Source of the DNA: Nakazawaea peltata
Taxonomy: Eukaryota > Ascomycota > Pichiomycetes > Alaninales > Pachysolenaceae
Assembly (NCBI GenBank): GCA_001599355.1
Contig: BCGQ01000009.1
Coordinates: 248,001 to 312,000 of the forward strand
Length of the DNA stretch: 64,000 nucleotides
Direction of reading: 5' to 3'
A model generated the notes under the pieces. The model had not been told where the DNA came from. It worked only from the letters and a program-made list of their open reading frames with translations, and ran no database searches. Made by a program: the position numbers and the translations under genes. Below are positions 1-64,000 of this stretch, one piece after another (position 1 is the first letter of the stretch; every line of letters starts with the position of its first letter).

Positions 1-1281
1 CGAGACTCCACTCCATTGGGTATTTAAATCCAATATACGTCCCTTTGGTCGGATAATTTTATCGAAGATCGTTTCCTCTGTGAAATAATCCATCATTGTG
101 AGCCGGATCATCTCAAATCCCAAGTTCGTATACCCCATTTCACAATCTAAAGCTACTGCAGGTCTTTGTGAGTCCAATACCTCGAAATCTGCCGTCGAAA
201 CAAACGGAATCATCTTATGTAATTGCTCGTGAGTTTCAAGTTTATATACATGAGAACTAGCTATTTTACAACCCTCAGATTCACCCAAAGATTGAGAACA
301 ACACGGGTAGAACTTCGAATTGATATCATTGGATGCATACGAGCCTTGTGTCTTCCTAGAAAGAGCAACTCTCTCTGGATGATACACACATTTGACTGGT
401 GAATCATCGAGCCTGTTGAAAGTAACTCCACAACGTTGACAGTCAAGCTTGATAGGGATCTCGAAATCCAATGGAATCTGGGGTACATCTACGGGGAATT
501 TATTTTCTTTTAAGATCTTAAGACTGGTGACCAACTCGTCAAGTTTCAGTTCCTCAGCTTTCCTCTTGGCCTCACTCTCAGCCTTTACTTCTTCTGGACT
601 CTTAGGTTTCTGTTTTAACAACTTATGTATCTCTCTCTTAACCGTCACATCATACGTCTTGTTTGATGTTTTGGAAGCTATCTCATATTCTTTGGCAACC
701 AGACGTCTATTTGGAAACTTAAGTTTCAACCTTCTGTATTGTAATGCCAACAGTTTCACTCTGAGAAGTCTAGTCGGAGCTTGGGCTGGAGCAAATGGTA
801 CTACTGGTCTGGGCATTGGTTTTTCGATATTGGAGGTAGGTGTCGGACGAGGTTTTTTGACTTCAGATGAGTCTTGAGGCTTTGCAGAATCTGAAGATAT
901 AGTTCTTTTCTTCTTTATTTCACTTTCATCCAGATGATGTTTAACGGTTATCGGGACATGTTTGGGGACAGAATTTGTAGTACTCACTGGGGGTAAAGAA
1001 GGACCAGAAGCATACAGCTCACCAGTCTCAGGCTCCTCCCTTATCTTCTTATAACCTTTAACCACTTCCTCTGTCAGTCTCACCCTACCACTTCCCCTCT
1101 TTGCTTCCTCTCGTACCTCTTTCTTCACCTCTTCCCTCCTCTTCAAGCTCTCCATCTCCTCCTTCTCGAACTCCGTCATCGGAGTATGGTCAAATATACA
1201 ATTAACAATTGTACATTCCTTCCCTTCTCGGACACTCGGACATCTTATCTTTGACAATTGCTTCACCACAGCCTCTGACAT
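1..1281 (-). CDS. REX3: RNA exonuclease Rex3 (partial, C-terminus outside window)
   Basis: Starts at the ATG at 1281 and runs open for 427 codons to the window edge, so the 3' part is missing. The N-terminus has a short Cys-rich segment (RCPSVREGKECTIVNCIFDH) followed by a Lys/Glu-rich, low-complexity stretch. A middle Cys/His region (CQRCGVTF ... CVYHPER ... CCSQ) and then exonuclease motif I of the DEDDh family, ALDCEMGYT, follow. Rex3-type enzymes are 3'-5' exonucleases that trim the RNA of RNase MRP and other small RNAs in the nucleus. Homology is read from the Cys/His block plus DCEMGYT order, which separates Rex3 from Rex2 and Rex4. It shares a 278-bp divergent promoter with the regulator that starts at 1560. 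Confidence 0.85.
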   Translation of the reverse strand, partial: MSEAVVKQLSKIRCPSVREGKECTIVNCIFDHTPMTEFEKEEMESLKRREEVKKEVREEAKRGSGRVRLTEEVVKGYKKIREEPETGELYASGPSLPPVSTTNSVPKHVPITVKHHLDESEIKKKRTISSDSAKPQDSSEVKKPRPTPTSNIEKPMPRPVVPFAPAQAPTRLLRVKLLALQYRRLKLKFPNRRLVAKEYEIASKTSNKTYDVTVKREIHKLLKQKPKSPEEVKAESEAKRKAEELKLDELVTSLKILKENKFPVDVPQIPLDFEIPIKLDCQRCGVTFNRLDDSPVKCVYHPERVALSRKTQGSYASNDINSKFYPCCSQSLGESEGCKIASSHVYKLETHEQLHKMIPFVSTADFEVLDSQRPAVALDCEMGYTNLGFEMIRLTMMDYFTEETIFDKIIRPKGRILDLNTQWSGVS

Positions 1282-1346
1282 CGTTATCCCATGTATCTTT
1301 CATGAATCTCCATCGATCTTCCTAACTAAAATAACTCGATCTTTCA

Positions 1347-1457
1347 GAGCAGAATACTAAAATACACCAACTTAATTTGAGTGAGCAGAATACGAATCAC
1401 ATCATCTCAAACTGTGGCTGCCATTCGAACCTCTATCATTGGTGAGCAATTTACAAA
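1347..1457. repeat. Three copies of the GAGCA-N-TAC intergenic motif
   Basis: In the divergent promoter of REX3 and the 1560 regulator lie GAGCAGAATACTAAA (1347), GAGCAGAATACGAAT (1383) and GAGCAATTTACAAA (1444), all in the same orientation. These belong to the bipartite motif family described in the findings. Position suggests a shared regulatory site; the binding protein is unknown. Confidence 0.6.
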
Positions 1458-1559
1458 TAACATACCGCCTATTCATTCCCGATAAGGAAATTGTGTGATC
1501 AGGGACTCTTTAAGAGGAAGCAGAGTCGCTTTCTACAAGAGTGAAGACTCAAAGAGAAT

Positions 1560-3593
1560 ATGGAGTACGGGGAGGAGCATTTAAACGATATAAACTCTTC
1601 AGATTCATCTAGAAGGATGTCTGATGTGAGTAGATCCACAGGCAGTCCTAGTTCTAGTACAAATAGCCGGGGAAGTACCCCCCAAGTGAGGCTGAAAGCC
1701 GCCGTAAAGAAGAAACCGACCGGCAAGACAGCTCGGTCCAGATTTGGATGCGAGAACTGTAAATCCAGGAGATTGAAGTGTGACGAGGCTAAACCGCACT
1801 GTGACAGATGTAGAACAAAGGGACTCAAATGTAATTATAAAATAACCTTACAGTTCAGAGAAGATTTAGAAAATAAAGGTAAGAAATTTGGCCGTGAGGG
1901 GGTATGGATGAAGAGGAAATCGCACGATACTTCGAACGAGTTGGTTCATAAGAGTAAAAGAGCTCATTATGCACATTTGAAAAATGCTTCAAGCTCTGTA
2001 TTTGTTAATGTTTCCTACGACGATATTGAAAATCAGTCGTCTGGGTTGTTTTCAAATTCCTGGCAGCAGTTTCAACAAAAGTTTGAGAGGTTAACTCCTG
2101 CTTTACAACTGTCTATAATACCACATGATGTCTTATCTCGGTTATATTCGAGCGACACACCACAAAATATGGGGTTTGCCTTGAATTATTATATCGATTT
2201 CATAGCACCAATCTTCAATCCTATCGAGTCAACTCCATCTTTACATTACATTGAAGAGAAGGTGTTGAATATCCCCAATTTGAAGCTTGAGAAAGGCTTG
2301 AATATGAGTGCTTTAGTACAATATTCACAAAATCATATCCATGTATTCTATCTTATTCTCAGTCTTGGTTCCGTTTACCTTTCAAGGTTCCATCTGAGTG
2401 ATGAAGGAGCCCGTAGACATTGGCTTATGGAGCTGCAAAGGCTTCAAGAATTAGGAAAACATGATCTCAAACTTAAACTAGCTCTGCTTCAACAAGATTC
2501 ATCCAAACAAATCACCACGGATGTCATGTTATCTTTGGTATTATTGATTTTATACGAAGTAGCAGATGATTGTAATGAGAATTGGGCGGACTATTTGAAG
2601 TTTTGCCGAGAATTGAAAGACTCTCGTCATTTCCATAAACCTCATGGATTAGAAAAGTCCCTCTTAAGGTTTTCATTAGAGTTTTTATACTACCAAGAAT
2701 CAATGGGAAGAACCGCATGTAAAGATAAGAATTCATTTTTCATTATGGGCGAGGAAGGAGAAGCAGATCAGGAACAACTTGTCTCGAAAGAACGTGTGAT
2801 CTCATGGATGGGATGTGAAAGAGGATTAATCGACGTCATTAGTGATATCACCGATTTGTCTTTTGAGAGAAGGAAGAAAGAAGGTGTCGTAATGTCAGAA
2901 AGTAACTACAAAGCTTTATGTCAAAATATCAAAGATAAGTTGAATCAAATGAGATTTGATATCGATTTCGATGCCTTGTTCTTCGAGTTGGGGGTTCTCA
3001 ATGATGATCCGACCCTTGCTGCTCTCGTTAAACAACCATCAGATGATGAGAAAGTGGAGATCGAGAATAGTGAATTGATTTTATTGGACCCACTGATCAA
3101 TATCGAACAGCTTTGTTTCATTCTTTCGAGTGAAATCAAATCTTCATCTCTGTCGTTGTATTTGGACTGTTGTCTCTTAAACAAGGCTCCCGAAGACTTA
3201 GATCTCCAGACAGAAATCCGTCGGATCTGTAAAATGTTGAAATATATAATCTTGAAGAACGATTTCAAGTGGTGCTCAACATTGTTATGGTCGATTTACG
3301 TGATCGGAGTGGAAATTTCGGTCAATATGTACGACTGTGAAGAATTGCGGTATCTTGTCTTGGAATTGCTCAGCAAGTTAGAAAGATACAGTTTAGGCAA
3401 TGTGAACAAAGTGCGTGAGGTGATTCTCAGGGTTTGGAAAAAACGTGATTTGGATAATTGTGATGATGGTAGTTTTGGATTTGCAACCTCGAGTGGGGTG
3501 AAGAAGGGTGCTAAACAGACATCAATATTGGGGGTGGTAAATGATTGGGAGACTTATGTATTTGATGAGAATTTGAAGCTTTCGCTTCTGTGA
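1560..3593 (+). CDS. Zn2Cys6 transcription factor
   Basis: 677 codons. A fungal binuclear zinc cluster lies at residues 64-91 (Cys64, 67, 74, 81, 84, 91; spacing 2-6-6-2-6), flanked by a basic N-terminal stretch rich in Ser, Lys and Arg. The rest resembles the helical fungal-specific regulatory region (fungal_trans_2 type), with a recognisable start near LTPALQLSIIPHDVL. Proteins of this type bind DNA and respond to nutrients or metabolites in the nucleus. I do not recognise the orthologue. It is the first of three zinc-cluster genes within 7.7 kb and is divergent from REX3. Confidence 0.85.
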   Translation: MEYGEEHLNDINSSDSSRRMSDVSRSTGSPSSSTNSRGSTPQVRLKAAVKKKPTGKTARSRFGCENCKSRRLKCDEAKPHCDRCRTKGLKCNYKITLQFREDLENKGKKFGREGVWMKRKSHDTSNELVHKSKRAHYAHLKNASSSVFVNVSYDDIENQSSGLFSNSWQQFQQKFERLTPALQLSIIPHDVLSRLYSSDTPQNMGFALNYYIDFIAPIFNPIESTPSLHYIEEKVLNIPNLKLEKGLNMSALVQYSQNHIHVFYLILSLGSVYLSRFHLSDEGARRHWLMELQRLQELGKHDLKLKLALLQQDSSKQITTDVMLSLVLLILYEVADDCNENWADYLKFCRELKDSRHFHKPHGLEKSLLRFSLEFLYYQESMGRTACKDKNSFFIMGEEGEADQEQLVSKERVISWMGCERGLIDVISDITDLSFERRKKEGVVMSESNYKALCQNIKDKLNQMRFDIDFDALFFELGVLNDDPTLAALVKQPSDDEKVEIENSELILLDPLINIEQLCFILSSEIKSSSLSLYLDCCLLNKAPEDLDLQTEIRRICKMLKYIILKNDFKWCSTLLWSIYVIGVEISVNMYDCEELRYLVLELLSKLERYSLGNVNKVREVILRVWKKRDLDNCDDGSFGFATSSGVKKGAKQTSILGVVNDWETYVFDENLKLSLL

Positions 3594-4487
3594 TCTTGAA
3601 GTGGATATGGTATAGGTAATGGATTAATGGACTAGGAGATGTAGGATGTAGAGGGTGGAGGGGTAGGATAGTGGTTTAGAAATGGTGTAGAAACGGTGTG
3701 AGGATAGTAGTGAAGAGTCAGGGCAGTGAAGAGTGGTGAAGAATTAGAGTAGTGCAGAGAGAATTCGATCTTGCAGAGTCCCGAATAGATGCAAAAAGAT
3801 CAAACTTCCTCTCATCTAACGCATCTCGCTCTAAACTCCCACATATCTCACTTCAAACTCCCATCTTTTCTTAATTTACTCTCGATCTGTCCCGATGACC
3901 CTGCGATTACCCCCTTTTGAAGGGATGATGAGTAGCAAAGTACAAAATATGCGCGATCTCTAACGGTATCTCTTTCCCTCACCGGTCACCCTCGCTCGCT
4001 GTTACCTTTAACGTGCGGTGACCTTCCCCTTTCGCGCATCTTCCTCGACGTCAGTTTCCCTTTCTCGCCATTCCATTCCATTTTCGTCCCCTCAAATTGT
4101 GTCAAAAACAGAAACTAATAGGCAAGGGTTGCCTCACAAGATCCATCCCGTACTACGGCAAGAAGGTGGAGTCATACCTCTTGTTTGTAAAAGTCCTCGA
4201 TGAGTAATCGAGAAAAGTTTTTATTTGAGTGAAAAATTCTCTTTTATATTTAGACCGAGCTCATCCGTCTAATAGAATCGATACCATCAATATCATTCAT
4301 ACCCTTTCTCCATCGCACAACCGATAGACTCTTTACTGATAAGAAAGATCTACATCCCGATTTTACCAATTAGGCAAAAAGTTTTTGAAAAAATTTTATT
4401 ATTAAGCGCGGTTTGCCCTAACATAGACAGCATATCAAAAATTTTTCAGATATTGAATTTGAGTTGATTTGGTGATAACTAATTGAA
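3594..4487. other. 894-bp gene-free stretch upstream of the short zinc-cluster gene
   Basis: The first 190 bases are G/A-rich and degenerate (GTGAAGA-like units). One weak copy of the intergenic motif (AGTAGCAAAGTACAAAAT, 3931) is present. A 61-codon upstream open frame (4018-4203) has no recognisable product. The 5' leader just before 4488 is AT-rich. I see no RNA gene. The length suggests a complex promoter for the gene at 4488. Confidence 0.5.
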
Positions 4488-5084
4488 ATGCCAACCATGA
4501 ATTACAGAGAATACCAACAAGTTATGAAGCTCTCGGTGAGGAGACCTTCTACTGGAAGTAGCACTTCCAGTTCCAAGAATTCTTCTAGAGCCTCTTCTCC
4601 TATCACCTCGCCCTTATCTTCTCCTAGATTAAGTCCGTGCGGAGAACATGCTCATGGACATACACAAACTGGAAGTTATAAGATTCAAAAGAAACCAAAG
4701 ATCACAAGATCCAAGACTGGTTGTTTATGTTGCAGAAGAAGAAGAAAGAAGTGTGATGAGGTTCATCCTAAATGTGGGGGTTGTACTAGAAACTTTTTAG
4801 ATTGTTGCTGGCCAAATACAATCGTCACTTCTTCTGGTTCATCCCAAGGTTCCAGAAGTGAAGATTTGTCATGTACTTCTGATGAGGATGAAGTTCCTGC
4901 CAGTTTTACTCTTAACAATAGCATTATGGTCATTCAAGATGGCCATCTTATAACAAAAACCAGTGAAGGTGAACAAAATTTCATCATCACAAGGTTAAAA
5001 TCAGGTTCAATGGACCATATGATGAAGAACAACATTCCTACAGGTGCTACGAAGTCGATCTCCATCAAGTCATTATTGAACTAG
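4488..5084 (+). CDS. Short Zn2Cys6 protein without a regulatory domain
   Basis: 198 codons. A Ser-rich N-terminus leads to a zinc cluster at residues 79-106 (Cys79, 82, 89, 96, 99, 106), followed by only about 90 residues. The usual 400-residue fungal regulatory region is absent, and the frame ends normally with no homologous sequence visible downstream. The cluster (KTGCLCCRRRRKKCDE, then TRNFL) is strikingly like that of the 612-residue factor at 7360-9198 (KTGCFCCRKRKKKCDE, KRNFL), which lies beyond the aldehyde dehydrogenase. The two probably share recent ancestry. A DNA-binding-only protein could compete with the full-length relative, which is inference. CTG codons are to be read as Ala. 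Confidence 0.8.
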   Translation: MPTMNYREYQQVMKLSVRRPSTGSSTSSSKNSSRASSPITSPLSSPRLSPCGEHAHGHTQTGSYKIQKKPKITRSKTGCLCCRRRRKKCDEVHPKCGGCTRNFLDCCWPNTIVTSSGSSQGSRSEDLSCTSDEDEVPASFTLNNSIMVIQDGHLITKTSEGEQNFIITRLKSGSMDHMMKNNIPTGATKSISIKSLLN

Positions 5085-5152
5085 TTTACCGATTAGTATA
5101 TTTTAACGAGCTTTATGAATGTATATTTATTTTCTAATGTTTATCTAAACCG

Positions 5153-5251
5153 TAGCAAATTACAACTTTCTAACGACCCCTTGAAACCATAGCAATTTAC
5201 AACTTTTCATATCGAGATGCATTGTCCGACATTATCAGAGCAATTTACAAC
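5153..5251. repeat. Three copies of the GCAA-N-TACAAC motif in a convergent 3' region
   Basis: TAGCAAATTACAAC (5153), TAGCAATTTACAAC (5190) and AGAGCAATTTACAAC (5237) lie between two converging genes. The last copy contains the stop codon of the aldehyde dehydrogenase (5245-5247, minus strand). Being in 3' flanks, these copies need not be promoter elements. On the dehydrogenase mRNA they read TTGTAAATTGCT and would lie in its 3' end. Confidence 0.6.
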
Positions 5252-6750
5252 TTTCTCTTCAAGTTGAAATGAACGGCCTTGGCTTGTTGGTACATCAGCA
5301 AACCACTCTCACCCAACTCTCTACCGAATCCACTCATCTTAACACCTCCGAATGGAGCTCTGAAGTCTGAAGCGTTAGTAGCATTAATCCAAACTTGACC
5401 ACTTTGAACTTTTCTCAGGAATTCATGAGCCTTATCGATTCTCTCGGTGAAAATAGCAGCTCCTAAACCATATTCGGTATCATTGGCCAACTTGATAGCT
5501 TCCTCATCGGTCTTGAATTTGGAGACTGTGACAACTGGACCGAAAATCTCTTCTCTGATAATAGTAGAGGTCTGTGGGACATCTACAAAGATAGTTGGTT
5601 CGACGTAACAACTCTCTTCTGGGAATCCGGATGGAGATTGTCCTCCTAAGATCACCTTATTACCTTCTTCCTTACCGATGTTAATGTATTTCAAGATTCT
5701 TTGTTGTTGTACTTTAGAAACTTGAGGTCCAATATGGGTGTCCTTAGCAAATGGATCACCTGGTTTGTAAGTAGATTGAACTTCCTTCTTGAATAACTCT
5801 ACGAACTTGTCATGGATGGACTCGTGCAGGTAAATTCTGGAGGTAGCAATACAGATTTGTCCCATATTGTACATAATTCCAAAAGCAGCCCATTTCAGCA
5901 GTTGTTCCAAATCGGCATCTTCCAGGATGATCAATGGAGATTTACCTCCACATTCCATAGTGACCAGCTTCAAGTTACTAGCAGCCAACTTTTGGATTTG
6001 TTGTCCAACCAGAGTAGATCCGGTGAATGACACCTTATCAATGTCGGTGTGCAGCAGAATGGCAGCTCCAGCAGTGGCTCCAAATCCGGTGACAACATTG
6101 AAGACACCTTTAGGGAAACCAGCCTCAACGAACAACTCGGCGAATTTCAATAAAGACAATGGGGTGTTCTCGGCAGATTTCATCACAATAGTGTTACCGG
6201 CAGCCAACAGAGGAGCGATTTTCCAAGCGGCCATACAAATTGGATAATTCCATGGGATGATCTGACCACAGACTCCGTATGGAATGTATTCATAGTAGAC
6301 AAATTTGGAATCATCTGCAGGCACAGTCTTTCCGTGTGACTTGTCAGCAAATCCAGCATAGTATCTGAAGGTATTGACCGAATAATCAATGTCATAAATG
6401 GTGTTGGTATATCTTGGTTTTCCACTGTCGATGGTCTCGATATCGGCGATCAACTCACGGTTGGCTTCCAACAAATCAGCCAATTTGTACAACAATTTAC
6501 CTTTGTCAGTACCACTCAAAGCACTCCATTCAGTCTCGAAAGCCTTACGAGCAGCCTTTACTGCAATATCAACATCCTCCAGAGATCCCAGGTAAACGCT
6601 GCAGATCGTCTTTCCAGTAGAAGGGTCGGAGGTCTCGAAAGTCAGACCATCTGAGGATTTGACGAATTCGTTGTTGATGAACAAACCAGTTGGCTGGTCG
6701 TATGTGGTCCCGGTAGGGAGGGTGATAGGAACTTTCAAATCCAAACTCAT
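5245..6750 (-). CDS. Aldehyde dehydrogenase, cytosolic type
   Basis: NAD(P)-dependent oxidation of aldehydes to acids. The family motifs are complete: IIPWNYP (Asn168), FTGST, MECGGKSP with the general base Glu266, and the nucleophile Cys300 in NMGQICIATSR. No mitochondrial presequence is evident. I chose the ATG at 6750, because MSLDLKVPITLP matches the usual start of yeast cytosolic Ald proteins; an in-frame ATG at 6777 adds nine residues. Several CTG codons sit at family alanines (6052-6057, 5896-5901). It is flanked on both sides by related zinc-cluster genes. Its promoter has a TATA box and two GATAAG sites. Substrate cannot be told from the sequence. Confidence 0.92.
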   Translation of the reverse strand: MSLDLKVPITLPTGTTYDQPTGLFINNEFVKSSDGLTFETSDPSTGKTICSVYLGSLEDVDIAVKAARKAFETEWSALSGTDKGKLLYKLADLLEANRELIADIETIDSGKPRYTNTIYDIDYSVNTFRYYAGFADKSHGKTVPADDSKFVYYEYIPYGVCGQIIPWNYPICMAAWKIAPLLAAGNTIVMKSAENTPLSLLKFAELFVEAGFPKGVFNVVTGFGATAGAAILLHTDIDKVSFTGSTLVGQQIQKLAASNLKLVTMECGGKSPLIILEDADLEQLLKWAAFGIMYNMGQICIATSRIYLHESIHDKFVELFKKEVQSTYKPGDPFAKDTHIGPQVSKVQQQRILKYINIGKEEGNKVILGGQSPSGFPEESCYVEPTIFVDVPQTSTIIREEIFGPVVTVSKFKTDEEAIKLANDTEYGLGAAIFTERIDKAHEFLRKVQSGQVWINATNASDFRAPFGGVKMSGFGRELGESGLLMYQQAKAVHFNLKRKL

Positions 6751-7359
6751 CGTTTCAATGTCTTTAGAGTTAAGCATCGGAAGCGCTCTTGGCTGTCCGC
6801 CTGGGGTCTCCGCCCAATTTATACTTTTTCCCAGCCAAGGCGCGCGGAAGATTTTAAGCGATAACTAGAGAGAATTCCGCGATGATGAGGGCAGAAGCGA
6901 TAAGGGCATGAGGGCAGAAATGATAAGACGAGGGGGGAATAAGTGATGGGGATATAAAGAGGGGAAGAATTATTTGGGGTTGACATTTCATTACAGGACC
7001 GTTCCTTACGCTTCAAAATCATTGCTAACTTCTTCTTGCTATTTTACTCCATTTGTATCACCTTCCTTAACTCCTTCCTGTTTTCCGACTTGTGGAGTCG
7101 ATCAAGAATTTGCCCTTTTTCAAGTTTGCGCAATGAAAATTGCCCTTAGCGCATCTCGCATCGATTAGATTTAGGATTTTAACATCATAACACCAATGCG
7201 TAACATCATAACACCTGATCTCATCTAACCCCCAATTAGCCCCCAAACTAGCTTTCGTCTGGTCCACACCTGGTCCACACCTACTCCCTATTCGTTCCAC
7301 TCCCACTCACTACTCCTACAACATACTCTACACTTCTCATCATAACATCCATATATAAT
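6751..7359. promoter_or_regulatory. Promoter region of the aldehyde dehydrogenase
   Basis: Read on the minus strand, a TATAAAT box lies at about 6817-6823, some 70 bases before the ATG. On the plus strand GATAAG occurs at 6899 and 6922 (GATA-factor type sites), and AGGGG (stress-element type) at about 6932 and 6961. At 7227-7246 there are two CCCCCAA units of the second intergenic motif family. The distal part belongs to the 3' flank of the next zinc-cluster gene. The factor assignments are inference from consensus only. Confidence 0.5.
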
Positions 7360-9198
7360 CTAAAACGAAATCGTCTCAACAATCTCTCGATCAAATAATA
7401 AATCAAAACTTTTATACCTTGGCTGATCTCCTGTCTCCGAGACAGCAGACAGCTCTTCTTTATCCCAACTCTTTTGCAACAGACCGAGCACATTGAGAGC
7501 GAAAGTACTATTTAACAAATCCGAGAGATCCACAAGAGTACGTTCAATCAACCTTCTATCAGTTTCTGCCACAGTAGCACAACCAGCTATAAAAATCCCC
7601 AGGACTGCAAGACACATCGAATGGTCATCCTTTGGGATCAGAGAAGCAGCTCGAAGAATGGCAGCAACACAATTCTGGATCAATGGCAACGTAGCAGCAA
7701 GTGAAGGGTTCACCAATTTCTGAAGTAGAATTTTACTGGCATGAAGTAAGATCAGTTTCACCGATAAATTTGTATGGAGAACAGTCTCGAATCCACTGGA
7801 CCCGGGGAGTTCTTTGAAATTCTCAATCAAAACAGTCTCCAGATTATCCAATGAGAGTTTGATATTGGTGATACTCTTCCAAAAATTATCTTCGTTTATA
7901 TAATATTCGGAGGCTGAATCTACGCCGAAATGGAAACGTAATAACCAGATTAGTTTGGCCAAATTCTCAAATTCGGAAATGGAAGAGCCCAAGATTGGAT
8001 TATTCATCCATGAAACAGGAACATCATCGAAAATCGGCAGTTTAAGCCAAATTCTCATCTCATCATACACCATAAAAGGTGAAGGTAACATTACCAAATT
8101 TTGGAATGAACAAGTATATAAAGACATTGAGTAATTGAACAAGAAACTTTCGATCAAGGTCCGTTCCAATGCGGTCACTTCAAAGACACCTTGAGAGAGT
8201 TTCTTCTCCTCTCTTTGTCGAATAATATGGTACAGAGCAAGTAAATGCTGGGCACAACGAGACCCGTTGAAGCCAGAAGCTCTGTCACGAAGACAGAGCA
8301 TCATGATGGCAGCGAAGAACCAGTCCTCGGTGCCTTCAATTGTCTTAGTCAGGATCAGATTACTGATCATCCGGACGGAATTATTGTATTTTTGGACAGC
8401 TACGGTCTTAAATTCTGGGTATTTATAGGCCAATTGCAGAGCTCCACAGCTGAAGAAGACTTCCCTCAAGATCTCGGACTCAAAGGCAAGTGGGACACAA
8501 GTCTCTTTAGGAGTCAACTTGGGATGGGCATGCGATGGAGTAACTGAAGGAATGAACTGATGCAAAAAATGATAATATAATTGTGAATTTGTGTCGTCAA
8601 GCTCCATATTAGGGATCCATTTGGAACTCTTGGATAGTATGAGGTTAGATGTAGGGTCATTTAAGAACTCGGACAAGTCATCGCTCAACGATAACTGTAA
8701 TGAGCCTGGATCCGAGCCTTGCAATGAGAGTAAAACAGGGCTCTGATCTTCATCGAATCCTACAAGACCCGATTCCTGGTCGTCTGAGCTTAGATCTGAC
8801 GGAGAGAATGATAATTCTAGCACCCCCAGTGACATTTGTCCAGCTCCTGGTGGTTCTACGCCGGATTTTTCAATGGAAACGACGGTTTGAGACTCAAATT
8901 GAAAGTCTTTTGGCAAGATTTGATTGGGCTTCTCTGGGTAAACACATTTCAAAAAGTTTCTCTTGCATGCACTACACGTTGGTCGTTTCTCATCACACTT
9001 CTTCTTTCTTTTCCGGCAACAAAAACATCCCGTCTTAACCCTCGCTGTCTTCTTCTCACCGGTTGTTGTGGAAGTTTCTTGCTTCACAACACTGGCAAGA
9101 GTCAGAGACAAGGGAGGAAGAGCTTTTTTGGCGGTCAGCGGAGGTATACCTGACCGACCTCTGTCCTCTAGTATCTCTTTTTTAGGTTTTATGGTCAT
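7360..9198 (-). CDS. Zn2Cys6 transcription factor
   Basis: 612 codons from the ATG at 9198. The zinc cluster is at residues 58-85 (Cys58, 61, 68, 75, 78, 85) and is preceded by Lys-rich sequence. An acidic Ser/Asp/Leu-rich segment (about 100-200) is a plausible activation region. The remainder looks like a fungal_trans_2-type helical domain, with a conserved-looking block from YYHFLHQFIPSVTPSH onward. It resembles Uga3-like regulators in layout, but I do not claim the orthologue. The cluster is closely similar to the short protein at 4488-5084, and the aldehyde dehydrogenase lies between them. Confidence 0.85.
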   Translation of the reverse strand: MTIKPKKEILEDRGRSGIPPLTAKKALPPLSLTLASVVKQETSTTTGEKKTARVKTGCFCCRKRKKKCDEKRPTCSACKRNFLKCVYPEKPNQILPKDFQFESQTVVSIEKSGVEPPGAGQMSLGVLELSFSPSDLSSDDQESGLVGFDEDQSPVLLSLQGSDPGSLQLSLSDDLSEFLNDPTSNLILSKSSKWIPNMELDDTNSQLYYHFLHQFIPSVTPSHAHPKLTPKETCVPLAFESEILREVFFSCGALQLAYKYPEFKTVAVQKYNNSVRMISNLILTKTIEGTEDWFFAAIMMLCLRDRASGFNGSRCAQHLLALYHIIRQREEKKLSQGVFEVTALERTLIESFLFNYSMSLYTCSFQNLVMLPSPFMVYDEMRIWLKLPIFDDVPVSWMNNPILGSSISEFENLAKLIWLLRFHFGVDSASEYYINEDNFWKSITNIKLSLDNLETVLIENFKELPGSSGFETVLHTNLSVKLILLHASKILLQKLVNPSLAATLPLIQNCVAAILRAASLIPKDDHSMCLAVLGIFIAGCATVAETDRRLIERTLVDLSDLLNSTFALNVLGLLQKSWDKEELSAVSETGDQPRYKSFDLLFDREIVETISF

Positions 9199-9695
9199 TC
9201 GACTGTTTTAGATGCTCTGTAGATCACCCTCTTCTCTGCTCATCTCCCCCGAAATCAATTGGGATTTGATGAGTGAGCGGCATACGTTTGGAGGATGAAA
9301 TCGACCAATCAGAGAGTTTTCCGCGCATTTAAAGTGGAAGTTTGAAAATTTACTATGGGTAGATTTTAGAAGCGATTTTCTCCTGTGCCAAGGAATGACT
9401 GTAATATTGCAAGGTGAAGAGGAAGATTTGGGCTGCGACATCTCATCGTCATAAGTTCTCATTTCTCCAGTTCTCCCACACCTTCCTTCAGAGCCTCTCC
9501 TCCAGACCCTCTCGGCTATTCCCGCACACCCCCATTTACGCGTCTATTTAACTGCCTTATCCGGTAAACCCTAATATAGTAATTCAATCGAGCGATGAGC
9601 ATCAGCAGTTTACGAATCATCGAAAAAATTTTAATCAAATTTTTAGTGGTTTAATTTGAGAAGAAGTTGATAAGTTCATTGGGATATAAAGAACA
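9199..9695. promoter_or_regulatory. Divergent promoter with ribosome-biogenesis elements (PAC, RRPE, Tbf1-like)
   Basis: Upstream of TSR4 lie GCGATGAG (PAC core) at 9592-9599 and AAAAAATTTT (RRPE-like) at 9623-9632. A Tbf1-like AAACCCTAA is at 9566-9574 and an ACGCGT (MCB core) at 9538-9543. The PAC plus RRPE pair is the known signature of ribosome-biogenesis genes in yeasts and fits the role of Tsr4. One copy of the intergenic motif (CAGCAGTTTACGAATC, 9604) sits between PAC and RRPE. Confidence 0.7.
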
Positions 9696-10994
9696 ATGTC
9701 TGGTAATAGAGAAGACGATTTTTCCGATGAAGAGGAAGTTCAGACCTCAAGCAACAAATCTTCCGTTTTATTGGGATACATTGACGGACCAATTACCTCC
9801 GAAGATCAACCAACAGTAGAGGACTCATTTGTGGGCGGCTCACCACTTTGGTTCCATCAGGAATCACCTCCACCAGCCGATATGCTTCATTGTAAAGTAT
9901 GTAATTCACCTATGGCTTTGCTTTCACAATCGTTTGCTCCATTGGACGACCAACTTTATGACAGAATTATCTATATATTTGCATGTACTAAGCCTAGTTG
10001 TAGGCGTCAGAAGGGTTCAATTAGGGCCATCAGGGCGGTACATAAAGACCCAGTCAAGATGAAGTCTGTCGAGGAGCTGAATAATCTGCTGAAACTGCAA
10101 GAATTGGAGCTGAAATTGAAACTGGAAGAGCTGAGAAAGTTTGAAATCGAAGCCACTAAAGATATTTTCGGTAGTGGATCTAAGACTAATCCATTTGGAT
10201 CATCTAGTGGGGACTCCAATCCATTTGGAGGTTCTGCTAATCCATTTGCTGCTGCCTCTGCTAATCCTTTCGGTGCTAAAAAGGAAGAAACAACTAAATC
10301 TGAACCTAATTCCAGCACTGAAACTAAACCAACTTTTGCCAGTGTGGCATCTTCCCTGCTGAAACTGGATAAAAAACCAACTCCAAAGCCTTCAAATATC
10401 AAATTACCTAAATTCCCAGGTTATTTCGTGTATGTGGAACCTGAAACCTTCAAGAAGAAGAAGAAAGATGATTTCAAAATGACCTCCAAAATCGAAGAAT
10501 TGGACCAAAGCGTCTTAGATACAGAATTTGAGGATAATGGAGACGAATCAAGTGTTCGTGCAAAGGCATCGGAAAATCCGGACATGCAAAAGGTTGCATC
10601 TGCTTTAGATGACCCAACCTTTGCTAATTTCTCCTCCATTGTAGACTACAATAACCAACAAATCTTCAGATACGAAGTCGATGGTACTCCACTTGCATAC
10701 TCTTCGAAAGATGATATCTACAAGGTATTTTTCAATAAAGATCATGAAGTTAAAGTGCCGAACCCGGGATTCAATCCGTCGTCATCTCGTAGATTTGAGA
10801 TGCAGTTGATGCCAAAATTGATCCTCGATTTAGAAGCCGAAAGTACCGATATTCTTCTGAATGGAATGGAATGGGGAACTATCATAGTTTGTACTGATCG
10901 TGAGGACTTCACACCAACACTTGATGAGAATCATGTTGGGTATGTCGAAGAATGGTGTGGTGTTCAATGGGAAGAGCAAGTTGTTAGGGCTTAA
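9696..10994 (+). CDS. TSR4: Tsr4, chaperone of ribosomal protein uS5 (PDCD2 family)
   Basis: 432 codons. The N-terminal part has the PDCD2-type fold with GSPLWF, the zinc-binding pair CKVCNSPM and CTKPSCRR. A helical segment and four NPF tripeptides (NPFGSSSG, NPFGG, NPFAAAS, NPFGAKK) separate it from the C-terminal PDCD2_C domain, which ends in GYVEEWCGVQWEEQ. Tsr4 binds nascent uS5 (Rps2) in the cytoplasm and is needed for 40S assembly. The helix at codons 128-146 holds seven CTG codons and is Leu-rich under the standard code, Ala-rich under the code argued for here. The promoter carries PAC and RRPE elements. Confidence 0.9.
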   Translation: MSGNREDDFSDEEEVQTSSNKSSVLLGYIDGPITSEDQPTVEDSFVGGSPLWFHQESPPPADMLHCKVCNSPMALLSQSFAPLDDQLYDRIIYIFACTKPSCRRQKGSIRAIRAVHKDPVKMKSVEELNNLLKLQELELKLKLEELRKFEIEATKDIFGSGSKTNPFGSSSGDSNPFGGSANPFAAASANPFGAKKEETTKSEPNSSTETKPTFASVASSLLKLDKKPTPKPSNIKLPKFPGYFVYVEPETFKKKKKDDFKMTSKIEELDQSVLDTEFEDNGDESSVRAKASENPDMQKVASALDDPTFANFSSIVDYNNQQIFRYEVDGTPLAYSSKDDIYKVFFNKDHEVKVPNPGFNPSSSRRFEMQLMPKLILDLEAESTDILLNGMEWGTIIVCTDREDFTPTLDENHVGYVEEWCGVQWEEQVVRA

Positions 10995-11279
10995 GTGTGG
11001 GGGGTTAGGCTGTGATTACGTAAGCATCCATTTTGGGAGAATTGGGTGTACACGACTTTTAATAACCCCCAAATCTGCAGGAGCTGATCTTTAAAATTAG
11101 TGTATCAGTTTAGAAAGGGGATGCTAAGGTGACTACGAAGTGCCAAATCGGACATCAGAGACTACCAGAGCCTGCACATTGGATAAACTCACAACTCATT
11201 ATCTCCCTGTCCCGCCATCCAGCTAACAATTACATAGTACAATATCTAATCAAGTAGAAATAAAACCTTTTATCACTAT

Positions 11280-13583
11280 TTACAAGTATCTTTTAACCTT
11301 CTCCTCTTCATAAACTTCGACTGTATCACCTTCAGTGAAATCCAGCCAATTTTTAAATGCGAGACCACATTCGGCTCCCTTTTTAACCTCATTAACTTCA
11401 TCCTTCTCACGCTTCAATGAGTCCAATTCACCTCTCCAAATCTCAGCACCAGCTCTCATGACACGGACTTTAGAGTTACGTTTCAAGGCTCCATCTTCAA
11501 CTCTACAACCTGCAACTTTGACCTTTTGACGACGGACCGAGATCTCAAATACCTGTTTAATATCAGCCGTTGCAAGGGTCTTAAGTTCATAAATAGCCGG
11601 TAATTTACTAGTCAATTCCTCCATCACATCCTCAATCAAATGATAAATCACATTGAACTCTTTTAAGACGACACCCTTACGAGCAGCAAGGTTTCCGATT
11701 TCTTTAGGGATTTTGATGTTAAAACAGAGTATACAAGCATTTGCTGCGGCAGCTCTTTCGAGATCCGACTCGGTTGGCAGTCCTACATCATGGAAAAGAA
11801 CCTGAGATTGAACTTCTTCGTTTCCCAATCCAGAGATACTCTCTACGATCAGTTCTGCCGATCCAGAAACATCGGCTTTTACAATATATGGAACTTGGAT
11901 GATCTCGGTCTTAGTGTTGTCTTCGTGTAATTCCAGATACTCCTCGTTATCACGAACATCTTCGATAGTCAAACCTAATTTACTCAACTCATCCAACTTG
12001 GCCTGTCTACGAGCCAGAAGGACCTCTTTCATTCTCATTTCGTTCAACAGCAAGACATTTTTCAGGTTCTCGATCAGCTCAGCACGTTCGAGACGACTAG
12101 CGACAACTTTCTTAGCAAGCAGTTCATCTTTCAGTTGGATAGCAGAGTCACCAGCTTCTGGTAACTCTTTCCAACCGGTTACTTCTACGGGAGTTGAAGG
12201 ACCAGCTTGTTTAATCAGCTTACCAAACTCATCTTTCATACTTTTCACTCTACAATAAGAGGTACCAGCAACAAGGACAGCTCCTGGTGTCAACAAACCA
12301 CGAGTAACAAGGAATGTAGCTACATTACCAAGCCCTTTTTTGACTTGTGATTCGATTACCCAACCTTCTACTGGGGTTTTCTTGGTGTTCTCAGCTTTCA
12401 AGTCCTGGATTTCAGCTAAGGTCACAATGGCTTCTTCTAATTCTTCCATTCCCAACCCAGTTTTACCACTTACTCTTACAGTTTGAACATCACCTCCATA
12501 GTTTTCGACATCTACTCCATTCTGGGATAAGTCGGCAATGACTTTATCGAAATTCAGTTGAGGTTTATCACATTTATTGACTGCGACGATCATCTGAACA
12601 CCGGCATTCTTCAGATGTTTGATCAGCTCCTTAGTTTGGGGCATCACAGAGTCATCAGCAGCCACTACAAGTACTACGATATCGGTGATATTGGCTCCTC
12701 TTTCTCTCATCTTTAAAAACAGAGCATGTCCAGGAGTGTCCAAGAAGGTAATGGTCTTCTTAGATGAGGGGGTCTTCACACTGAACGCACCAATGTGTTG
12801 AGTGATACCTCCATGTTCACCTTCTACAATACTAGACTTTCTTAAATAATCTAAAATAGTCGTTTTACCATGATCAACATGACCCATAATGGTCACGATT
12901 GGAGCTCTTGGTTTCAAATCTTTCTCAGAGACAGGCAGCGAGACAAGCTCTGGGCCTGAATCTTCGTTGATCGAGGCTTCGAATCCATACTCATCAGCAA
13001 TCAATGCAGCTGTCTCATTATCCAAAATGAAGTTATATGTCATGTTCTCGAACCCGAGCCCTTCCAATTTCACCAATAAATCTTCGGTTCTAACTCTCAA
13101 GATGTTGGCTAAATTGGCTACCGAAAGGAACCCTGGAATGGTGATTTGGACCCTTTGTTCGGTGTCTTTCTTGACCTCTTCCTTTACAGGTCTGGATTCT
13201 GTCTTCTTTTGCTCGGTATTCAGGGCAAATTCCTCGGCAATCTTCTTGATCTCCGAGTCGACACTCTTTGGTATCTTTTTTGTCTTTTTAGGGGTATTTT
13301 TCTGAACATTTTGAGGTTTGGCCAGAGGTTTCTTAGGTTGCTGTTTCGGTTTCAGCACAATAACAGTATCTGGATTACTCTTAGAAACTGTTTTCACCTT
13401 CAATACCTCAACTTTAGTCCCTTCTGGCTCCTGTTTCTCGACCTGTGGCGTCAAATTCTTCTGAAACTTCGAAGCTCCACGTCTCTTAACGGCCCAAATC
13501 GGGCTAGTCACATGCAAATTTCTCACACATACACCTTCGACACTCACTCTCCGTGAAAGTCCAGCTACTGATCTACCAAACAT
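11280..13583 (-). CDS. IFM1: Mitochondrial translation initiation factor IF2
   Basis: 767 codons. An N-terminal basic, Ser/Arg-containing presequence suits mitochondrial import. A Lys-rich linker and an IF2 N-domain follow. The GTPase domain begins at [14 protein letters not shown] (G1), then FLDTPGHA (G3) and VNKCDK (G4), followed by the C-terminal beta-barrel and IF-2 domains. The protein brings formyl-Met-tRNA to the mitochondrial ribosome. Two CTG codons fall at near-invariant IF2 alanines: residue 288 (DTPGHA-x-F, 12720-12722) and residue 343 (DKPQ-x-N, 12555-12557). These are key evidence for CTG = Ala. It converges on TSR4 with a 285-bp gap that holds nothing notable except one CCCCCAAA unit at 11067. 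Confidence 0.95.
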
Positions 13584-13701
13584 TCTTCCATAGACCTCTT
13601 TCCCTTCTACAACTGTTCTAAGACCCCTTCTTCAAGGCTGAAAATTTTCATCTCCATTTTTTTCCATCGCTGGGTTTTTCGCATACATTTAAAGTTTGAG
13701 C

Positions 13702-13751
13702 AGAGCTGCAGAGAGAAATCTTATTTATAGGCAGAGCTGCACAGACTTAAG
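13702..13751. repeat. Short direct repeat GCAGAGCTGCA upstream of IFM1
   Basis: GCAGAGCTGCAGAG and GCAGAGCTGCACAG occur about 30 bases apart in the space between IFM1 and DBF4. The core is part-palindromic (AGCT centre). No other element is visible in this 240-bp gap. Confidence 0.4.
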
Positions 13752-13823
13752 GAGAAGACTACAAATAGAAATAATAATCATAAACTCTAAAATTGAATGC
13801 TTAAATGCAAAAGTGCGATGGCA

Positions 13824-15461
13824 CTAGGAATGCAATATGTTGGTATCATGGATCTTGCGGATAAGATCGTCGATCTGCTCGAAGTTGGAATCTTTCAATG
13901 CGAAGGAACGATGTTTTGTGGAGACGATGTGCAGGTCGAAATCGTCGTATTTCAAACGACAACTCTCACAGTAACCGGCTGATTTGACAGGTTCTGGTTT
14001 TCTACGAGGTTTTCTTTGAGTTTCGAGTTGAAGTTGTTGAGATTGGACCCTTTGTTGTTGTTCTTGTTCTTGCTCGTGTAATTTCTCCACTGCTCGTTTC
14101 TTCTTGATATCAAATACATCCTTCAATGGAGCGGATTTACTCAGTTTAGTAACCTTTTTGTTCAAATTTTTAAAACTTTTAGTCATCACCTCGGCTCTGG
14201 ATGGTGCTAAACCGTTATTACCGAAGTCCTGTTGAGATTGACCGGAGACAGCAGTCGATTGATTATTCATTCCAGAAGCTTGGATTTCATAGAACTTGGC
14301 ATTATTTTCATTCTGGAAATTACTCATCAACATGGAACTTTCTCTTTGTAATGCTACTGGATGCATTGAATCTGGCAGGGCAATTAACTTTGGAATTCCC
14401 ATATAAATTCCGGCCTCTGTTGGGTCAGCCTCATTTGCAGTATCATCTTGTTCTTGTTCAGCTTCCGACTCTGCAGAATTAACTGCTGTCAGATCATCCT
14501 TAGAAGATGATGATTCTTGTACAGGTGAAGAAGAACATGACGATGAAGTACGGTAAAAACTATCCTCAAATTCCGAATCTGAATCGTTCATCTCATGATA
14601 AGATCTCTTTCTCTTTGGAATCACAGACAGCTTGATCAATCTCTGTCTAAATTCTTTATTCTCTTCAAAAAACTTGAACCTTTGTAATCTCTTTCTAGTG
14701 GAATTCTCATTATAAGGATCATCCTGGAAAGGACATCTACCATTAGTTGAAGCATATAATTGTGGGAAACCAGCAGCTTCTTCCTCCTGTCCAGCCTTCA
14801 AGTTCCATTCTCTTACAGCAACCGGTCTGTAAACTTGTCTCAAATCAAAACAATAGAAATACAACCCTCTCAAATAATGGAAATCATCCCTTCTCAGTGA
14901 CGGATCTCTATCAATTGGACCATGTAATCTTTCCTGGGTCAATAAAACCGACAAATCTTGAGATTGAGGCAGAGGTTTCCTCAATTGAGGTGTAGGTTCT
15001 CCCAAATTCCTTAAAAATCTAAATACTTTCTCATATGACCACACTTTCAAGCCATTCAACAAGGCGCTATGGAAAACATGACCCAGCTTATATACCAGCT
15101 TCTTATCGAACAGTTTCCGCGTGATAATAATGGTGACATCCATATCGAAGAAGGGGGAAATTCGAGCTCCTAACAGTCTCAAGGCCAGCTTCAGCTTCTC
15201 GGTCTCCAAACGATACAGAGGGTTAGTTCCATCGTCTCCATAGAAGTAGATGACACTCTCTTTCATTGTACGACGCCAAATTGTCTGCCATTCCTTGAAT
15301 TCTTCGCCTTCCAATACCGGCCGTCTCTTCAGCGTTACCGGAACGACTTGATTTTGATGCGAACGATGCGACGAGCCCGCCACTGTTTTTTGGCGTTTGG
15401 CCTGGCTCATCTCATTCGTCTGGTCCCTCAAGGGAACTCTCGCTCCATTCTCCTCCATCAT
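13824..15461 (-). CDS. DBF4: Dbf4, regulatory subunit of the Cdc7 kinase
   Basis: 545 codons. Near the N-terminus RVPL could serve as a destruction box. A BRCT-like motif N region (about 70-140) covers YFYGDDGTNPLYRLETEKLK. Motif M is seen at YRPVAVREW, and the C-terminal motif C zinc finger is CESCRLKYDDFDLHIVSTKH (Cys-Cys-His-His). This order is diagnostic of Dbf4/Nimo proteins. Dbf4 activates Cdc7 for phosphorylation of the Mcm helicase at origins and is degraded by the APC. The middle is acidic and Ser-rich. Two Met codons stand at the start; the first is annotated. Confidence 0.9.
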   Translation of the reverse strand: MMEENGARVPLRDQTNEMSQAKRQKTVAGSSHRSHQNQVVPVTLKRRPVLEGEEFKEWQTIWRRTMKESVIYFYGDDGTNPLYRLETEKLKLALRLLGARISPFFDMDVTIIITRKLFDKKLVYKLGHVFHSALLNGLKVWSYEKVFRFLRNLGEPTPQLRKPLPQSQDLSVLLTQERLHGPIDRDPSLRRDDFHYLRGLYFYCFDLRQVYRPVAVREWNLKAGQEEEAAGFPQLYASTNGRCPFQDDPYNENSTRKRLQRFKFFEENKEFRQRLIKLSVIPKRKRSYHEMNDSDSEFEDSFYRTSSSCSSSPVQESSSSKDDLTAVNSAESEAEQEQDDTANEADPTEAGIYMGIPKLIALPDSMHPVALQRESSMLMSNFQNENNAKFYEIQASGMNNQSTAVSGQSQQDFGNNGLAPSRAEVMTKSFKNLNKKVTKLSKSAPLKDVFDIKKKRAVEKLHEQEQEQQQRVQSQQLQLETQRKPRRKPEPVKSAGYCESCRLKYDDFDLHIVSTKHRSFALKDSNFEQIDDLIRKIHDTNILHS

Positions 15462-15844
15462 GACCTTGCTCTTGTCTGGTCTTTCAATCAGCTACTCCTT
15501 TTGAATCGGGTTTAAATTTTGTATAGGGACGAGTTTTCCCCCTTAGAGGGAAAAATTACTGTTTTGGGATTAGGGGTAAATAAACAAGGCGCGCTATGAG
15601 AAAATGAAAATTGGGTGACCGGGAATTTGGGAGGTAGATTTTGGGGATTGATGGCAGATTCAGTGAGCATATTATTAATTAATATTAATTCTGTATTTAT
15701 TATTTACCCGTGAATTAGTACAAATAAATGACAGATATTTTATAGAATCTTATAGTTTAGAGGAAGATTAAGGCAGATAAAGGTAGATAAAGGTAGAGCA
15801 ATAGACGGATTAGAACTAAACAATACCACTGTTATCTTCTCACC
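15462..15844. other. Divergent promoter region DBF4 / SLM4
   Basis: 383 bases. It contains a palindromic AT stretch (ATTAATTAATATTAAT, about 15670) and a short inverted CCCTTAGAGGG. AGGCAGATAAAGGTAGATAAAGGTAGAG is a threefold imperfect 10-base repeat near 15770-15797. No MCB element (ACGCGT) is seen, although DBF4 is cell-cycle regulated in other yeasts. Confidence 0.4.
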
Positions 15845-16330
15845 ATGTTATCATCTTCCAAAATATCAGCTGTATTGACTCAAGCACTTCATCCCGTTCA
15901 TATCAAGCCCACCAATCCCAATGACCAACCTCTTGCCCTGGAACCTCTAGCTGTTTGTCTTATATCTCCATTAGGACAACCATTATGTTCGGTATTTGGC
16001 TCGAAATCTCAAGATTCAGTATCAACAGAGCCTGTATATGATGAAGAAGGTCAAGTTATTCCATTTTTTGAACTCCCAATCACAGAAACTGTCCGTATTC
16101 ATGCCCTTGTTCTGTCCACAGATTTCAATCCACAAGATGACTGGGCTATATTGGAATTGTCACCTCAACCGGTGTATCTTGCACTTGAATCGGTGGCTCT
16201 TGGATCGTCTGGAGAATATAATATCGTCATGGCCGTTTGTCCGAATCAATACCCAAAGAAAGTTGCCCATCTGATGATCCAAGATTTAGGTTCCGTGCTA
16301 TCAGAAGGTTTCAAAGGCTACTCAGTTTAA
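15845..16330 (+). CDS. SLM4: Probable EGO/Ragulator complex subunit Slm4 (Ego3)
   Basis: 161 codons, matching the usual length of Slm4 (about 160). The start MLSSSKISAVLTQALHP resembles the first helix of Slm4, and the C-terminus (NIVMAVCPNQYP ... GSVLSEGFKGYSV) resembles the roadblock-fold end of that family. No membrane segment is present. In the EGO complex this protein helps anchor the Rag GTPases to the vacuole for TORC1 signalling. The family is poorly conserved, so the call rests on length, ends and fold pattern; another roadblock-like protein is possible. Confidence 0.5.
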   Translation: MLSSSKISAVLTQALHPVHIKPTNPNDQPLALEPLAVCLISPLGQPLCSVFGSKSQDSVSTEPVYDEEGQVIPFFELPITETVRIHALVLSTDFNPQDDWAILELSPQPVYLALESVALGSSGEYNIVMAVCPNQYPKKVAHLMIQDLGSVLSEGFKGYSV

Positions 16331-16479
16331 ACTACATAAATCTCCTCAATTTAATATATATTGTATATGATAAGGAATCATTAAGATAAAGAACACCTGA
16401 AGACATTAAAACTAAAACTGAAAAAAACGAATGACAAAATGATAGCAAAGCAGTGAGATGAAGAAGTGCAGAGTTTAAA

Positions 16480-17265
16480 TTATTTCATTAACTCATCGAT
16501 AGCTTCTTCATCGGCAGCAGCAGCTTCTTCTTCATTTTGGGCGTTGTCGTCTTCATCGACATCATCAACGTCATCCATCAAGCTCTCATCATCATCAAAG
16601 CTTTCATCGTCGTCGTCATCATCATCTTCTTCCTCCTCTTCTTCTTCGTCATCATCATACCAGAACTCATCATCAACAACATCATCTTCATGATCATGAT
16701 GTGTTCCAGATCCGTACAGTGTAGAACTCAGAGTTGGCATGACAAAATCCTTAGGAATATCTTGCTTCGATCTCTCAACCTCTTGTAATACTCTAGCCTT
16801 ATATTTCTCATGGTCTTTTCTCCAATCAACGGCGGCATCGACATTAGCTGGCGAAGAAATATTAGGGTCTTCCAATAATGAAACAATCGAGATTAAAACA
16901 CTCTCAACAGTCTGCAGAGGAGACCAAGTCTCGGAATCTGGTTCGTCCGAAGTCGGGTCACCGCCCTGATGCAAAATCGAGATACACAACCGGCCATCAC
17001 GATAAACGTTTGGATGATATATTGGCGGGGTGAATCTGAAAGTTGGTGGACTGTATGGGAAATCAGTTGGGAATTTCATTTGCAGTTTGAAAAAGCCGCC
17101 GTGGTAAACCGAATCTTCGTTTAATACCATAACGCCGATATTCCACAAAAAGATATTATCATCAGCCAACTCAATATGGAAGGAAGGGACTCCCTTCTTT
17201 GGATCGGTCAACTCTCTGAATTGTCGCAACAAAAGCGACCCAGCTGCCGAGGATGTCTGTGCCAT
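16480..17265 (-). CDS. CDC34: Ubiquitin-conjugating enzyme Cdc34
   Basis: 261 codons. The UBC fold has HPNVYRDGRLCISILH with the catalytic Cys94. It is followed by the acidic loop insertion (GGDPTSDEPDSETW) that marks Cdc34/Ubc7-type enzymes. The long C-terminal tail is almost wholly Asp/Glu (about 200-255), as in Cdc34, where it binds the cullin Rub/SCF surface. With SCF it ubiquitinates cell-cycle inhibitors. Its 3' end lies 149 bp from SLM4, tail to tail. The acidic tail is encoded by GAT/GAA-type trinucleotide runs (reverse strand TCATCATC), which may vary in length. Confidence 0.95.
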   Translation of the reverse strand: MAQTSSAAGSLLLRQFRELTDPKKGVPSFHIELADDNIFLWNIGVMVLNEDSVYHGGFFKLQMKFPTDFPYSPPTFRFTPPIYHPNVYRDGRLCISILHQGGDPTSDEPDSETWSPLQTVESVLISIVSLLEDPNISSPANVDAAVDWRKDHEKYKARVLQEVERSKQDIPKDFVMPTLSSTLYGSGTHHDHEDDVVDDEFWYDDDEEEEEEEDDDDDDDESFDDDESLMDDVDDVDEDDNAQNEEEAAAADEEAIDELMK

Positions 17266-18507
17266 ATTATTCGAATTTATTATCTATTAGTGATCCCTTG
17301 ACTCTTCACTTAACTAGGGTATAATTGAAGGGTGAAAATGAGGGGGAACAAAAGTGCCAAATGCTAAATCTATCGTGTTTGAATCTATTTTGGTCTTCAC
17401 AACTCTCGTAGAATCCACTTCTTCTTCAGCGTCTTGATCAAACTACTATTTCTCTCTCCAAGATCCTAGCTTGCCTCCTTGGATTATAAATGAAAATGGC
17501 CAAATGTTGTGATGTTTTTTCTTTCTTTCTTTTTTTTGGTTTGTTTGCGGGAGTTTCTTTTTGTGGGAGGGTAGTGCACGGAGGGAGAAAGGAAGGAAAG
17601 GCAATGGGAGAGGCGGAGAAGGGAGAAGGGAGAAGGGAGGAGGGAGAGGGCGGAGAGAATAGGAGACGAGAGGGGACAAGGATACGGCCGGATCTGACAA
17701 AAGTAGAAGCATATGAACTGAACTGAACTGAAATCATGATGCACAACCTATCAGTCACATATCCTTTTATACTACAATTATCTGATACTAAATTTAATCC
17801 ATACCAATCTCTCCCCTATCTAATTCATCCAAATTTACTGTCTAAGATTTTCTATATAGATTTTCTATATGGATTTTCTATATGGATTTGCTTTAGTTTT
17901 TTCTGCTATACAAATTTGGTGTACAAATTGCTTTATTTCTCCATTTTCCCACACAGTACAAATTTTGTGCTATGCTCTTTGTGTTTCTGTTTCACTTCTG
18001 TGTCTTAGTAAGAAAACTCAAATCTTAATAAGAGCCGCAATTGCGCAAACAAGTCAAACCTGAGTAGCATCATTCTATTCAGCTATTTCGTAATGTGCTC
18101 ATTACCTTAAGCCTCCTCGTTTTCCCTCGACCCACAGTTGTTTCCTAATTAGGAAAGCAAATCATTCAAACCCCTTCAAATCAATGTACTGACCAGGCGA
18201 CATCCTTACGTGAAATCAGGGGGTTCAACTGTTACTGACAATCTCTCCTCCATTTGGTGTTCTCCCTTCAATTTCAATCATTTTAGTATCGAAATCGACC
18301 CACAGACCTAATTTTATCCGTTGATCTCATCCCTCTTTTTCTCCTACCAAAACCCGCTTCCTCTCCTCTTCCTCTCGCCTTCCGCTTCCATATAAAAATT
18401 CCAACGGCTCCATCTCATCTCTTCTAAATTTCCTTCTTCCCTCGCTTAACTCATCCGCAGCTACATAATCTGCAACTACATAAATCGCTTAAAAAAGCTT
18501 GCTCAAA
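17266..18507. other. 1.24-kb gene-free region CDC34 / YeeE-like transporter
   Basis: Upstream of CDC34 there is a pyrimidine run (17510-17539) and then a roughly 100-base purine run (17580-17680; units GAGAAGG and GGGAGAAG). A 13-base tandem repeat GATTTTCTATATG, three copies, lies at 17846-17884. One degenerate intergenic motif (TTCGTAATGTGCTC) is at 18087. A TATA box (ATATAAAA) at 18390-18397 sits about 115 bases before the transporter ATG. Several short open frames in the purine run are low-complexity artefacts. I found no RNA gene. Confidence 0.6.
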
Positions 18508-19473
18508 ATGTTTACCCCAGTTGAGACTACCATAGGAGCACTGTTGATCCAGTTTGCGACAACTTCATACCTTATGACCACAGGGAAGACAATTGGATTC
18601 TCTTCTGTTTTGTCCGGATTTTTCAAGGCTCCAAACGTCCACAATGTTTCTATTACTGCTGGATTGGTGTCGTCGGCGGTCTTTGCTATGAAGATGGGAC
18701 TCAGTTTACCTGTGTTCCCACTGAGTTTTGGGTTGGCAACTTATGTTGTAGCCGGGTTCTTAGTCGGAATTGGAACTAAACTTGCCTCCGGCTGCACTTC
18801 CGGTCATATGGTCAATGGGTTGAGCAGATTAAGGATCCGTAGCTTGATTTCCGTGATGATTTTCGTTCCTACTGCTATGGTGACTACTTATATACTTAAT
18901 TCCACCGACTTTAACTGTGGAATAGTACCATGCTACCAAACAGTTTTACCTTCTGAGCTGACCAGACTGTTCTTGACCAATATCTCCTATGTCCTGATGC
19001 CTTTGAACTACATAGTGTCTCCATTAATTGCCAAATGGTGGGGCCAACTTAAAATTGTAGCACTGCTCAATAGTTTCATTTCTGGATTCACTTTCGGTTT
19101 GGGTTTGATCATCTCCGGTATGAGTGATCCAGCTAAGACCATCGCTTTCCTCAATATCCTTACTCCGTCGAATTTCGATCCTTCTTTAATGTTAATCCTC
19201 TTGTTCCTGGTCATTCCTAATATGATCATCTGGAGATTTATGGTTTTGAATAAACCAGGTCCTCTCAATGGCTCCGGTCAATTTGATCTTGCTATGTCCA
19301 CCGAAACACCTCCTAAATTCTTATTGGGATCGGCCATTTTCGGTGTAGGATGGGGAATTCTGGGGATCTGTCCCGGTCCTGGTATTCTTGGAATGGTATT
19401 TAATACACCTCTGTTCTCAGCTGCTTGGGTTGGAAGTTTCATACTTGGTAATATTGCCGGAGGCTACGTTTAA
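18508..19473 (+). CDS. YeeE/YedE (TsuA-like) sulfur-compound transporter
   Basis: 321 codons from the ATG at 18508; a longer frame would need a non-ATG start. Strongly hydrophobic, with about nine to ten membrane segments in two similar halves. Each half has a Cys-containing signature: GTKLASGCTSGHMVNG in the first and GILGICPGPGILGM in the second. These are the conserved Cys motifs of YeeE/YedE proteins, of which bacterial TsuA takes up thiosulfate. Fungi have such genes, usually thought to derive from bacteria. Substrate and membrane are inferred. A TATA box lies about 115 bases upstream. Confidence 0.8.
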   Translation: MFTPVETTIGALLIQFATTSYLMTTGKTIGFSSVLSGFFKAPNVHNVSITAGLVSSAVFAMKMGLSLPVFPLSFGLATYVVAGFLVGIGTKLASGCTSGHMVNGLSRLRIRSLISVMIFVPTAMVTTYILNSTDFNCGIVPCYQTVLPSELTRLFLTNISYVLMPLNYIVSPLIAKWWGQLKIVALLNSFISGFTFGLGLIISGMSDPAKTIAFLNILTPSNFDPSLMLILLFLVIPNMIIWRFMVLNKPGPLNGSGQFDLAMSTETPPKFLLGSAIFGVGWGILGICPGPGILGMVFNTPLFSAAWVGSFILGNIAGGYV

Positions 19474-19568
19474 TGGACGGATCATACCCAGAATTTAATT
19501 GAACCTTCTACTCGTCTACACTTACACTCTCTACATCATATAATAAAACGATACTTTTCATATTTAAA

Positions 19569-21608
19569 TCAGGCTGTCTCGTAAATCAAAGATCTAACCT
19601 CATAATTCTCATTGGCTTCTTCAAGATCTTCCCAATTTCCAATGAAATCATCCTTACCTCTGACGATACCCGGCATCGTCTTACCCCCAGAATAACGTCT
19701 CCAGATTTTCTTTGCTTCGACATCAGTTCCCAAATCACGCATTTGGTATTTGATTCCGTTAGCAGCCAAGATAGTGGTCATTCTGTTGGTTCTGTTGGCA
19801 ATTTGGAACCCTCCTGCTAAGGAGGTGTATAAATAGACAGGTTCATCTTCGTAGGTCAATTTGTCGGTTTTAGGGACAAAGACACTTCCGTCACGAGACA
19901 TAGAAGAGGCAGGAGTTGAGGCAGGTTCATCTTGAATTTCTTTAGAAGTCAGATCTTCTGGAAGGGAGGATTCTTTAGATTCGACTGGGTCTTCAGCCTC
20001 GGCGACTTCTGGTTCTTGGGTTTCTTCAGATTCTTCAGGTTCTTCAGGTTTGGTTTCTTTACCCTCGGAGATCTCGGTCTCTTTACCCTCGGAGATCTCA
20101 GCCTCTTTACCCTCGGAATTCTCAGTTTCTTTACCCTCGGTGACCTCGGAAATCTCGGCCTCATCACCCTCGGTCACATCCTTACCCTCGGTCAAATCTT
20201 TATCTTCACCCTCAGCAACAACTTCCTCCTCTTTTTCCTTGCTCTCAGTCACATCTCCACTCTCAGTCACATCCTTATCCTGAATAGTTTCATCCAGCAT
20301 AGTATCCTCTTCCTCATCCTCCTCAGGAATTCCAGTCTCAAATCCCAAACTTTCCATCTCCTGTTGCACCAATCTCAACAGTCTATCCACAGCATCCTCC
20401 AACTCTGGCAGTTGATCATAATGATCCCCAGTCAATGCACCTTCCTCCTTCAACTCATTCTCATCGATACCACGATCCTCACCAAGCAGTTTACGATCGT
20501 TATCAATTCTTGAACGAGAACGAGAGATCGAACGGAGATAATTCAACGACGAAGGATCTCTTTGAGAGGTCCGCGACCTGCGCTCACCGATGAAGAGAGG
20601 TGCCGTGTTGTTAAAATCATTGTTAGTCACGGTATTTTGGTATGAATCTCCACGCAGTAAATGTGGTCTCACCAGACCAGCAGACTCGACAAAATCCTCA
20701 CCATTTCCGTTATGAATACTTGGAGTTCCGGTCGGTTCTGGAGTTTTAGTAGCCTCTTCAGTTGCTTTAGAAACAGATTCAGGCACTTTAGACCCATCTC
20801 TCGAAGCAGCAGGTACAGCAAACTCGGCATCGACTTCTTTCAGCATATCAGGAACTTGTGGCTCTTCATAATAAGATCTAGTCAGACTACGAGGTTTTCT
20901 TTCATCATCAGCAACACCTTTCAGTGACTCAGGTTCACCTTCCGGATGATATTCTCCATTGTTGACCTCATTAATGATCTCGTTAAGACTATCTTGCTCA
21001 GAATTGGAAGAACTTTCCAGAACTATTTGGTTCAATGGGGAATTCTTCAGTGGTTTTGTAGAATCATACTTGAAATGAGGTACCAGAACACTTGGAGAAC
21101 GCGAATGAGATCCATCCCTTGAAGAAGCAGGAGCAATAAGTTCTTTATCTTCCTCATGACCACGGAATTCGTCACCTTCTTCTTGAGAATTGATCAGTTC
21201 AACGTCCAAAGACAGTGGAGGTTTCACTTCATCGATTTCTTCCAGCTTAACATTCTTTTGACTATCTCCCTCACGAACCTCTCCACCAATTTCTCCACCA
21301 ATTGCCCCACTGACCCCACCTTCAACATCACCAGCTCCTCCCTCAACCAGATCACTAATAATATGACCTTCCTTATCCATAATCAGATCCAATTCGTCCT
21401 CCTCTTGTAAAAGAACACCTTCCTGTTGTAACTCTTCCAATGACGACGTATGAGAAGTCTCTTCATCCCCCAATTTCGACAACACCTTGATATTCGGTTT
21501 CGATGACAGGCGCGAATTCGTCGACGAGGTCTCACCTCTGATTGACAGGCCCACTAAAGAGGGGGTGCCGGTTCTTTCGAATTCTTCTAATTCGTTATCC
21601 ATATCCAT
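19569..21608 (-). CDS. Acidic protein with C-terminal glutaredoxin/SH3BGR-like domain (Aip5-like)
   Basis: 679 codons. Most of the chain is low complexity, acidic and Ser/Glu-rich, with phrases such as PAASRDGS repeated. Residues about 585-679 form a thioredoxin-like domain (VYLYTSLAGGFQIANRTNR ... RDLGTD ... MPGIV). It lacks a CxxC active site and reads like an SH3BGR/Grx-like module. Yeast Aip5 (YFR016C), an actin-assembly partner of the polarisome, has a disordered acidic N-part and such a C-terminal domain, so this is a likely orthologue. The assignment is by architecture and not secure. Confidence 0.5.
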   Translation of the reverse strand: MDMDNELEEFERTGTPSLVGLSIRGETSSTNSRLSSKPNIKVLSKLGDEETSHTSSLEELQQEGVLLQEEDELDLIMDKEGHIISDLVEGGAGDVEGGVSGAIGGEIGGEVREGDSQKNVKLEEIDEVKPPLSLDVELINSQEEGDEFRGHEEDKELIAPASSRDGSHSRSPSVLVPHFKYDSTKPLKNSPLNQIVLESSSNSEQDSLNEIINEVNNGEYHPEGEPESLKGVADDERKPRSLTRSYYEEPQVPDMLKEVDAEFAVPAASRDGSKVPESVSKATEEATKTPEPTGTPSIHNGNGEDFVESAGLVRPHLLRGDSYQNTVTNNDFNNTAPLFIGERRSRTSQRDPSSLNYLRSISRSRSRIDNDRKLLGEDRGIDENELKEEGALTGDHYDQLPELEDAVDRLLRLVQQEMESLGFETGIPEEDEEEDTMLDETIQDKDVTESGDVTESKEKEEEVVAEGEDKDLTEGKDVTEGDEAEISEVTEGKETENSEGKEAEISEGKETEISEGKETKPEEPEESEETQEPEVAEAEDPVESKESSLPEDLTSKEIQDEPASTPASSMSRDGSVFVPKTDKLTYEDEPVYLYTSLAGGFQIANRTNRMTTILAANGIKYQMRDLGTDVEAKKIWRRYSGGKTMPGIVRGKDDFIGNWEDLEEANENYEVRSLIYETA
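20055..20205. repeat. In-frame tandem repeats encoding GKE-type units
   Basis: Within the Aip5-like gene a roughly 24-30-base unit built on TTACCCTCGG(A/T) is repeated about seven times. On the coding strand it gives EGKETEISEGKE-like units. The copies remain very similar, so the array is probably young and length-variable among strains. Confidence 0.7.
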
Positions 21609-21954
21609 GATGATTGTGTGAGTGGTTTCCGTGTATAATTGAGTTTGGAGTATCTACAGTTGAGTGGTTTGAGTAGGAGGACGGTGATTTGGTTTATTAG
21701 AGCGATGATTGGATGATCTGGAGCAACGACAGCGCATACTGCTTGATTGGGGAATTACTTAAATAGGAAGGGGAAAGAGGTCACGTGAGACCCGGAGAAA
21801 ATGACAGAGTCAATTACGAGAACAGAGTCAAGAACACAGTCAAGAACAGAGTTAAAGAATCTTTACATAGTTAATTACTGAGCAGAGTTTTTTCACCTCT
21901 ACACCACACCTCGACACTACACCTTCTAATCTCAATATCTATTTTAATATTAAC
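21609..21954. promoter_or_regulatory. Promoter of the Aip5-like gene / 3' flank of SCP160
   Basis: 346 bases. A CACGTG palindrome (Cbf1-type E-box, in GGTCACGTGAGAC) lies at about 21782-21787. The phrase GA(A)CAGAGTCAA recurs four times between 21803 and 21850. Nothing else is evident. Confidence 0.4.
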
Positions 21955-24900
21955 TCATTTCATCACTCCGACAAAACTCTCCTTAACCTTTTCCAACCCC
22001 TCAGCCGTTCCTCTAACATAGATAACATTATTAACTTCATCTTGAGCTCTTGGAACAACAATCGAACATCCAGTACTAGTTCTTAATTTCAGGACATTCT
22101 TACCTCCATCTCCAACGATAGTTCTGAATACTTTACGGTCACGGCAGTAGAAGTATCCAGTAACGTTATGTTGAGAGGCCTTTTCGACTAACTCATTTAC
22201 AATCAGTTCAGCCTTAGCGACATTCTCACTCTCACCTTTGAATCTCCATGGGATCATCTCCCCACCATGAGAAGCAGCAGACTCCTCCTTGTCGGAGTCT
22301 GGGATCACAGTCCATTTGTACAGATCTTCAGAAGAACCGAAAACTTCAACTGGAGGTGCGGAGATCGTAGAAGAAGATGAAGATAACTTGGTGGCAGTTC
22401 TAGTGAACAGTCCATGATCAACAGAGACCTTCAACTCACTATTTAATCTTCTGAAAAGAGCTCCTCTATCGGAGATCAGAGCATGAAGCGAAGAAGGAAC
22501 AAAGATCTCAGATTGCCAGTTACATTTGGCTAACTCATCGATCTTCAGCTTGGCTTTCTCGATATTCTCTGGGGCTCCTACGATCTTGATCTTTGTCTCT
22601 GCAGAATCAGCATTTGGAATATTGATATTGACCTTGAACTCGTCTTGGATCTCCTTCTTGACAGATCCTCTAGTTCCAATAATGGAGCCATGCAGAGATT
22701 TAGGAACCTCATGATACTCGGTGACATAACTCTCACGTTCAGCAACCATTTCCTTGATCTTCAGAACAATCTTGTCGACCACCAGCTTTGGTCCCGTACA
22801 AGTGATCTCTTCAGAACCAGAATTGGCAAATGGAAGTTGCAATAACGAGCCTTGGTCACCATCTCCACCAGCCAGTTCGATGATCTCACGTCTGGTGACT
22901 CCACCTGGTCCACAAATGTATCCATGGAATTTCGATGGAACAGAAACTTGGGCAGTGTAACTGTTGGCGACGATCTCATTGATCTGCTTCTCAGCCTCTT
23001 TGATCCCCAGTCTGGTTCCGGTCAATTCAATCTCGGTGTAACCCAACTCTTTCTCCTTCAGCAGGTCTCTTAAGAAGTTGTATTCCACTTCCAAATCGCC
23101 AGAGATCTTATTAATGACATCACCACCTTTACCAATGACTCTAGCCACGGCAAATGATGGAATTTGAATGGTGACTTTATATCCATGCTCTTGCTCGTAC
23201 TTAACAATATCTTTGATCTCTTCTTCGGTCTTAGCGACTCCCTTGGATGGACCCTTGACTACAATCTCATTATTATCAGATCCAATTCTGATCTGCACCT
23301 TGTACTTATCCTCCAATCTCTTCTTATAAATACCATTCTTCCCGATAATGAAACGGAGGAACTTCTGATCGACTTTCATACCCAAAGTCTTCTCGTCAGA
23401 CCAACGTTTATCCAAGCTATGAAGCTCCAGAATACATGCATCGACATTAGTCTTTAAACCGGTCAATTTGACAGCTGTAGTCTTACCGGAGTTGTCGTCA
23501 TCGAAGTCGATTTTGACGTCGAATTTCTCTTTAATGCTGGTGATGTTGGCACCTTTTTGTCCGATTAATCTGGATAACCATTCAGTGGAGAATTCAGTCT
23601 TGTCTGTGTACTTGACGGCCTCCTCGTAGTTACTGATATCCTCAATGATTTGGTGGAACTCTTGGACAACCGAAGGAACCTCATCTTTGAAGCCATGGAT
23701 CAATACTTCATTTGGAGATTCTCCCTCGGCATTCTGATGCAATTTAATATCGATTCCACCTGGTGTGAAATGAGATAAGAGCGAACTTAAAGTGGATTCG
23801 GTGATCTTATCTTGTTGCAGAGCAGCAACTGTGACGACTTGAGAGATGACAGAGTTAGATTTGGCTCTGAGAACATCCAAAGCATCATTTACCAGCTCCA
23901 AACGAGCACTAATCTCTTCAACACTTGGTAAAAAGTCGGAATCAATGCTATCGGCGACCAACAATAACAAATTGCCGGCCTTTGAAGTCTTGGAACCAAC
24001 AGGAACAATAGAAACCTTGTTCTTTTGAGCAGTCTCAACAATAGATGAAGTACTGAGTTGTGGGAAAACAAAAGAATCGATATCTGAGACACTTTTAATA
24101 CTATGAGGAGGGAAGATATTCACCTGTTCAATGATAAGTTTCTTGATAGCCTCTGCCTCGGTTCTTTCAACCCCAGATCCACAAGCAATGTCAACAAATA
24201 CGGCAGAAGTCTTCTCATCATACAAAGAGGCCAATGGCAATGTTGAGACAGAGATTGCCTCAGTAGAAATACGACCAAAGAACCCATTGTGATCGAAATA
24301 AGCAGCCAAATTCTTAGCATGGCCCAAATTACCACCGTGAGCCTTAGATATATCCAAAGCCAATACTTTAATTGAGCTGGTTTGAACTCTAGCCAATTCT
24401 AAAGCCTCTTTCATCTTCTTAGATGACCCAATGAAGGTTATAATGTCCGAAGGATCAGAGGCAGCAGGGACCTCGACAACGACAGAAGTCTTCTCCAAAA
24501 TCTCAGCAGCATCAATATAACGGTGGAACGATTTCTTGATCTCTTTGGTCTCGGTGTGGATTTCAGACTCCAAACTGGAAAGCAAATTCGTAATTTGATC
24601 GCGGAGAGCCAAGGTCTGGTCACGTGACCCGGAAATGACGATCTTGCCGGCAGCGGCATCGACCGAAGGTAAAGTGATCTTGATGGAGTCATGTTTAGCT
24701 AAGGATTCAACAGCAGTCTTAACGAAGGCACGGACCTTTGAAGGAACATCGATCTTGACGGTAACAGATTTGGTATTCTCATCAACAATTGCAAGGATCA
24801 TCAGTTTAGCCATTTGGGTACCTTCGGCATCACCAAGAATTTTAATTGGAACAGGATGACCGAAAAAGTCATCTTCGGATTCAGCAACCTTGGCATTGGC

Positions 24901-25551
24901 AGCTTCTCTGTCGATGTCAATCTTAGCCCCACTAGCTTCGACAATTGGGGTTAAATTACGTCCTCCAGGTCCAATAATAAACTTGATCACTTTCGATGGG
25001 ACAGTGAACTCGATTTCAACAGGTTTACTCAAACGTTTGACGATTTCTCTTCTGGCCTTCTTATTGGCAGCATCGGTACCGGAGATCAAGAAGGTTCTCT
25101 TATTCAATTTCTGCGAAAAAGTGGTCTCGATAGTCACCTTGTACTTGGCCTTCAAGTCACCCAATAAACGCATCAAATCATCCTTGGAAATAGTGACCAG
25201 TTGGTTCAAATCGATGGTGAAAGATTCTTGTACGGCAGACGGCTTGGATTGTTGAGTTTTCCACGACACAGATGCGCCATTGGAAGCCCCAGATCCATTA
25301 CCCAACGTAGTAACAGAGGCGGTCCCCCAAACAGAGCGAGCGCCACCAGCACCCTTGGCTGGGACAATTGGAACCGAGCCCAAGACGGGAAAAGCATTTT
25401 CGTCCACTTTCAGTTTGTCACTGGTAGCAAAAGTAGCCGTCGACGCAGTATCAGGGGTGGTAGCCCCAGAAACTGCCGACTCCGATCCACTTGAAGAAAC
25501 CAGGGCGGTCGATTGTTGTTGCAGGGCAAGAAGTTCAGCTGGAGAAGACAT
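21955..25551 (-). CDS. SCP160: Scp160, multi-KH-domain RNA-binding protein (vigilin)
   Basis: 1198 codons, close to the family length. At least eight GxxG-type KH loops can be read: IIGPGGRNL, LIGQKGANI, IIGKNGIYK, VIGKGGDVI, ICGPGGVTR, IIGTRGSVK, ISDRGALF and IVGDGGKNV. More degenerate KH units lie in the middle. Vigilins bind polysomes and the ER surface and help translation of particular mRNAs. The N-terminus is Ser/Ala-rich and disordered. A Reb1-type site lies about 190 bases upstream of the ATG. Confidence 0.93.
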   Translation of the reverse strand: MSSPAELLALQQQSTALVSSSGSESAVSGATTPDTASTATFATSDKLKVDENAFPVLGSVPIVPAKGAGGARSVWGTASVTTLGNGSGASNGASVSWKTQQSKPSAVQESFTIDLNQLVTISKDDLMRLLGDLKAKYKVTIETTFSQKLNKRTFLISGTDAANKKARREIVKRLSKPVEIEFTVPSKVIKFIIGPGGRNLTPIVEASGAKIDIDREAANAKVAESEDDFFGHPVPIKILGDAEGTQMAKLMILAIVDENTKSVTVKIDVPSKVRAFVKTAVESLAKHDSIKITLPSVDAAAGKIVISGSRDQTLALRDQITNLLSSLESEIHTETKEIKKSFHRYIDAAEILEKTSVVVEVPAASDPSDIITFIGSSKKMKEALELARVQTSSIKVLALDISKAHGGNLGHAKNLAAYFDHNGFFGRISTEAISVSTLPLASLYDEKTSAVFVDIACGSGVERTEAEAIKKLIIEQVNIFPPHSIKSVSDIDSFVFPQLSTSSIVETAQKNKVSIVPVGSKTSKAGNLLLLVADSIDSDFLPSVEEISARLELVNDALDVLRAKSNSVISQVVTVAALQQDKITESTLSSLLSHFTPGGIDIKLHQNAEGESPNEVLIHGFKDEVPSVVQEFHQIIEDISNYEEAVKYTDKTEFSTEWLSRLIGQKGANITSIKEKFDVKIDFDDDNSGKTTAVKLTGLKTNVDACILELHSLDKRWSDEKTLGMKVDQKFLRFIIGKNGIYKKRLEDKYKVQIRIGSDNNEIVVKGPSKGVAKTEEEIKDIVKYEQEHGYKVTIQIPSFAVARVIGKGGDVINKISGDLEVEYNFLRDLLKEKELGYTEIELTGTRLGIKEAEKQINEIVANSYTAQVSVPSKFHGYICGPGGVTRREIIELAGGDGDQGSLLQLPFANSGSEEITCTGPKLVVDKIVLKIKEMVAERESYVTEYHEVPKSLHGSIIGTRGSVKKEIQDEFKVNINIPNADSAETKIKIVGAPENIEKAKLKIDELAKCNWQSEIFVPSSLHALISDRGALFRRLNSELKVSVDHGLFTRTATKLSSSSSTISAPPVEVFGSSEDLYKWTVIPDSDKEESAASHGGEMIPWRFKGESENVAKAELIVNELVEKASQHNVTGYFYCRDRKVFRTIVGDGGKNVLKLRTSTGCSIVVPRAQDEVNNVIYVRGTAEGLEKVKESFVGVMK

Positions 25552-26216
25552 TGTTCAGTAAAAATTCGGCACACTAAATAATCGAATATCTAGTGGATCA
25601 CAGTATGGTGGTATAAATGGTATTCAAATCACTTAATTAACACCTTTTGTTTTTTGTATTTACTTCTCGATATTAAGCGCCCACTTTTAATCTTCTTAAA
25701 TAACTGTTGGCTGGGGGGTTTCTCGGCGGCTGCGCGGCCGGGTAACTTGGTTGAAATTTACAAGGGTTAGATGAGATTTTACTTGATTAGGTCAGTTCAG
25801 TCAAGTTGTGTGGGAACAAGATAACAGGTACAAGGCTTTAGGAGAAGAAACTGCTTAATATTAGAAACTTATCCGATTCGGGATAATTCATCTATTGAAA
25901 TATATGTGCACTGATATTGTTCATTGGTGTTATGATGTTGAATTGTGTTGTGAGCTGTTCTTTTTATTTCGTATATTGCTGAGTCCCTCGGTCAGACTTT
26001 GTATAGTCTGCATTTCGTATATTGCTCGGCATGTTTTGAGGCTGATAACCATTTGTTTTCGTATATTGCTCATAACCCCTCAAGCTCTAACCCCTCGAAT
26101 CGTAAACCTTAAAGCAGTAGGACAGAACGATTCTAACTTGTCTCCGCAGCAGATTTCTCAGCACTTGTTTGCACACTACTTCTCTACATCTCTCTATCTA
26201 TTCATTTATTCTTATA
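25552..26216. promoter_or_regulatory. 665-bp SCP160 promoter with Reb1-like site and three regularly spaced motif copies
   Basis: CCGGGTAA at 25738-25745 is the reverse of the Reb1 core TTACCCGG. Three near-identical copies of TTTCGTATATTGCT begin at 25968, 26013 and 26058, exactly 45 bases apart. They lie nearer the PRM10-type gene end (3') than SCP160. No RNA gene is apparent. Confidence 0.6.
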
Positions 26217-29132
26217 TCATAACGTAAAAAGACCCGTTCTCTTCTTACCCAAAGGATAAACAACAATAGCTGCAGCAAATAATCCCACACTAATTCCAAT
26301 GGCGACTTGAACCATTGTCACACCAAACGATAAAGAACTCGTATCACTTGAAGTTCCCGTAGACGTACCATTGTTCACAATAGAATCCAGGGTAGCTACA
26401 CCGGCCAATAAAGTACTCTTCGAAGCAATTCCAGATGGAACTTGAACGAAAATCAGAGGAAGCATCAGAGATACTGCCATTCCACGTCCAACACGAGAGT
26501 ACAAATTTCCCAAAATTCCAATGACAAAAGCTCCAATAGAAGCAGTGAATTCGGTCTGGTCGGAGAAATGTAAACTGGCAAAATAAGTAACTACGTAACC
26601 CAACCCTGCAATGACTATCATCAGAGGTAATTGAGATGGCCGCAGTTGGTTGATAAGCAGCAAAACTACAGCAAACAGAGGCACAAACAAAAACCTCCAC
26701 CAAACTGAAAGCTGGATATTCTCTGAGCAAGTTGTGTTGGAAGTTGCATCTTTATCAATCCAGCCATATAACAGTGCACCCAAAGTAATACCAAAACCTA
26801 AGAATAACGAATAAATGATGGCATAAAACATTCTAACTGACCCAGCTACTAAATTTCTAGACTGTAATTCTAAAGACCCACATAAAATGATATATCCAGG
26901 TAAAATAAGCAGTAAAGAACTCTGTGCAATTCCACCAAAACAGAACGTAGTACCTCCATTAATAGTACCAATCAGTCTACTCAAAAATGAGACCACAATC
27001 GAACTTGTCACCTCGAAAACATTCGAATATAACGTCGATCTAGGTGCTACATAGAATTGTAAGAAACCTACACATAATCCAATGCCGAAACACACTGGTA
27101 AATCCTTCCAGCCACTGCTGAACCCCCATGAAGCAACCATCAGAGCCCCTAATCCATAAAGAAATACACATGCGTATGGGGGATACAAAGGTCTACGTTT
27201 GAATAACTCATCCAATTTCAGATTCAGCTCGTCAACTCCCATCAAATCATGGACGACAGCTTTGTACACCTTATGAGCATCGTATAATTTGGAAAGATCC
27301 AACCCTTGAGGGCACCGGACAATCTTCACCTCAGAAGTTCTGGTGGAAGAATCCCCAAACGATACAATCATACAACCTGGAAAGTACACAAATTGGCCAT
27401 CAATTTCCAAAACTCTCAGTGTCATTACCATATACTCTTCCAAACGATGAGTTGGGGCTCCATAGAGCATCAACAGCTTACAAATTCTCAAGATAAACCT
27501 TTGTTTCAGCAAGAGATCCAGGATATGAACGGTGATTTTCAGCTTTTGCAGCTCTCTTTTCGACTTGAGAAGTCTTCTTTTCTTATCACGATGAGCTTTG
27601 GGGCGTGTTGACTGGAAAGACGGCATTTGAGGGTCCAGTTCACCGTCGGCGGAGATTTTTACCTTAGGTTTCTTAGCCATATTAGGATGTAAGAGGCCCG
27701 AGATCGATACAGAACCTGCCCCAGCTGCTTTAGAAGGTTTTCTGGATGCTTCATCGTCAGAATGATGGAAGAAACTCGATTGTGAAGCATTCCTAGCATG
27801 ACTACCGAAACGTTTTAACCTACCTCTGATATTTTTCAGGTCCCCTGGTGACAGATCAGACCTTCCAGACAAAACTGACTCTGTATCGGACGAAGCCAAC
27901 GTCAGAGATGAGACAGACAGGTCATTATTCTGGTACAAACGCATCAACGATGATAATACACCCAGTTGTACCTTCTTAGGAGCATCTACGTACCCATCGT
28001 CTGCGATATCCATGCCGCCAACGTCGAAATCATCGTCTGTCAAATTCAAATTTGGATTATAGAACTCAAACATACTTGCATCGGACTCCTGTCGTTTGTG
28101 ACTATCTACTAATCCTTGCAGTTCCATCTCTGGTGCCATGTTTTGCAATGGAATGTCATTCTCGATCTTCAGTTCTTCATCCTCTTCCTTCTTGGGAACG
28201 GCTTTCAGAGCTCCTGGAGCGAGCCCTCCAACATCTCCAAGTTTCATTAAACGGTTCAAAATCGACTCTTCCCCAGGAACATCGGGAATATCATCATCAT
28301 CATTGAAAACTTCGGTCATCTTTCTTCTAAAACGGTCCTTCAATGTGGTAATCCGATTATCCAAACTGGTGATATCGGGATCATCTTCTATATTTTGTGT
28401 CTCTGTATTACTGTTCTTCTTCACCATTGTAGCTGTACTACTTGAGCTTTCCCCTCCATGCTCGGATCGACTGTTACTCACTACTTTCTCGTGTACTTCA
28501 CCTCTTGTATCATCACCCTCTTCCTCGGTTGTTTCATCGTCACTTGAGTTGTAGAACTTAACCTTTGGTTTAGGACTATTCACCGCTGAATTGTGGGGGA
28601 GTTTCTCTTCTGTATTCATATTCACACCTGTAGGAGTAGCAGGTGCCTCTGGATCAGCCGACATCCCTGGATCAGAGAGCACTTCTGGACCATCGTCTTC
28701 CCTCTCCAATGCAGTCTCAAACACATTACGAGCATCATCGTCCATCTCCTCTTCAATCAGTCGACGTCTCCCCTCATGCATTTGTTTCAAATTCGTACCA
28801 CTTCCAAACGACGGTAATGGAGGTTGGTCTGCCAATATATCGTTCAGTTCATCATCATCTTCTAATATCGGAGGCGAATGGAACCCCGATCCTCCAGCTG
28901 CATGTAATCCAAAGTAGTCATCAGTGCTGTTAGCAGAGCTGGACCGAAGAAATTTACGGGTCCTATTACGACTCCGACTCCTTGACTGGTTCATGGCCGA
29001 TGCCATCGGAGATCTTGCCCGATTGAGCGAGATATCTGGTGTTGATACCGCCTCACGACCTCTAGTCCTTGCCGCGAGCGACGGTAGTCTAACAGAGGAC
29101 GACGAGTCAGAATTAGATGACGAAAATGACAT
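26217..29132 (-). CDS. PRM10: Prm10-type membrane protein (ThrE family)
   Basis: 971 codons. A long hydrophilic Ser/Asp-rich N-terminus (about 1-530) is followed by a Lys/Arg-rich stretch. The conserved ThrE/DUF1212 half begins at FILRICKLLMLYGAPTHRLE, with VYFPGCMIVSF nearby, and then about ten membrane segments follow. This is the layout of yeast Prm10 (YJL108C), a pheromone-regulated protein of unknown function; bacterial ThrE relatives export threonine. The cytosolic N-part is much longer than in bacterial members, as usual in fungi. The last segment ends directly before a short basic tail. Confidence 0.85.
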   Translation of the reverse strand: MSFSSSNSDSSSSVRLPSLAARTRGREAVSTPDISLNRARSPMASAMNQSRSRSRNRTRKFLRSSSANSTDDYFGLHAAGGSGFHSPPILEDDDELNDILADQPPLPSFGSGTNLKQMHEGRRRLIEEEMDDDARNVFETALEREDDGPEVLSDPGMSADPEAPATPTGVNMNTEEKLPHNSAVNSPKPKVKFYNSSDDETTEEEGDDTRGEVHEKVVSNSRSEHGGESSSSTATMVKKNSNTETQNIEDDPDITSLDNRITTLKDRFRRKMTEVFNDDDDIPDVPGEESILNRLMKLGDVGGLAPGALKAVPKKEEDEELKIENDIPLQNMAPEMELQGLVDSHKRQESDASMFEFYNPNLNLTDDDFDVGGMDIADDGYVDAPKKVQLGVLSSLMRLYQNNDLSVSSLTLASSDTESVLSGRSDLSPGDLKNIRGRLKRFGSHARNASQSSFFHHSDDEASRKPSKAAGAGSVSISGLLHPNMAKKPKVKISADGELDPQMPSFQSTRPKAHRDKKRRLLKSKRELQKLKITVHILDLLLKQRFILRICKLLMLYGAPTHRLEEYMVMTLRVLEIDGQFVYFPGCMIVSFGDSSTRTSEVKIVRCPQGLDLSKLYDAHKVYKAVVHDLMGVDELNLKLDELFKRRPLYPPYACVFLYGLGALMVASWGFSSGWKDLPVCFGIGLCVGFLQFYVAPRSTLYSNVFEVTSSIVVSFLSRLIGTINGGTTFCFGGIAQSSLLLILPGYIILCGSLELQSRNLVAGSVRMFYAIIYSLFLGFGITLGALLYGWIDKDATSNTTCSENIQLSVWWRFLFVPLFAVVLLLINQLRPSQLPLMIVIAGLGYVVTYFASLHFSDQTEFTASIGAFVIGILGNLYSRVGRGMAVSLMLPLIFVQVPSGIASKSTLLAGVATLDSIVNNGTSTGTSSDTSSLSFGVTMVQVAIGISVGLFAAAIVVYPLGKKRTGLFTL

Positions 29133-29563
29133 CGTGTTAACGTTTAAATGCCCCTGAAAAATGAACCTTTTCTCACACTCTATTCTGCGGACGAGATCTC
29201 TTTACTATTTATACGCTCCAAATTCGATCTGCGTGCCTGTAGCGGTTCTGCCCCGATGCTTGCTATAGGAGGCTTTGCCTGGGCTAAAGAGAGGGGAGAT
29301 TACGTCATTATGCGGGAACGCGCGTCTGGTGTGACGTTGTTTCGTAAATTGCTCTGTGTTACATTCGCCCGATTAGGCAACCTTTAACGGCGGTAGAAAC
29401 ACCCCCAATTGAAGCAGCGGTTGATTGGGGGTGATAATTTAGTTACAAAGAAGTATTGGAGTTATTGAACCATTAAATAAAAGCTGTTATAAATTTTTGG
29501 AAGGTTGTTGATTAAGCAACTTTTATTTGAATTTTATTTGTCAAATTTATTTATATCTCATAT
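29133..29563. promoter_or_regulatory. Divergent promoter PRM10-type gene / IME2-like kinase
   Basis: 431 bases. One intergenic motif copy (TTCGTAAATTGCTCT, 29341) and an inverted pair of the second motif (CACCCCCAATTG at 29399 and GATTGGGGGTGATA at 29423) are present. The inverted pair could form a hairpin of about ten base pairs. The last 60 bases before 29564 are AT-rich. Confidence 0.5.
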
Positions 29564-30838
29564 ATGTCTTCAGTAGAGATTCCTACTATTCTGTGGAATG
29601 GAAGATATGGAATTGTAAGTCCCTTGGGAAGTGGAGGATTTGGGACGGTAGTGCTAGCAAAGCGGTTGAATTTAGAGGACCCTGATAACCAGAATACAGA
29701 TCCACCATTACAGGAACCTGATTCTTCAACTTTGATAAATCCCACTAGAGATGAGAGTACCAGCACAGGAAGAACAGGATTAGTAGCGGTGAAGATCATT
29801 AATCAAGATGCATTGAAATCGGCAAAACCTCGTAATCTCAAGGAAGTTAGGTTTATTATGGACATCCCGCTGCACCCTCAATTAATCCAGTTTATCGAGC
29901 TTTTTATAGACAGAAGAGATTCCAGTTTATGGATGGTTATGGAACCTATGAGTCAAGATTTACACCAACTTATTAGATCAAGAGCATTTAAATTCTTTTC
30001 AACTTGCACACTTAGAAGTATATGTGCCCAAGTTTTAGCTGCGATCAGGCATATACATGCTCATTCATATTATCATCGTGATATCAAACCTCAGAACGTC
30101 TTAGTTACACATACTAGGCTGTATTACGATAAAGAAGAGTATATCCCTCTAGAGAATCTGAATGATCGCTTCGTAGTTAAGTTAGCTGATTTCGGGTTAG
30201 CTAAATGTGTTGGCTCGGATGCCTCTTATACCCCTTATGTCTCTACCAGATGGTATCGAGCACCTGAATTGCTTTTAAAACAAGGTTATTACTCACAACC
30301 AGTGGATATTTGGGCTTTTGGCTGTTTGGTGGTGGAGCTGGCTAACTTCAGAGCTCTTTTCCCAGGCTCAGATGAATTAGATCAACTTTGCAGGATATTG
30401 GAAGTATTAGGGTCTCCTAATTCTTCTTCTGTTCTTGAATTTGATGGTTCCATTTCTCTGCAGGAGTATTCAAATTTGGGTGGATCTTGGCAGAATTCCG
30501 ATCATTTATTGCACAAAGCTGGATTGGAGTTTGCTCATTTTGAGGGATTTCAGATCACCGACATAGTAAATGGCAGAGACGTTCAGGAAGTAGTTGAGAG
30601 ATGTCTCAAATGGGATCCAGACCAACGTGCTACTGCTGACGAGTTAGGCTCTTTAAAATTCTTCCGAACAAGTCATTATCTCAGAACTAGCCCACCAGTT
30701 GAAACTCAGCAAAGAAGGCTCAGAATCAAGGCTCCGAAACCAGTATTACCCGAAAACAGCTTCCTGCTATTCAACTCAGACAAAGATCCGGAGCAGACCG
30801 AAGTCGAAGTCGACTCAATTGAGTACAAACGAAGCTGA
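29564..30838 (+). CDS. IME2: Ime2-like CMGC protein kinase (RCK/MAK family)
   Basis: 424 codons. Glycine loop GSGGFGTV at 22-29, ATP-site Lys77 (VAVK), catalytic HRD at 171-173, DFG at 209-211 and the activation loop Thr-Pro-Tyr (223-225) in YTPYVSTRWYRAPE. The Thr-x-Tyr loop and VELANFRALFPG are typical of Ime2/MAK kinases. Ime2 drives meiotic entry in S. cerevisiae and stress or filament responses elsewhere. About 40 residues (38-72) are inserted before the ATP Lys, as in Ime2. The protein is short: it stops soon after the kinase domain and lacks the 200-residue tail of S. cerevisiae Ime2. Confidence 0.85.
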   Translation: MSSVEIPTILWNGRYGIVSPLGSGGFGTVVLAKRLNLEDPDNQNTDPPLQEPDSSTLINPTRDESTSTGRTGLVAVKIINQDALKSAKPRNLKEVRFIMDIPLHPQLIQFIELFIDRRDSSLWMVMEPMSQDLHQLIRSRAFKFFSTCTLRSICAQVLAAIRHIHAHSYYHRDIKPQNVLVTHTRLYYDKEEYIPLENLNDRFVVKLADFGLAKCVGSDASYTPYVSTRWYRAPELLLKQGYYSQPVDIWAFGCLVVELANFRALFPGSDELDQLCRILEVLGSPNSSSVLEFDGSISLQEYSNLGGSWQNSDHLLHKAGLEFAHFEGFQITDIVNGRDVQEVVERCLKWDPDQRATADELGSLKFFRTSHYLRTSPPVETQQRRLRIKAPKPVLPENSFLLFNSDKDPEQTEVEVDSIEYKRS

Positions 30839-30905
30839 AATATACAAATATCTACAAGCTGATCATCCTCGCTATTTATTAATTAGTTACTTCTTTTTAA
30901 TGCTA

Positions 30906-32553
30906 TTATATTTTGATGTAATCTGAATTTTCCTCGAGTTGTTTGGGATCCTCTGCCGGTACATCTTCTTCTATATCTATAAGCTGTTCGTCATCGATAT
31001 CATTAGTAGTTTTATCTTCATCGCTGTCACTTTCGTCGGAGCTTTCTAATTTTAAAGTTAATGGATCTTCTTTAGCCTGGAAGTTAATGCTCGTCTCGTC
31101 ATTATCCTCATTCCTAACAGCCTCTGCATTTCTATACGTGTTGGAACCATCCAAGAAGTGCACCAAAGTACAACTTTTAGCACGAGGACAATTGTGACGC
31201 TCTACAAAGTCAGGACAATAAAATACATGCCTCAAAGGACAGTACTTTCCTAACCTACAAAAACCCCCAATACTGAAGTTACGACATATACGGTCGTTCT
31301 CTTCAGATTCCAGAAAGGGTTTATGAGTGAAAAGACAGTCCGGTTTCGTACAAGCTCCACTGTTGAAGAATTTACACGACGGAGAATTGAATTGCGTTGG
31401 CTTATGGGAAAGAGGACAGTTCGGATTCGGGCATTGGTTCTTCAAAAACTCTTTGCAAAGTGCAATATTAACTGGATTGTGTGTGAATTGACATGTTTTA
31501 CCCATATTACAGAATCCTATAGGCACAATTCAGTATTGTTGACAAAAGAGTCCCTGGATAGGGGAATTTCCTGTCGAACATACCAAACAGTTGAGAGCAA
31601 TTGTTAGTATCCTTGGTCTACAAAATATTAAAAATATACTTACCAGTTCTTGTAAAGTAACGACAAGGCTCCTGAGCCTCCAAACTATCCAAAGTTAGTA
31701 ATTGAGCTGTGAGGTCGAATCTTAAGAAAACATACCTTGGCAATTCCTCGGGTTCGTGACCCTCCTGAAGATATGAGCCATCTCCAAGCTTAAAATATCT
31801 TATCCCATCATGTTCCAATACATTTTTATAATCTTCTACTTCTATATAACTGATAGGTACGAGCCTAATTCCGTCATTGACAATAGCAAACTCATTATGA
31901 TTGATAAAAGCTCGATTGCAATAGTCATATCTTATACTCAATTCTTGTAATTTCTGCTGAATTTTGTGTTTCTTCACATGCTGCATCTGGTCCAACTTCA
32001 CTTTCAACAGTTTCAGTTTCATCTCCAGCAGTTGTTCCTTAGGATTTTTGTAGATTTTGGAGTTCACCAAACTAACAGATCCACGAGACACTTTTGGGAT
32101 GAAATGATCCTGTTGAGGAGCCGAGGACTCAGACTGAGGCAGTGAATCGTCACTCTTATCATTATTATTGTTCACTAATGTCATATTCCTGAATGTGCCT
32201 CTATACCCACCTCTATATCCGCCTCTATAACCCGCTCTATATCCACCTCTATACCCGCCTCTGTAACCTCTGAAAGGCACAGATCTACCTCTATAGTAGG
32301 GCTGATAGTATGGTTGAAATTGCTGCGAGTACTGTGCTGACATATCTGGACTCATTTGAGGTGATGGACTGGCACTTTGTATCACTGCTGCTGGCTGTTC
32401 AGTCCTCTTCACCCCTCCATCTGTAACCGCCAGAGGGGCAGTGGCCGCGCCAGAAGTAGCGGATGCCATAAGCAACCTTGTTTCGTCGATCTGCCGCTGA
32501 AGATCTTTCATCTTCAGCTCAAGCATCTCCAGATATCCTTCGTTATCCCCCAT
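30906..32553 (-). CDS. Five-CCCH zinc-finger protein with RGG repeats (ZC3H3/Red5 type), one intron
   Basis: Two exons, 32553-31644 and 31516-30906, give 506 residues. Splicing joins CRYFTRTG to FCNMGKTCQFTH and so completes the first CCCH finger, which supports the model. Four more fingers follow, ending in CRLGKYCPLRHVFYCPDF and CPRAKSCTLVH. This matches the finger block of human ZC3H3 and fission yeast Red5, nuclear proteins linked to polyadenylation, mRNA export or RNA surveillance. Exon 1 has a predicted coiled coil at its start and a (RGGY)n tract. The C-terminus is acidic. It converges on the IME2-like kinase (67 bp). Confidence 0.85.
31517..31643 (-). other. Intron of the CCCH gene (127 nt)
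   Basis: Donor GTAAGT at 31643-31638, branch site TACTAAC at 31609-31603 and acceptor CCTATAG ending at 31517. The branch-to-acceptor distance is 87 nt, long for a yeast. Two nearer CAG triplets end at 31571 and about 31556. Use of the first would run into a stop after about 13 codons, so acceptor choice decides whether the finger block is made. Confidence 0.85.
32190..32275. repeat. 12-base in-frame repeats encoding (R)GGYR units
   Basis: About six tandem copies of a 12-base unit (reverse strand TATAGAGGTGGA-like) encode the RGGYRGGYRAGYRGG tract of the CCCH protein. RGG/RGY tracts bind RNA and can be arginine-methylated. Confidence 0.7.
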
Positions 32554-32645
32554 CTGCTCTAATACCTACCTAGATCTGGTGCTAAACTTACTTGTTTATA
32601 CTAAAGAAGGGCATCGGATGAAAATTTCTCTAAAGGTGGTGATAA

Positions 32646-32713
32646 TGATAAATTGCTCTGGAAATTGGGGGTTATCGATAGTGATAAAATGCTCTGTAAA
32701 ATTGGGGGTGATT
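32646..32713. repeat. Composite direct repeat joining both intergenic motifs
   Basis: Two units of about 30 bases, 38 bases apart, each read GATAAA(T/A)TGCTCTG, a short spacer, then AATTGGGGGT. They lie about 100-160 bases upstream of the CCCH gene start. Each combines the half motif TTGCTC with TTGGGGGT. Confidence 0.6.
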
Positions 32714-32820
32714 GGGAAGGAATCGAAGCGGAGAAGAGGATAGTTGAGATCAAGGGTCCAATGTATTGCGATTAGTGGAGTACCAGAAGTAGAAGAATCA
32801 TTTATTACATCAAAATATTA

Positions 32821-33822
32821 CTAAAAATTAAAGGCTGCCTTGACCCTCTTTTGTAAATACTGCAGCGAAGTCATCAAAGTGTCGGCATTATTAGCACCTC
32901 TTCCCTTAACAGCACGAGTGATATGACTTGGGACTGGCTCTAACAAAGTCTCATCCTCAGCATTGACAAAGAAAGCAATTGAGTATCTGTCAAATTCGGA
33001 TTGAGGGAGCTTGACTCTATGGACGGTTGATCTTAAGATACCAGCGGTCCAGAAGGAAAGTTGGTCAGCGATATTAACAACTAAAGGTGGAGCTTTCCCC
33101 AGAGCTACATATTCAGGATTAGGAGATGGAACGAAAGTCACTTTCTCCCATTTCTTACTGATAGGTGACAACAACTCCAAACCTTCCTCCTTCAGCTGGA
33201 ATAACAATGTGATAGAACCATAATCGGTATGAGCACCAGCTCTGATAGCTTCTTCGGCATCCAATTTGGAAGTAGCAGGGTAGTGTAAAAATCTCATGGC
33301 AGTACTGGATTTCTTGTCTGGACGATGTCTCGAAGTGAAGTACGCAGCGCCCCCATCCTCCTCAGCGATCTCGAGCGAAATAGCCAACAATTTCAAAATC
33401 TGCGTGGCCGTCTTATGAAATTTCTTAGCGATACTCAGCACCTTTTCTCTGCGCTCGGCATAGTAAGGGGGTAAATCATTAGGAGAAGCACCAGTGATGT
33501 AGTTGAACTCGTTGAAGTTGAAGGTCTCTTTTGGGTCTCCTTTACCAGCCTTACTGTATTCTGGGTCCAAAGCCTCCTCATTGAATCCTGTATATCCGAA
33601 ACCTGAGTCGGTGATTGGGGTCTTCAATTTTTCAGCTACCGGAAGATCAAAGTACCCAGAACTAATTGCAAAGATCTCATCGACCTCGGCCTGGCTGAAA
33701 TCATGCCCATCTACTAAGATAAAACCTTGAGAAGCTGCGGCTTGGAGTAAATCCTTGGCGTTCTCGAAACTTTCATTGGAGATATCAATGATCTGAAGAG
33801 GGTGGTCTCCACTAGCCGTCAT
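32821..33822 (-). CDS. 2-oxoglutarate/Fe(II)-dependent oxygenase (isopenicillin-N-synthase type)
   Basis: 333 codons. An N-terminal DIOX_N-like part (IIDISNESF ... GFILVDGH) precedes the 2OG-FeII domain. Iron ligands are seen as His198 and Asp200 (HTDYGSITLLFQ) and His268 (STVHRVKLP); Arg279-x-Ser281 binds 2-oxoglutarate. The protein looks complete and is near the usual size. Fungi carry several such enzymes in catabolism and secondary metabolism, so the substrate cannot be inferred. No membrane or targeting signal is visible. Confidence 0.88.
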   Translation of the reverse strand: MTASGDHPLQIIDISNESFENAKDLLQAAASQGFILVDGHDFSQAEVDEIFAISSGYFDLPVAEKLKTPITDSGFGYTGFNEEALDPEYSKAGKGDPKETFNFNEFNYITGASPNDLPPYYAERREKVLSIAKKFHKTATQILKLLAISLEIAEEDGGAAYFTSRHRPDKKSSTAMRFLHYPATSKLDAEEAIRAGAHTDYGSITLLFQLKEEGLELLSPISKKWEKVTFVPSPNPEYVALGKAPPLVVNIADQLSFWTAGILRSTVHRVKLPQSEFDRYSIAFFVNAEDETLLEPVPSHITRAVKGRGANNADTLMTSLQYLQKRVKAAFNF

Positions 33823-34309
33823 ATTGTTGTCTACTTCCTACAAAGAGATTGTTTCGATAAGCATCTCTCTATTTATATTTAATCTGCCCATCTCAAAAGG
33901 ATCTCTTAGCCGATCGTCTTGTTTGCGCGGACAGATCTCCGTCGGCTATCGCGGAGAAGAAAAGAGGAAGTTGGGGAAGAAAGTAAAGACAAGGGGGGTG
34001 ATACTTTGAGATTTTAGCGATCCAAATAGATTGAATATCTAATGAGATACGAACACTGCAATTTGGACTCCGACTGTCTACCGAAAGTCCCATCTCTTAT
34101 CACCAATTACACCCCCTAATCTACAGATCTTATCGGCTGTAGCTTCCGTTATCAAAACGAGCAATATACGAATAAATACTATCCATTTCATTCAGCAATA
34201 TACGAATAGTTATCCAATTATTGCCTTAGCAAGTTACGAATTATCTCCAACTCTTCTCCTTAAAATAACCACCCTCGACGACTCCTTTGATGAGCTGACA
34301 AGCTAAGAA
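33823..34309. promoter_or_regulatory. Divergent promoter oxygenase / RQT4 with three motif copies
   Basis: 487 bases. GAGCAATATACGAAT (34159), CAGCAATATACGAAT (34193) and TAGCAAGTTACGAAT (34227) are in the same orientation, 34 bases apart. The last is about 70 bases before the RQT4 ATG. This is the best-preserved group of the family. A G-rich GGGGGGTGATAC lies at about 33996. Confidence 0.6.
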
Positions 34310-35845
34310 ATGTCTGAATACAGTCGGAACCAGATCCGCAGTTTTGGAATCGATGGCATATTCAAAGTTCTTCCATTGGACGCCGACACACTCGGCCAAA
34401 TGGTCGACTACATGATCGATAATTTGCATTCGAGAGAAGATGTGGCGAGATATTTAAGTGATTTAATTGGGCAGGAACCGGACTGTCTCGACTTTATAAG
34501 TGCTTTCCAAGATCATTTGTTTGGGGCGCTTCCACCTCCTCCCAAGAAAGAACCTGTAAGTCAGCCAAATTCTGCCAAATCCAATACTGTTTGGGGAGTC
34601 GAAAAGACCAAACCAGTGGCGAAGATTACAAATAATTTGAGACTTTCAAAGGCTCTGAAATCGACCACAACGTCTCAATTACTTGACTCCAAGCCTTCGA
34701 CAAAGAGTAAGAGTGATTCCAGCAAGGCAAGTAAGAAGAGAGCTCTAAAAAGTTTGCTGGATATTGACTCAGCTTTGAAACTGTTGGAGTTGAGTGATAA
34801 TTCAACCTATGACTATGATGCTCCTCGTAGAGTTTGTAATTGTATGGCAACAAGACATCCCTTATTCGAGTTTTATCCGAATTGCTTGAACTGTGGTAAA
34901 ATAATCTGTGCAAAAGAAGGTTTACAGCCCTGTTCCTTCTGTGGAAAAGATCTTCTCACAGAGAAAGAACGGTTAGAGATCCAGCGTATTTTGAGAGGAG
35001 AGAAGTTCGAACTTGAGACTAAAGCTAATGTGAAACTGGAACTGAAACAGAAAGCTGAGCTGCCCAAAAAGAAGAAGGAACAGATCACTATTTCTTTAAG
35101 TACGGCAGGTGAACATAATTTCAGAAAGCAGGATGCGATTTTCAAGAAATTGGAGAAACAGAAGGAATTGGAGTCTAAGAAGCAACAGCAACTGTTACAA
35201 GAACAAGAAGAGCTCAAACAACAGGAAGAACAATTGAAATATTATAGCCAAAGACTGGACAAAGACCCCGATTTACTCGCGGCTCAAGAACGGTTAGAGA
35301 AATTATTGAATTTCCAGTCTACTGGTGCGGAAAGAACTAAAATTATAGACCGAGCTTCAGATTTCGATCTTCCTAATGGAGCAGCTAATCTCTGGACGTC
35401 CCCTCTTGAGCGTGCATTGCAATTAAAGAAACAGCAACGTCAATTACGTAAGCAAGAAGAAGACAAAAGAGAGAGATCTGGTCGTGGACGTAGGGTGATT
35501 GATATGACTATCAGGGATGGTAAAGTATTGATCCGTGAGGAAGTTATGAAGAAAAAGACCGATGATGATGACTATATAGTGAATTCAGCCGACGAAGATG
35601 ACCTTGACGAGATCAAGAATTTGGAGGGAGAGATTTCTAAGGAAAAGAAAGAACAAGAACTGGTCAAAATAGCTACTTATTGGGATCCTGAGAAGGATAA
35701 ACTTCAATGGGAGAAACCTATTTATGTGGGAGATAATGGTGGCTCTGATGAAGACTCTGCGGAGCCAGAATTACAAGCTCAAAGTAGAGTCCAAATGACC
35801 CAGACTGACGAAACAGATCTGGTAATTAGTCTTCCAAGTTTATAG
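34310..35845 (+). CDS. RQT4: Rqt4, subunit of the ribosome quality-control trigger complex
   Basis: 511 codons. The zinc finger of the ASC-1/TRIP4 family (zf-C2HC5) is at about 172-217: CNCMATRHPLF, NCLNCGKIIC and PCSFCGKDL. Long Lys/Glu/Gln-rich helices follow (about 225-340). An acidic tail ends the protein. Rqt4 (YKR023W) works with Slh1 and Cue3 to split collided ribosomes marked by Hel2. Two segments, PNGAANLWTSPLERALQLKKQQ and RVIDMTIRDGKV, look conserved among TRIP4-type proteins. It ends 12 bp from the convergent FAD oxidase. Confidence 0.88.
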   Translation: MSEYSRNQIRSFGIDGIFKVLPLDADTLGQMVDYMIDNLHSREDVARYLSDLIGQEPDCLDFISAFQDHLFGALPPPPKKEPVSQPNSAKSNTVWGVEKTKPVAKITNNLRLSKALKSTTTSQLLDSKPSTKSKSDSSKASKKRALKSLLDIDSALKLLELSDNSTYDYDAPRRVCNCMATRHPLFEFYPNCLNCGKIICAKEGLQPCSFCGKDLLTEKERLEIQRILRGEKFELETKANVKLELKQKAELPKKKKEQITISLSTAGEHNFRKQDAIFKKLEKQKELESKKQQQLLQEQEELKQQEEQLKYYSQRLDKDPDLLAAQERLEKLLNFQSTGAERTKIIDRASDFDLPNGAANLWTSPLERALQLKKQQRQLRKQEEDKRERSGRGRRVIDMTIRDGKVLIREEVMKKKTDDDDYIVNSADEDDLDEIKNLEGEISKEKKEQELVKIATYWDPEKDKLQWEKPIYVGDNGGSDEDSAEPELQAQSRVQMTQTDETDLVISLPSL

Positions 35846-35857
35846 ATGATAATGTAT

Positions 35858-37156
35858 TTATTCTTTATACCAATCTTTAATCTCACTAATCTCGAGATTT
35901 GGTCTAGCAGCTCTTGACTTGATCTTAGTAGGCCATTCAGGGTTGTGTCTCCAAGTCCATTTAGAAACGAGCTCTGGGTCAAGTTTATCTTGTAATTTAT
36001 CTACAATATACCTACCTATGTTCCCCAAGAACTTGTAGCCATGACCAGAGTCACCACAACAGACCAATACTTTTGATCCAGGAATGTAATCTATGAGGAA
36101 ATTGGAGTCGACAGTGTCACTGATCCAGCAGGTTTTGGATTCGACAAGCTTATGGTTTGAGAGCTCAGGAAGTAACAATGAGATTAACTTCCTTACATGA
36201 GCTACACCTGCCTCCAGAGGGAAAGTATCATCCTGGAAATGAGTTTTGAACCGAGGAAGAGAGCTAACCTCACCGGTAAGTTTGTTATCGACGGTGTTCT
36301 TTGTATCACAAAAAGTCATTGCGAATTTAAGTCTCTTTTTATCGGCATCTGGAGGGAAGAAGTAGCCTAATTCTGCACTGAAGAAGATCGGGAACTCTTT
36401 ATACTTTTCGTATTCCAGATCATTCAATTGCAAATGGGAAACGAAGATCCCGGTCGATTTGATCTGGTTTTGTAAATTAACTACATACCCAGTACTAGCA
36501 CCCATGGCAAGGATGATTTGGTCAGCTTTATAAATGGCACCGGACTCTACAGAAATGGTATTAGCTTCTTTATCTATACTGACTACTTTCCCTTCGTCAC
36601 CTACTTTAAAAATGACCCCATTATCTTGACACAGTTTCAGTACTGAGACCAACGACAGACCAGCGATACCGAAACCGGTGTCAGGATTGTATTTGATCTC
36701 TACAGAACCCAATTCTTGGAACAATGTACTGTCCTTGAATATAGGAAACTTGGAGCTCAATTCCAGATCAGATTTTATCGACTCAATTTTACTTGGTGCA
36801 ACCCCCAAATCTATCAAATTCTGAACCCCTTGGTTCTCATACTGCAGTCTATGAGCATTGGCAGCATTGGAAGGCGATAGTGTAAGTCTGCCACTCTTAA
36901 CAAAGTATGGACGCAAAACTGGATCACTTTCCCATTGTTCCAAAGCTTCTAAAGCCATCTTCGAATATACGATATCGCTGTACTCGGCCCTTATAATCTT
37001 GTTATAATCATTGGCGGCAGACCATTTGGAGGGAACTTCATAAGCGTCTAAAGCTAAGATTTTTTTGCCAGGACAACGTTTGGTGAGTTCCCACAGTGTC
37101 GACAACCCAAAGACACCACATCCAACAATAATATAATCCCATTCAACTTCTGACAT
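35858..37156 (-). CDS. FAD-dependent amine oxidase (fructosyl-amino-acid / sarcosine oxidase type)
   Basis: 432 codons. The Rossmann motif IIVGCGVFGLST (9-20) is followed by a DAO fold. Near the C-terminus CCGDSGHGYKFLGNIG places a Cys at the position used for covalent FAD attachment in amadoriases and sarcosine oxidases. KSGRL, FVSHLQL and WISDTVDSNFLID are further family-like blocks. Likely reaction: oxidative deglycation or demethylation of an N-substituted amino acid, with H2O2 formed. No C-terminal SKL-type peroxisomal signal is present. A Reb1-type site lies about 140 bases upstream. Confidence 0.8.
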   Translation of the reverse strand: MSEVEWDYIIVGCGVFGLSTLWELTKRCPGKKILALDAYEVPSKWSAANDYNKIIRAEYSDIVYSKMALEALEQWESDPVLRPYFVKSGRLTLSPSNAANAHRLQYENQGVQNLIDLGVAPSKIESIKSDLELSSKFPIFKDSTLFQELGSVEIKYNPDTGFGIAGLSLVSVLKLCQDNGVIFKVGDEGKVVSIDKEANTISVESGAIYKADQIILAMGASTGYVVNLQNQIKSTGIFVSHLQLNDLEYEKYKEFPIFFSAELGYFFPPDADKKRLKFAMTFCDTKNTVDNKLTGEVSSLPRFKTHFQDDTFPLEAGVAHVRKLISLLLPELSNHKLVESKTCWISDTVDSNFLIDYIPGSKVLVCCGDSGHGYKFLGNIGRYIVDKLQDKLDPELVSKWTWRHNPEWPTKIKSRAARPNLEISEIKDWYKE

Positions 37157-37848
37157 TGTTCTTACTCGATAACGCTGTTGATCATCGGCTATCGGCCAAG
37201 AAGTACGATAATCTGCTCATGAAATATTAAAACTAGTTGCTCATGAAAAATGAAAACTCAATGCTCATCAAATACGAATACATTCCCGAGGCTTGTTACC
37301 CGGCCTGCGCGAAAAATTTTTCCTTCTCACAATATAAAAGGAGCTCATCTCCTTTACAATTCTTTTCTAGAAAAAGTATCATCAGTAGTGGTTATACTAT
37401 CTCAATAATAAAGATATATAACATACTATAATTCATAGGGACCTTAAAGTGGTTTTTTGAATGAGACATTAGGTTTCTTTCTCATAAAGACCACGCTCAG
37501 CTAAGTGTCGTTTGACTTTTTTAACAGAAAAGCCACAATCAACATTTCGTTTCCGGTTTCTTAGATTCAACGTGCGTTGCGGTAGTATGAAGGGGTTTAA
37601 TATTCAGTCCTGCTGGGTTGAGGTATGAACTTTCTGGCTGCTTGTGTCGCTACATATGTAAAGTAGTATTTTGATCGTAATTGATTCTGATTCTGATTCA
37701 GAGTCTTCCTTTAATTCTTCGTCTATCCTCTTAGTCTGTGTTTGATGTTTTATCACGATCTACGTTTATCTGCCTTAGCTCAGATTCTTATTCTACACAA
37801 TGATTTCGTTATTCAATTAAATATATACATATAGATTCATCATCTAGT
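37157..37848. other. 692-bp region between the FAD oxidase and PAM16; no gene recognised
   Basis: It holds three 24-base-spaced GCTCATGAAA-like units (37215, 37239, 37263), of which the third ends in AAATACGAAT, and a Reb1-type TTACCCGG at 37296-37303. A clear TATAAAAG at 37334-37341 lies on the plus strand with no plus-strand gene before 38519. On the minus strand an open frame of about 45 codons ending at 37469 reads ...KKVKRHLAERGLYEKET, without a credible start. GATTCT is repeated at 37683-37700. An unrecognised non-coding RNA is possible. Confidence 0.4.
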
Positions 37849-38301
37849 TCAATCCTTAGTCAGATCCTTTGGCGGATCCAGTTTCAGATCCAGTTTCAGA
37901 TCCAGACCCAGTTTCAGATTCTCCTCCGCAGCTTCCAATTCCGCCTTCAATCTCTCCATAGCACGATAAACTTTACTCTGCAAATAAAATGACCCTCCCT
38001 TATCCTTAGCATTAATATTGAACAAATAGTCGTATTTCTCATTCAACTTATCATGAGTCAACCCCTTTGGTTCTAAATCCAAAATCTTACATGACTCATC
38101 CAAAGTGATATCAGTATCTCTGGCTTGAGCAGTTTGAGCAGCTCCCAGCTTAGTCGTTGTGGCAGCGGCTTGCTTATAAGCTTCGGTAAAAGCTCTTCCA
38201 AAAACACGAGCACCTGTAAATACAACTTGTGCTACTAATCTATGAGCCTGAAACAAGTTAGTAACATCTCCAAATTCTCATCTACCCAATACACTTACCA
38301 T
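37849..38301 (-). CDS. PAM16: Pam16 (Tim16), J-like subunit of the mitochondrial import motor; one intron
   Basis: Exon 1 is only the ATG (38301-38299); exon 2 is 38247-37849. The spliced product of 133 residues starts MAHRLVAQVVFTGARVFG, matching the MAHR start of yeast Pam16, which the unspliced frame would lack. The J-like domain is seen at ITLDESCKILDL and KDKGGSFYLQSKVYRAMERLK, where the HPD of true J-proteins is replaced. Pam16 holds Pam18 at the TIM23 channel and restrains it. The tail carries a short LDLKLD repeat encoded by CAGTTTCAGATC units. Confidence 0.92.
38248..38298 (-). other. PAM16 intron (51 nt) directly after the start codon
   Basis: Donor GTAAGT at 38298-38293, branch site TACTAAC at 38263-38257 and acceptor CAG ending at 38248, with ten bases from branch A to acceptor. 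The intron separates the ATG from codon 2. Confidence 0.9.
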
Positions 38302-38518
38302 TATGTCAATACTCTACTGGTTGTCCTGAGTCTTCACTGGTCTTGCCTTCAAATCTTCTCCAAATGGCGAAGAAAAATTTGATATTTTTCTCCAGCTTAA
38401 AAGTATTTGGTATTATTTACACGACCTTCGTTTATAAAATGTGAGATTCTGCTCGTATAAAAGAAGTATTAATTGTATTAACCTTGGCGATAGTTGGTAA
38501 GAGTAAGAAGTGTTTTGA

Positions 38519-41245
38519 ATGTCGAAACCTGGTATTACTGACGATCAAGATGCTGCGGCGTTATTGATGTTGTTTCAGAGGCAGTCAAATGTTCCGGCAT
38601 CGGAACAGCCAGAGGCGCCGGAGGCCAAACAAGTCACTGGTGAGGGTGAGGCAATAGCTCAGGCAACAACCCAAGAGACTGCTCCGGAGTCTGCTTCGGA
38701 GAGCGCTCAACCAGCTACTCTCGCATCTGCTCCAGTGTCCGCTCCAGTGTCCGCTCCAGTGTCCGCTCCAGAGATCAAAAGTGAATCCCAGAACATCCCT
38801 TCACAGAACCTCGATCAATCTAAACCTACCAAACCTGACTTATCAAATAATTCAAGTGGATCTTCAGTGCCGCGACTTTCACCTAAAGAAAGTGGGAATA
38901 GCAACTTCTCTACATCACCGGGACCGGCAGCTGCTCTGTTGGCTGGATCATCTGGCAATGGAGGTGTTGATCTGAAGAATCCAAGTAATATCAAACTGAT
39001 GGTCGCTGCTGCTGCTTTGGCAGCTGCTCTGGCAACACCATTTCCCTTAGTGCAGGTGTCTAGAAAGGAGGTAGTTAGTGAGGAGGTGGTAAGTGGAGCA
39101 CAGGTGGTTAGTAAAGCTGAACTGGTGGCTGATTCGCAACCAGTGGCTGAACCCCAAACTGTGGCTAAAACCGAGCCAGTGGCTAAGACCGAGCCAATGG
39201 CTAAGACCGAGCCAATGGCTGATTCGGTGGCTGATTCGGTGGCTGTAGTGGCTCACCCCGAACTAGACGACGACCCCTCAGGCTCAGAATCTTCATCTTC
39301 AGCTCCCGAACCTACTGACTCAGCCGCTCCTCCTACTGCCCCTACCGACACCCCCGACGAATCCTCCTACTACACCGACCCAGACTCAGGAACAATCGGT
39401 TGTGTTTGCGAATACGATCACGATGACGGCTTCACCATCCAATGTGACAGATGTTATAGATGGCAGCATGCAAGCTGTATGGGTATTGAGTCCATGGAAG
39501 AAGTTCCTGAGTTCTACTTATGTTATCTTTGTGATAAATCTCGTAAAGTGAACAAATCCAAAGCTAGAGAAACTCAGAGAGATTTCTTAATGCCTAACAG
39601 TCGTAGAAAGAGACTTAATAGTCTTGATAGTGAAGCACTTCGTGAGGAGATTGTTCTGCAAGTGAGAGCGACGCCTGGGGATTCAGATTCAGATTCGAAG
39701 AGAAGATCTAAGGATTCTTCGGTACCTCAAAGTTCAAGTACAACCACTTCAGCTGGAACAGTCACTACAACTGGAACAACCACTTCAGTTCCTACTTCAA
39801 CTGTAAGTGGAACTTCAGGTGGTGTCAAGACTGGCCGTAAACCCAAACAATTACCTAAAAAAGAGACTCCAGACGCAGTTGATGATTCGGAACTTTTCAC
39901 TAGCTCCAAAGATGGATATAAAACAGCTTATTTCCCACTCAGTAACTCCGAGTTCCGTAATGAAATGACCAAGATATATTTCCAAAGGTTATCAGAGGCT
40001 GCTTCTTCCACTTCTAATAACCTCCCATTCCAACCCGTCCGTGATATCACCTTAAATGAGCTCAAAAAGCGTACCCAGAAAGTGAAATTCACTATCAAGC
40101 CGTTTGGAGATAATCTGAAGATGAGATTCTCGGGATTCTCAAGATTCTCGTTCACCCTCGAAACCTCGGTCTCAGAAGGCGACTTCATCATCCCAATAAT
40201 CGGAGAAATCCAATGGAAACAAGATTATATAGACAACCCATTCAATCATTACAATATTTGGGGGGTTTCCAAGCCGAAAGTGGTGTTCATTCCCAACATT
40301 CCCTTCGCCGTGGACAGCAGATACTCGGGAAATGAACTGAGGTTTATTCGTAGATCGTGTAATCCGACTTGTGAGGTGAAACCAGTCTTAATTAAGAATG
40401 AGAATCGGTTAGTATTTGTCGTGGTACCTTTAAGACCACTTAAAAGTGGCCAAGAAGTCACCTTACCATGGGAATGGGATCCTATCCATCCCATCAACAA
40501 GATAATTGGTGGGAAAACTTTCGATCAGTTAGCCGACGATGAAAAACCGGTATTGGTTCGCTCCATTGAGACCATTTTGAACAGCTGTGAATGTGCTTGT
40601 AGTAATAACAATGAATGTTACTTATACAAGGTGAGAAAATCACTTCTGTATCTCTACAGATCAACCAGGAAAGTCAATATCCCCACCTTTGGTAATAATA
40701 TGAGTAAATATCTGGACGTTTATCGTCAAAGAGATGAGTCTTATTTCATTCCTATCAAAGAGAGATTGGATAGTAGAGATGAGAAGATCAGACTGAGCCA
40801 ATCTGAAAGACAATCGGTCTCTGATCCAAGACATGGAGATTTACTTACCACCGCCAACACCACAGATCTTGAACTGAAGAAAGATTTCATCCTTAGTAAA
40901 CCAAAGACCAATATTTATACTAATATGGACAGTTCGTTGTTGCCATACAAATATCGATTAGCACAGCAAAGTCAAACACTGACCATCGGGATCCAAGGGA
41001 TATCTCAACCTGACCAACTGTCAACTGATATCAACCCAGATACCAATGATATCTCATTAGATCCGTACCCAATTCCAATCCCAATTCTTAAGAAAGTCAC
41101 TACCAGAGTTAGCAGTGTATCAGGAGATATTGGGATTGTTTCTGGCGGTTCAGTATCACTGGTGGCAACGACAGAGACGGCAACTAAACCTCCAATCAAG
41201 AAGAAGATGAGTTTGAAGGATTATATGAAGAGTAAGAAGAAGTGA
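38519..41245 (+). CDS. SET3: Set3-type PHD and SET domain protein
   Basis: 908 codons. A low-complexity N-terminus (Ala/Pro/Glu, tandem repeats) is followed by a PHD finger at about 297-342 (CVCEYDHDDGFTIQCDRC ... WQHASCMG ... CYLC). The SET domain lies at about 520-665 (GDFIIPIIGEI, FIRRSCNPTCEVKP, GQEVTLPWEW). PHD-SET order and the degenerate SET domain match Set3, the core of the Set3C histone deacetylase complex that acts at 5' ends of genes and on meiotic genes. S. cerevisiae Set3 is 751 residues; the extra length is in the N-terminal repeats. Unlike active SET enzymes, catalysis is not expected. Confidence 0.88.
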   Translation: MSKPGITDDQDAAALLMLFQRQSNVPASEQPEAPEAKQVTGEGEAIAQATTQETAPESASESAQPATLASAPVSAPVSAPVSAPEIKSESQNIPSQNLDQSKPTKPDLSNNSSGSSVPRLSPKESGNSNFSTSPGPAAALLAGSSGNGGVDLKNPSNIKLMVAAAALAAALATPFPLVQVSRKEVVSEEVVSGAQVVSKAELVADSQPVAEPQTVAKTEPVAKTEPMAKTEPMADSVADSVAVVAHPELDDDPSGSESSSSAPEPTDSAAPPTAPTDTPDESSYYTDPDSGTIGCVCEYDHDDGFTIQCDRCYRWQHASCMGIESMEEVPEFYLCYLCDKSRKVNKSKARETQRDFLMPNSRRKRLNSLDSEALREEIVLQVRATPGDSDSDSKRRSKDSSVPQSSSTTTSAGTVTTTGTTTSVPTSTVSGTSGGVKTGRKPKQLPKKETPDAVDDSELFTSSKDGYKTAYFPLSNSEFRNEMTKIYFQRLSEAASSTSNNLPFQPVRDITLNELKKRTQKVKFTIKPFGDNLKMRFSGFSRFSFTLETSVSEGDFIIPIIGEIQWKQDYIDNPFNHYNIWGVSKPKVVFIPNIPFAVDSRYSGNELRFIRRSCNPTCEVKPVLIKNENRLVFVVVPLRPLKSGQEVTLPWEWDPIHPINKIIGGKTFDQLADDEKPVLVRSIETILNSCECACSNNNECYLYKVRKSLLYLYRSTRKVNIPTFGNNMSKYLDVYRQRDESYFIPIKERLDSRDEKIRLSQSERQSVSDPRHGDLLTTANTTDLELKKDFILSKPKTNIYTNMDSSLLPYKYRLAQQSQTLTIGIQGISQPDQLSTDINPDTNDISLDPYPIPIPILKKVTTRVSSVSGDIGIVSGGSVSLVATTETATKPPIKKKMSLKDYMKSKKK
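38728..39250. repeat. In-frame tandem repeats in SET3
   Basis: Two arrays: a 12-base unit GCTCCAGTGTCC (three to four copies, 38728-38770, SAPV) and an 18-base unit GTGGCTAAGACCGAGCCA (three copies, 39161-39220, VAKTEP), followed by 12-base GTGGCTGATTCG (two copies). Copies are nearly identical at DNA level, so recent slippage is likely. Confidence 0.8.
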
Positions 41246-41552
41246 TGTATAATAGATGTTACTTAAATAGGAAATTAAGTAATTTCCGTAATAGGTATTC
41301 AAGTATTAATTTAATAAAGAAAATTTATCTTAAATATTCCCGGATTTGGTAGTTGCCCAATACAGTACTCTAAACTCGTATCCAAAAATTCCAAAAATTC
41401 CCTTTAAATATTCCCTAATCAAGTAACACCCCAATTGCCAAATTAAGTAATCAACCCTCGGTGTCGAAAATCGTGTTTATTCAAAGATCATTTAACGATT
41501 TTACTCCTTAAGGTGTATCGTATCAGTGTTTGCATCAGTGTCAGTGCCCATC
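41246..41552. other. Intergenic region SET3 / RSC9
   Basis: 307 bases, AT-rich, with three TTAAGTAA-like or AAGTAAT units and two CCAATAC/CCAATTGCC phrases. No recognised regulatory element and no copy of the main intergenic motif. Confidence 0.4.
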
Positions 41553-43385
41553 ATGTCATATCAAAGATCCACGCGTCAGCGCGTGATGAACTACACTCCC
41601 TCATATTATCAGCAACAGGCTCCTGCCCCATCACAGCCACTGTATCCTTCCCACTACTATAGGAACACGCCCTATCAACCGACTCAACAACAAATCGAAG
41701 AAGAAGAAAGCGCGCTTATCCCAAAACCCATCGCGGTGCCTTCGTTACAAGAACAAGACCAGTACTATGTGAACAAATTAACGTCGAATCGAGTCCCGGG
41801 CCAACATCATTACGCCACCAATTTCAATGGCTCAGGAAACACCGGTTCCTCGTTGAAGAAACGTATTGAGATGGGTTTCCAGAGCGGGATCAAGCTGGAA
41901 ATTGAATATTCATTGAGATCTTTGACCGAGTTCAGTTATTTTAACCCTGCGCTGTTCCTGTTCAAGCAAAATACCTCCGTTTTGAACCAATTAATTGGAT
42001 ATTTGGACTGTACAAAGTTGATTCTGCCTGAATCCATGGCCCCAGAGTTGGCTACGACTAACGATGATCTTCAATTGTCGTTAGATGCGGCATTATCATT
42101 GCGTAATTTCTCTCAGGTGATAGAAAACTCGGCGATTATGTCGGCAAATATCCAATTGAAGGAGATATTGATCAAGATTTTGAACAGTACAGTTGAAAAT
42201 GGTGTTGGATCCGATGAATATGAGCTGATTATCGAGCTCCGTATCTATGCTCTTGATATTGTCGAGTCTATCTCTTCATACATGTCGTTTGCTCCTAAAG
42301 ATGACCCATTGTTTTGTTCGTTATTGAGCATTTTGTCTAGTACTGAAGATCGTAGTTTGATCGTTTCTGTGTTAAGATCTATGTCTAGACTTCTTATAAG
42401 GACATCGACAGATGCACCAAGTTCGGCTGACAATATTTCCGAGGATGTTTTAGATCAAATCTCATCTTATTTACTCATTTCGTCACCGTTATCTATTCCA
42501 GATCCTGGAAATGACGAGCTTCTTTTGGCTTCTTTGGATTTCATTTATCAATATTGTCTTGCAGGAGAAGAAAGAGTCACCAAATTGATACTGTCGTACG
42601 AAAGAGCCAAGTTATTGAGTACTGTTTTACCAAAATTATTGACTCATGGGATTACCGATGTTCCTTCTGAGGTTGTAGATGCTGTGAAGTCCAACAGAAG
42701 TTTGAAATTGATCCGTAGAGTTAAGAGACAAGTCCCTAATAAGATTCCTATTTTGGATGAGCTGCTTTTGAATGAGATAAATGAATTTGAAGAGCCGGAA
42801 AGAGCTACAGCTTGGATGAGATGTTGTTATGAACCTTCAGAAAAGGAAGAAGTGACTCAAATCTCTTTATGGAAGGCCTATGAAGCTCAATTTTCGGTCC
42901 CAAAAGATGCTCAAACTGAAAATTACAAGAAATTATTACCTGCTGTTGACTTTATTAAGAATGTTTCAAACGCATTCCCTCATTCTTCGGCTAAAGTTAT
43001 TCATCTTGATAACGAAGGATCACGTAGATTTGTCATTACCGGAATACAACCAAGACCTTTTGCTCTGAGTGTGGAAATTGGTAATATCGATGCTCAAAAG
43101 AGTCCTGATCTGACTGATCCTGATACCGATGATGAAGATGAGGTCATTGAGGATGTAGACCACTCTGAACAAAGACCATTTGACTTGGTCAATTATGGAG
43201 ATAACGAAAAGATCGGTTTGAATGAGATTAATACTTCTTCGGCATTGCTAATGAACTCGATCGTTAAGACAGAACAAGGATATCGTCTTTTCAGTGGGAA
43301 GAAAGATGAGTTATTATCAAAGGCTATGGTTCTTCCAGCTTTGTTTTCTCATATTTACGAGAGTTTGGATTACTTAGATTACTAA
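41553..43385 (+). CDS. RSC9: Rsc9, subunit of the RSC chromatin remodeller
   Basis: 610 codons from the ATG at 41553 (the frame is open further upstream without an ATG). After a Gln/Tyr/Pro-rich start, NKLTSNRVPGQ begins a helical-repeat region. Near residues 435-510 lie EEVTQISLWKAYEAQF, DFIKNVSNAFPHSSA and SRRFVITGIQPR, the RFX-like block shared by Rsc9 and ARID2. RSC slides and ejects nucleosomes at promoters, and Rsc9 contributes DNA contact. An acidic stretch (DPDTDDEDEVIEDVD) follows. S. cerevisiae Rsc9 is 581 residues. Confidence 0.88.
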   Translation: MSYQRSTRQRVMNYTPSYYQQQAPAPSQPLYPSHYYRNTPYQPTQQQIEEEESALIPKPIAVPSLQEQDQYYVNKLTSNRVPGQHHYATNFNGSGNTGSSLKKRIEMGFQSGIKLEIEYSLRSLTEFSYFNPALFLFKQNTSVLNQLIGYLDCTKLILPESMAPELATTNDDLQLSLDAALSLRNFSQVIENSAIMSANIQLKEILIKILNSTVENGVGSDEYELIIELRIYALDIVESISSYMSFAPKDDPLFCSLLSILSSTEDRSLIVSVLRSMSRLLIRTSTDAPSSADNISEDVLDQISSYLLISSPLSIPDPGNDELLLASLDFIYQYCLAGEERVTKLILSYERAKLLSTVLPKLLTHGITDVPSEVVDAVKSNRSLKLIRRVKRQVPNKIPILDELLLNEINEFEEPERATAWMRCCYEPSEKEEVTQISLWKAYEAQFSVPKDAQTENYKKLLPAVDFIKNVSNAFPHSSAKVIHLDNEGSRRFVITGIQPRPFALSVEIGNIDAQKSPDLTDPDTDDEDEVIEDVDHSEQRPFDLVNYGDNEKIGLNEINTSSALLMNSIVKTEQGYRLFSGKKDELLSKAMVLPALFSHIYESLDYLDY

Positions 43386-43419
43386 GGTGGATCACTTGCA
43401 CTAAGGTGGATCACTTGCA
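43382..43419. repeat. Perfect 19-base tandem duplication at the RSC9 stop codon
   Basis: CTAAGGTGGATCACTTGCA occurs twice in direct succession (43382-43400 and 43401-43419). The first copy contains the RSC9 stop TAA. Further down, CCGTGGATAC-like units repeat at 43486-43515. Confidence 0.9.
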
Positions 43420-43596
43420 ACAATTACTGCGTACTATAAGGTACTTAGAGATACTATAGTGGACTACTGACCCACTAGAGTATACTTGACCACCACCGTG
43501 GATACTTCCGTGGATACCTCCGTAGATTACTACAGCACATTTCCTACATTTTAACTAACTTTAATGAGATTGTACAATTATTTAGATAAAAGTAGA

Positions 43597-44073
43597 TCAT
43601 TTAGAGGCTGGCAGTTGCAGTTGTTGCAGTTGTTGCTGCTCTTGTACCTTAACTTGTAATGCTCCCTGTACACGTTGTAACAAACTATATTTCTCCCCAA
43701 TAATGCCTTGGATTTGCTCACTATTCTTATTCAATTTGGCAATACGATCACCATAGAACTTCTTACTGCTGTCGACGTCCTTCTCTACGTAATAACCGGT
43801 CCCGATATCGACTAAGAAACGGTCTTTTTGCTCAATTCTGCCAGGCACATACAATGAGGCCGACAATGGGATCAATAATTCGTGTTTTTCTTCTTCGTTC
43901 GTACAGGAAACTTGTTCGATATTCCCAATGCAATCCTGGAAAGTCTGCTTGGCTTTAGAAAGAGCTTGGGAAGAGGTCTGGAAATGTTCTAATTCGGCTT
44001 GTAAATCTTGTTGTAACTCGAGCAACTGTTGAGGGGCGAGCTTATTCAACTCTATTTTGGAATTTGATGACAT
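43597..44073 (-). CDS. GIM5: Prefoldin subunit 5
   Basis: 158 codons. Two coiled-coil helices flank a beta-hairpin region with ELLIPLSASLYVPGRI and VDIGTGYYVEKD, which are the alpha-prefoldin signature of Gim5/Pfd5. Prefoldin hands unfolded actin and tubulin to CCT in the cytosol. The C-terminus is Gln/Leu-rich (QEQQQLQQLQLP), encoded by GTTGCA-type repeats (43609-43640). Divergent from RAD10 with 255 bp between the ATGs. Confidence 0.9.
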   Translation of the reverse strand: MSSNSKIELNKLAPQQLLELQQDLQAELEHFQTSSQALSKAKQTFQDCIGNIEQVSCTNEEEKHELLIPLSASLYVPGRIEQKDRFLVDIGTGYYVEKDVDSSKKFYGDRIAKLNKNSEQIQGIIGEKYSLLQRVQGALQVKVQEQQQLQQLQLPASK

Positions 44074-44161
44074 GGTGTACCTGTGAGACTTAACTGAGTG
44101 ATAGTGAACTGGTGATCTCCTGGCGGATATGGATAATTTTCAGTTCGACGCGGAGAAGATT

Positions 44162-44245
44162 TGGGTCGATTTTTTCTCCATATTTTGCTCTTTTGGAGAA
44201 CCCTCGAGGGTGAATTTGGGTCGATTTTCTTAATATTTTGCTCTT
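44162..44245. repeat. Imperfect 30-base direct repeat in the GIM5/RAD10 promoter
   Basis: TGGGTCGATTTT followed by ATATTTTGCTCTT occurs at about 44162-44192 and again at about 44217-44245, 55 bases apart. The ATTTTGCTC end is a variant of the intergenic motif (reverse GAGCAAAAT). Near the RAD10 ATG the phrase TCGATGAG occurs twice (44304 and 44315). Confidence 0.6.
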
Positions 44246-44328
44246 GGATCCAAAACTCCTCTGCGCGTTTGGAGAAGATTCAAGTTTAGATTTTCTCCAG
44301 ATGTCGATGAGGTCTCGATGAGATAGCA

Positions 44329-45414
44329 ATGTCCGCGGAGAAGGAACCAACAGATACGACGTCGTTTGCCAGTATTTTACTGGGCGTTAAACGACTCAGA
44401 GATGACGGAGAATCAACTGCAATTGAGCTGAGACTCAATCAAGCTGCCCCTGTGCTGGAGCCTGCTCCAGTTCAGTCAAGAATCGCCCCCAAACCATTTA
44501 CTGAAGGCGTTAAGGTGACGCCTGCCGTGAAAAATGCCCAAAAACGTGTTGAACTGGCGACATCTTTGATGCCAGGAGGTGGTGACTCCCGTCCTTCTAG
44601 CACTACCAGATACCAGAAACCTCAATATGACCGGAATTTCCTCAATAACAACTCAAGGAGAACCACATTCTCAAATATCCAGGTGAGTCCATCACAAAAG
44701 GGCAACCCTTTGCTCCCGGCATTGAAGACAGGGTACGAATTTAATGAAAAGTTGAGAGAATGTGACTATTTAGTCAACTCGGTGACCTTTCTCTTGTTCA
44801 TCTCTTTGAAATATCATAAGTTACACCCAGAATATATCTACAATAGAATAAAGAAATTGAACGGATCGAGAGGTTATGGAGGAGTGAATAATAATATGAA
44901 ATTACTTTTATGTTTGGTGGATGTTGAGAATAATGATGAGATTGTTAAGGAATTGAATAAGATATGTCTCCTAAATGATTTGACTTTGATTTTGGCTTGG
45001 AGTTTTGATGAGTGTGCAAATTATCTTACCTACCTCAAAAGATTGGAAAATAGCAATCAGCACACTTCAATCAGGGGAGCTTCTAATGAAGATGATTATT
45101 TCCAAGCATTGACCAACACTTTAACTTCCAGTAGGCAGGTCAATAAGACCGACCTGCTCAATTTGATAGCTAAGTACGGAACTTTTAAAGACTTGGTCAC
45201 TAAGGCTAATGAGGAAGAATTACTTGAAGTACAGGGAATGGGTCAAGTGAAAGTACAAAAATTCTTGACAAATTTAGATCTGAATTTTATTCTTAATAAA
45301 GATTATGGGGAAAGGCCTAAGAAAGAGCCACTGTTGGTCGCTGGTACGACTACAGATCCCGGTGATACTGATTTGGATGATGAATATGAACTGTTCATGA
45401 AATCACTTTCATAA
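44329..45414 (+). CDS. RAD10: Rad10 (ERCC1), subunit of the structure-specific DNA endonuclease
   Basis: 361 codons. The central domain (about 122-245) reads GNPLLPALKTGYEFNEKLREC ... FLLFISLKYHKLHPEYI, the ERCC1 core that binds single-stranded DNA. A C-terminal helix-hairpin-helix pair follows (LLNLIAKYGTFKDLVTKA, LLEVQGMGQVKVQKFL), which dimerises with Rad1. Rad1-Rad10 cuts 5' of lesions in nucleotide-excision repair and removes 3' flaps in single-strand annealing. The protein is longer than S. cerevisiae Rad10 (210 residues) by an N-terminal tail of about 115 residues. Its last six bases overlap the end of the opposite gene. Confidence 0.9.
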   Translation: MSAEKEPTDTTSFASILLGVKRLRDDGESTAIELRLNQAAPVLEPAPVQSRIAPKPFTEGVKVTPAVKNAQKRVELATSLMPGGGDSRPSSTTRYQKPQYDRNFLNNNSRRTTFSNIQVSPSQKGNPLLPALKTGYEFNEKLRECDYLVNSVTFLLFISLKYHKLHPEYIYNRIKKLNGSRGYGGVNNNMKLLLCLVDVENNDEIVKELNKICLLNDLTLILAWSFDECANYLTYLKRLENSNQHTSIRGASNEDDYFQALTNTLTSSRQVNKTDLLNLIAKYGTFKDLVTKANEEELLEVQGMGQVKVQKFLTNLDLNFILNKDYGERPKKEPLLVAGTTTDPGDTDLDDEYELFMKSLS

Positions 45415-46728
45415 ATCGAAAAATTTCTTATGATTGGAGATGATTTTGAGTTTCTTCTTGACTCCTCCAAGACTCTCTGTAGTTTTATCTTCATTGTTAA
45501 TGTATATCTTTCTTTTTAAACGGTACGAGTAAAGTTGAAGTCTTGTTTGTTTGGTTCGTTCTTTCCACATTTGGGTTAATCCGTAGTTCATAGCCAGTGG
45601 AGGGTCACTTTCTAACATGCGGAATGGAAATCCCACTACTTTGTAGTCTAATACTATACAATTAGATGAAGATGACACCAGATTGGGTCTCAAATTCCTA
45701 GAAATATGATAAGACTTGAGAGAAGTATCAAATTTCACATGTTCAGAAAGCTCTAATTGTTCCCAATGATCTACCTTGAGTTTATCAAACGCAGATTCTA
45801 TATAGTAGAGAGATGAGATTGATGTAGCCATTTTCATGAGTGATAAAATACATGTACTCGAGACGGATGTCCCTGAAAGACAAAGCAGTTGCAATGAGGA
45901 CCATTTTCCTAATTTCAAATTCATAATCCAGTTATGAATGACTGAGTCATCTATATCTTTTAAGTTACTGCAATTCAAGAAACCTAAATTTCGAAGCTTT
46001 GTTAAATCGAGGTAAAAATCACGTCTTTCCATCTTGATCACGGAGTTCAAAGATGAAATATCCAACACGACAACATTATCAAACCCATTAGCATGAAGAG
46101 ATGTTGGGAATCCACATGCATTCCAAGCAATTGTCTCTAATCGATGTTTTTTATTATTGAGGATCTTATCAACTATGAGCTGTGTTCTAGTTTCATTTCT
46201 ATCCATTACAACTCCGGATGCTTTTCTCAATCTCAAATGAGCTTTGAATTCTTCACGATCTCCAAATCTTTTCAGAAACATCAGGAATATCGAAGGAGAA
46301 TCCAACTCATTCCATAAAATCAATTCCCATACAGTATCCCATATCTGCCAGTCTCCAACTTTAAGATGAGCCGGGGTCAATGAGTCTGTTTCTCGCACTA
46401 GCAGGACTGAAGCTTGATATTTCAAGCTCAGAATCCTTCCCACATCCTTCCGTTTGGGCACTATTAACTGTTCTTTATAGTATGGTTTGACTTGATGGAA
46501 TTGATACGAAGGATGATCCGAGGCATCGTCAGTAGAAGCCCCAATCTTAGCTAATCTCAGCTCATTTTCCTCAACCAAATGAGTATCATTCCGTTGCTCA
46601 TTACGTCCAATTCTCCTTGCCTTCAGTATCTGAGATCTCCAGAGGCTATTTCTCCCTTTGCCACTGCGCCTTTTCCTCTTCATCTTCTCCACATTATCAT
46701 CATCCCATCGCGCATCTAACGCGTACAT
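45409..46728 (-). CDS. Unrecognised protein with leucine-rich-repeat-like segments
   Basis: 439 codons from the ATG at 46728 (a longer frame would need GTG). The N-terminus is basic (KMKRKRRSGKGRNSLWRSQ), a possible nuclear signal. Middle segments such as NVVVLDISSLNSV, LTKLRNLGFLNCSNLKDIDD and LQLLCLSGTSVSSTCILSLM follow the spacing of irregular leucine-rich repeats, as in F-box/LRR proteins. No F-box is obvious. The C-terminus is Lys-rich. I do not recognise an orthologue. It overlaps RAD10 tail to tail by six bases, with the stop codons inside each other's last codons. Confidence 0.6.
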   Translation of the reverse strand: MYALDARWDDDNVEKMKRKRRSGKGRNSLWRSQILKARRIGRNEQRNDTHLVEENELRLAKIGASTDDASDHPSYQFHQVKPYYKEQLIVPKRKDVGRILSLKYQASVLLVRETDSLTPAHLKVGDWQIWDTVWELILWNELDSPSIFLMFLKRFGDREEFKAHLRLRKASGVVMDRNETRTQLIVDKILNNKKHRLETIAWNACGFPTSLHANGFDNVVVLDISSLNSVIKMERRDFYLDLTKLRNLGFLNCSNLKDIDDSVIHNWIMNLKLGKWSSLQLLCLSGTSVSSTCILSLMKMATSISSLYYIESAFDKLKVDHWEQLELSEHVKFDTSLKSYHISRNLRPNLVSSSSNCIVLDYKVVGFPFRMLESDPPLAMNYGLTQMWKERTKQTRLQLYSYRLKRKIYINNEDKTTESLGGVKKKLKIISNHKKFFDL

Positions 46729-47126
46729 TAAATTTTTCACCCATATTAAATGCGCAATACTTAAGAAAACTAATAATACTCGAGATCGATTCTATTAATA
46801 AATAAGCTTAAAAAGACGTTGAGCTAAGACGATGCATAAGCGAACCGTTGGAGGGACCTGCGGGGCAATATCCTCATAATTTCATTCATTCTCACTAATT
46901 AGGCCTTGAAAATCCTATTTTCCGTCCTTGCCATCAACATTTCCCTAAATGGCCCAATGACGCCCCTTTGCAAATTTTCACACCACATTAGTCTCAAACC
47001 CTAATAAATTTCGAATCTGGAAAAGTCCGGCTACGATTTATTTTTCCCCCTAATATTTTTTCAAGCTTCGTATTTGTATAAATAAGACCATATCTGAGAC
47101 CCAATTGAATTACAAGAGATATAGAG
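46729..47126. promoter_or_regulatory. Divergent promoter LRR-like gene / ALO1
   Basis: 398 bases. A TATA box (TATAAATA, 47077-47084) stands 43 bases before the ALO1 ATG. A Tbf1-like AAACCCTAA lies at 46996-47004. No intergenic motif copy is present. Confidence 0.6.
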
Positions 47127-48719
47127 ATGTCAACTGGATCTATTCCTCGTAGTGTGGTCGGTTTTGCCGTACCAAAGATATTCTCCACTTGGGCTGGAAC
47201 TTTCTCCTGTAAACCCCTGGGGTATTTCCAACCGGAGACCATCGACCAAATTATCACATTAGTAAAATCGGCTAGAGAATCCAAAAAGACTTTGATGGTC
47301 GTGGGTTCTGGGCACTCTCCTTCGTTTATGCACATCACTAAGGATTGGATTGCGAATCTTGACAAATTCCAGAAGATTATTGAAGTCAAGCCTCACGAAT
47401 CGGGCAAATACACCGATGTTACCGTCGAAGCAGGTATTAGAATTTACCAATTGAATGAGTTCTTGGCCACTAAAGGTTTACTGATTCAAAACTTGGGTTC
47501 CATTTCTGAACAGTCCATTGCTGGTATTATCTCCACCGGTACTCACGGATCTTCTCCTTATCATGGATTAGTCTCATCTCAAATCGTTGACTTGACCTTA
47601 GTCAACGGTAAAGGTGAATTAGTCAAATGCTCTCCACATGAGAATCAAGATTTGTTCAGAGGTGCCTGTTTGGGTTTGGGTAAGTTGGGTTTGATTGCAT
47701 ACGCCACCATTAGAACTGTCCCTCGTTATCAAATCAAATCCACTCAAGAAGTTATCTCATTCGATACCTTGTTAAAAGTATGGGACACTGTCTGGACTGA
47801 GAAGGAGTTCCTCAGAATCTGGTGGTTCCCTTACACCAAGAGATGTATTTTATGGAGAGCATCTAAATCTGAAGAACCTCTTTCTCTGCCAAGAAGCTCT
47901 TGGTATGGAACCAAGTTCGGAAGATTCTTCTACGAGTCCTTGTTGTGGATATCTGTTCATATCTTCCCTAGATTTACTCCTTACGTTGAAAGATTTGTAT
48001 TTGGTAGACAATACGGTTTGACCGAGACTATTGGTCGTGGTGATGTCGCTGTTCAAGAGTCAGTTGATGGTTTAAATATGGATTGTTTATTCTCTCAATT
48101 CGTCAACGAATGGGCTGCTCCATTGACCAACGGTCCAGAAATCTTAAGATCCTTAGAACGTTCCATTGACGCTGCTGCCAAGAGTGGAGATTTCTATGTC
48201 CATGCTCCAATTGAAGTCCGTTGTTCTAACACTACAGTCTCTGGTTCATTAGAAGACCCAGATGTCTCGGCAAGAACCACTGTCTCGGCAGGTGCTGTCA
48301 CTGGTAACAATTTACGCCCATTATTAGACAACACTCCAAAATTAAAGTACGTTCCACAAGATTCCGTCACTAACTCTCAATTGACTTTATACATCAACGC
48401 TACAATGTACAGACCTTTCCGTACCAATTCGCCAATTGGAAAGTGGTACCAAATTTTCGAAGAGACTTTGGACGCTGCGGGAGGAAGACCTCATTGGGCT
48501 AAAAATTTCATTGGAAAGAAAGAATATTTACCTGAGTCTCAAATTAAAGAATCATATCATGATGGTGAAATGATCGGGTTTGCAAAGAAGATGGACGAAT
48601 GGTTAGGTGATGACCTCAAGAAGTTCAAGGAATTGAGAAGAGAGCAAGACCCAGACGGAGTCTTCTTAAGTGGTAAGAGATGGGCTGTTATTAACGGTAT
48701 TGTCGACGATACCGACTAA
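47127..48719 (+). CDS. ALO1: D-arabinono-1,4-lactone oxidase
   Basis: 530 codons. The VAO-type FAD domain has VVGSGHSPS, whose His carries the covalent FAD, and NLGSISEQSIAGIISTGTHG. The C-terminal ALO domain includes RIWWFPYTKRC and GRPHWAKNF and ends EQDPDGVFLSGKRWAVINGI. The enzyme makes the last step of D-erythroascorbate synthesis in the mitochondrial outer membrane, with H2O2 formed. Codon 119 is CTG (47481-47483) where family members read GLAIQNLGS, again an Ala position. Codon use is otherwise biased (few CTG), suggesting good expression. PGA3 follows on the same strand 176 bp downstream. Confidence 0.95.
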   Translation: MSTGSIPRSVVGFAVPKIFSTWAGTFSCKPLGYFQPETIDQIITLVKSARESKKTLMVVGSGHSPSFMHITKDWIANLDKFQKIIEVKPHESGKYTDVTVEAGIRIYQLNEFLATKGLLIQNLGSISEQSIAGIISTGTHGSSPYHGLVSSQIVDLTLVNGKGELVKCSPHENQDLFRGACLGLGKLGLIAYATIRTVPRYQIKSTQEVISFDTLLKVWDTVWTEKEFLRIWWFPYTKRCILWRASKSEEPLSLPRSSWYGTKFGRFFYESLLWISVHIFPRFTPYVERFVFGRQYGLTETIGRGDVAVQESVDGLNMDCLFSQFVNEWAAPLTNGPEILRSLERSIDAAAKSGDFYVHAPIEVRCSNTTVSGSLEDPDVSARTTVSAGAVTGNNLRPLLDNTPKLKYVPQDSVTNSQLTLYINATMYRPFRTNSPIGKWYQIFEETLDAAGGRPHWAKNFIGKKEYLPESQIKESYHDGEMIGFAKKMDEWLGDDLKKFKELRREQDPDGVFLSGKRWAVINGIVDDTD

Positions 48720-48895
48720 TATTTTTTACTATCTTATGCCCCTTATGTACCCCTATAAAATCTTCATATAGAATAAAATTCCCCCTTAATTACCCTCTAA
48801 CTACCCTTTTACGTATAGTCCCCCCTAGTCAGCGCACCTTCCGCGAGGTTCCCTACGAAAAAGTCTTAAAATTTTTCCAACAAAAAAAGAAGCAT

Positions 48896-49882
48896 ATGAT
48901 TTGTAATGAGAAGAGAGTAAGGACGAGAAACAGAATGGAAGCGCTTCAGGTATTGTGGACTAGTTTGAAAGAAGATTGGGGAGATTTGAACAACCCATTG
49001 CATGGGATTGTGATTCCTTCGGCATTGGTCATCGTGGGTATTGCTATCCAGAGAATTTCGTACGTTCCTTATGCTGTACTGATCATCGCTGTGTACGTTG
49101 GAATCAACCTTTTGCTCGCTCATACTAGAAGAAGATCATTATCTGCTGAAAAGTTCCGTGAGTTTGAGTTGATCGAGAAGACTGTCATTTCCAAGAACTC
49201 AGCCATATATAGATTCAAGTTATTTAGAGAATCAGAGAATTTGGATATTCCTGTTGGTCACCACGTCTGTTGTTCTATTGAGATCGACGGTAAGGAGGAG
49301 ATTAGATATTATACTCCTATTTCATCTCAATTGGATTTGGGTTTCTTCGATATCTTGGTTAAGTCGTATAAGGATGGTAAGGTATCTAAATACTTTGCCA
49401 GTTTGAGAAATGGACAAACCGTCAAGTTCAAGGGTCCAGTCGGAAGAATGTCCTACAAGGCCAACATGAGTCCTAATATCTTGATGATTGCCGGAGGTTC
49501 CGGAATTACTCCTTTGCTTCAAGTTTTGAGTTACATCACCACTACTGCTGAAGACACTACCAAAGTTAAGATGATCTTTGCCAATGAGACGGAGAATGAT
49601 ATCTTGTTGAAGGAGGAAATCGATGAGTTGGACGAAAAGTACCCTAACTTCAATGTGGAGTATATTTTGAACCAGCCAGAGAAGAACTGGACTGGTAAGA
49701 CTGGATATGTCACCAAACAGGATATTCTGGATTCCCTTCCAGAGAACTACCTTGAAAATACCAAGGTCTTCATTTGTGGTCCTATGCCAATGAAGAAGCT
49801 CATGCTTCAGTACTGTGAGGAATTGGGTTTCCCTAAGGGAGTCTTGGCCTCTAAACAGGATGACCAAGTCTTCTGCTTCTAA
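48896..49882 (+). CDS. PGA3: NADH-cytochrome b5 reductase-like protein Pga3
   Basis: 328 codons from the first ATG; the ATG at 48935 (MEALQVLW) gives 315 residues and fits Pga3 better. Two membrane segments lie at about 36-72, preceded by the Pga3-like phrase PLHGIVIPSALVIVG. The FAD domain (GHHVCCSIEIDGKEEIRYYTPIS), NADH-binding GGSGITPLLQVL, CGPMPMK and the terminal DDQVFCF are all present. Pga3 sits in the ER/plasma membrane of yeast and passes electrons from NADH to haem or other acceptors. Cbr1 is the alternative, but the N-terminus favours Pga3. Confidence 0.85.
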   Translation: MICNEKRVRTRNRMEALQVLWTSLKEDWGDLNNPLHGIVIPSALVIVGIAIQRISYVPYAVLIIAVYVGINLLLAHTRRRSLSAEKFREFELIEKTVISKNSAIYRFKLFRESENLDIPVGHHVCCSIEIDGKEEIRYYTPISSQLDLGFFDILVKSYKDGKVSKYFASLRNGQTVKFKGPVGRMSYKANMSPNILMIAGGSGITPLLQVLSYITTTAEDTTKVKMIFANETENDILLKEEIDELDEKYPNFNVEYILNQPEKNWTGKTGYVTKQDILDSLPENYLENTKVFICGPMPMKKLMLQYCEELGFPKGVLASKQDDQVFCF

Positions 49883-50071
49883 GGTCAAATATAATGAGTT
49901 CCATTATGGAAATATTATGATATTCAAATAAAAGGTGATATTCTATATACATTGTTGTAGATTAGTTCTGGATCGCTGCTTGAGCAGTTCGGGATTAGTT
50001 ATCGATCAATTGACTTCATCTCTTATCTGATTTGACTAGCCCCCTCTTGGAAATTTAAAAAAAAAAACTTT

Positions 50072-50143
50072 GGACGAGAACGGAGTCGAACCATTGACCT
50101 TCTGCTTGCAAGGCAGACGCGCTACCAACTACGCCACACGCCC
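50072..50143 (-). tRNA. tRNA-Ala (anticodon TGC)
   Basis: 72 nt. Acceptor GGGCGTG pairs with CTCGTCC and includes the alanine identity pair G3:U70. There is one U6-U67 mismatch. D arm GCGT-GCGC, anticodon stem TCTGC/GCAGA with loop CTTGCAA (anticodon TGC), and T arm AATGG/CCGTT with loop TTCGACT. Discriminator A73. A T-run on the transcribed strand (complement 50059-50068) follows as Pol III terminator. No intron. Confidence 0.95.
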
Positions 50144-50630
50144 ATTTTTCTCTGTATAATTAAGAGAAAACGGTACATATGGTTTCCTAAAAAAATGTAA
50201 ACTTTATTACTGGAAATGTACATTATTACTCAAAATGGAAGTTATGTTGACTGATGGGCTTGACAGTTTAATATGAGAAGACAAGCTTCAATAAAGGTAC
50301 TTATATGAGCCAATGGAAATGAGGAGTTCTGATATTATGTAGTTCAAGTTTGAATGGTATCTTTCTTCGATTAGCTGATTACCTCCCCTAAAATGTGGAT
50401 ATTTAAATAATATTTATATATAATTTTTCAAGTGAATTGGGGGTTAAAATTAGATTTAATTTCGGTGTTAATTTCAGGCTTCATTCAAGTATAAAATTAA
50501 AAGGAAAGATCAGAAGACATTCCATCATCAGATAGAGTTTTACAAAATAACCAACAATATTATCAATAAATGAAAGACATCTTCAATTATGACACAAATA
50601 CTAAAACTGAATTGGAAAAAAAAAAAGAAA

Positions 50631-50703
50631 TGGACGAGTCCGGAGTCGAACCGGAGACCTTTCGCATGCTAAGCGAACGCGCTACCAACTACGCCACACG
50701 CCC
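50631..50703 (-). tRNA. tRNA-Ala (anticodon AGC)
   Basis: 73 nt. Acceptor and D arm are identical to the tRNA-Ala(TGC) gene 490 bp away, including G3:U70 and the U6-U67 mismatch. Anticodon stem TTCGC/GCGAA with loop TTAGCAT (anticodon AGC, read as IGC), T arm TCCGG/CCGGA. A T-run follows (complement 50616-50626). No intron. Confidence 0.95.
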
Positions 50704-51028
50704 CAATTTCTGGAAGAAGAACTCTGTTTGTGCTTCATACACATAACCTCAGATCTATCCGGCGATATCCCTTTGGTAACACCGAGGTCTCGTCAGGACC
50801 AGCCGGACCTGCTACCGTGCATAATAATCTGCTATTGAAACATGCCAAGGCGCACACTGTAGAAGCGTTTCCCGCTCTTACAAGCCTTATCGGGCATCTC
50901 CTCCTGCCCAATTGGGAAGTTGGCCGATCGATAACTTAAAATTTAACTTTAAAGTTAGGGGTACAAGTTTGAGTATTTAAAGAGCTCAAAGTGAAGAGGA
51001 GAGTAATTGGAAAGGCTAAATACAAAAA

Positions 51029-52294
51029 ATGGTAGAGAGAATCCCCCCACTTATCGATCTGTTGCCAGAGATCGACGAACAAAAATGTCTCGAGTTCTTA
51101 TCGGACTTTATTAAGATCCCATCTCACTCAAAGACAGCACCTGAAATAGATGCCATCAACTACATGACCAGGGCGATGCAGGACATCGGCATCGAGGCTC
51201 AGAGTATCCCTTTCACCGACAAGCAAGATGGAAGTACCCGGTACAATTCTTTTGGGGTCTGGAAAGGTGATGGTAAATTGAATGACAGCAAGAAGTTGTT
51301 GTTCAATGGCCATGTCGATGTCAACCCTGTGGGTGAGGGGTGGACTGTGGACCCTGTTGGTGGATTGTACGACAAGGACTTCATTTACGGAATTGGAGTT
51401 TCCAACATGAAGAGTGGATGCTGTGCCTACTATATGGCGGTCTATTTCCTCAAGAAGGCCGGGATCAAACTTTCAAAGGACTGTACCTTGACTTATGTGG
51501 TTGGAGAACTTCAAGGAGGGGCTGGAACCGTCGCTTTGATCGAGGATAAGTACATTCAAAAAGAGACTGCAGACTTGTTCGTGAACTGTGAACCTACCGA
51601 TATCAAAGCTTTGACTATGCACGCCGGATCGACTATCTTGAAGATTAATGTAATTGGGGATACCAGACATATGTCTAAAAGAGAGGAGCTGACAGACGCC
51701 ATTTTACTGTCGATGGACGTGATCAACAACTTGACGTACATGACTTTCAGTCATAATTTGAGCGAGACCCATGAATTGGTCAACAGATGTCACGTTGGAA
51801 GTATCAGGGCAGGGTTGGGCCGTAACTACGAGGAATGGAGACAGCCTCAGGTAGCTGATTTCAGTACTATTCAGTTAGCAGCCAGATACGCTCCAGGCCA
51901 GTCCAATGAGATTGTCATGGAAGACATCAACAGAGAATTAAAGAAGACCAAGATGAGATTCCCAAAGGTGAAGTTTGAAATGGAGTTAGTCAAGAGAGAT
52001 TTCATGCCTCTGTTTGAGGTTGATCCAGACCTGGAAATCGTCCAATTGGTCAACAAACATTACAAGAAAGTCAGAGGCTATGACCAACCAACGGGAGTGC
52101 TCAGACCTCCTTGTTTCTACGGTAGTGATGCCGGTCATTTGTATGAGAAATTACAAATGCAAGGAATTGTCATGGGCCCGGGAGGAAAATACAACACGAT
52201 GCCAGACGAGAAGGTGGACTTACCAGATTACTTTGACTGTATCAAGATCTTCATGAGATTGATTGTAGATGTCTGTGGAGGTTATATAGAGTAA
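51029..52294 (+). CDS. M20-family metallohydrolase (deacetylase/carbamoylase type)
   Basis: 421 codons. ArgE/DapE-like layout: LLFNGHVDVNP gives His95 and Asp97; the dimerisation domain carries MHAGSTILKINVIGDTRHMS (His214). At the usual bridging Asp stands Asn126 (GIGVSNMKSG). At the Glu-Glu pair stands Glu160-Leu161 (VVGELQGG), so the base is kept but one metal ligand is not. Glu188 (CEPT) and SDAGHL near the end are present. The altered ligands suggest a subfamily with unusual metal use. It lies tail to tail, 5 bp apart, with a dihydropyrimidinase, which hints at hydrolysis of an N-carbamoyl or N-acyl amino acid. This is inference. Confidence 0.75.
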   Translation: MVERIPPLIDLLPEIDEQKCLEFLSDFIKIPSHSKTAPEIDAINYMTRAMQDIGIEAQSIPFTDKQDGSTRYNSFGVWKGDGKLNDSKKLLFNGHVDVNPVGEGWTVDPVGGLYDKDFIYGIGVSNMKSGCCAYYMAVYFLKKAGIKLSKDCTLTYVVGELQGGAGTVALIEDKYIQKETADLFVNCEPTDIKALTMHAGSTILKINVIGDTRHMSKREELTDAILLSMDVINNLTYMTFSHNLSETHELVNRCHVGSIRAGLGRNYEEWRQPQVADFSTIQLAARYAPGQSNEIVMEDINRELKKTKMRFPKVKFEMELVKRDFMPLFEVDPDLEIVQLVNKHYKKVRGYDQPTGVLRPPCFYGSDAGHLYEKLQMQGIVMGPGGKYNTMPDEKVDLPDYFDCIKIFMRLIVDVCGGYIE

Positions 52295-52299
52295 ATAAA

Positions 52300-53811
52300 T
52301 CAAGGTCTGAATTCCGAGACCCAGTTATCTGTCGGTTTGGCTAATAAACTTTTACTTCTTTTAACATAAGAACCAATACCAGCAGTCTTGTCGATGATTT
52401 GACCTTCCTTGTACACTACTTTACCCTTGACAAGGGTATAACGAGGCCAATTGGTCAAGGAATAGCCCTCAAATGGAGTGTAATCACAACCATGGTTCAA
52501 CATCTCATTGGTGACCTTATCTGGGCCTGTATATTTCCCTTCAGGATACCAAATGACCAAGTCTGCGTCAGAAGCACCTGGCAAGATCGAGCCTTTCTGA
52601 GGATACATTCCATATAACTTGGCTGGGTTTGTACAGTGCAATTCCACTAACTTTTGGAGGGAGATTTTGTTGGTTTGGACACCTTTTTCGAACATAATTG
52701 GGAAACGAGTACAAACACCTGGCATTCCGTTCGGGATCCACTTGAACTCACCGTTGTGTCCATTGGCATAAGCAATGCGCTTACCGTCGTCACCAGCGTA
52801 AGTAGTTGGACAGTGGTCGGAGGAGACGATGGTGAAAGTTCCGTTATTCAAGCCGTTCCAAACAGCATCCCAGTCCTCTTTACCTTCTCTTGGAGGTGGA
52901 GAACAGAGATACTTGGACCCTTCGAATGGGTCATGTGAGTGGATGCATTTCAAGTCCTGAGACGAGAGGAACATGTACTGAGGACAAGTTTCGGCAAAGA
53001 TCTTGTGACCGGCAGTTTGGGCTTTGCGAATACAGTCGATAGCCGAAGGAGCAGAGACATGGACGAATAAAACTGGAGTGTCCATGGTCTGGGAGATGAC
53101 AATGGCTCTATTAGTGGCTTCTCCCTCGAAAATCTGAGGTCTAGACACCGCATGGTAGTATGGTTCTGTTTTGCCTTGTTCTTCTAAAGCTTCGATCATC
53201 CAGCGGATCATATCACCATTCTCTGCGTGGAGCATGGTGGTGATTCCGTTCTTACGAGTGGACCTCATGGCGTGCATCAAGTCATAGTCACTCAATTGCA
53301 ATTTTGGGTAGGTCATGTACATCTTGACACTGGTACAACCTTCGGCTTCTAATAAAGACAATTGATCTTGGATGAGATCTTTATTGAGTTTGAAGAGGAT
53401 CAAATGGCAGGCAAAATCACAGAATAAGTCGTTGTTCTTCAAAGCGTCGTCGACACAGAGTTTGACTGACTTGGCTAGACCGTCTGCCTGGTCCACTAAG
53501 GTATCAATTTGGGAAGCAAAAGTGACGATAGTGGTGGTTCCTCCGGTGACGGCACTTTTAGTACCCAAATGCATATCATCGGCGACCTTTCCGAACAAAT
53601 CGAGGGGTTCACGAAGATGAACATGAGCATCAATGGCTCCAGGCGTGATATAGGCACCTTCAGCATCGATGATTTCGGCGTCACCGGCCATCGAATCGTC
53701 TATTTCCCCACAGATAACACTGATCTTACCATCTTTAATTCCGATATCGGCTTTATAGGTTTCTGAGGCAGTACAGACGATTCCGTTCCTAATAACAGTA
53801 TCAAGCAGCAT
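52300..53811 (-). CDS. PYD2: Dihydropyrimidinase / hydantoinase
   Basis: 503 codons. Amidohydrolase fold with all expected metal-site residues: His63 and His65 (DAHVHLREP), the carboxylated Lys163 (TSVKMYMTY), His195 (LHAENGD), His251 (FVHVS) and Asp332 (SSDHCP). The enzyme opens cyclic ureides such as dihydrouracil, the second step of pyrimidine breakdown, or hydantoins; the sequence alone does not decide. The neighbouring M20 hydrolase could act next. Two GATAAG sites at 53931 and 53939 suggest nitrogen control. The promoter also has an unusual G-rich repeat field. Symbol by analogy with PYD2 of Lachancea. Confidence 0.85.
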   Translation of the reverse strand: MLLDTVIRNGIVCTASETYKADIGIKDGKISVICGEIDDSMAGDAEIIDAEGAYITPGAIDAHVHLREPLDLFGKVADDMHLGTKSAVTGGTTTIVTFASQIDTLVDQADGLAKSVKLCVDDALKNNDLFCDFACHLILFKLNKDLIQDQLSLLEAEGCTSVKMYMTYPKLQLSDYDLMHAMRSTRKNGITTMLHAENGDMIRWMIEALEEQGKTEPYYHAVSRPQIFEGEATNRAIVISQTMDTPVLFVHVSAPSAIDCIRKAQTAGHKIFAETCPQYMFLSSQDLKCIHSHDPFEGSKYLCSPPPREGKEDWDAVWNGLNNGTFTIVSSDHCPTTYAGDDGKRIAYANGHNGEFKWIPNGMPGVCTRFPIMFEKGVQTNKISLQKLVELHCTNPAKLYGMYPQKGSILPGASDADLVIWYPEGKYTGPDKVTNEMLNHGCDYTPFEGYSLTNWPRYTLVKGKVVYKEGQIIDKTAGIGSYVKRSKSLLAKPTDNWVSEFRP

Positions 53812-54315
53812 AATGAGGGCAGTGGAAATGATGGGATACGTTCAATGAGTGGAATGTGATTTTTGATAGCTTCAAATTGGGCCCTGATTTTTGTTAGGCT
53901 GAAAATTTAAGGTGAAAAATTTAGGTGAGCGATAAGCTGATAAGGAAAAGAGGAAAGTATAGCCGACGGAGATCTGAGGTGATTGGAGGGGGGTGATTGG
54001 GGGTGATTGGAGGGGGTATTGGGGAGATATTGGAGGGGGGTGCTGGGGAGATATTGGGGTGAGAGATGGAGAGTAAGAAGGTGAATAGGAATGAGAAGTG
54101 AAATTTGTAGGGGTGATTGGTTTGTATGGGTAAGTGGGGTAGATTGGAGGGGAATTGGATTGGGGGTGATTGGGGGTGATTGGGGGTGATTGGGGGTTAG
54201 AAGATTGGGAATTAGAAGTGGACGGTTAGGAGTGGAGGGGCTAGGAGTAGAGGCCACCGTGAAGGCCAGAACCAGTTTAACTAAAGCCAATAAATATATA
54301 TTCAAGTATAAATAA
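53812..54315. promoter_or_regulatory. Dihydropyrimidinase promoter with GATA sites and a G-rich repeat field
   Basis: GATAAG at 53931-53936 and 53939-53944. From 53980 to about 54215 the strand shown is G-rich, with about thirteen TTGG units in two forms, GATTGGGGGT(GATT) and ATTGGAGGGG. Near the end GATTGGGGGT repeats four times at a 10-base period (54159-54200). A minus-strand open frame of 145 codons here is pure Pro/Ser/Thr low complexity and is not a gene. Confidence 0.7.
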
Positions 54316-56067
54316 TTAAAATACAGGCAAAAACTGCCCAACAATTAACATCGGAATATCAAAAACATCCCTCTTAATTGTCCAAACACATGCACATTTC
54401 ATAGAACCTTTAGAAGGATCAGCTTTCTTAATGACACAGTCGGTTAAAATAGTGGCATTCAAATCTCCAAAAGCAATATCACTGAAAAGCTTGAAATATC
54501 GAAGAGCACTTTCATCGTCCATCAATTCTACAATGAAAGTTCGCTTGGAGAGAAGACTTGACCGGGTATAACCTGTAAGGGCACTAAACTCGGTAGTTAA
54601 AGCTGCGATTTCTCCAGTTCTTCTCCATATAATTGTAGGTGTCAGAGACATAGAGATCATACTTTCATACTCGAGTAAAGACCGTTGGAAAGATTTCTCG
54701 GTGAAGATCAAATCATTCTCGTACAACGACTTCGTTGCGGAGATAAACGAGGGTCTATACAGCAGCATGCACCTTGCGATCATCAAAAGCTGTTCTTTAT
54801 TAAATCGTTGCTTCAAATAATGAATCAAGGCATGGTACAGTTTAGGATATTGGTACGATTTTACGAAATTAGTTAAATAGATGTCATCTGGGGTCTTGAT
54901 GACATGTCTTACGATCAATGGGGCCACATAACCTTCCTCTTCATGGACGTAGGAGGGAAGCAGATCAGATGCGTTTTGAGCTGCCGAAGTATCGATGTGA
55001 ATGGTGTTGTTATGTTTGAATTTTGATCTGGACGAGCTGGGGAGAGATTCTCCTAACTGAATGTAAGCTCTTTCATTCATATCGAAGTCGAAGAAATCGG
55101 AGGGGGATGGAGGGTTGGTCTGGATCAAGCTGGTCAATTGCAGGTACTCGGAGTCTACTAAAGTGGACTCGAATTTGGCTTTCGACTCTTTAAGAGACTG
55201 GTTGTAAGCGTTGAGCATGAAGTTGAGGTCGTCTTTATTGATGACACTTCCAACTGAGGCCGGGTCGAAGACCGAGGCTGCCACGTTGATCTCTGGGTCT
55301 TGAGAAGAGTCGTCGGACTCTGAGTCTTGGTCTGGGTAGCCTGAGGTCGAGCTGGTGATCGAGAAGGATTTCTGGGTCGTGGGTACTACTGGGCCTGAAA
55401 TAGATGACTGAGGAGTAGCATGAAGAGATCTTGAATCGGTAGATGTTGCTGGGGAATGGTTGTAGAACATATGTTCTTGAGGAGGTGGCAGTTGTAGTAC
55501 GGCAGCAGCAGCTGCGGCTGCTGAAGGGACTTGGATACCACTTGTATAATCTGTAGGGAGAGTAAGTGGGTGGGTCATTGTAGCTGGAGATGGCAGACCT
55601 GAAGTTGATCTCACGTCACTGACTACTGAGGTCTTCTTTGAGAGGAGATCTCCAGTGTAGTTGACGAAATTGATCTCTTTGGCAGTGAAAGGGGAGTCGA
55701 TGGATGGGGGAGCCATATTGTACGATTGGAGAGCACTAGCAGGGTCCAGAGATGAGTTGACGGGGCCAGATGAGCTGTGATCTGTAGCTGGCCAAAATTG
55801 TTCCTCTTTGATCTTGAGTTCTGCCGACTTCTTTGGGGTCCTTTGTTTCCGAGAAGCTTTCACGACACCCCCCTGACCTGAAATGGATGCCTGACGCCCG
55901 CTTTTCTTCCGCTCAATGCTCTGGCAAAGATCCAGCATACCCTTCTTGATGCAATTCTTACAAGGTCGGCCACTGTCACATTGTAAATGTTTGCTATGAC
56001 AGAAATTGCAAGCCCTTGAGACGGGTCTCCGGCTCTTTTTCACCTCTTCTGGTAACTTCTTAGTCAT
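54316..56067 (-). CDS. GSM1: Gsm1-type Zn2Cys6 regulator with PAS-like domain (ERT1/acuK family)
   Basis: 583 codons from the ATG at 56067; the MTKKL start is that of Gsm1 proteins. The zinc cluster is at residues 20-48 (Cys20, 23, 30, 36, 39, 48) with FCHSKHLQC typical of this family. A Ser/Pro-rich middle with an Ala-run follows. The conserved C-terminal half contains YHALIHYLKQRFNKEQL, IIWRRTGEIAALTTEFSALT and FIVELMDDESALRYF, the PAS-like region shared with Ert1 and Rds2. These proteins adjust energy metabolism and gluconeogenesis when glucose is scarce. It is transcribed toward the dihydropyrimidinase promoter. Confidence 0.8.
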   Translation of the reverse strand: MTKKLPEEVKKSRRPVSRACNFCHSKHLQCDSGRPCKNCIKKGMLDLCQSIERKKSGRQASISGQGGVVKASRKQRTPKKSAELKIKEEQFWPATDHSSSGPVNSSLDPASALQSYNMAPPSIDSPFTAKEINFVNYTGDLLSKKTSVVSDVRSTSGLPSPATMTHPLTLPTDYTSGIQVPSAAAAAAAVLQLPPPQEHMFYNHSPATSTDSRSLHATPQSSISGPVVPTTQKSFSITSSTSGYPDQDSESDDSSQDPEINVAASVFDPASVGSVINKDDLNFMLNAYNQSLKESKAKFESTLVDSEYLQLTSLIQTNPPSPSDFFDFDMNERAYIQLGESLPSSSRSKFKHNNTIHIDTSAAQNASDLLPSYVHEEEGYVAPLIVRHVIKTPDDIYLTNFVKSYQYPKLYHALIHYLKQRFNKEQLLMIARCMLLYRPSFISATKSLYENDLIFTEKSFQRSLLEYESMISMSLTPTIIWRRTGEIAALTTEFSALTGYTRSSLLSKRTFIVELMDDESALRYFKLFSDIAFGDLNATILTDCVIKKADPSKGSMKCACVWTIKRDVFDIPMLIVGQFLPVF

Positions 56068-56374
56068 GACAATGAGGTAGATCACCGAAAACACCCTGAA
56101 TCAAAGATCTGTGCCTCGAATATATCAACTTATATCCGTTTTTTACCCCAGAATTCGAGGAAGTTTGCCCGGAGGAAAGGAGGAGAGTCGATTACCTAAA
56201 ATGGAAATACGTTCTACGTATCCGGATTTCCCGGCGATTTCCCCACATTTCAATTTTTATTTTATTTTTCGTATTTTGCTATAGAGGTTGGTCAGACCGG
56301 TAGAAGGACCGTTGAATCGAGTCGACTGGGATAGTGATAAAAGTCGAGACCATGTTAGTGTGTGTAGTAGTATA
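56068..56374. other. GSM1 promoter / GLC3 3' flank
   Basis: 307 bases. One intergenic motif copy (TTTCGTATTTTGCT, 56267) and a run TTTTTATTTTATTTTTC before it. A CCCCGG-poor, otherwise plain region. Confidence 0.4.
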
Positions 56375-58477
56375 CTATCCACTCTTTGCCATCACTATCG
56401 CAGTCCTAGATGGAATATAAACCTGGATATAATTCTCCCGACCGTTCCATTCAAAAGGTGTGGAGAAATGTTCTACCGAGGTGTCAATACGTCCGTGACC
56501 TCCAAATTCTTTATCGTCAGTGCTTAGAATCACCTTAAATTTCCCCGAGCCGTTGAGACCCACGCGATAGTCAGTATAAGACAGCGTGGGGTGGAAATTG
56601 AAAACAAAAAGCAACCCATGACGTTCATAAACAATAACTTTATCTCCCTCATGTTTGAGAGAAACGTAAGCAGGCTCGAAATTCAACCACCCATACTTCA
56701 GCTCGGCATGATTCATGGCACAGTCGAACTTGTAGAGAAACTTATACCTCAATAAATCATCGTCAATCAAGTTAAATTGTCTACGCAGATAATGATAAGA
56801 TTCTCCATTTCCAGCTCTTGGGAAATCGAGCCATTCAGGATGACCAAATTCGTTCCCCTCAAAGTTCAAGTAACTTTCTCCACCTAAACTATGAGTGAGG
56901 AGTCTTATCATTTTATGGAGCAGCATTCCTCTGTCAATTACCGGGGTCAATTCACTCAAAATCGACATATTCGTATACATTTCTTTATCCATTAACCAAA
57001 ACAGTAAGGTTTTGTCTCCTACAAGAGCCTGGTCGTGCGACTCCAGGTACAGAATACACTTCTCTTTGTATCTACGATTAGTAAGCGAGTGAACAATCTT
57101 GTTCATATCCCAATCTTCATCTCGAGTATGTTTAAGAATCTTGATCCACATATCTGGGATGAACATCAGTAAACGATAGTCGAATCCTACACCACCAGAA
57201 GATCTAGGAAGACATAAAGTAGGATATCCACTTACATCTTCGGCAATTGTAGTGATCTGAGCCGATTTAGATTTACCAAACAGGTGACACAAGTCATTCA
57301 GAAGCATAAGATAAGCTAAAGCTTCTCTATCTACGGGGGAATTCGGTCCAAAATACTCATGGTATCCACCAGAGAACCCTTCTCCGATTCCATGATGAAC
57401 ATAGAGCATACTGCTCACACCATCGAATCTGAACCCATCAAATTTGTACTCATCCAAGTAGAAACGAAGATTGGAGAGTAAAAATCTCAAAGTTTCGTAG
57501 TTTCCGTAGTTGAAAAGACGGGAATCCCACTGGTCGTGGTTACCTTTACCTCCAGAATGGAAATAACAGTAATCTGTGCCGTCGAACATGTTCAAACCGT
57601 CTTCTACGTTCTTACTAGCGTGAGAATGGACCACATCGAGTAATACTCTGATTCCCATGCCGTGAGCAGTGTCGATGAGATGTTTGAGGTCTTCTGGAGT
57701 ACCGAAACGGGAGCTAATGGCAAAGAAGCTCGTCACCTGGTACCCGAATGAGGCATAGTAGGCATGCTCCATGATAGACATGAGCTGGATCGTGTTATAA
57801 CCGAGTTCTTTGATTTTGGGTAAAATATTGGCGGTGAACTCGGCGTAGGAACCGATTTTTGGCTCGGGAGTCGAGATTCCAACATGGGCCTCGTATATCT
57901 TCAACGATTCTGGAGTTTCAGGACGTTTGTTCTTGAATTTGTACGGGGTTTCAGGGTTCCAGAACCGAGATTCATAGGCTGAAGTTCCATATTCTTTAGG
58001 AGGAGCCGTAGCACGACGAATCCAAGCAGGAAGACGGGCGATTTTCTCTCCGGAACTCAACGTGAGTAAGATCTTGACTCTGGAATCATGTGGGATAGCA
58101 CATTGACCATCCTTGGTAGCTGGGACTATCAAATGGAAGGAACCAAACTCATCTTTCTTCATAGGATTCAGAGTGTGACTCCAGTCATTGAAATCACCGA
58201 TTAAAGCGGCCGCAACGGCCAGTGGGGCGTATTCCTTGTATGTGACGGAATTGTCTGCCAAGACATTGAATCCGAAATGTTTGTAACCCTCTGAGAAGCT
58301 CAAGATCCCATGCTCATGTTCATTGAACTTCTTCAAGAAGTCGTCCAGGAGGGATCTGCGGTAGAGAAGTTCTCCGACGTGGGGGGTAAGCCAAGGGTCG
58401 ATGTCAATTGCACCTTTTACGGCCTCTGGGATGTGTTGTTCTTCACTTGGGGGGTTTGTGGGAGCTTCTGAGGCCAT
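56375..58477 (-). CDS. GLC3: Glycogen branching enzyme
   Basis: 700 codons from the ATG at 58477; upstream frame extension needs a non-ATG start. CBM48 at about 75-170 ([20 protein letters not shown]), then the GH13 barrel with [32 protein letters not shown] (nucleophile Asp) and [10 protein letters not shown] (acid Glu), and SHDQ. It transfers alpha-1,4 glucan chains to alpha-1,6 branches in the cytosol. Two CTG codons fall at family alanines: residue 437 (YRLAMAIPD position, 57167-57169) and residue 519 (RGIALHKM position, 56921-56923). It is divergent from MIM2. Confidence 0.95.
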
Positions 58478-58825
58478 TGGGAGTGAACTTGGATGGATGA
58501 GAAGAGGGTGAAAATAGTGGTGACAGTATGAAGAAGTTCCGTATTGGTAGCAAGTGACATAAAATGCGGGCAGCGCACAATGTGGGCAGCGCACAATGCT
58601 GGCAGCACAAAATTATGGGCAGATTGCGCAGAATGCGGGATTGCAGGGAATGAGCAGTCAGAGGAATGACGCAGTGAGTGCTGGTGCTGGGGATTTGCTA
58701 AGGATTTACGAATTATTCGTGCTTGGAAAATAGAGTTTCGAATATCATGACACAAGTCACACATCTGATACTGTCACACATCTGATACTGTCACATCTGA
58801 CTGATCTTCTGTACCCCGCACCTTA
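58478..58825. repeat. GLC3/MIM2 promoter with two tandem repeat arrays
   Basis: A 16-base unit AATG(C/T)GGGCAGCGCAC is repeated at 58563, 58579 and, shortened, 58595. A 17-base unit GTCACACATCTGATACT is repeated at 58756 and 58773, then partly at 58790. Between them lies TTTACGAAT (58705), a half copy of the intergenic motif followed by its mirror ATTCGTGCTTGG. The second array ends only 24 bases before the MIM2 ATG. Confidence 0.7.
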
Positions 58826-59152
58826 ATGACCACCTTCAATCAATCAGATCTCAGTCATCTGCATGGACTGTCACTCCCCACAACAACACTTCCTGATCCA
58901 GTCCCCGAATCAGAAGATTATTCATACTACTCAGAGGCCGATGATGACGATGATAACTCAAGTGAATACACCTACTCTTCAGATATAATCAAGCCAACTG
59001 CTCAAGAGCAATGGGAAGATAGTCTAGTCCAATTAACCACCCTCCTAAATTTCGTCATCATACCTCTTGTAGGAAGAATCATAGGTAGAAGGTTTAGTGG
59101 GTACATATGGCGTAAAGTAGCAGCTCAAATTTGGAAACTGCCGTCAATTTAA
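58826..59152 (+). CDS. MIM2: Mim2, mitochondrial outer-membrane import factor
   Basis: 108 codons. An acidic Ser/Tyr/Asp-rich N-terminus is followed by QWEDSLVQL and one membrane segment (about 70-90: LLNFVIIPLVGRIIGRRF) and a short basic tail with YIWRKVA. This is the layout and wording of Mim2, the partner of Mim1 in inserting alpha-helical proteins into the mitochondrial outer membrane. The family is small and diverged, so I rely on the W...L..L.NF...PL.G..IGRRF pattern and size (Mim2 of S. cerevisiae is 87 residues). Confidence 0.7.
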   Translation: MTTFNQSDLSHLHGLSLPTTTLPDPVPESEDYSYYSEADDDDDNSSEYTYSSDIIKPTAQEQWEDSLVQLTTLLNFVIIPLVGRIIGRRFSGYIWRKVAAQIWKLPSI

Positions 59153-59216
59153 GTCATTTTCATGAAAAATCGCATATTTATAACTTTATATAACATCTAA
59201 TCCAGTTAGATTTATT

Positions 59217-60518
59217 TCAAATGGCCGCCAAAAGCGTGTTGTCGATATTGTACATTTCTCTGTCCAATAAATGAAGTGAGTAGTCGGTGATCATGTCGTA
59301 AATTAGCAGCACAATCGAGTGGTTGACCGTTCTTTTCAAGAAAGCGATCTCATTCGAGAGCTGTGCCGCAAGAGCAGTAGAATAAATGCTTTGAAAGGTC
59401 GATATGATCTCGAACATCTTGAGAAACTGGAAGATAATGTTCTTCATTACGTTTTCGTAGCTTATTCCAGAACTGAGATTGATAATATCAACGTCTTTGG
59501 TCCTTCCGGAGAGCGAGTGGATACTTGTTCGCAGAGTATCATCACTCAGAATGCTAGAATGGAAACTATTTGTCGATTTGGTCGAGGTTCTACGTAATCC
59601 AAGACTAAATTTACGTTTTGGAGGAGGTGTAACAGCTATATTCTTGCCTTGGGGGCTCATAACCATTTCTTCACCGACGATATTCAGCAATTCACTTTTG
59701 TTATTCATTGTTGTGAAAATTTCTGGGTACTCCCTCATCACTACTAAGACTCTACGTACATATATTTCTAGCACCAGAGCTGGAGGCATTGTTGGATCAT
59801 CAAAAAGATGAGACTCTGCCAGCTCTGGCGATATAAGACGATTTACTTTTAAATCATGGCTCACAAGAGCTTTAAGTTCGTAGAGAAGACCCAACAACCG
59901 TGATCCCGAGATATATTTGAAAGCAGAAGTTTCAAATATCTCTACTATATCAGTTTTAGAAAGCTTTATACTCTGGAAATAGACGTCGTTTCCATTTAAA
60001 CTGTATGGAATGTTAGTATTTTATTTGGGGGTTAATTGTAGAAATAGACCAATATTATGGGGAATAAATAGGACTCAAATGGGCTAATATGATCCTATAC
60101 CAGCTGCAATTCAGTAATTATCGAAATAAATCGTCCTGCCTACGTGTATTTCGCCATTTTCACCCCCCTCTAACCATATTATCACCTCAAAAATACAATG
60201 AAAAAGAGGGTAATTTTGATGAGATCCTGAAAAATTGATCTCGATTTCTAGATCGACAGAATCTTCGGCTTTTTCAGCTTCCTGGATCTGCTGATCTCCA
60301 AACATTCTCGAAATTAATCCCCCTTCCCTGACCCCCAACATCTGTCCGGACTTCCCCAGAATTCCCCAGGTCCACTTGACTTGTCCCTCATTCACTTTCT
60401 GCCCTCTCCTTGCCCTTTCCATAACCCCGATCCTGCCGTCTATTGTCCCTTTACCTTCCTCTCTCCATACTCACATTCTAATAAGATGGCTCAATGCCTC
60501 TATCTCAACTTCTATCAT
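59217..60518 (-). CDS. Unrecognised conserved-looking protein, one intron
   Basis: Model: exon 1 60518-60475 (44 nt), exon 2 60000-59217; 275 residues starting MIEVEIEALSHLIRI. Evidence: exon 2 is open upstream of its first possible start and is preceded by a perfect branch/acceptor (TACTAAC, ACAG). Joining to the GTGAGT donor keeps phase and makes one continuous helix. A TATATAAG box lies about 65 bases before the ATG (complement, about 60578-60585). The chain is mostly helical, with a Ser/Arg/Thr-rich linker (about 140-190) and no membrane segment. I do not recognise the family. Confidence 0.55.
60001..60474 (-). other. Proposed 474-nt intron
   Basis: Donor GTGAGT at 60474-60469, branch TACTAAC at 60018-60012, acceptor ACAG ending at 60001. 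Branch-to-acceptor is 12 bases. The donor is not the commonest yeast form. Two other donors (GTTAGA about 60173, GTAGGC about 60142) also keep phase but match worse. A 103-codon open frame inside the intron has no recognisable product. Confidence 0.5.
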
Positions 60519-60814
60519 AGTCAACAATCCCTCTTCACCACTTCTTAATCTCTTTTATCCCAGTGACTCCCCATCCACTTATATACATATTTGCCCTGTT
60601 TATTTTTTCCGTTTACGAGGGCATCGCATATTCCCGCCTGTGACGCGTACCCCTCAGCCACATATTATTTTTTCACTTACACTAGCCCAATTAAGACTCT
60701 GTGCATCTATCCCAGGCGTCTAGACACCATTGGCACCACCCACCTGAAGATCCCGACCTGTTATACACCGCTATTACGGAACTTTCGATTCCCAGATCAG
60801 GTTAATCATAAACA
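60519..60814. promoter_or_regulatory. Divergent promoter of the unrecognised gene and SWF1
   Basis: 296 bases with the TATATAAG box for the minus-strand gene (about 60578-60585) and an ACGCGT (MCB core) at 60643-60648. Nothing else evident. Confidence 0.5.
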
Positions 60815-61981
60815 ATGCACCCGTTCCTTGCATCGTTCCTCACTTTCCTCGTGCTTTTGGGCATCACAGTGCTCATCCTCTTTGGAGATTTGCCTGGCTT
60901 CCAAGGAACCCCTGTTGCCCGGGCTCGTCGGTCACTTATAAGTGCTGCGAAACGGGTCTACACTATCTTTCGAAGCTTAGATACACGGATATGTGGTGGA
61001 AATATCCATAAAATCTTTGGAATCACCTTGTATCGCTACTATTTCTGGCTTGCCCCAGCTTTTTATCTGATTTTGTTTGTCATGTTGCTGTATCAGTTCT
61101 ATATTCACAGCTTTGTGAGGATCCCAAGAGGGTTCTGGCATGATCTTATGATCCATCTGAGTCTTGCCATCAACCTGGTGTCTTTCATTTTGCTGATTAT
61201 CACCGATCCTGGAGATCTGTCAACTGTCAATCCCAAAGATTACTCTGATAAATTCCCTTATGACGGAGTCATCTTCCATAAACATGGAAACTCCAAGGAT
61301 TCTTGCCGGACTTGCCACATTCTAAAGCTCCCAAGATCCAAACATTGCTCTCAATGTGGTAGGTGCTACATTTTGTACGATCACCACTGCATTTGGTTGA
61401 ACAATTGTGTCGCCTATTACAATTACAAATATTTCCTCACCTTCTTGGGATCATTAGTATGGATTTTTGTATATGGAGCTGTACTAACAGGTGGTGTATT
61501 GGTGAAAGAGATGTCTAGATTACGTCAGGACCCCAATTCATCATTCTCATCCCTCCAAACCCGCTCATTATCGTCTATTTTCCATAACTATTTCCATCTC
61601 GTAACCCATTCTTCTCTCAGTAACGAAAGGACAGGCATGGTCTTCGCCTTATGTGCTCTTCTTGCTCCAGTAGTTGCCTGGTTCACATTTGAACATGTAC
61701 AGTTCCTTTATTTGGGCACCACCACCAACGAGTCGCTGAAATGGGATTATATCTCCCATTTAGTCCGCTGTAATCTGCTCTATAGAGATACTCAGACCAA
61801 TAATTTGGCCATTCAGTTTGAAGGACGATTCTGGATGTTGTCTGATGATGAAACAGAGTATTTCCCTACTAGAGGTCATCAAATGGAGCCAATTACCGAT
61901 ATGGCGATCCAATTGGATAATATATATGACCGGGGATTTTGGCAAAATGTGAAGGAGAGATTTATAACTCCGAGGTTATGA
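60815..61981 (+). CDS. SWF1: Swf1, DHHC palmitoyltransferase
   Basis: 388 codons. Four membrane segments are visible, at the N-terminus, at about 75-95, 110-130 and after the DHHC domain. The Cys-rich domain reads CRTCHILKLPRSKHCSQCGR then YDHHCIWLNNCVAYYNYKYF. The N-terminal hydrophobic start and the IWLNNCV form are typical of Swf1. Swf1 palmitoylates SNAREs such as Tlg1 and Snc1 next to their membrane anchors at the ER. S. cerevisiae Swf1 is 336 residues. Confidence 0.88.
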   Translation: MHPFLASFLTFLVLLGITVLILFGDLPGFQGTPVARARRSLISAAKRVYTIFRSLDTRICGGNIHKIFGITLYRYYFWLAPAFYLILFVMLLYQFYIHSFVRIPRGFWHDLMIHLSLAINLVSFILLIITDPGDLSTVNPKDYSDKFPYDGVIFHKHGNSKDSCRTCHILKLPRSKHCSQCGRCYILYDHHCIWLNNCVAYYNYKYFLTFLGSLVWIFVYGAVLTGGVLVKEMSRLRQDPNSSFSSLQTRSLSSIFHNYFHLVTHSSLSNERTGMVFALCALLAPVVAWFTFEHVQFLYLGTTTNESLKWDYISHLVRCNLLYRDTQTNNLAIQFEGRFWMLSDDETEYFPTRGHQMEPITDMAIQLDNIYDRGFWQNVKERFITPRL

Positions 61982-62578
61982 ATAGAAGATGCCTCGAACT
62001 ACAATTTGTATCCTACGATCTTCGAGACAAATTCTCTTAGACTACTTCTCTGAGACTACTTCTCTGAGACTACTTCTCTGAGACTACCCCTCCCAGACTT
62101 CTGCCTTTGAGGCCACTTTCCGGTATCCAAACCTTGTGTATATTTTTATCTATTTGATCAATTAAATCTCTATATTGATCTATAATGAATGATTATGATT
62201 ATGAAACTGTAGGAAGGGAAACAGTAATGACTAGTACATTCTTCTGAGCGTTTATAACTGGAAGCTACTCTATCATCATTGCCCAAGCCATCCCCAATCT
62301 CTCCTATACTTCAATTTCTGTCTTCACTCTTGCTCACGAAAGGTTATGAGCCCCCAGGAAAGAGTAATTGATAACCACAAGTTCAGATAGATGGGAATGA
62401 TGAAGTTCAATATTCATTGATCAAGAACTAAAGCCCCACCATGGCATCTCTACAACACACTAAATCTCAATTCTTATATTTTACAAACTAATTCTATATC
62501 ATATTTAAGATAAATAATGTCAACTTACAAGTCAATTCACCATAAATATTCCATGGCAATCACATCATCTAGACATGA
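61982..62578. other. Convergent intergenic region SWF1 / flippase with 14-base tandem repeat
   Basis: 597 bases. ACTACTTCTCTGAG is repeated three times and then partly (62041-62089). The rest is plain AT-rich sequence without an open frame or RNA gene that I can support. Confidence 0.7.
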
Positions 62579-64000
62579 CTAAACACCATGCTTAACGCTA
62601 ATGGATCTCCTACCATTCTTCTCCTCAAAATGCATAGGAATCTCTTGAGTATTGACGGTCAAAGTACTTTCATTGACCAAATGCTCAATACCATGACCCC
62701 TCTCGGCCAAATCTTCTCCGCCAAAACTGAAATCATTGTAATCACGATTACCAACCATTTCAGCAAGTGGAACCTTATCCTCATAATCATTAATAGGATC
62801 CCATCCCATCTTAAGACGTTCACGAATAATAGTGATGTCCTTAGGCCACATATATTCATGAATAACATTGTAGATGAACCTAGGAATAAGACACATGATA
62901 ACTCCGACAAAACAACATGCCCAGAATGAAAGTGATCCATAAAGTTGATGGGCACTATCATAGAATTCACCGGAATAAGTTGCCGAAGACCAAACTCCAG
63001 TCCACCCGAATACAATCAAGATAGACAAAGCAATAAAGAGCAACGACAACCAATCCCAACGTTTTTGGTTCATCAAGATATACAAATTACACGACACAAT
63101 CGCAATTGTAGATACCATAGCTCCCATCAAGTATCTATGATCAAGAGTCAAAGCATTTTGAGTCACAAAGTTATGCTTGTAATAAACCCAATATGGATAG
63201 AAGAAAGAAATCACCGATTGGTAGAATGCATCGGTCATATACCACCAGAACTTGGTCATGGTCCATTCACTTCTCAAAATACCTGTTTGATATAATTGCG
63301 GAACAAGAATCGATACCGTATCACTGACATCTTGGTCCAAAACTCCCAAGAAAATGACAGGTAACGAGGTGAACAGCAAGTTATAGAACATCAAATAAGT
63401 ATATTCGAACAAATAAGACCCGTCAAAGTCATTGTAGATTCCATACCAGAATAACAGAATGGTGAAAATGACATTCTTATAAAAGAAACTTGGAATCATC
63501 TCCGCAAGACGTTTATAAGACCATCTTCCATGGACAAGAACTAATCTAGTAAGGAATCTAAATTGACCAAAGGCATAATCCGAAGACATTACGGCAGCAC
63601 GACCTTCTTCTCCTGCGATTCCTACACCTACATCGGCTGCTTGGATCATGGCCACATCATTGGAACCATCTCCAATAGCCAAAGTCATAACTTTCAAGTC
63701 ATTCTTCACCATCTTGACCACGGCAGCCTTCTGAGCCGGTGAAACACGACAACAAAGCACGGCTTTACATTGTTTACAAAGCAAAAGGAACTTTCTCTGG
63801 GTCTCTGAATCTTTCAAAGCCAACTTTAACAGATCTCCATCAATAATTAATCCAAAATTTCCATGTGGAGGTGAATGATCTTTTCTAGCATCTTCTAATT
63901 CCGCAAAATTTCCTTGCATACCGAAGTATTTGTCCAAATAAACCTCAATTGTTCTAGTAACAAGCTTTTTAGGATTAGAATTGAGCTCGGCCAGTTCACC
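62579..64000 (-). CDS. DNF1: P4-ATPase aminophospholipid flippase, C-terminal part (Dnf1/Dnf2 type)
   Basis: The frame is open to the window edge (473 residues), so the N-terminal two thirds are outside. Visible are IIDGD, CCRVSPAQKA, the hinge LAIGDGSNDVAMIQAADVGVGIAGEEG, and about six membrane segments, with NDFDGSYLFEYTYLMFYNL typical of Dnf1/Dnf2. These flippases move phosphatidylcholine and phosphatidylethanolamine inward at the plasma membrane with Lem3. Three CTG codons match Dnf alanines (63830-63832, 63455-63457, 63374-63376). Dnf1 and Dnf2 cannot be told apart here. Confidence 0.9.
   Translation of the reverse strand, partial: GELAELNSNPKKLVTRTIEVYLDKYFGMQGNFAELEDARKDHSPPHGNFGLIIDGDLLKLALKDSETQRKFLLLCKQCKAVLCCRVSPAQKAAVVKMVKNDLKVMTLAIGDGSNDVAMIQAADVGVGIAGEEGRAAVMSSDYAFGQFRFLTRLVLVHGRWSYKRLAEMIPSFFYKNVIFTILLFWYGIYNDFDGSYLFEYTYLMFYNLLFTSLPVIFLGVLDQDVSDTVSILVPQLYQTGILRSEWTMTKFWWYMTDAFYQSVISFFYPYWVYYKHNFVTQNALTLDHRYLMGAMVSTIAIVSCNLYILMNQKRWDWLSLLFIALSILIVFGWTGVWSSATYSGEFYDSAHQLYGSLSFWACCFVGVIMCLIPRFIYNVIHEYMWPKDITIIRERLKMGWDPINDYEDKVPLAEMVGNRDYNDFSFGGEDLAERGHGIEHLVNESTLTVNTQEIPMHFEEKNGRRSISVKHGV

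Follow-up and report, generated by a model that had tools for sequence, protein, structure and literature searches.

The window, a stretch of 64,000 nucleotides, contains 34 ORFs in which 307 of the 16,534 codons are CTG. CTG codons occur in genes for an aldehyde dehydrogenase (ALDH; 5245–6777, reverse strand, n = 14), a mitochondrial-type IF2 (11280–13583, reverse strand, n = 19), an E2-34 kDa-type ubiquitin-conjugating enzyme (16480–17265, reverse strand, n = 4), a YeeE/YedE-type (Sulf_transp) transporter (18508–19473, forward strand, n = 9), a fructosyl amine oxidase-like protein (35858–37156, reverse strand, n = 8), a glycogen branching enzyme (GBE; 56375–58477, reverse strand, n = 13) and the C-terminal part of a DNF1/DNF2-type flippase (62579–64000, reverse strand, n = 4), the 5' end of which lies beyond the window. 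The hydantoinase-like protein P0004 has a single CTG codon, P0013 is presumably a Rad10-like protein, and in the gene at 38519–41245 CTG occurs within two GCN (poly-alanine) runs, too few to count. The mean hydropathy of neighbouring residues is −0.74 at CTG, −0.25 at GCN, −0.37 at other leucine codons and −0.42 at serine codons; the neighbourhood of CTG resembles none of the three, and this measure therefore does not discriminate.

With CTG masked, we summed the log-odds of each residue over 46 CTG columns of four genes aligned to bacterial homologues. A minimum of 8 sequences per column was required, which excluded the 5 CTG codons of an M20 gene with 6 homologues; a ThrE-like gene with one bacterial homologue was left out, and each test scored 8 of the 34 ORFs or fewer. 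Alanine scored +22.3, serine −29.5 and leucine −54.7, and all four genes taken singly chose alanine. The difference between alanine and leucine was 77.0 nats (bootstrap 95% interval 52–101) and that between alanine and serine 51.7 nats (31–73), with alanine ahead of leucine at 38 and of serine at 32 of the 46 columns. Among 10,000 gene-matched sets of randomly drawn columns, none had an alanine score above +1.7; the alanine-minus-serine difference alone reached up to 53.2 in such sets, more than the 51.7 observed. Eleven of the 46 columns are at least 70% conserved, and these hold alanine (7), valine (2), phenylalanine (1) or glycine (1), never leucine or serine, in agreement with the original prediction that no CTG stands at an invariant leucine. 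Columns at other leucine codons, by contrast, had a conserved leucine in 35 of 152 cases.

In IF2, where alanine is best over 14 scorable columns, the CTG codons at residues 288 (12720–12722, in the motif DTPGHA-A-F) and 343 (12555–12557) coincide with alanine in 95% and 87% of 39 bacterial homologues, as had been predicted for both. Alanine is also found at residues 320 (12624–12626; 95%), 324 (12612–12614; 92%) and 578 (11850–11852; 37 of 37 homologues), and at residue 234 of the transporter (90%). ALDH likewise scores best as alanine, and its residue 190 (6208–6210) is alanine in 89% of bacterial homologues and in both scored eukaryotic relatives. The bacterial columns that do not favor alanine include ALDH 285 (Phe), ALDH 317 (Val), IF2 484 (Val) and IF2 602 (Gly).

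The eukaryotic set consisted of ten PDB homologues, giving 41 CTG columns and 81 aligned residues, none of which is leucine. Alanine scored +16.4, serine −5.1 and leucine −39.4, and alanine is the best-scoring of all residues at CTG here as in the bacterial set. The lead over leucine was 55.8 nats (95% interval 41–71), with alanine ahead at 35 of 41 columns; the margin over serine was modest (21.5 nats, 95% interval 3–39), with alanine ahead at only 21. GBE residues 393, 437, 476, 492 and 519 are alanine in both scored eukaryotic relatives, as are residue 21 of the fructosyl amine oxidase-like protein (2 of 2) and residue 61 of the ubiquitin-conjugating enzyme (1 of 1 scored relative), while FADox 131 and 314 align with aspartate and do not favor alanine. 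PDB matches of a kinase, ALO1 and a DHHC protein were read by eye after scoring and excluded from the scores. At their eleven CTG sites alanine occurs in none: the kinase sites align with Asn, Met and Met, those of ALO1 with Lys and Thr, and those of the DHHC protein, weakly aligned to ERF2, with Ile, Phe, Tyr, Leu, Thr and Leu.

The same scoring called 53 of 55 other codons correctly in the bacterial set, missing AGG (4 columns) and TCA (alanine over serine by 1.6), and 54 of 55 in the eukaryotic set, missing AGC (9 columns). In each set the columns were too few to score five of the 61 codons; in the bacterial set these were CGA, CGC, CGG, CTA and TGC. All alanine codons and all other leucine codons with enough columns were called correctly in both sets. 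Pfam totals over 20 families rank the readings in the same order (alanine 2593.1 bits, serine 2541.7, leucine 2510.5), with alanine above leucine in 17 of the 20. These totals leave out DUF1487, MMR_HSR1, Arf, GTP_EFTU_D4, NAD_binding_8, Pyr_redox_2 and Hydrolase_3, families that are borderline or overlap; leucine exceeds alanine in two of the seven (DUF1487, 25.0 versus 24.9; MMR_HSR1, 38.7 versus 37.2), and the other five comprise two ties and three with alanine above leucine or no leucine match. The check originally proposed, scoring CTG columns for alanine, serine and leucine, thus favors alanine in both homologue sets and in the Pfam sums.

The original prediction rested on eight single sites and two CTG pairs, all of which are in-frame CTG codons on the strand given, and alanine was borne out fully or in part at nine of these ten places. 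The ALDH pairs at 6052–6057 and 5896–5901 were said to begin at family alanines, and their first codons are alanine by plurality in bacteria (19 of 39 and 24 of 37), but for the first pair the two scored eukaryotic relatives show serine and threonine. Both GBE sites are alanine in the two scored eukaryotic relatives; at 57167 bacteria have mostly Asn (18) or Met (10) and rarely Ala (2), and at 56921 the unscored relative u60180 has Gln. The flippase sites at 63830 and 63374 are alanine in DNF1 and DNF2, with Thr and Phe, respectively, in a third relative, whereas 63455 is alanine in one and serine in two of the three. Only the ALO1 site at 47481 failed, aligning with threonine in three of three alignments, all to L-galactono-1,4-lactone dehydrogenase variants.

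On this sequence evidence, the CTG codons in the window are alanine codons. In favor of standard leucine codons that lie at alanine columns by chance, leucine is the commonest residue at 2 of the 46 bacterial columns and is found at two of the six weakly aligned DHHC sites. On the other side, the other scorable leucine codons score +9 to +74 as leucine in the two sets, against −54.7 and −39.4 for CTG, and with 0 of 81 scored eukaryotic residues being leucine we consider this reading negligible. CTG is therefore not at leucine columns as in NCBI table 1. Serine, the meaning of CUG in NCBI table 12 (Serinales or Ascoideales), is a closer competitor in the eukaryotic set, where it is second best and beats or ties alanine at 20 of 41 columns, and a few columns are serine-rich (flippase 182, ALDH 241–242, UBC 179). 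Even so, the margin of alanine over serine is 51.7 nats against bacterial and 21.5 nats against eukaryotic homologues, the Pfam totals differ by 51 bits in favor of alanine, and the strongly conserved bacterial columns hold seven alanines and no serine. CTG does not fall at serine columns (−29.5 versus +22.3; −5.1 versus +16.4), and a serine code is highly improbable.

Ambiguous decoding of CUG as serine and leucine has been reported in Ascoidea asiatica. Here a codon read mainly as alanine, with a minor leucine or serine share from a competing or mischarged tRNA, could account for a mean alanine log-odds of 0.48 at CTG versus 0.80 at GCN columns. That gap, however, is not significant (p = 0.11), GCA alone gives 0.44, and leucine columns are not in excess in the scored sets; we give such ambiguity only a slight chance.

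We found only two tRNA genes in the window, tRNA-Ala(UGC) (50070–50144, reverse strand) and tRNA-Ala(AGC) (50631–50703, reverse strand). Both have a G3:U70 pair, the identity element for alanyl-tRNA synthetase, and neither reads CUG; ARAGORN, with long introns allowed, and Rfam both failed to find a tRNA(CAG) in the window. In overlapping mode ARAGORN also returned a tRNA-Gln with a 541-base intron that spans both tRNA-Ala genes and was taken as spurious. While the meaning of the codon comes from the column statistics, we infer that alanine is most likely inserted at CUG by a tRNA-Ala whose anticodon has mutated to CAG, a route described for CUG-Ala yeasts (PMC5951914). The G3:U70 pair would keep the mutated tRNA a substrate of alanyl-tRNA synthetase, and tRNA-Leu(CAG), the ancestral reader, would be out of use.

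The window matches the CUG-Ala code (NCBI table 26) in that CTG lies at alanine columns, the other scorable codons keep their standard meaning, the few exceptions being thinly supported (53/55 and 54/55 called correctly), and the gene set is budding-yeast-like. That Pachysolen, Nakazawaea and Peterozyma are the CUG-Ala genera agrees with PMC5951914 and with the taxonomy, in which their order is Alaninales. The CUG-Ser yeasts share the codon and the subphylum, but the columns here fit alanine better. In Ashbya mitochondria, CUU and CUA are reported to have become alanine codons (PMC3874161), a similar shift within the leucine box; in the window, unlike in Ashbya, CTT scores as leucine, and CTA has too few columns to score. 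We are highly confident that this is nuclear budding-yeast DNA with the CUG-Ala code, probably from a member of the Alaninales. It is very unlikely that the yeast belongs outside that order, in which case CUG would have been reassigned to alanine twice, independently, in nuclear codes.

The finding is correct and relevant to annotation, and the code itself, a rare variant, is already known: the reassignment was reported in 2016 (PMC5951914) and the CUG-Ala clade is established (PMC5951914, PMC8629427, PMC11540330). Because CUG is alanine here, the proteins of the window need a variant translation table; the standard table would put leucine for alanine at 307 of 16,534 codons in the 34 ORFs. 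The eukaryotic nuclear sense-codon reassignments known by 2018 affected only CUG, in three yeast clades (PMC5951914), and the right table therefore matters for annotation and comparison.

Across 34 long ORFs, which together make up 16,534 codons of the window, CTG occurs 307 times, or 18.6 per thousand, and accounts for 25% of alanine codons if it is read as alanine. The ten places at which CTG had originally been predicted to stand for alanine, single sites in IF2, the flippase, the branching enzyme and ALO1 and two CTG pairs in the aldehyde dehydrogenase (ALDH), all lie in frame on the predicted strand. All three stop codons are in use (14 TAA, 11 TGA and 8 TAG over 33 ORFs). The gene set, including a flippase (62579–64000, minus strand) nearest to DNF1/DNF2 and a ubiquitin-conjugating enzyme (16480–17265, minus strand) nearest to E2-34 kDa, points to a budding yeast host. 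A gene that we take to be hydantoinase-like (52300–53811, minus strand) has 503 codons, of which only the second is CTG, compared with the overall rate of 18.6 per thousand. Window-wide, residues beside CTG codons are more hydrophilic (mean hydropathy −0.74) than the neighbours of GCN, Leu and Ser codons (−0.25 to −0.42).

We translated the genes with CTG as X, aligned them by phmmer to homologues gathered from prokaryote genomes, and scored every CTG column with at least 8 sequences for all 20 residues, as in Codetta. Forty-six columns passed: 14 in ALDH (5245–6777, minus strand; 39 homologues), 14 in IF2 (11280–13583, minus strand; 40), 12 in the branching enzyme (56375–58477, minus strand; 30) and 6 in the YeeE-type transporter (18508–19473, plus strand; 48). 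Alanine had the highest summed log-odds (+22.3), followed by Val (−28.8), Ser (−29.5) and Leu (−54.7), and was chosen by each of the four genes taken singly. Masking each other codon in turn gave the correct residue for 53 of 55, five codons having too few columns; AGG, with 4 columns, was miscalled, as was TCA, where Ala (6.9) outscored Ser (5.3). In 10,000 gene-matched random column sets the alanine score never exceeded +1.7. The lead of Ala over Leu reached 72.5 in these sets (observed 77.0) and that over Ser 53.2, above the observed 51.7, so the alanine score alone is the cleaner test against chance. Conservation of 70% or more was reached at eleven CTG columns, with Ala at 7, Val at 2, and Phe and Gly at 1 each.

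The bacterial relatives listed for the transporter match its halves separately, at 31–43% identity. The branching enzymes of L097 and L098, two of 99 genomes sampled from the phylum of genome G005, are 47–48% identical to the yeast enzyme, as against 28–34% for the remaining 41 matches listed.

Ten chains across five genes, chosen from 25 PDB alignments and presumably fungal or plant, added the flippase, ubiquitin-conjugating enzyme and fructosyl amine oxidase-like (FADox; 35858–37156, minus strand) genes, which were absent from the bacterial test. In the 41 of 43 CTG codons that aligned, log-odds were +16.4 for Ala, −5.1 for Ser and −39.4 for Leu, and the 81 facing residues included 29 Ala, 8 Ser and no Leu. 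Under the masking control, 54 of the 55 other codons received their true residue, AGC (9 columns) being the exception. Alanine outscored Leu at 35 columns and Ser at 21; its summed lead of 55.8 nats over Leu (95% interval 41–71) and 21.5 over Ser (3–39) excludes leucine clearly and serine less clearly. Pfam profiles, scanned on 10 of the 34 ORFs with CTG rendered as each residue in turn, gave 2593.1 bits for Ala, 2541.7 for Ser and 2510.5 for Leu over 20 main families (seven overlapping or borderline families excluded). Alanine exceeded Leu in 17 families, falling below it in IF2_N, UQ_con and PhoLip_ATPase_C, and was higher than Ser in 14, lower in 4 and tied in 2.

All three comparisons bear out the predicted alanine code. 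Of the cited sites, the one in ALO1 is not upheld by the relatives seen, which have Thr there, and some others are mixed. The best solved match of the window's IF2, a mitochondrial IF2, carries Ala, as judged by eye, opposite residues 288, 324, 343 and 578; opposite 320 it has Ser, opposite 484 Val and opposite 602 Asp. Columns favoring other residues include ALDH 285 (Phe) and 317 (Val) and IF2 484 (Val) and 602 (Gly); relatives have Asp at FADox 131 and 314. Three genes not included in the scoring supply eleven more CTG sites, for which a single alignment of each gene was inspected by eye; none is Ala in the relatives seen and two are Leu. The kinase sites align to Asn, Met and Met, the ALO1 sites to Lys and Thr, and those of a DHHC protein, weakly aligned to ERF2, to Ile, Phe, Tyr, Leu, Thr and Leu. 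Scatter also occurs at ordinary codons, with an Ala plurality in 76/136 GCN columns versus 14/46 CTG columns, and the mean masked Ala log-odds (0.48 for CTG versus 0.80 for GCN) do not differ significantly (p = 0.11), leaving no clear sign of ambiguity.

The window has two tRNA-Ala genes, with anticodons UGC and AGC, each carrying a G3:U70 pair; searches of its 64 kb revealed no tRNA(CAG). Ala-clade species are reported to decode CUG by a novel tRNA(CAG) that arose by anticodon mutation of a tRNA-Ala gene (PMC5951914), and by analogy with them the host probably does likewise. Directly upstream of tRNA-Ala(AGC) is a GC-rich non-coding block (50736–50935, minus strand), for which Rfam gave, beyond the tRNA, just one sub-threshold match (E 0.86) and whose folding is not unusual (z −0.98). 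Elsewhere, a snoRNA snR37 (37378–37657, plus strand; RF01267, E 9.1e-16) and G-rich short tandem repeats (53978–54252) are each intergenic, flanked by two genes.

The CUG-Ala code of the window is established and already known. Krassowski et al. (2018) describe Pachysolen, Nakazawaea and Peterozyma as one CUG-Ala clade, based on BLAST predictions in 52 species and mass spectrometry of key positions in 18 (PMC5951914), and for 453 of 462 yeast species the CUG predictions of Shulgina and Eddy (2021) agree with the clades already described (PMC8629427). The order is now named Alaninales (PMC11540330), with 17 genomes within a 1,154-genome study (PMC12322030). The result would be novel only if the host originated outside Alaninales; its interest is chiefly practical, as the correct translation table for this DNA.
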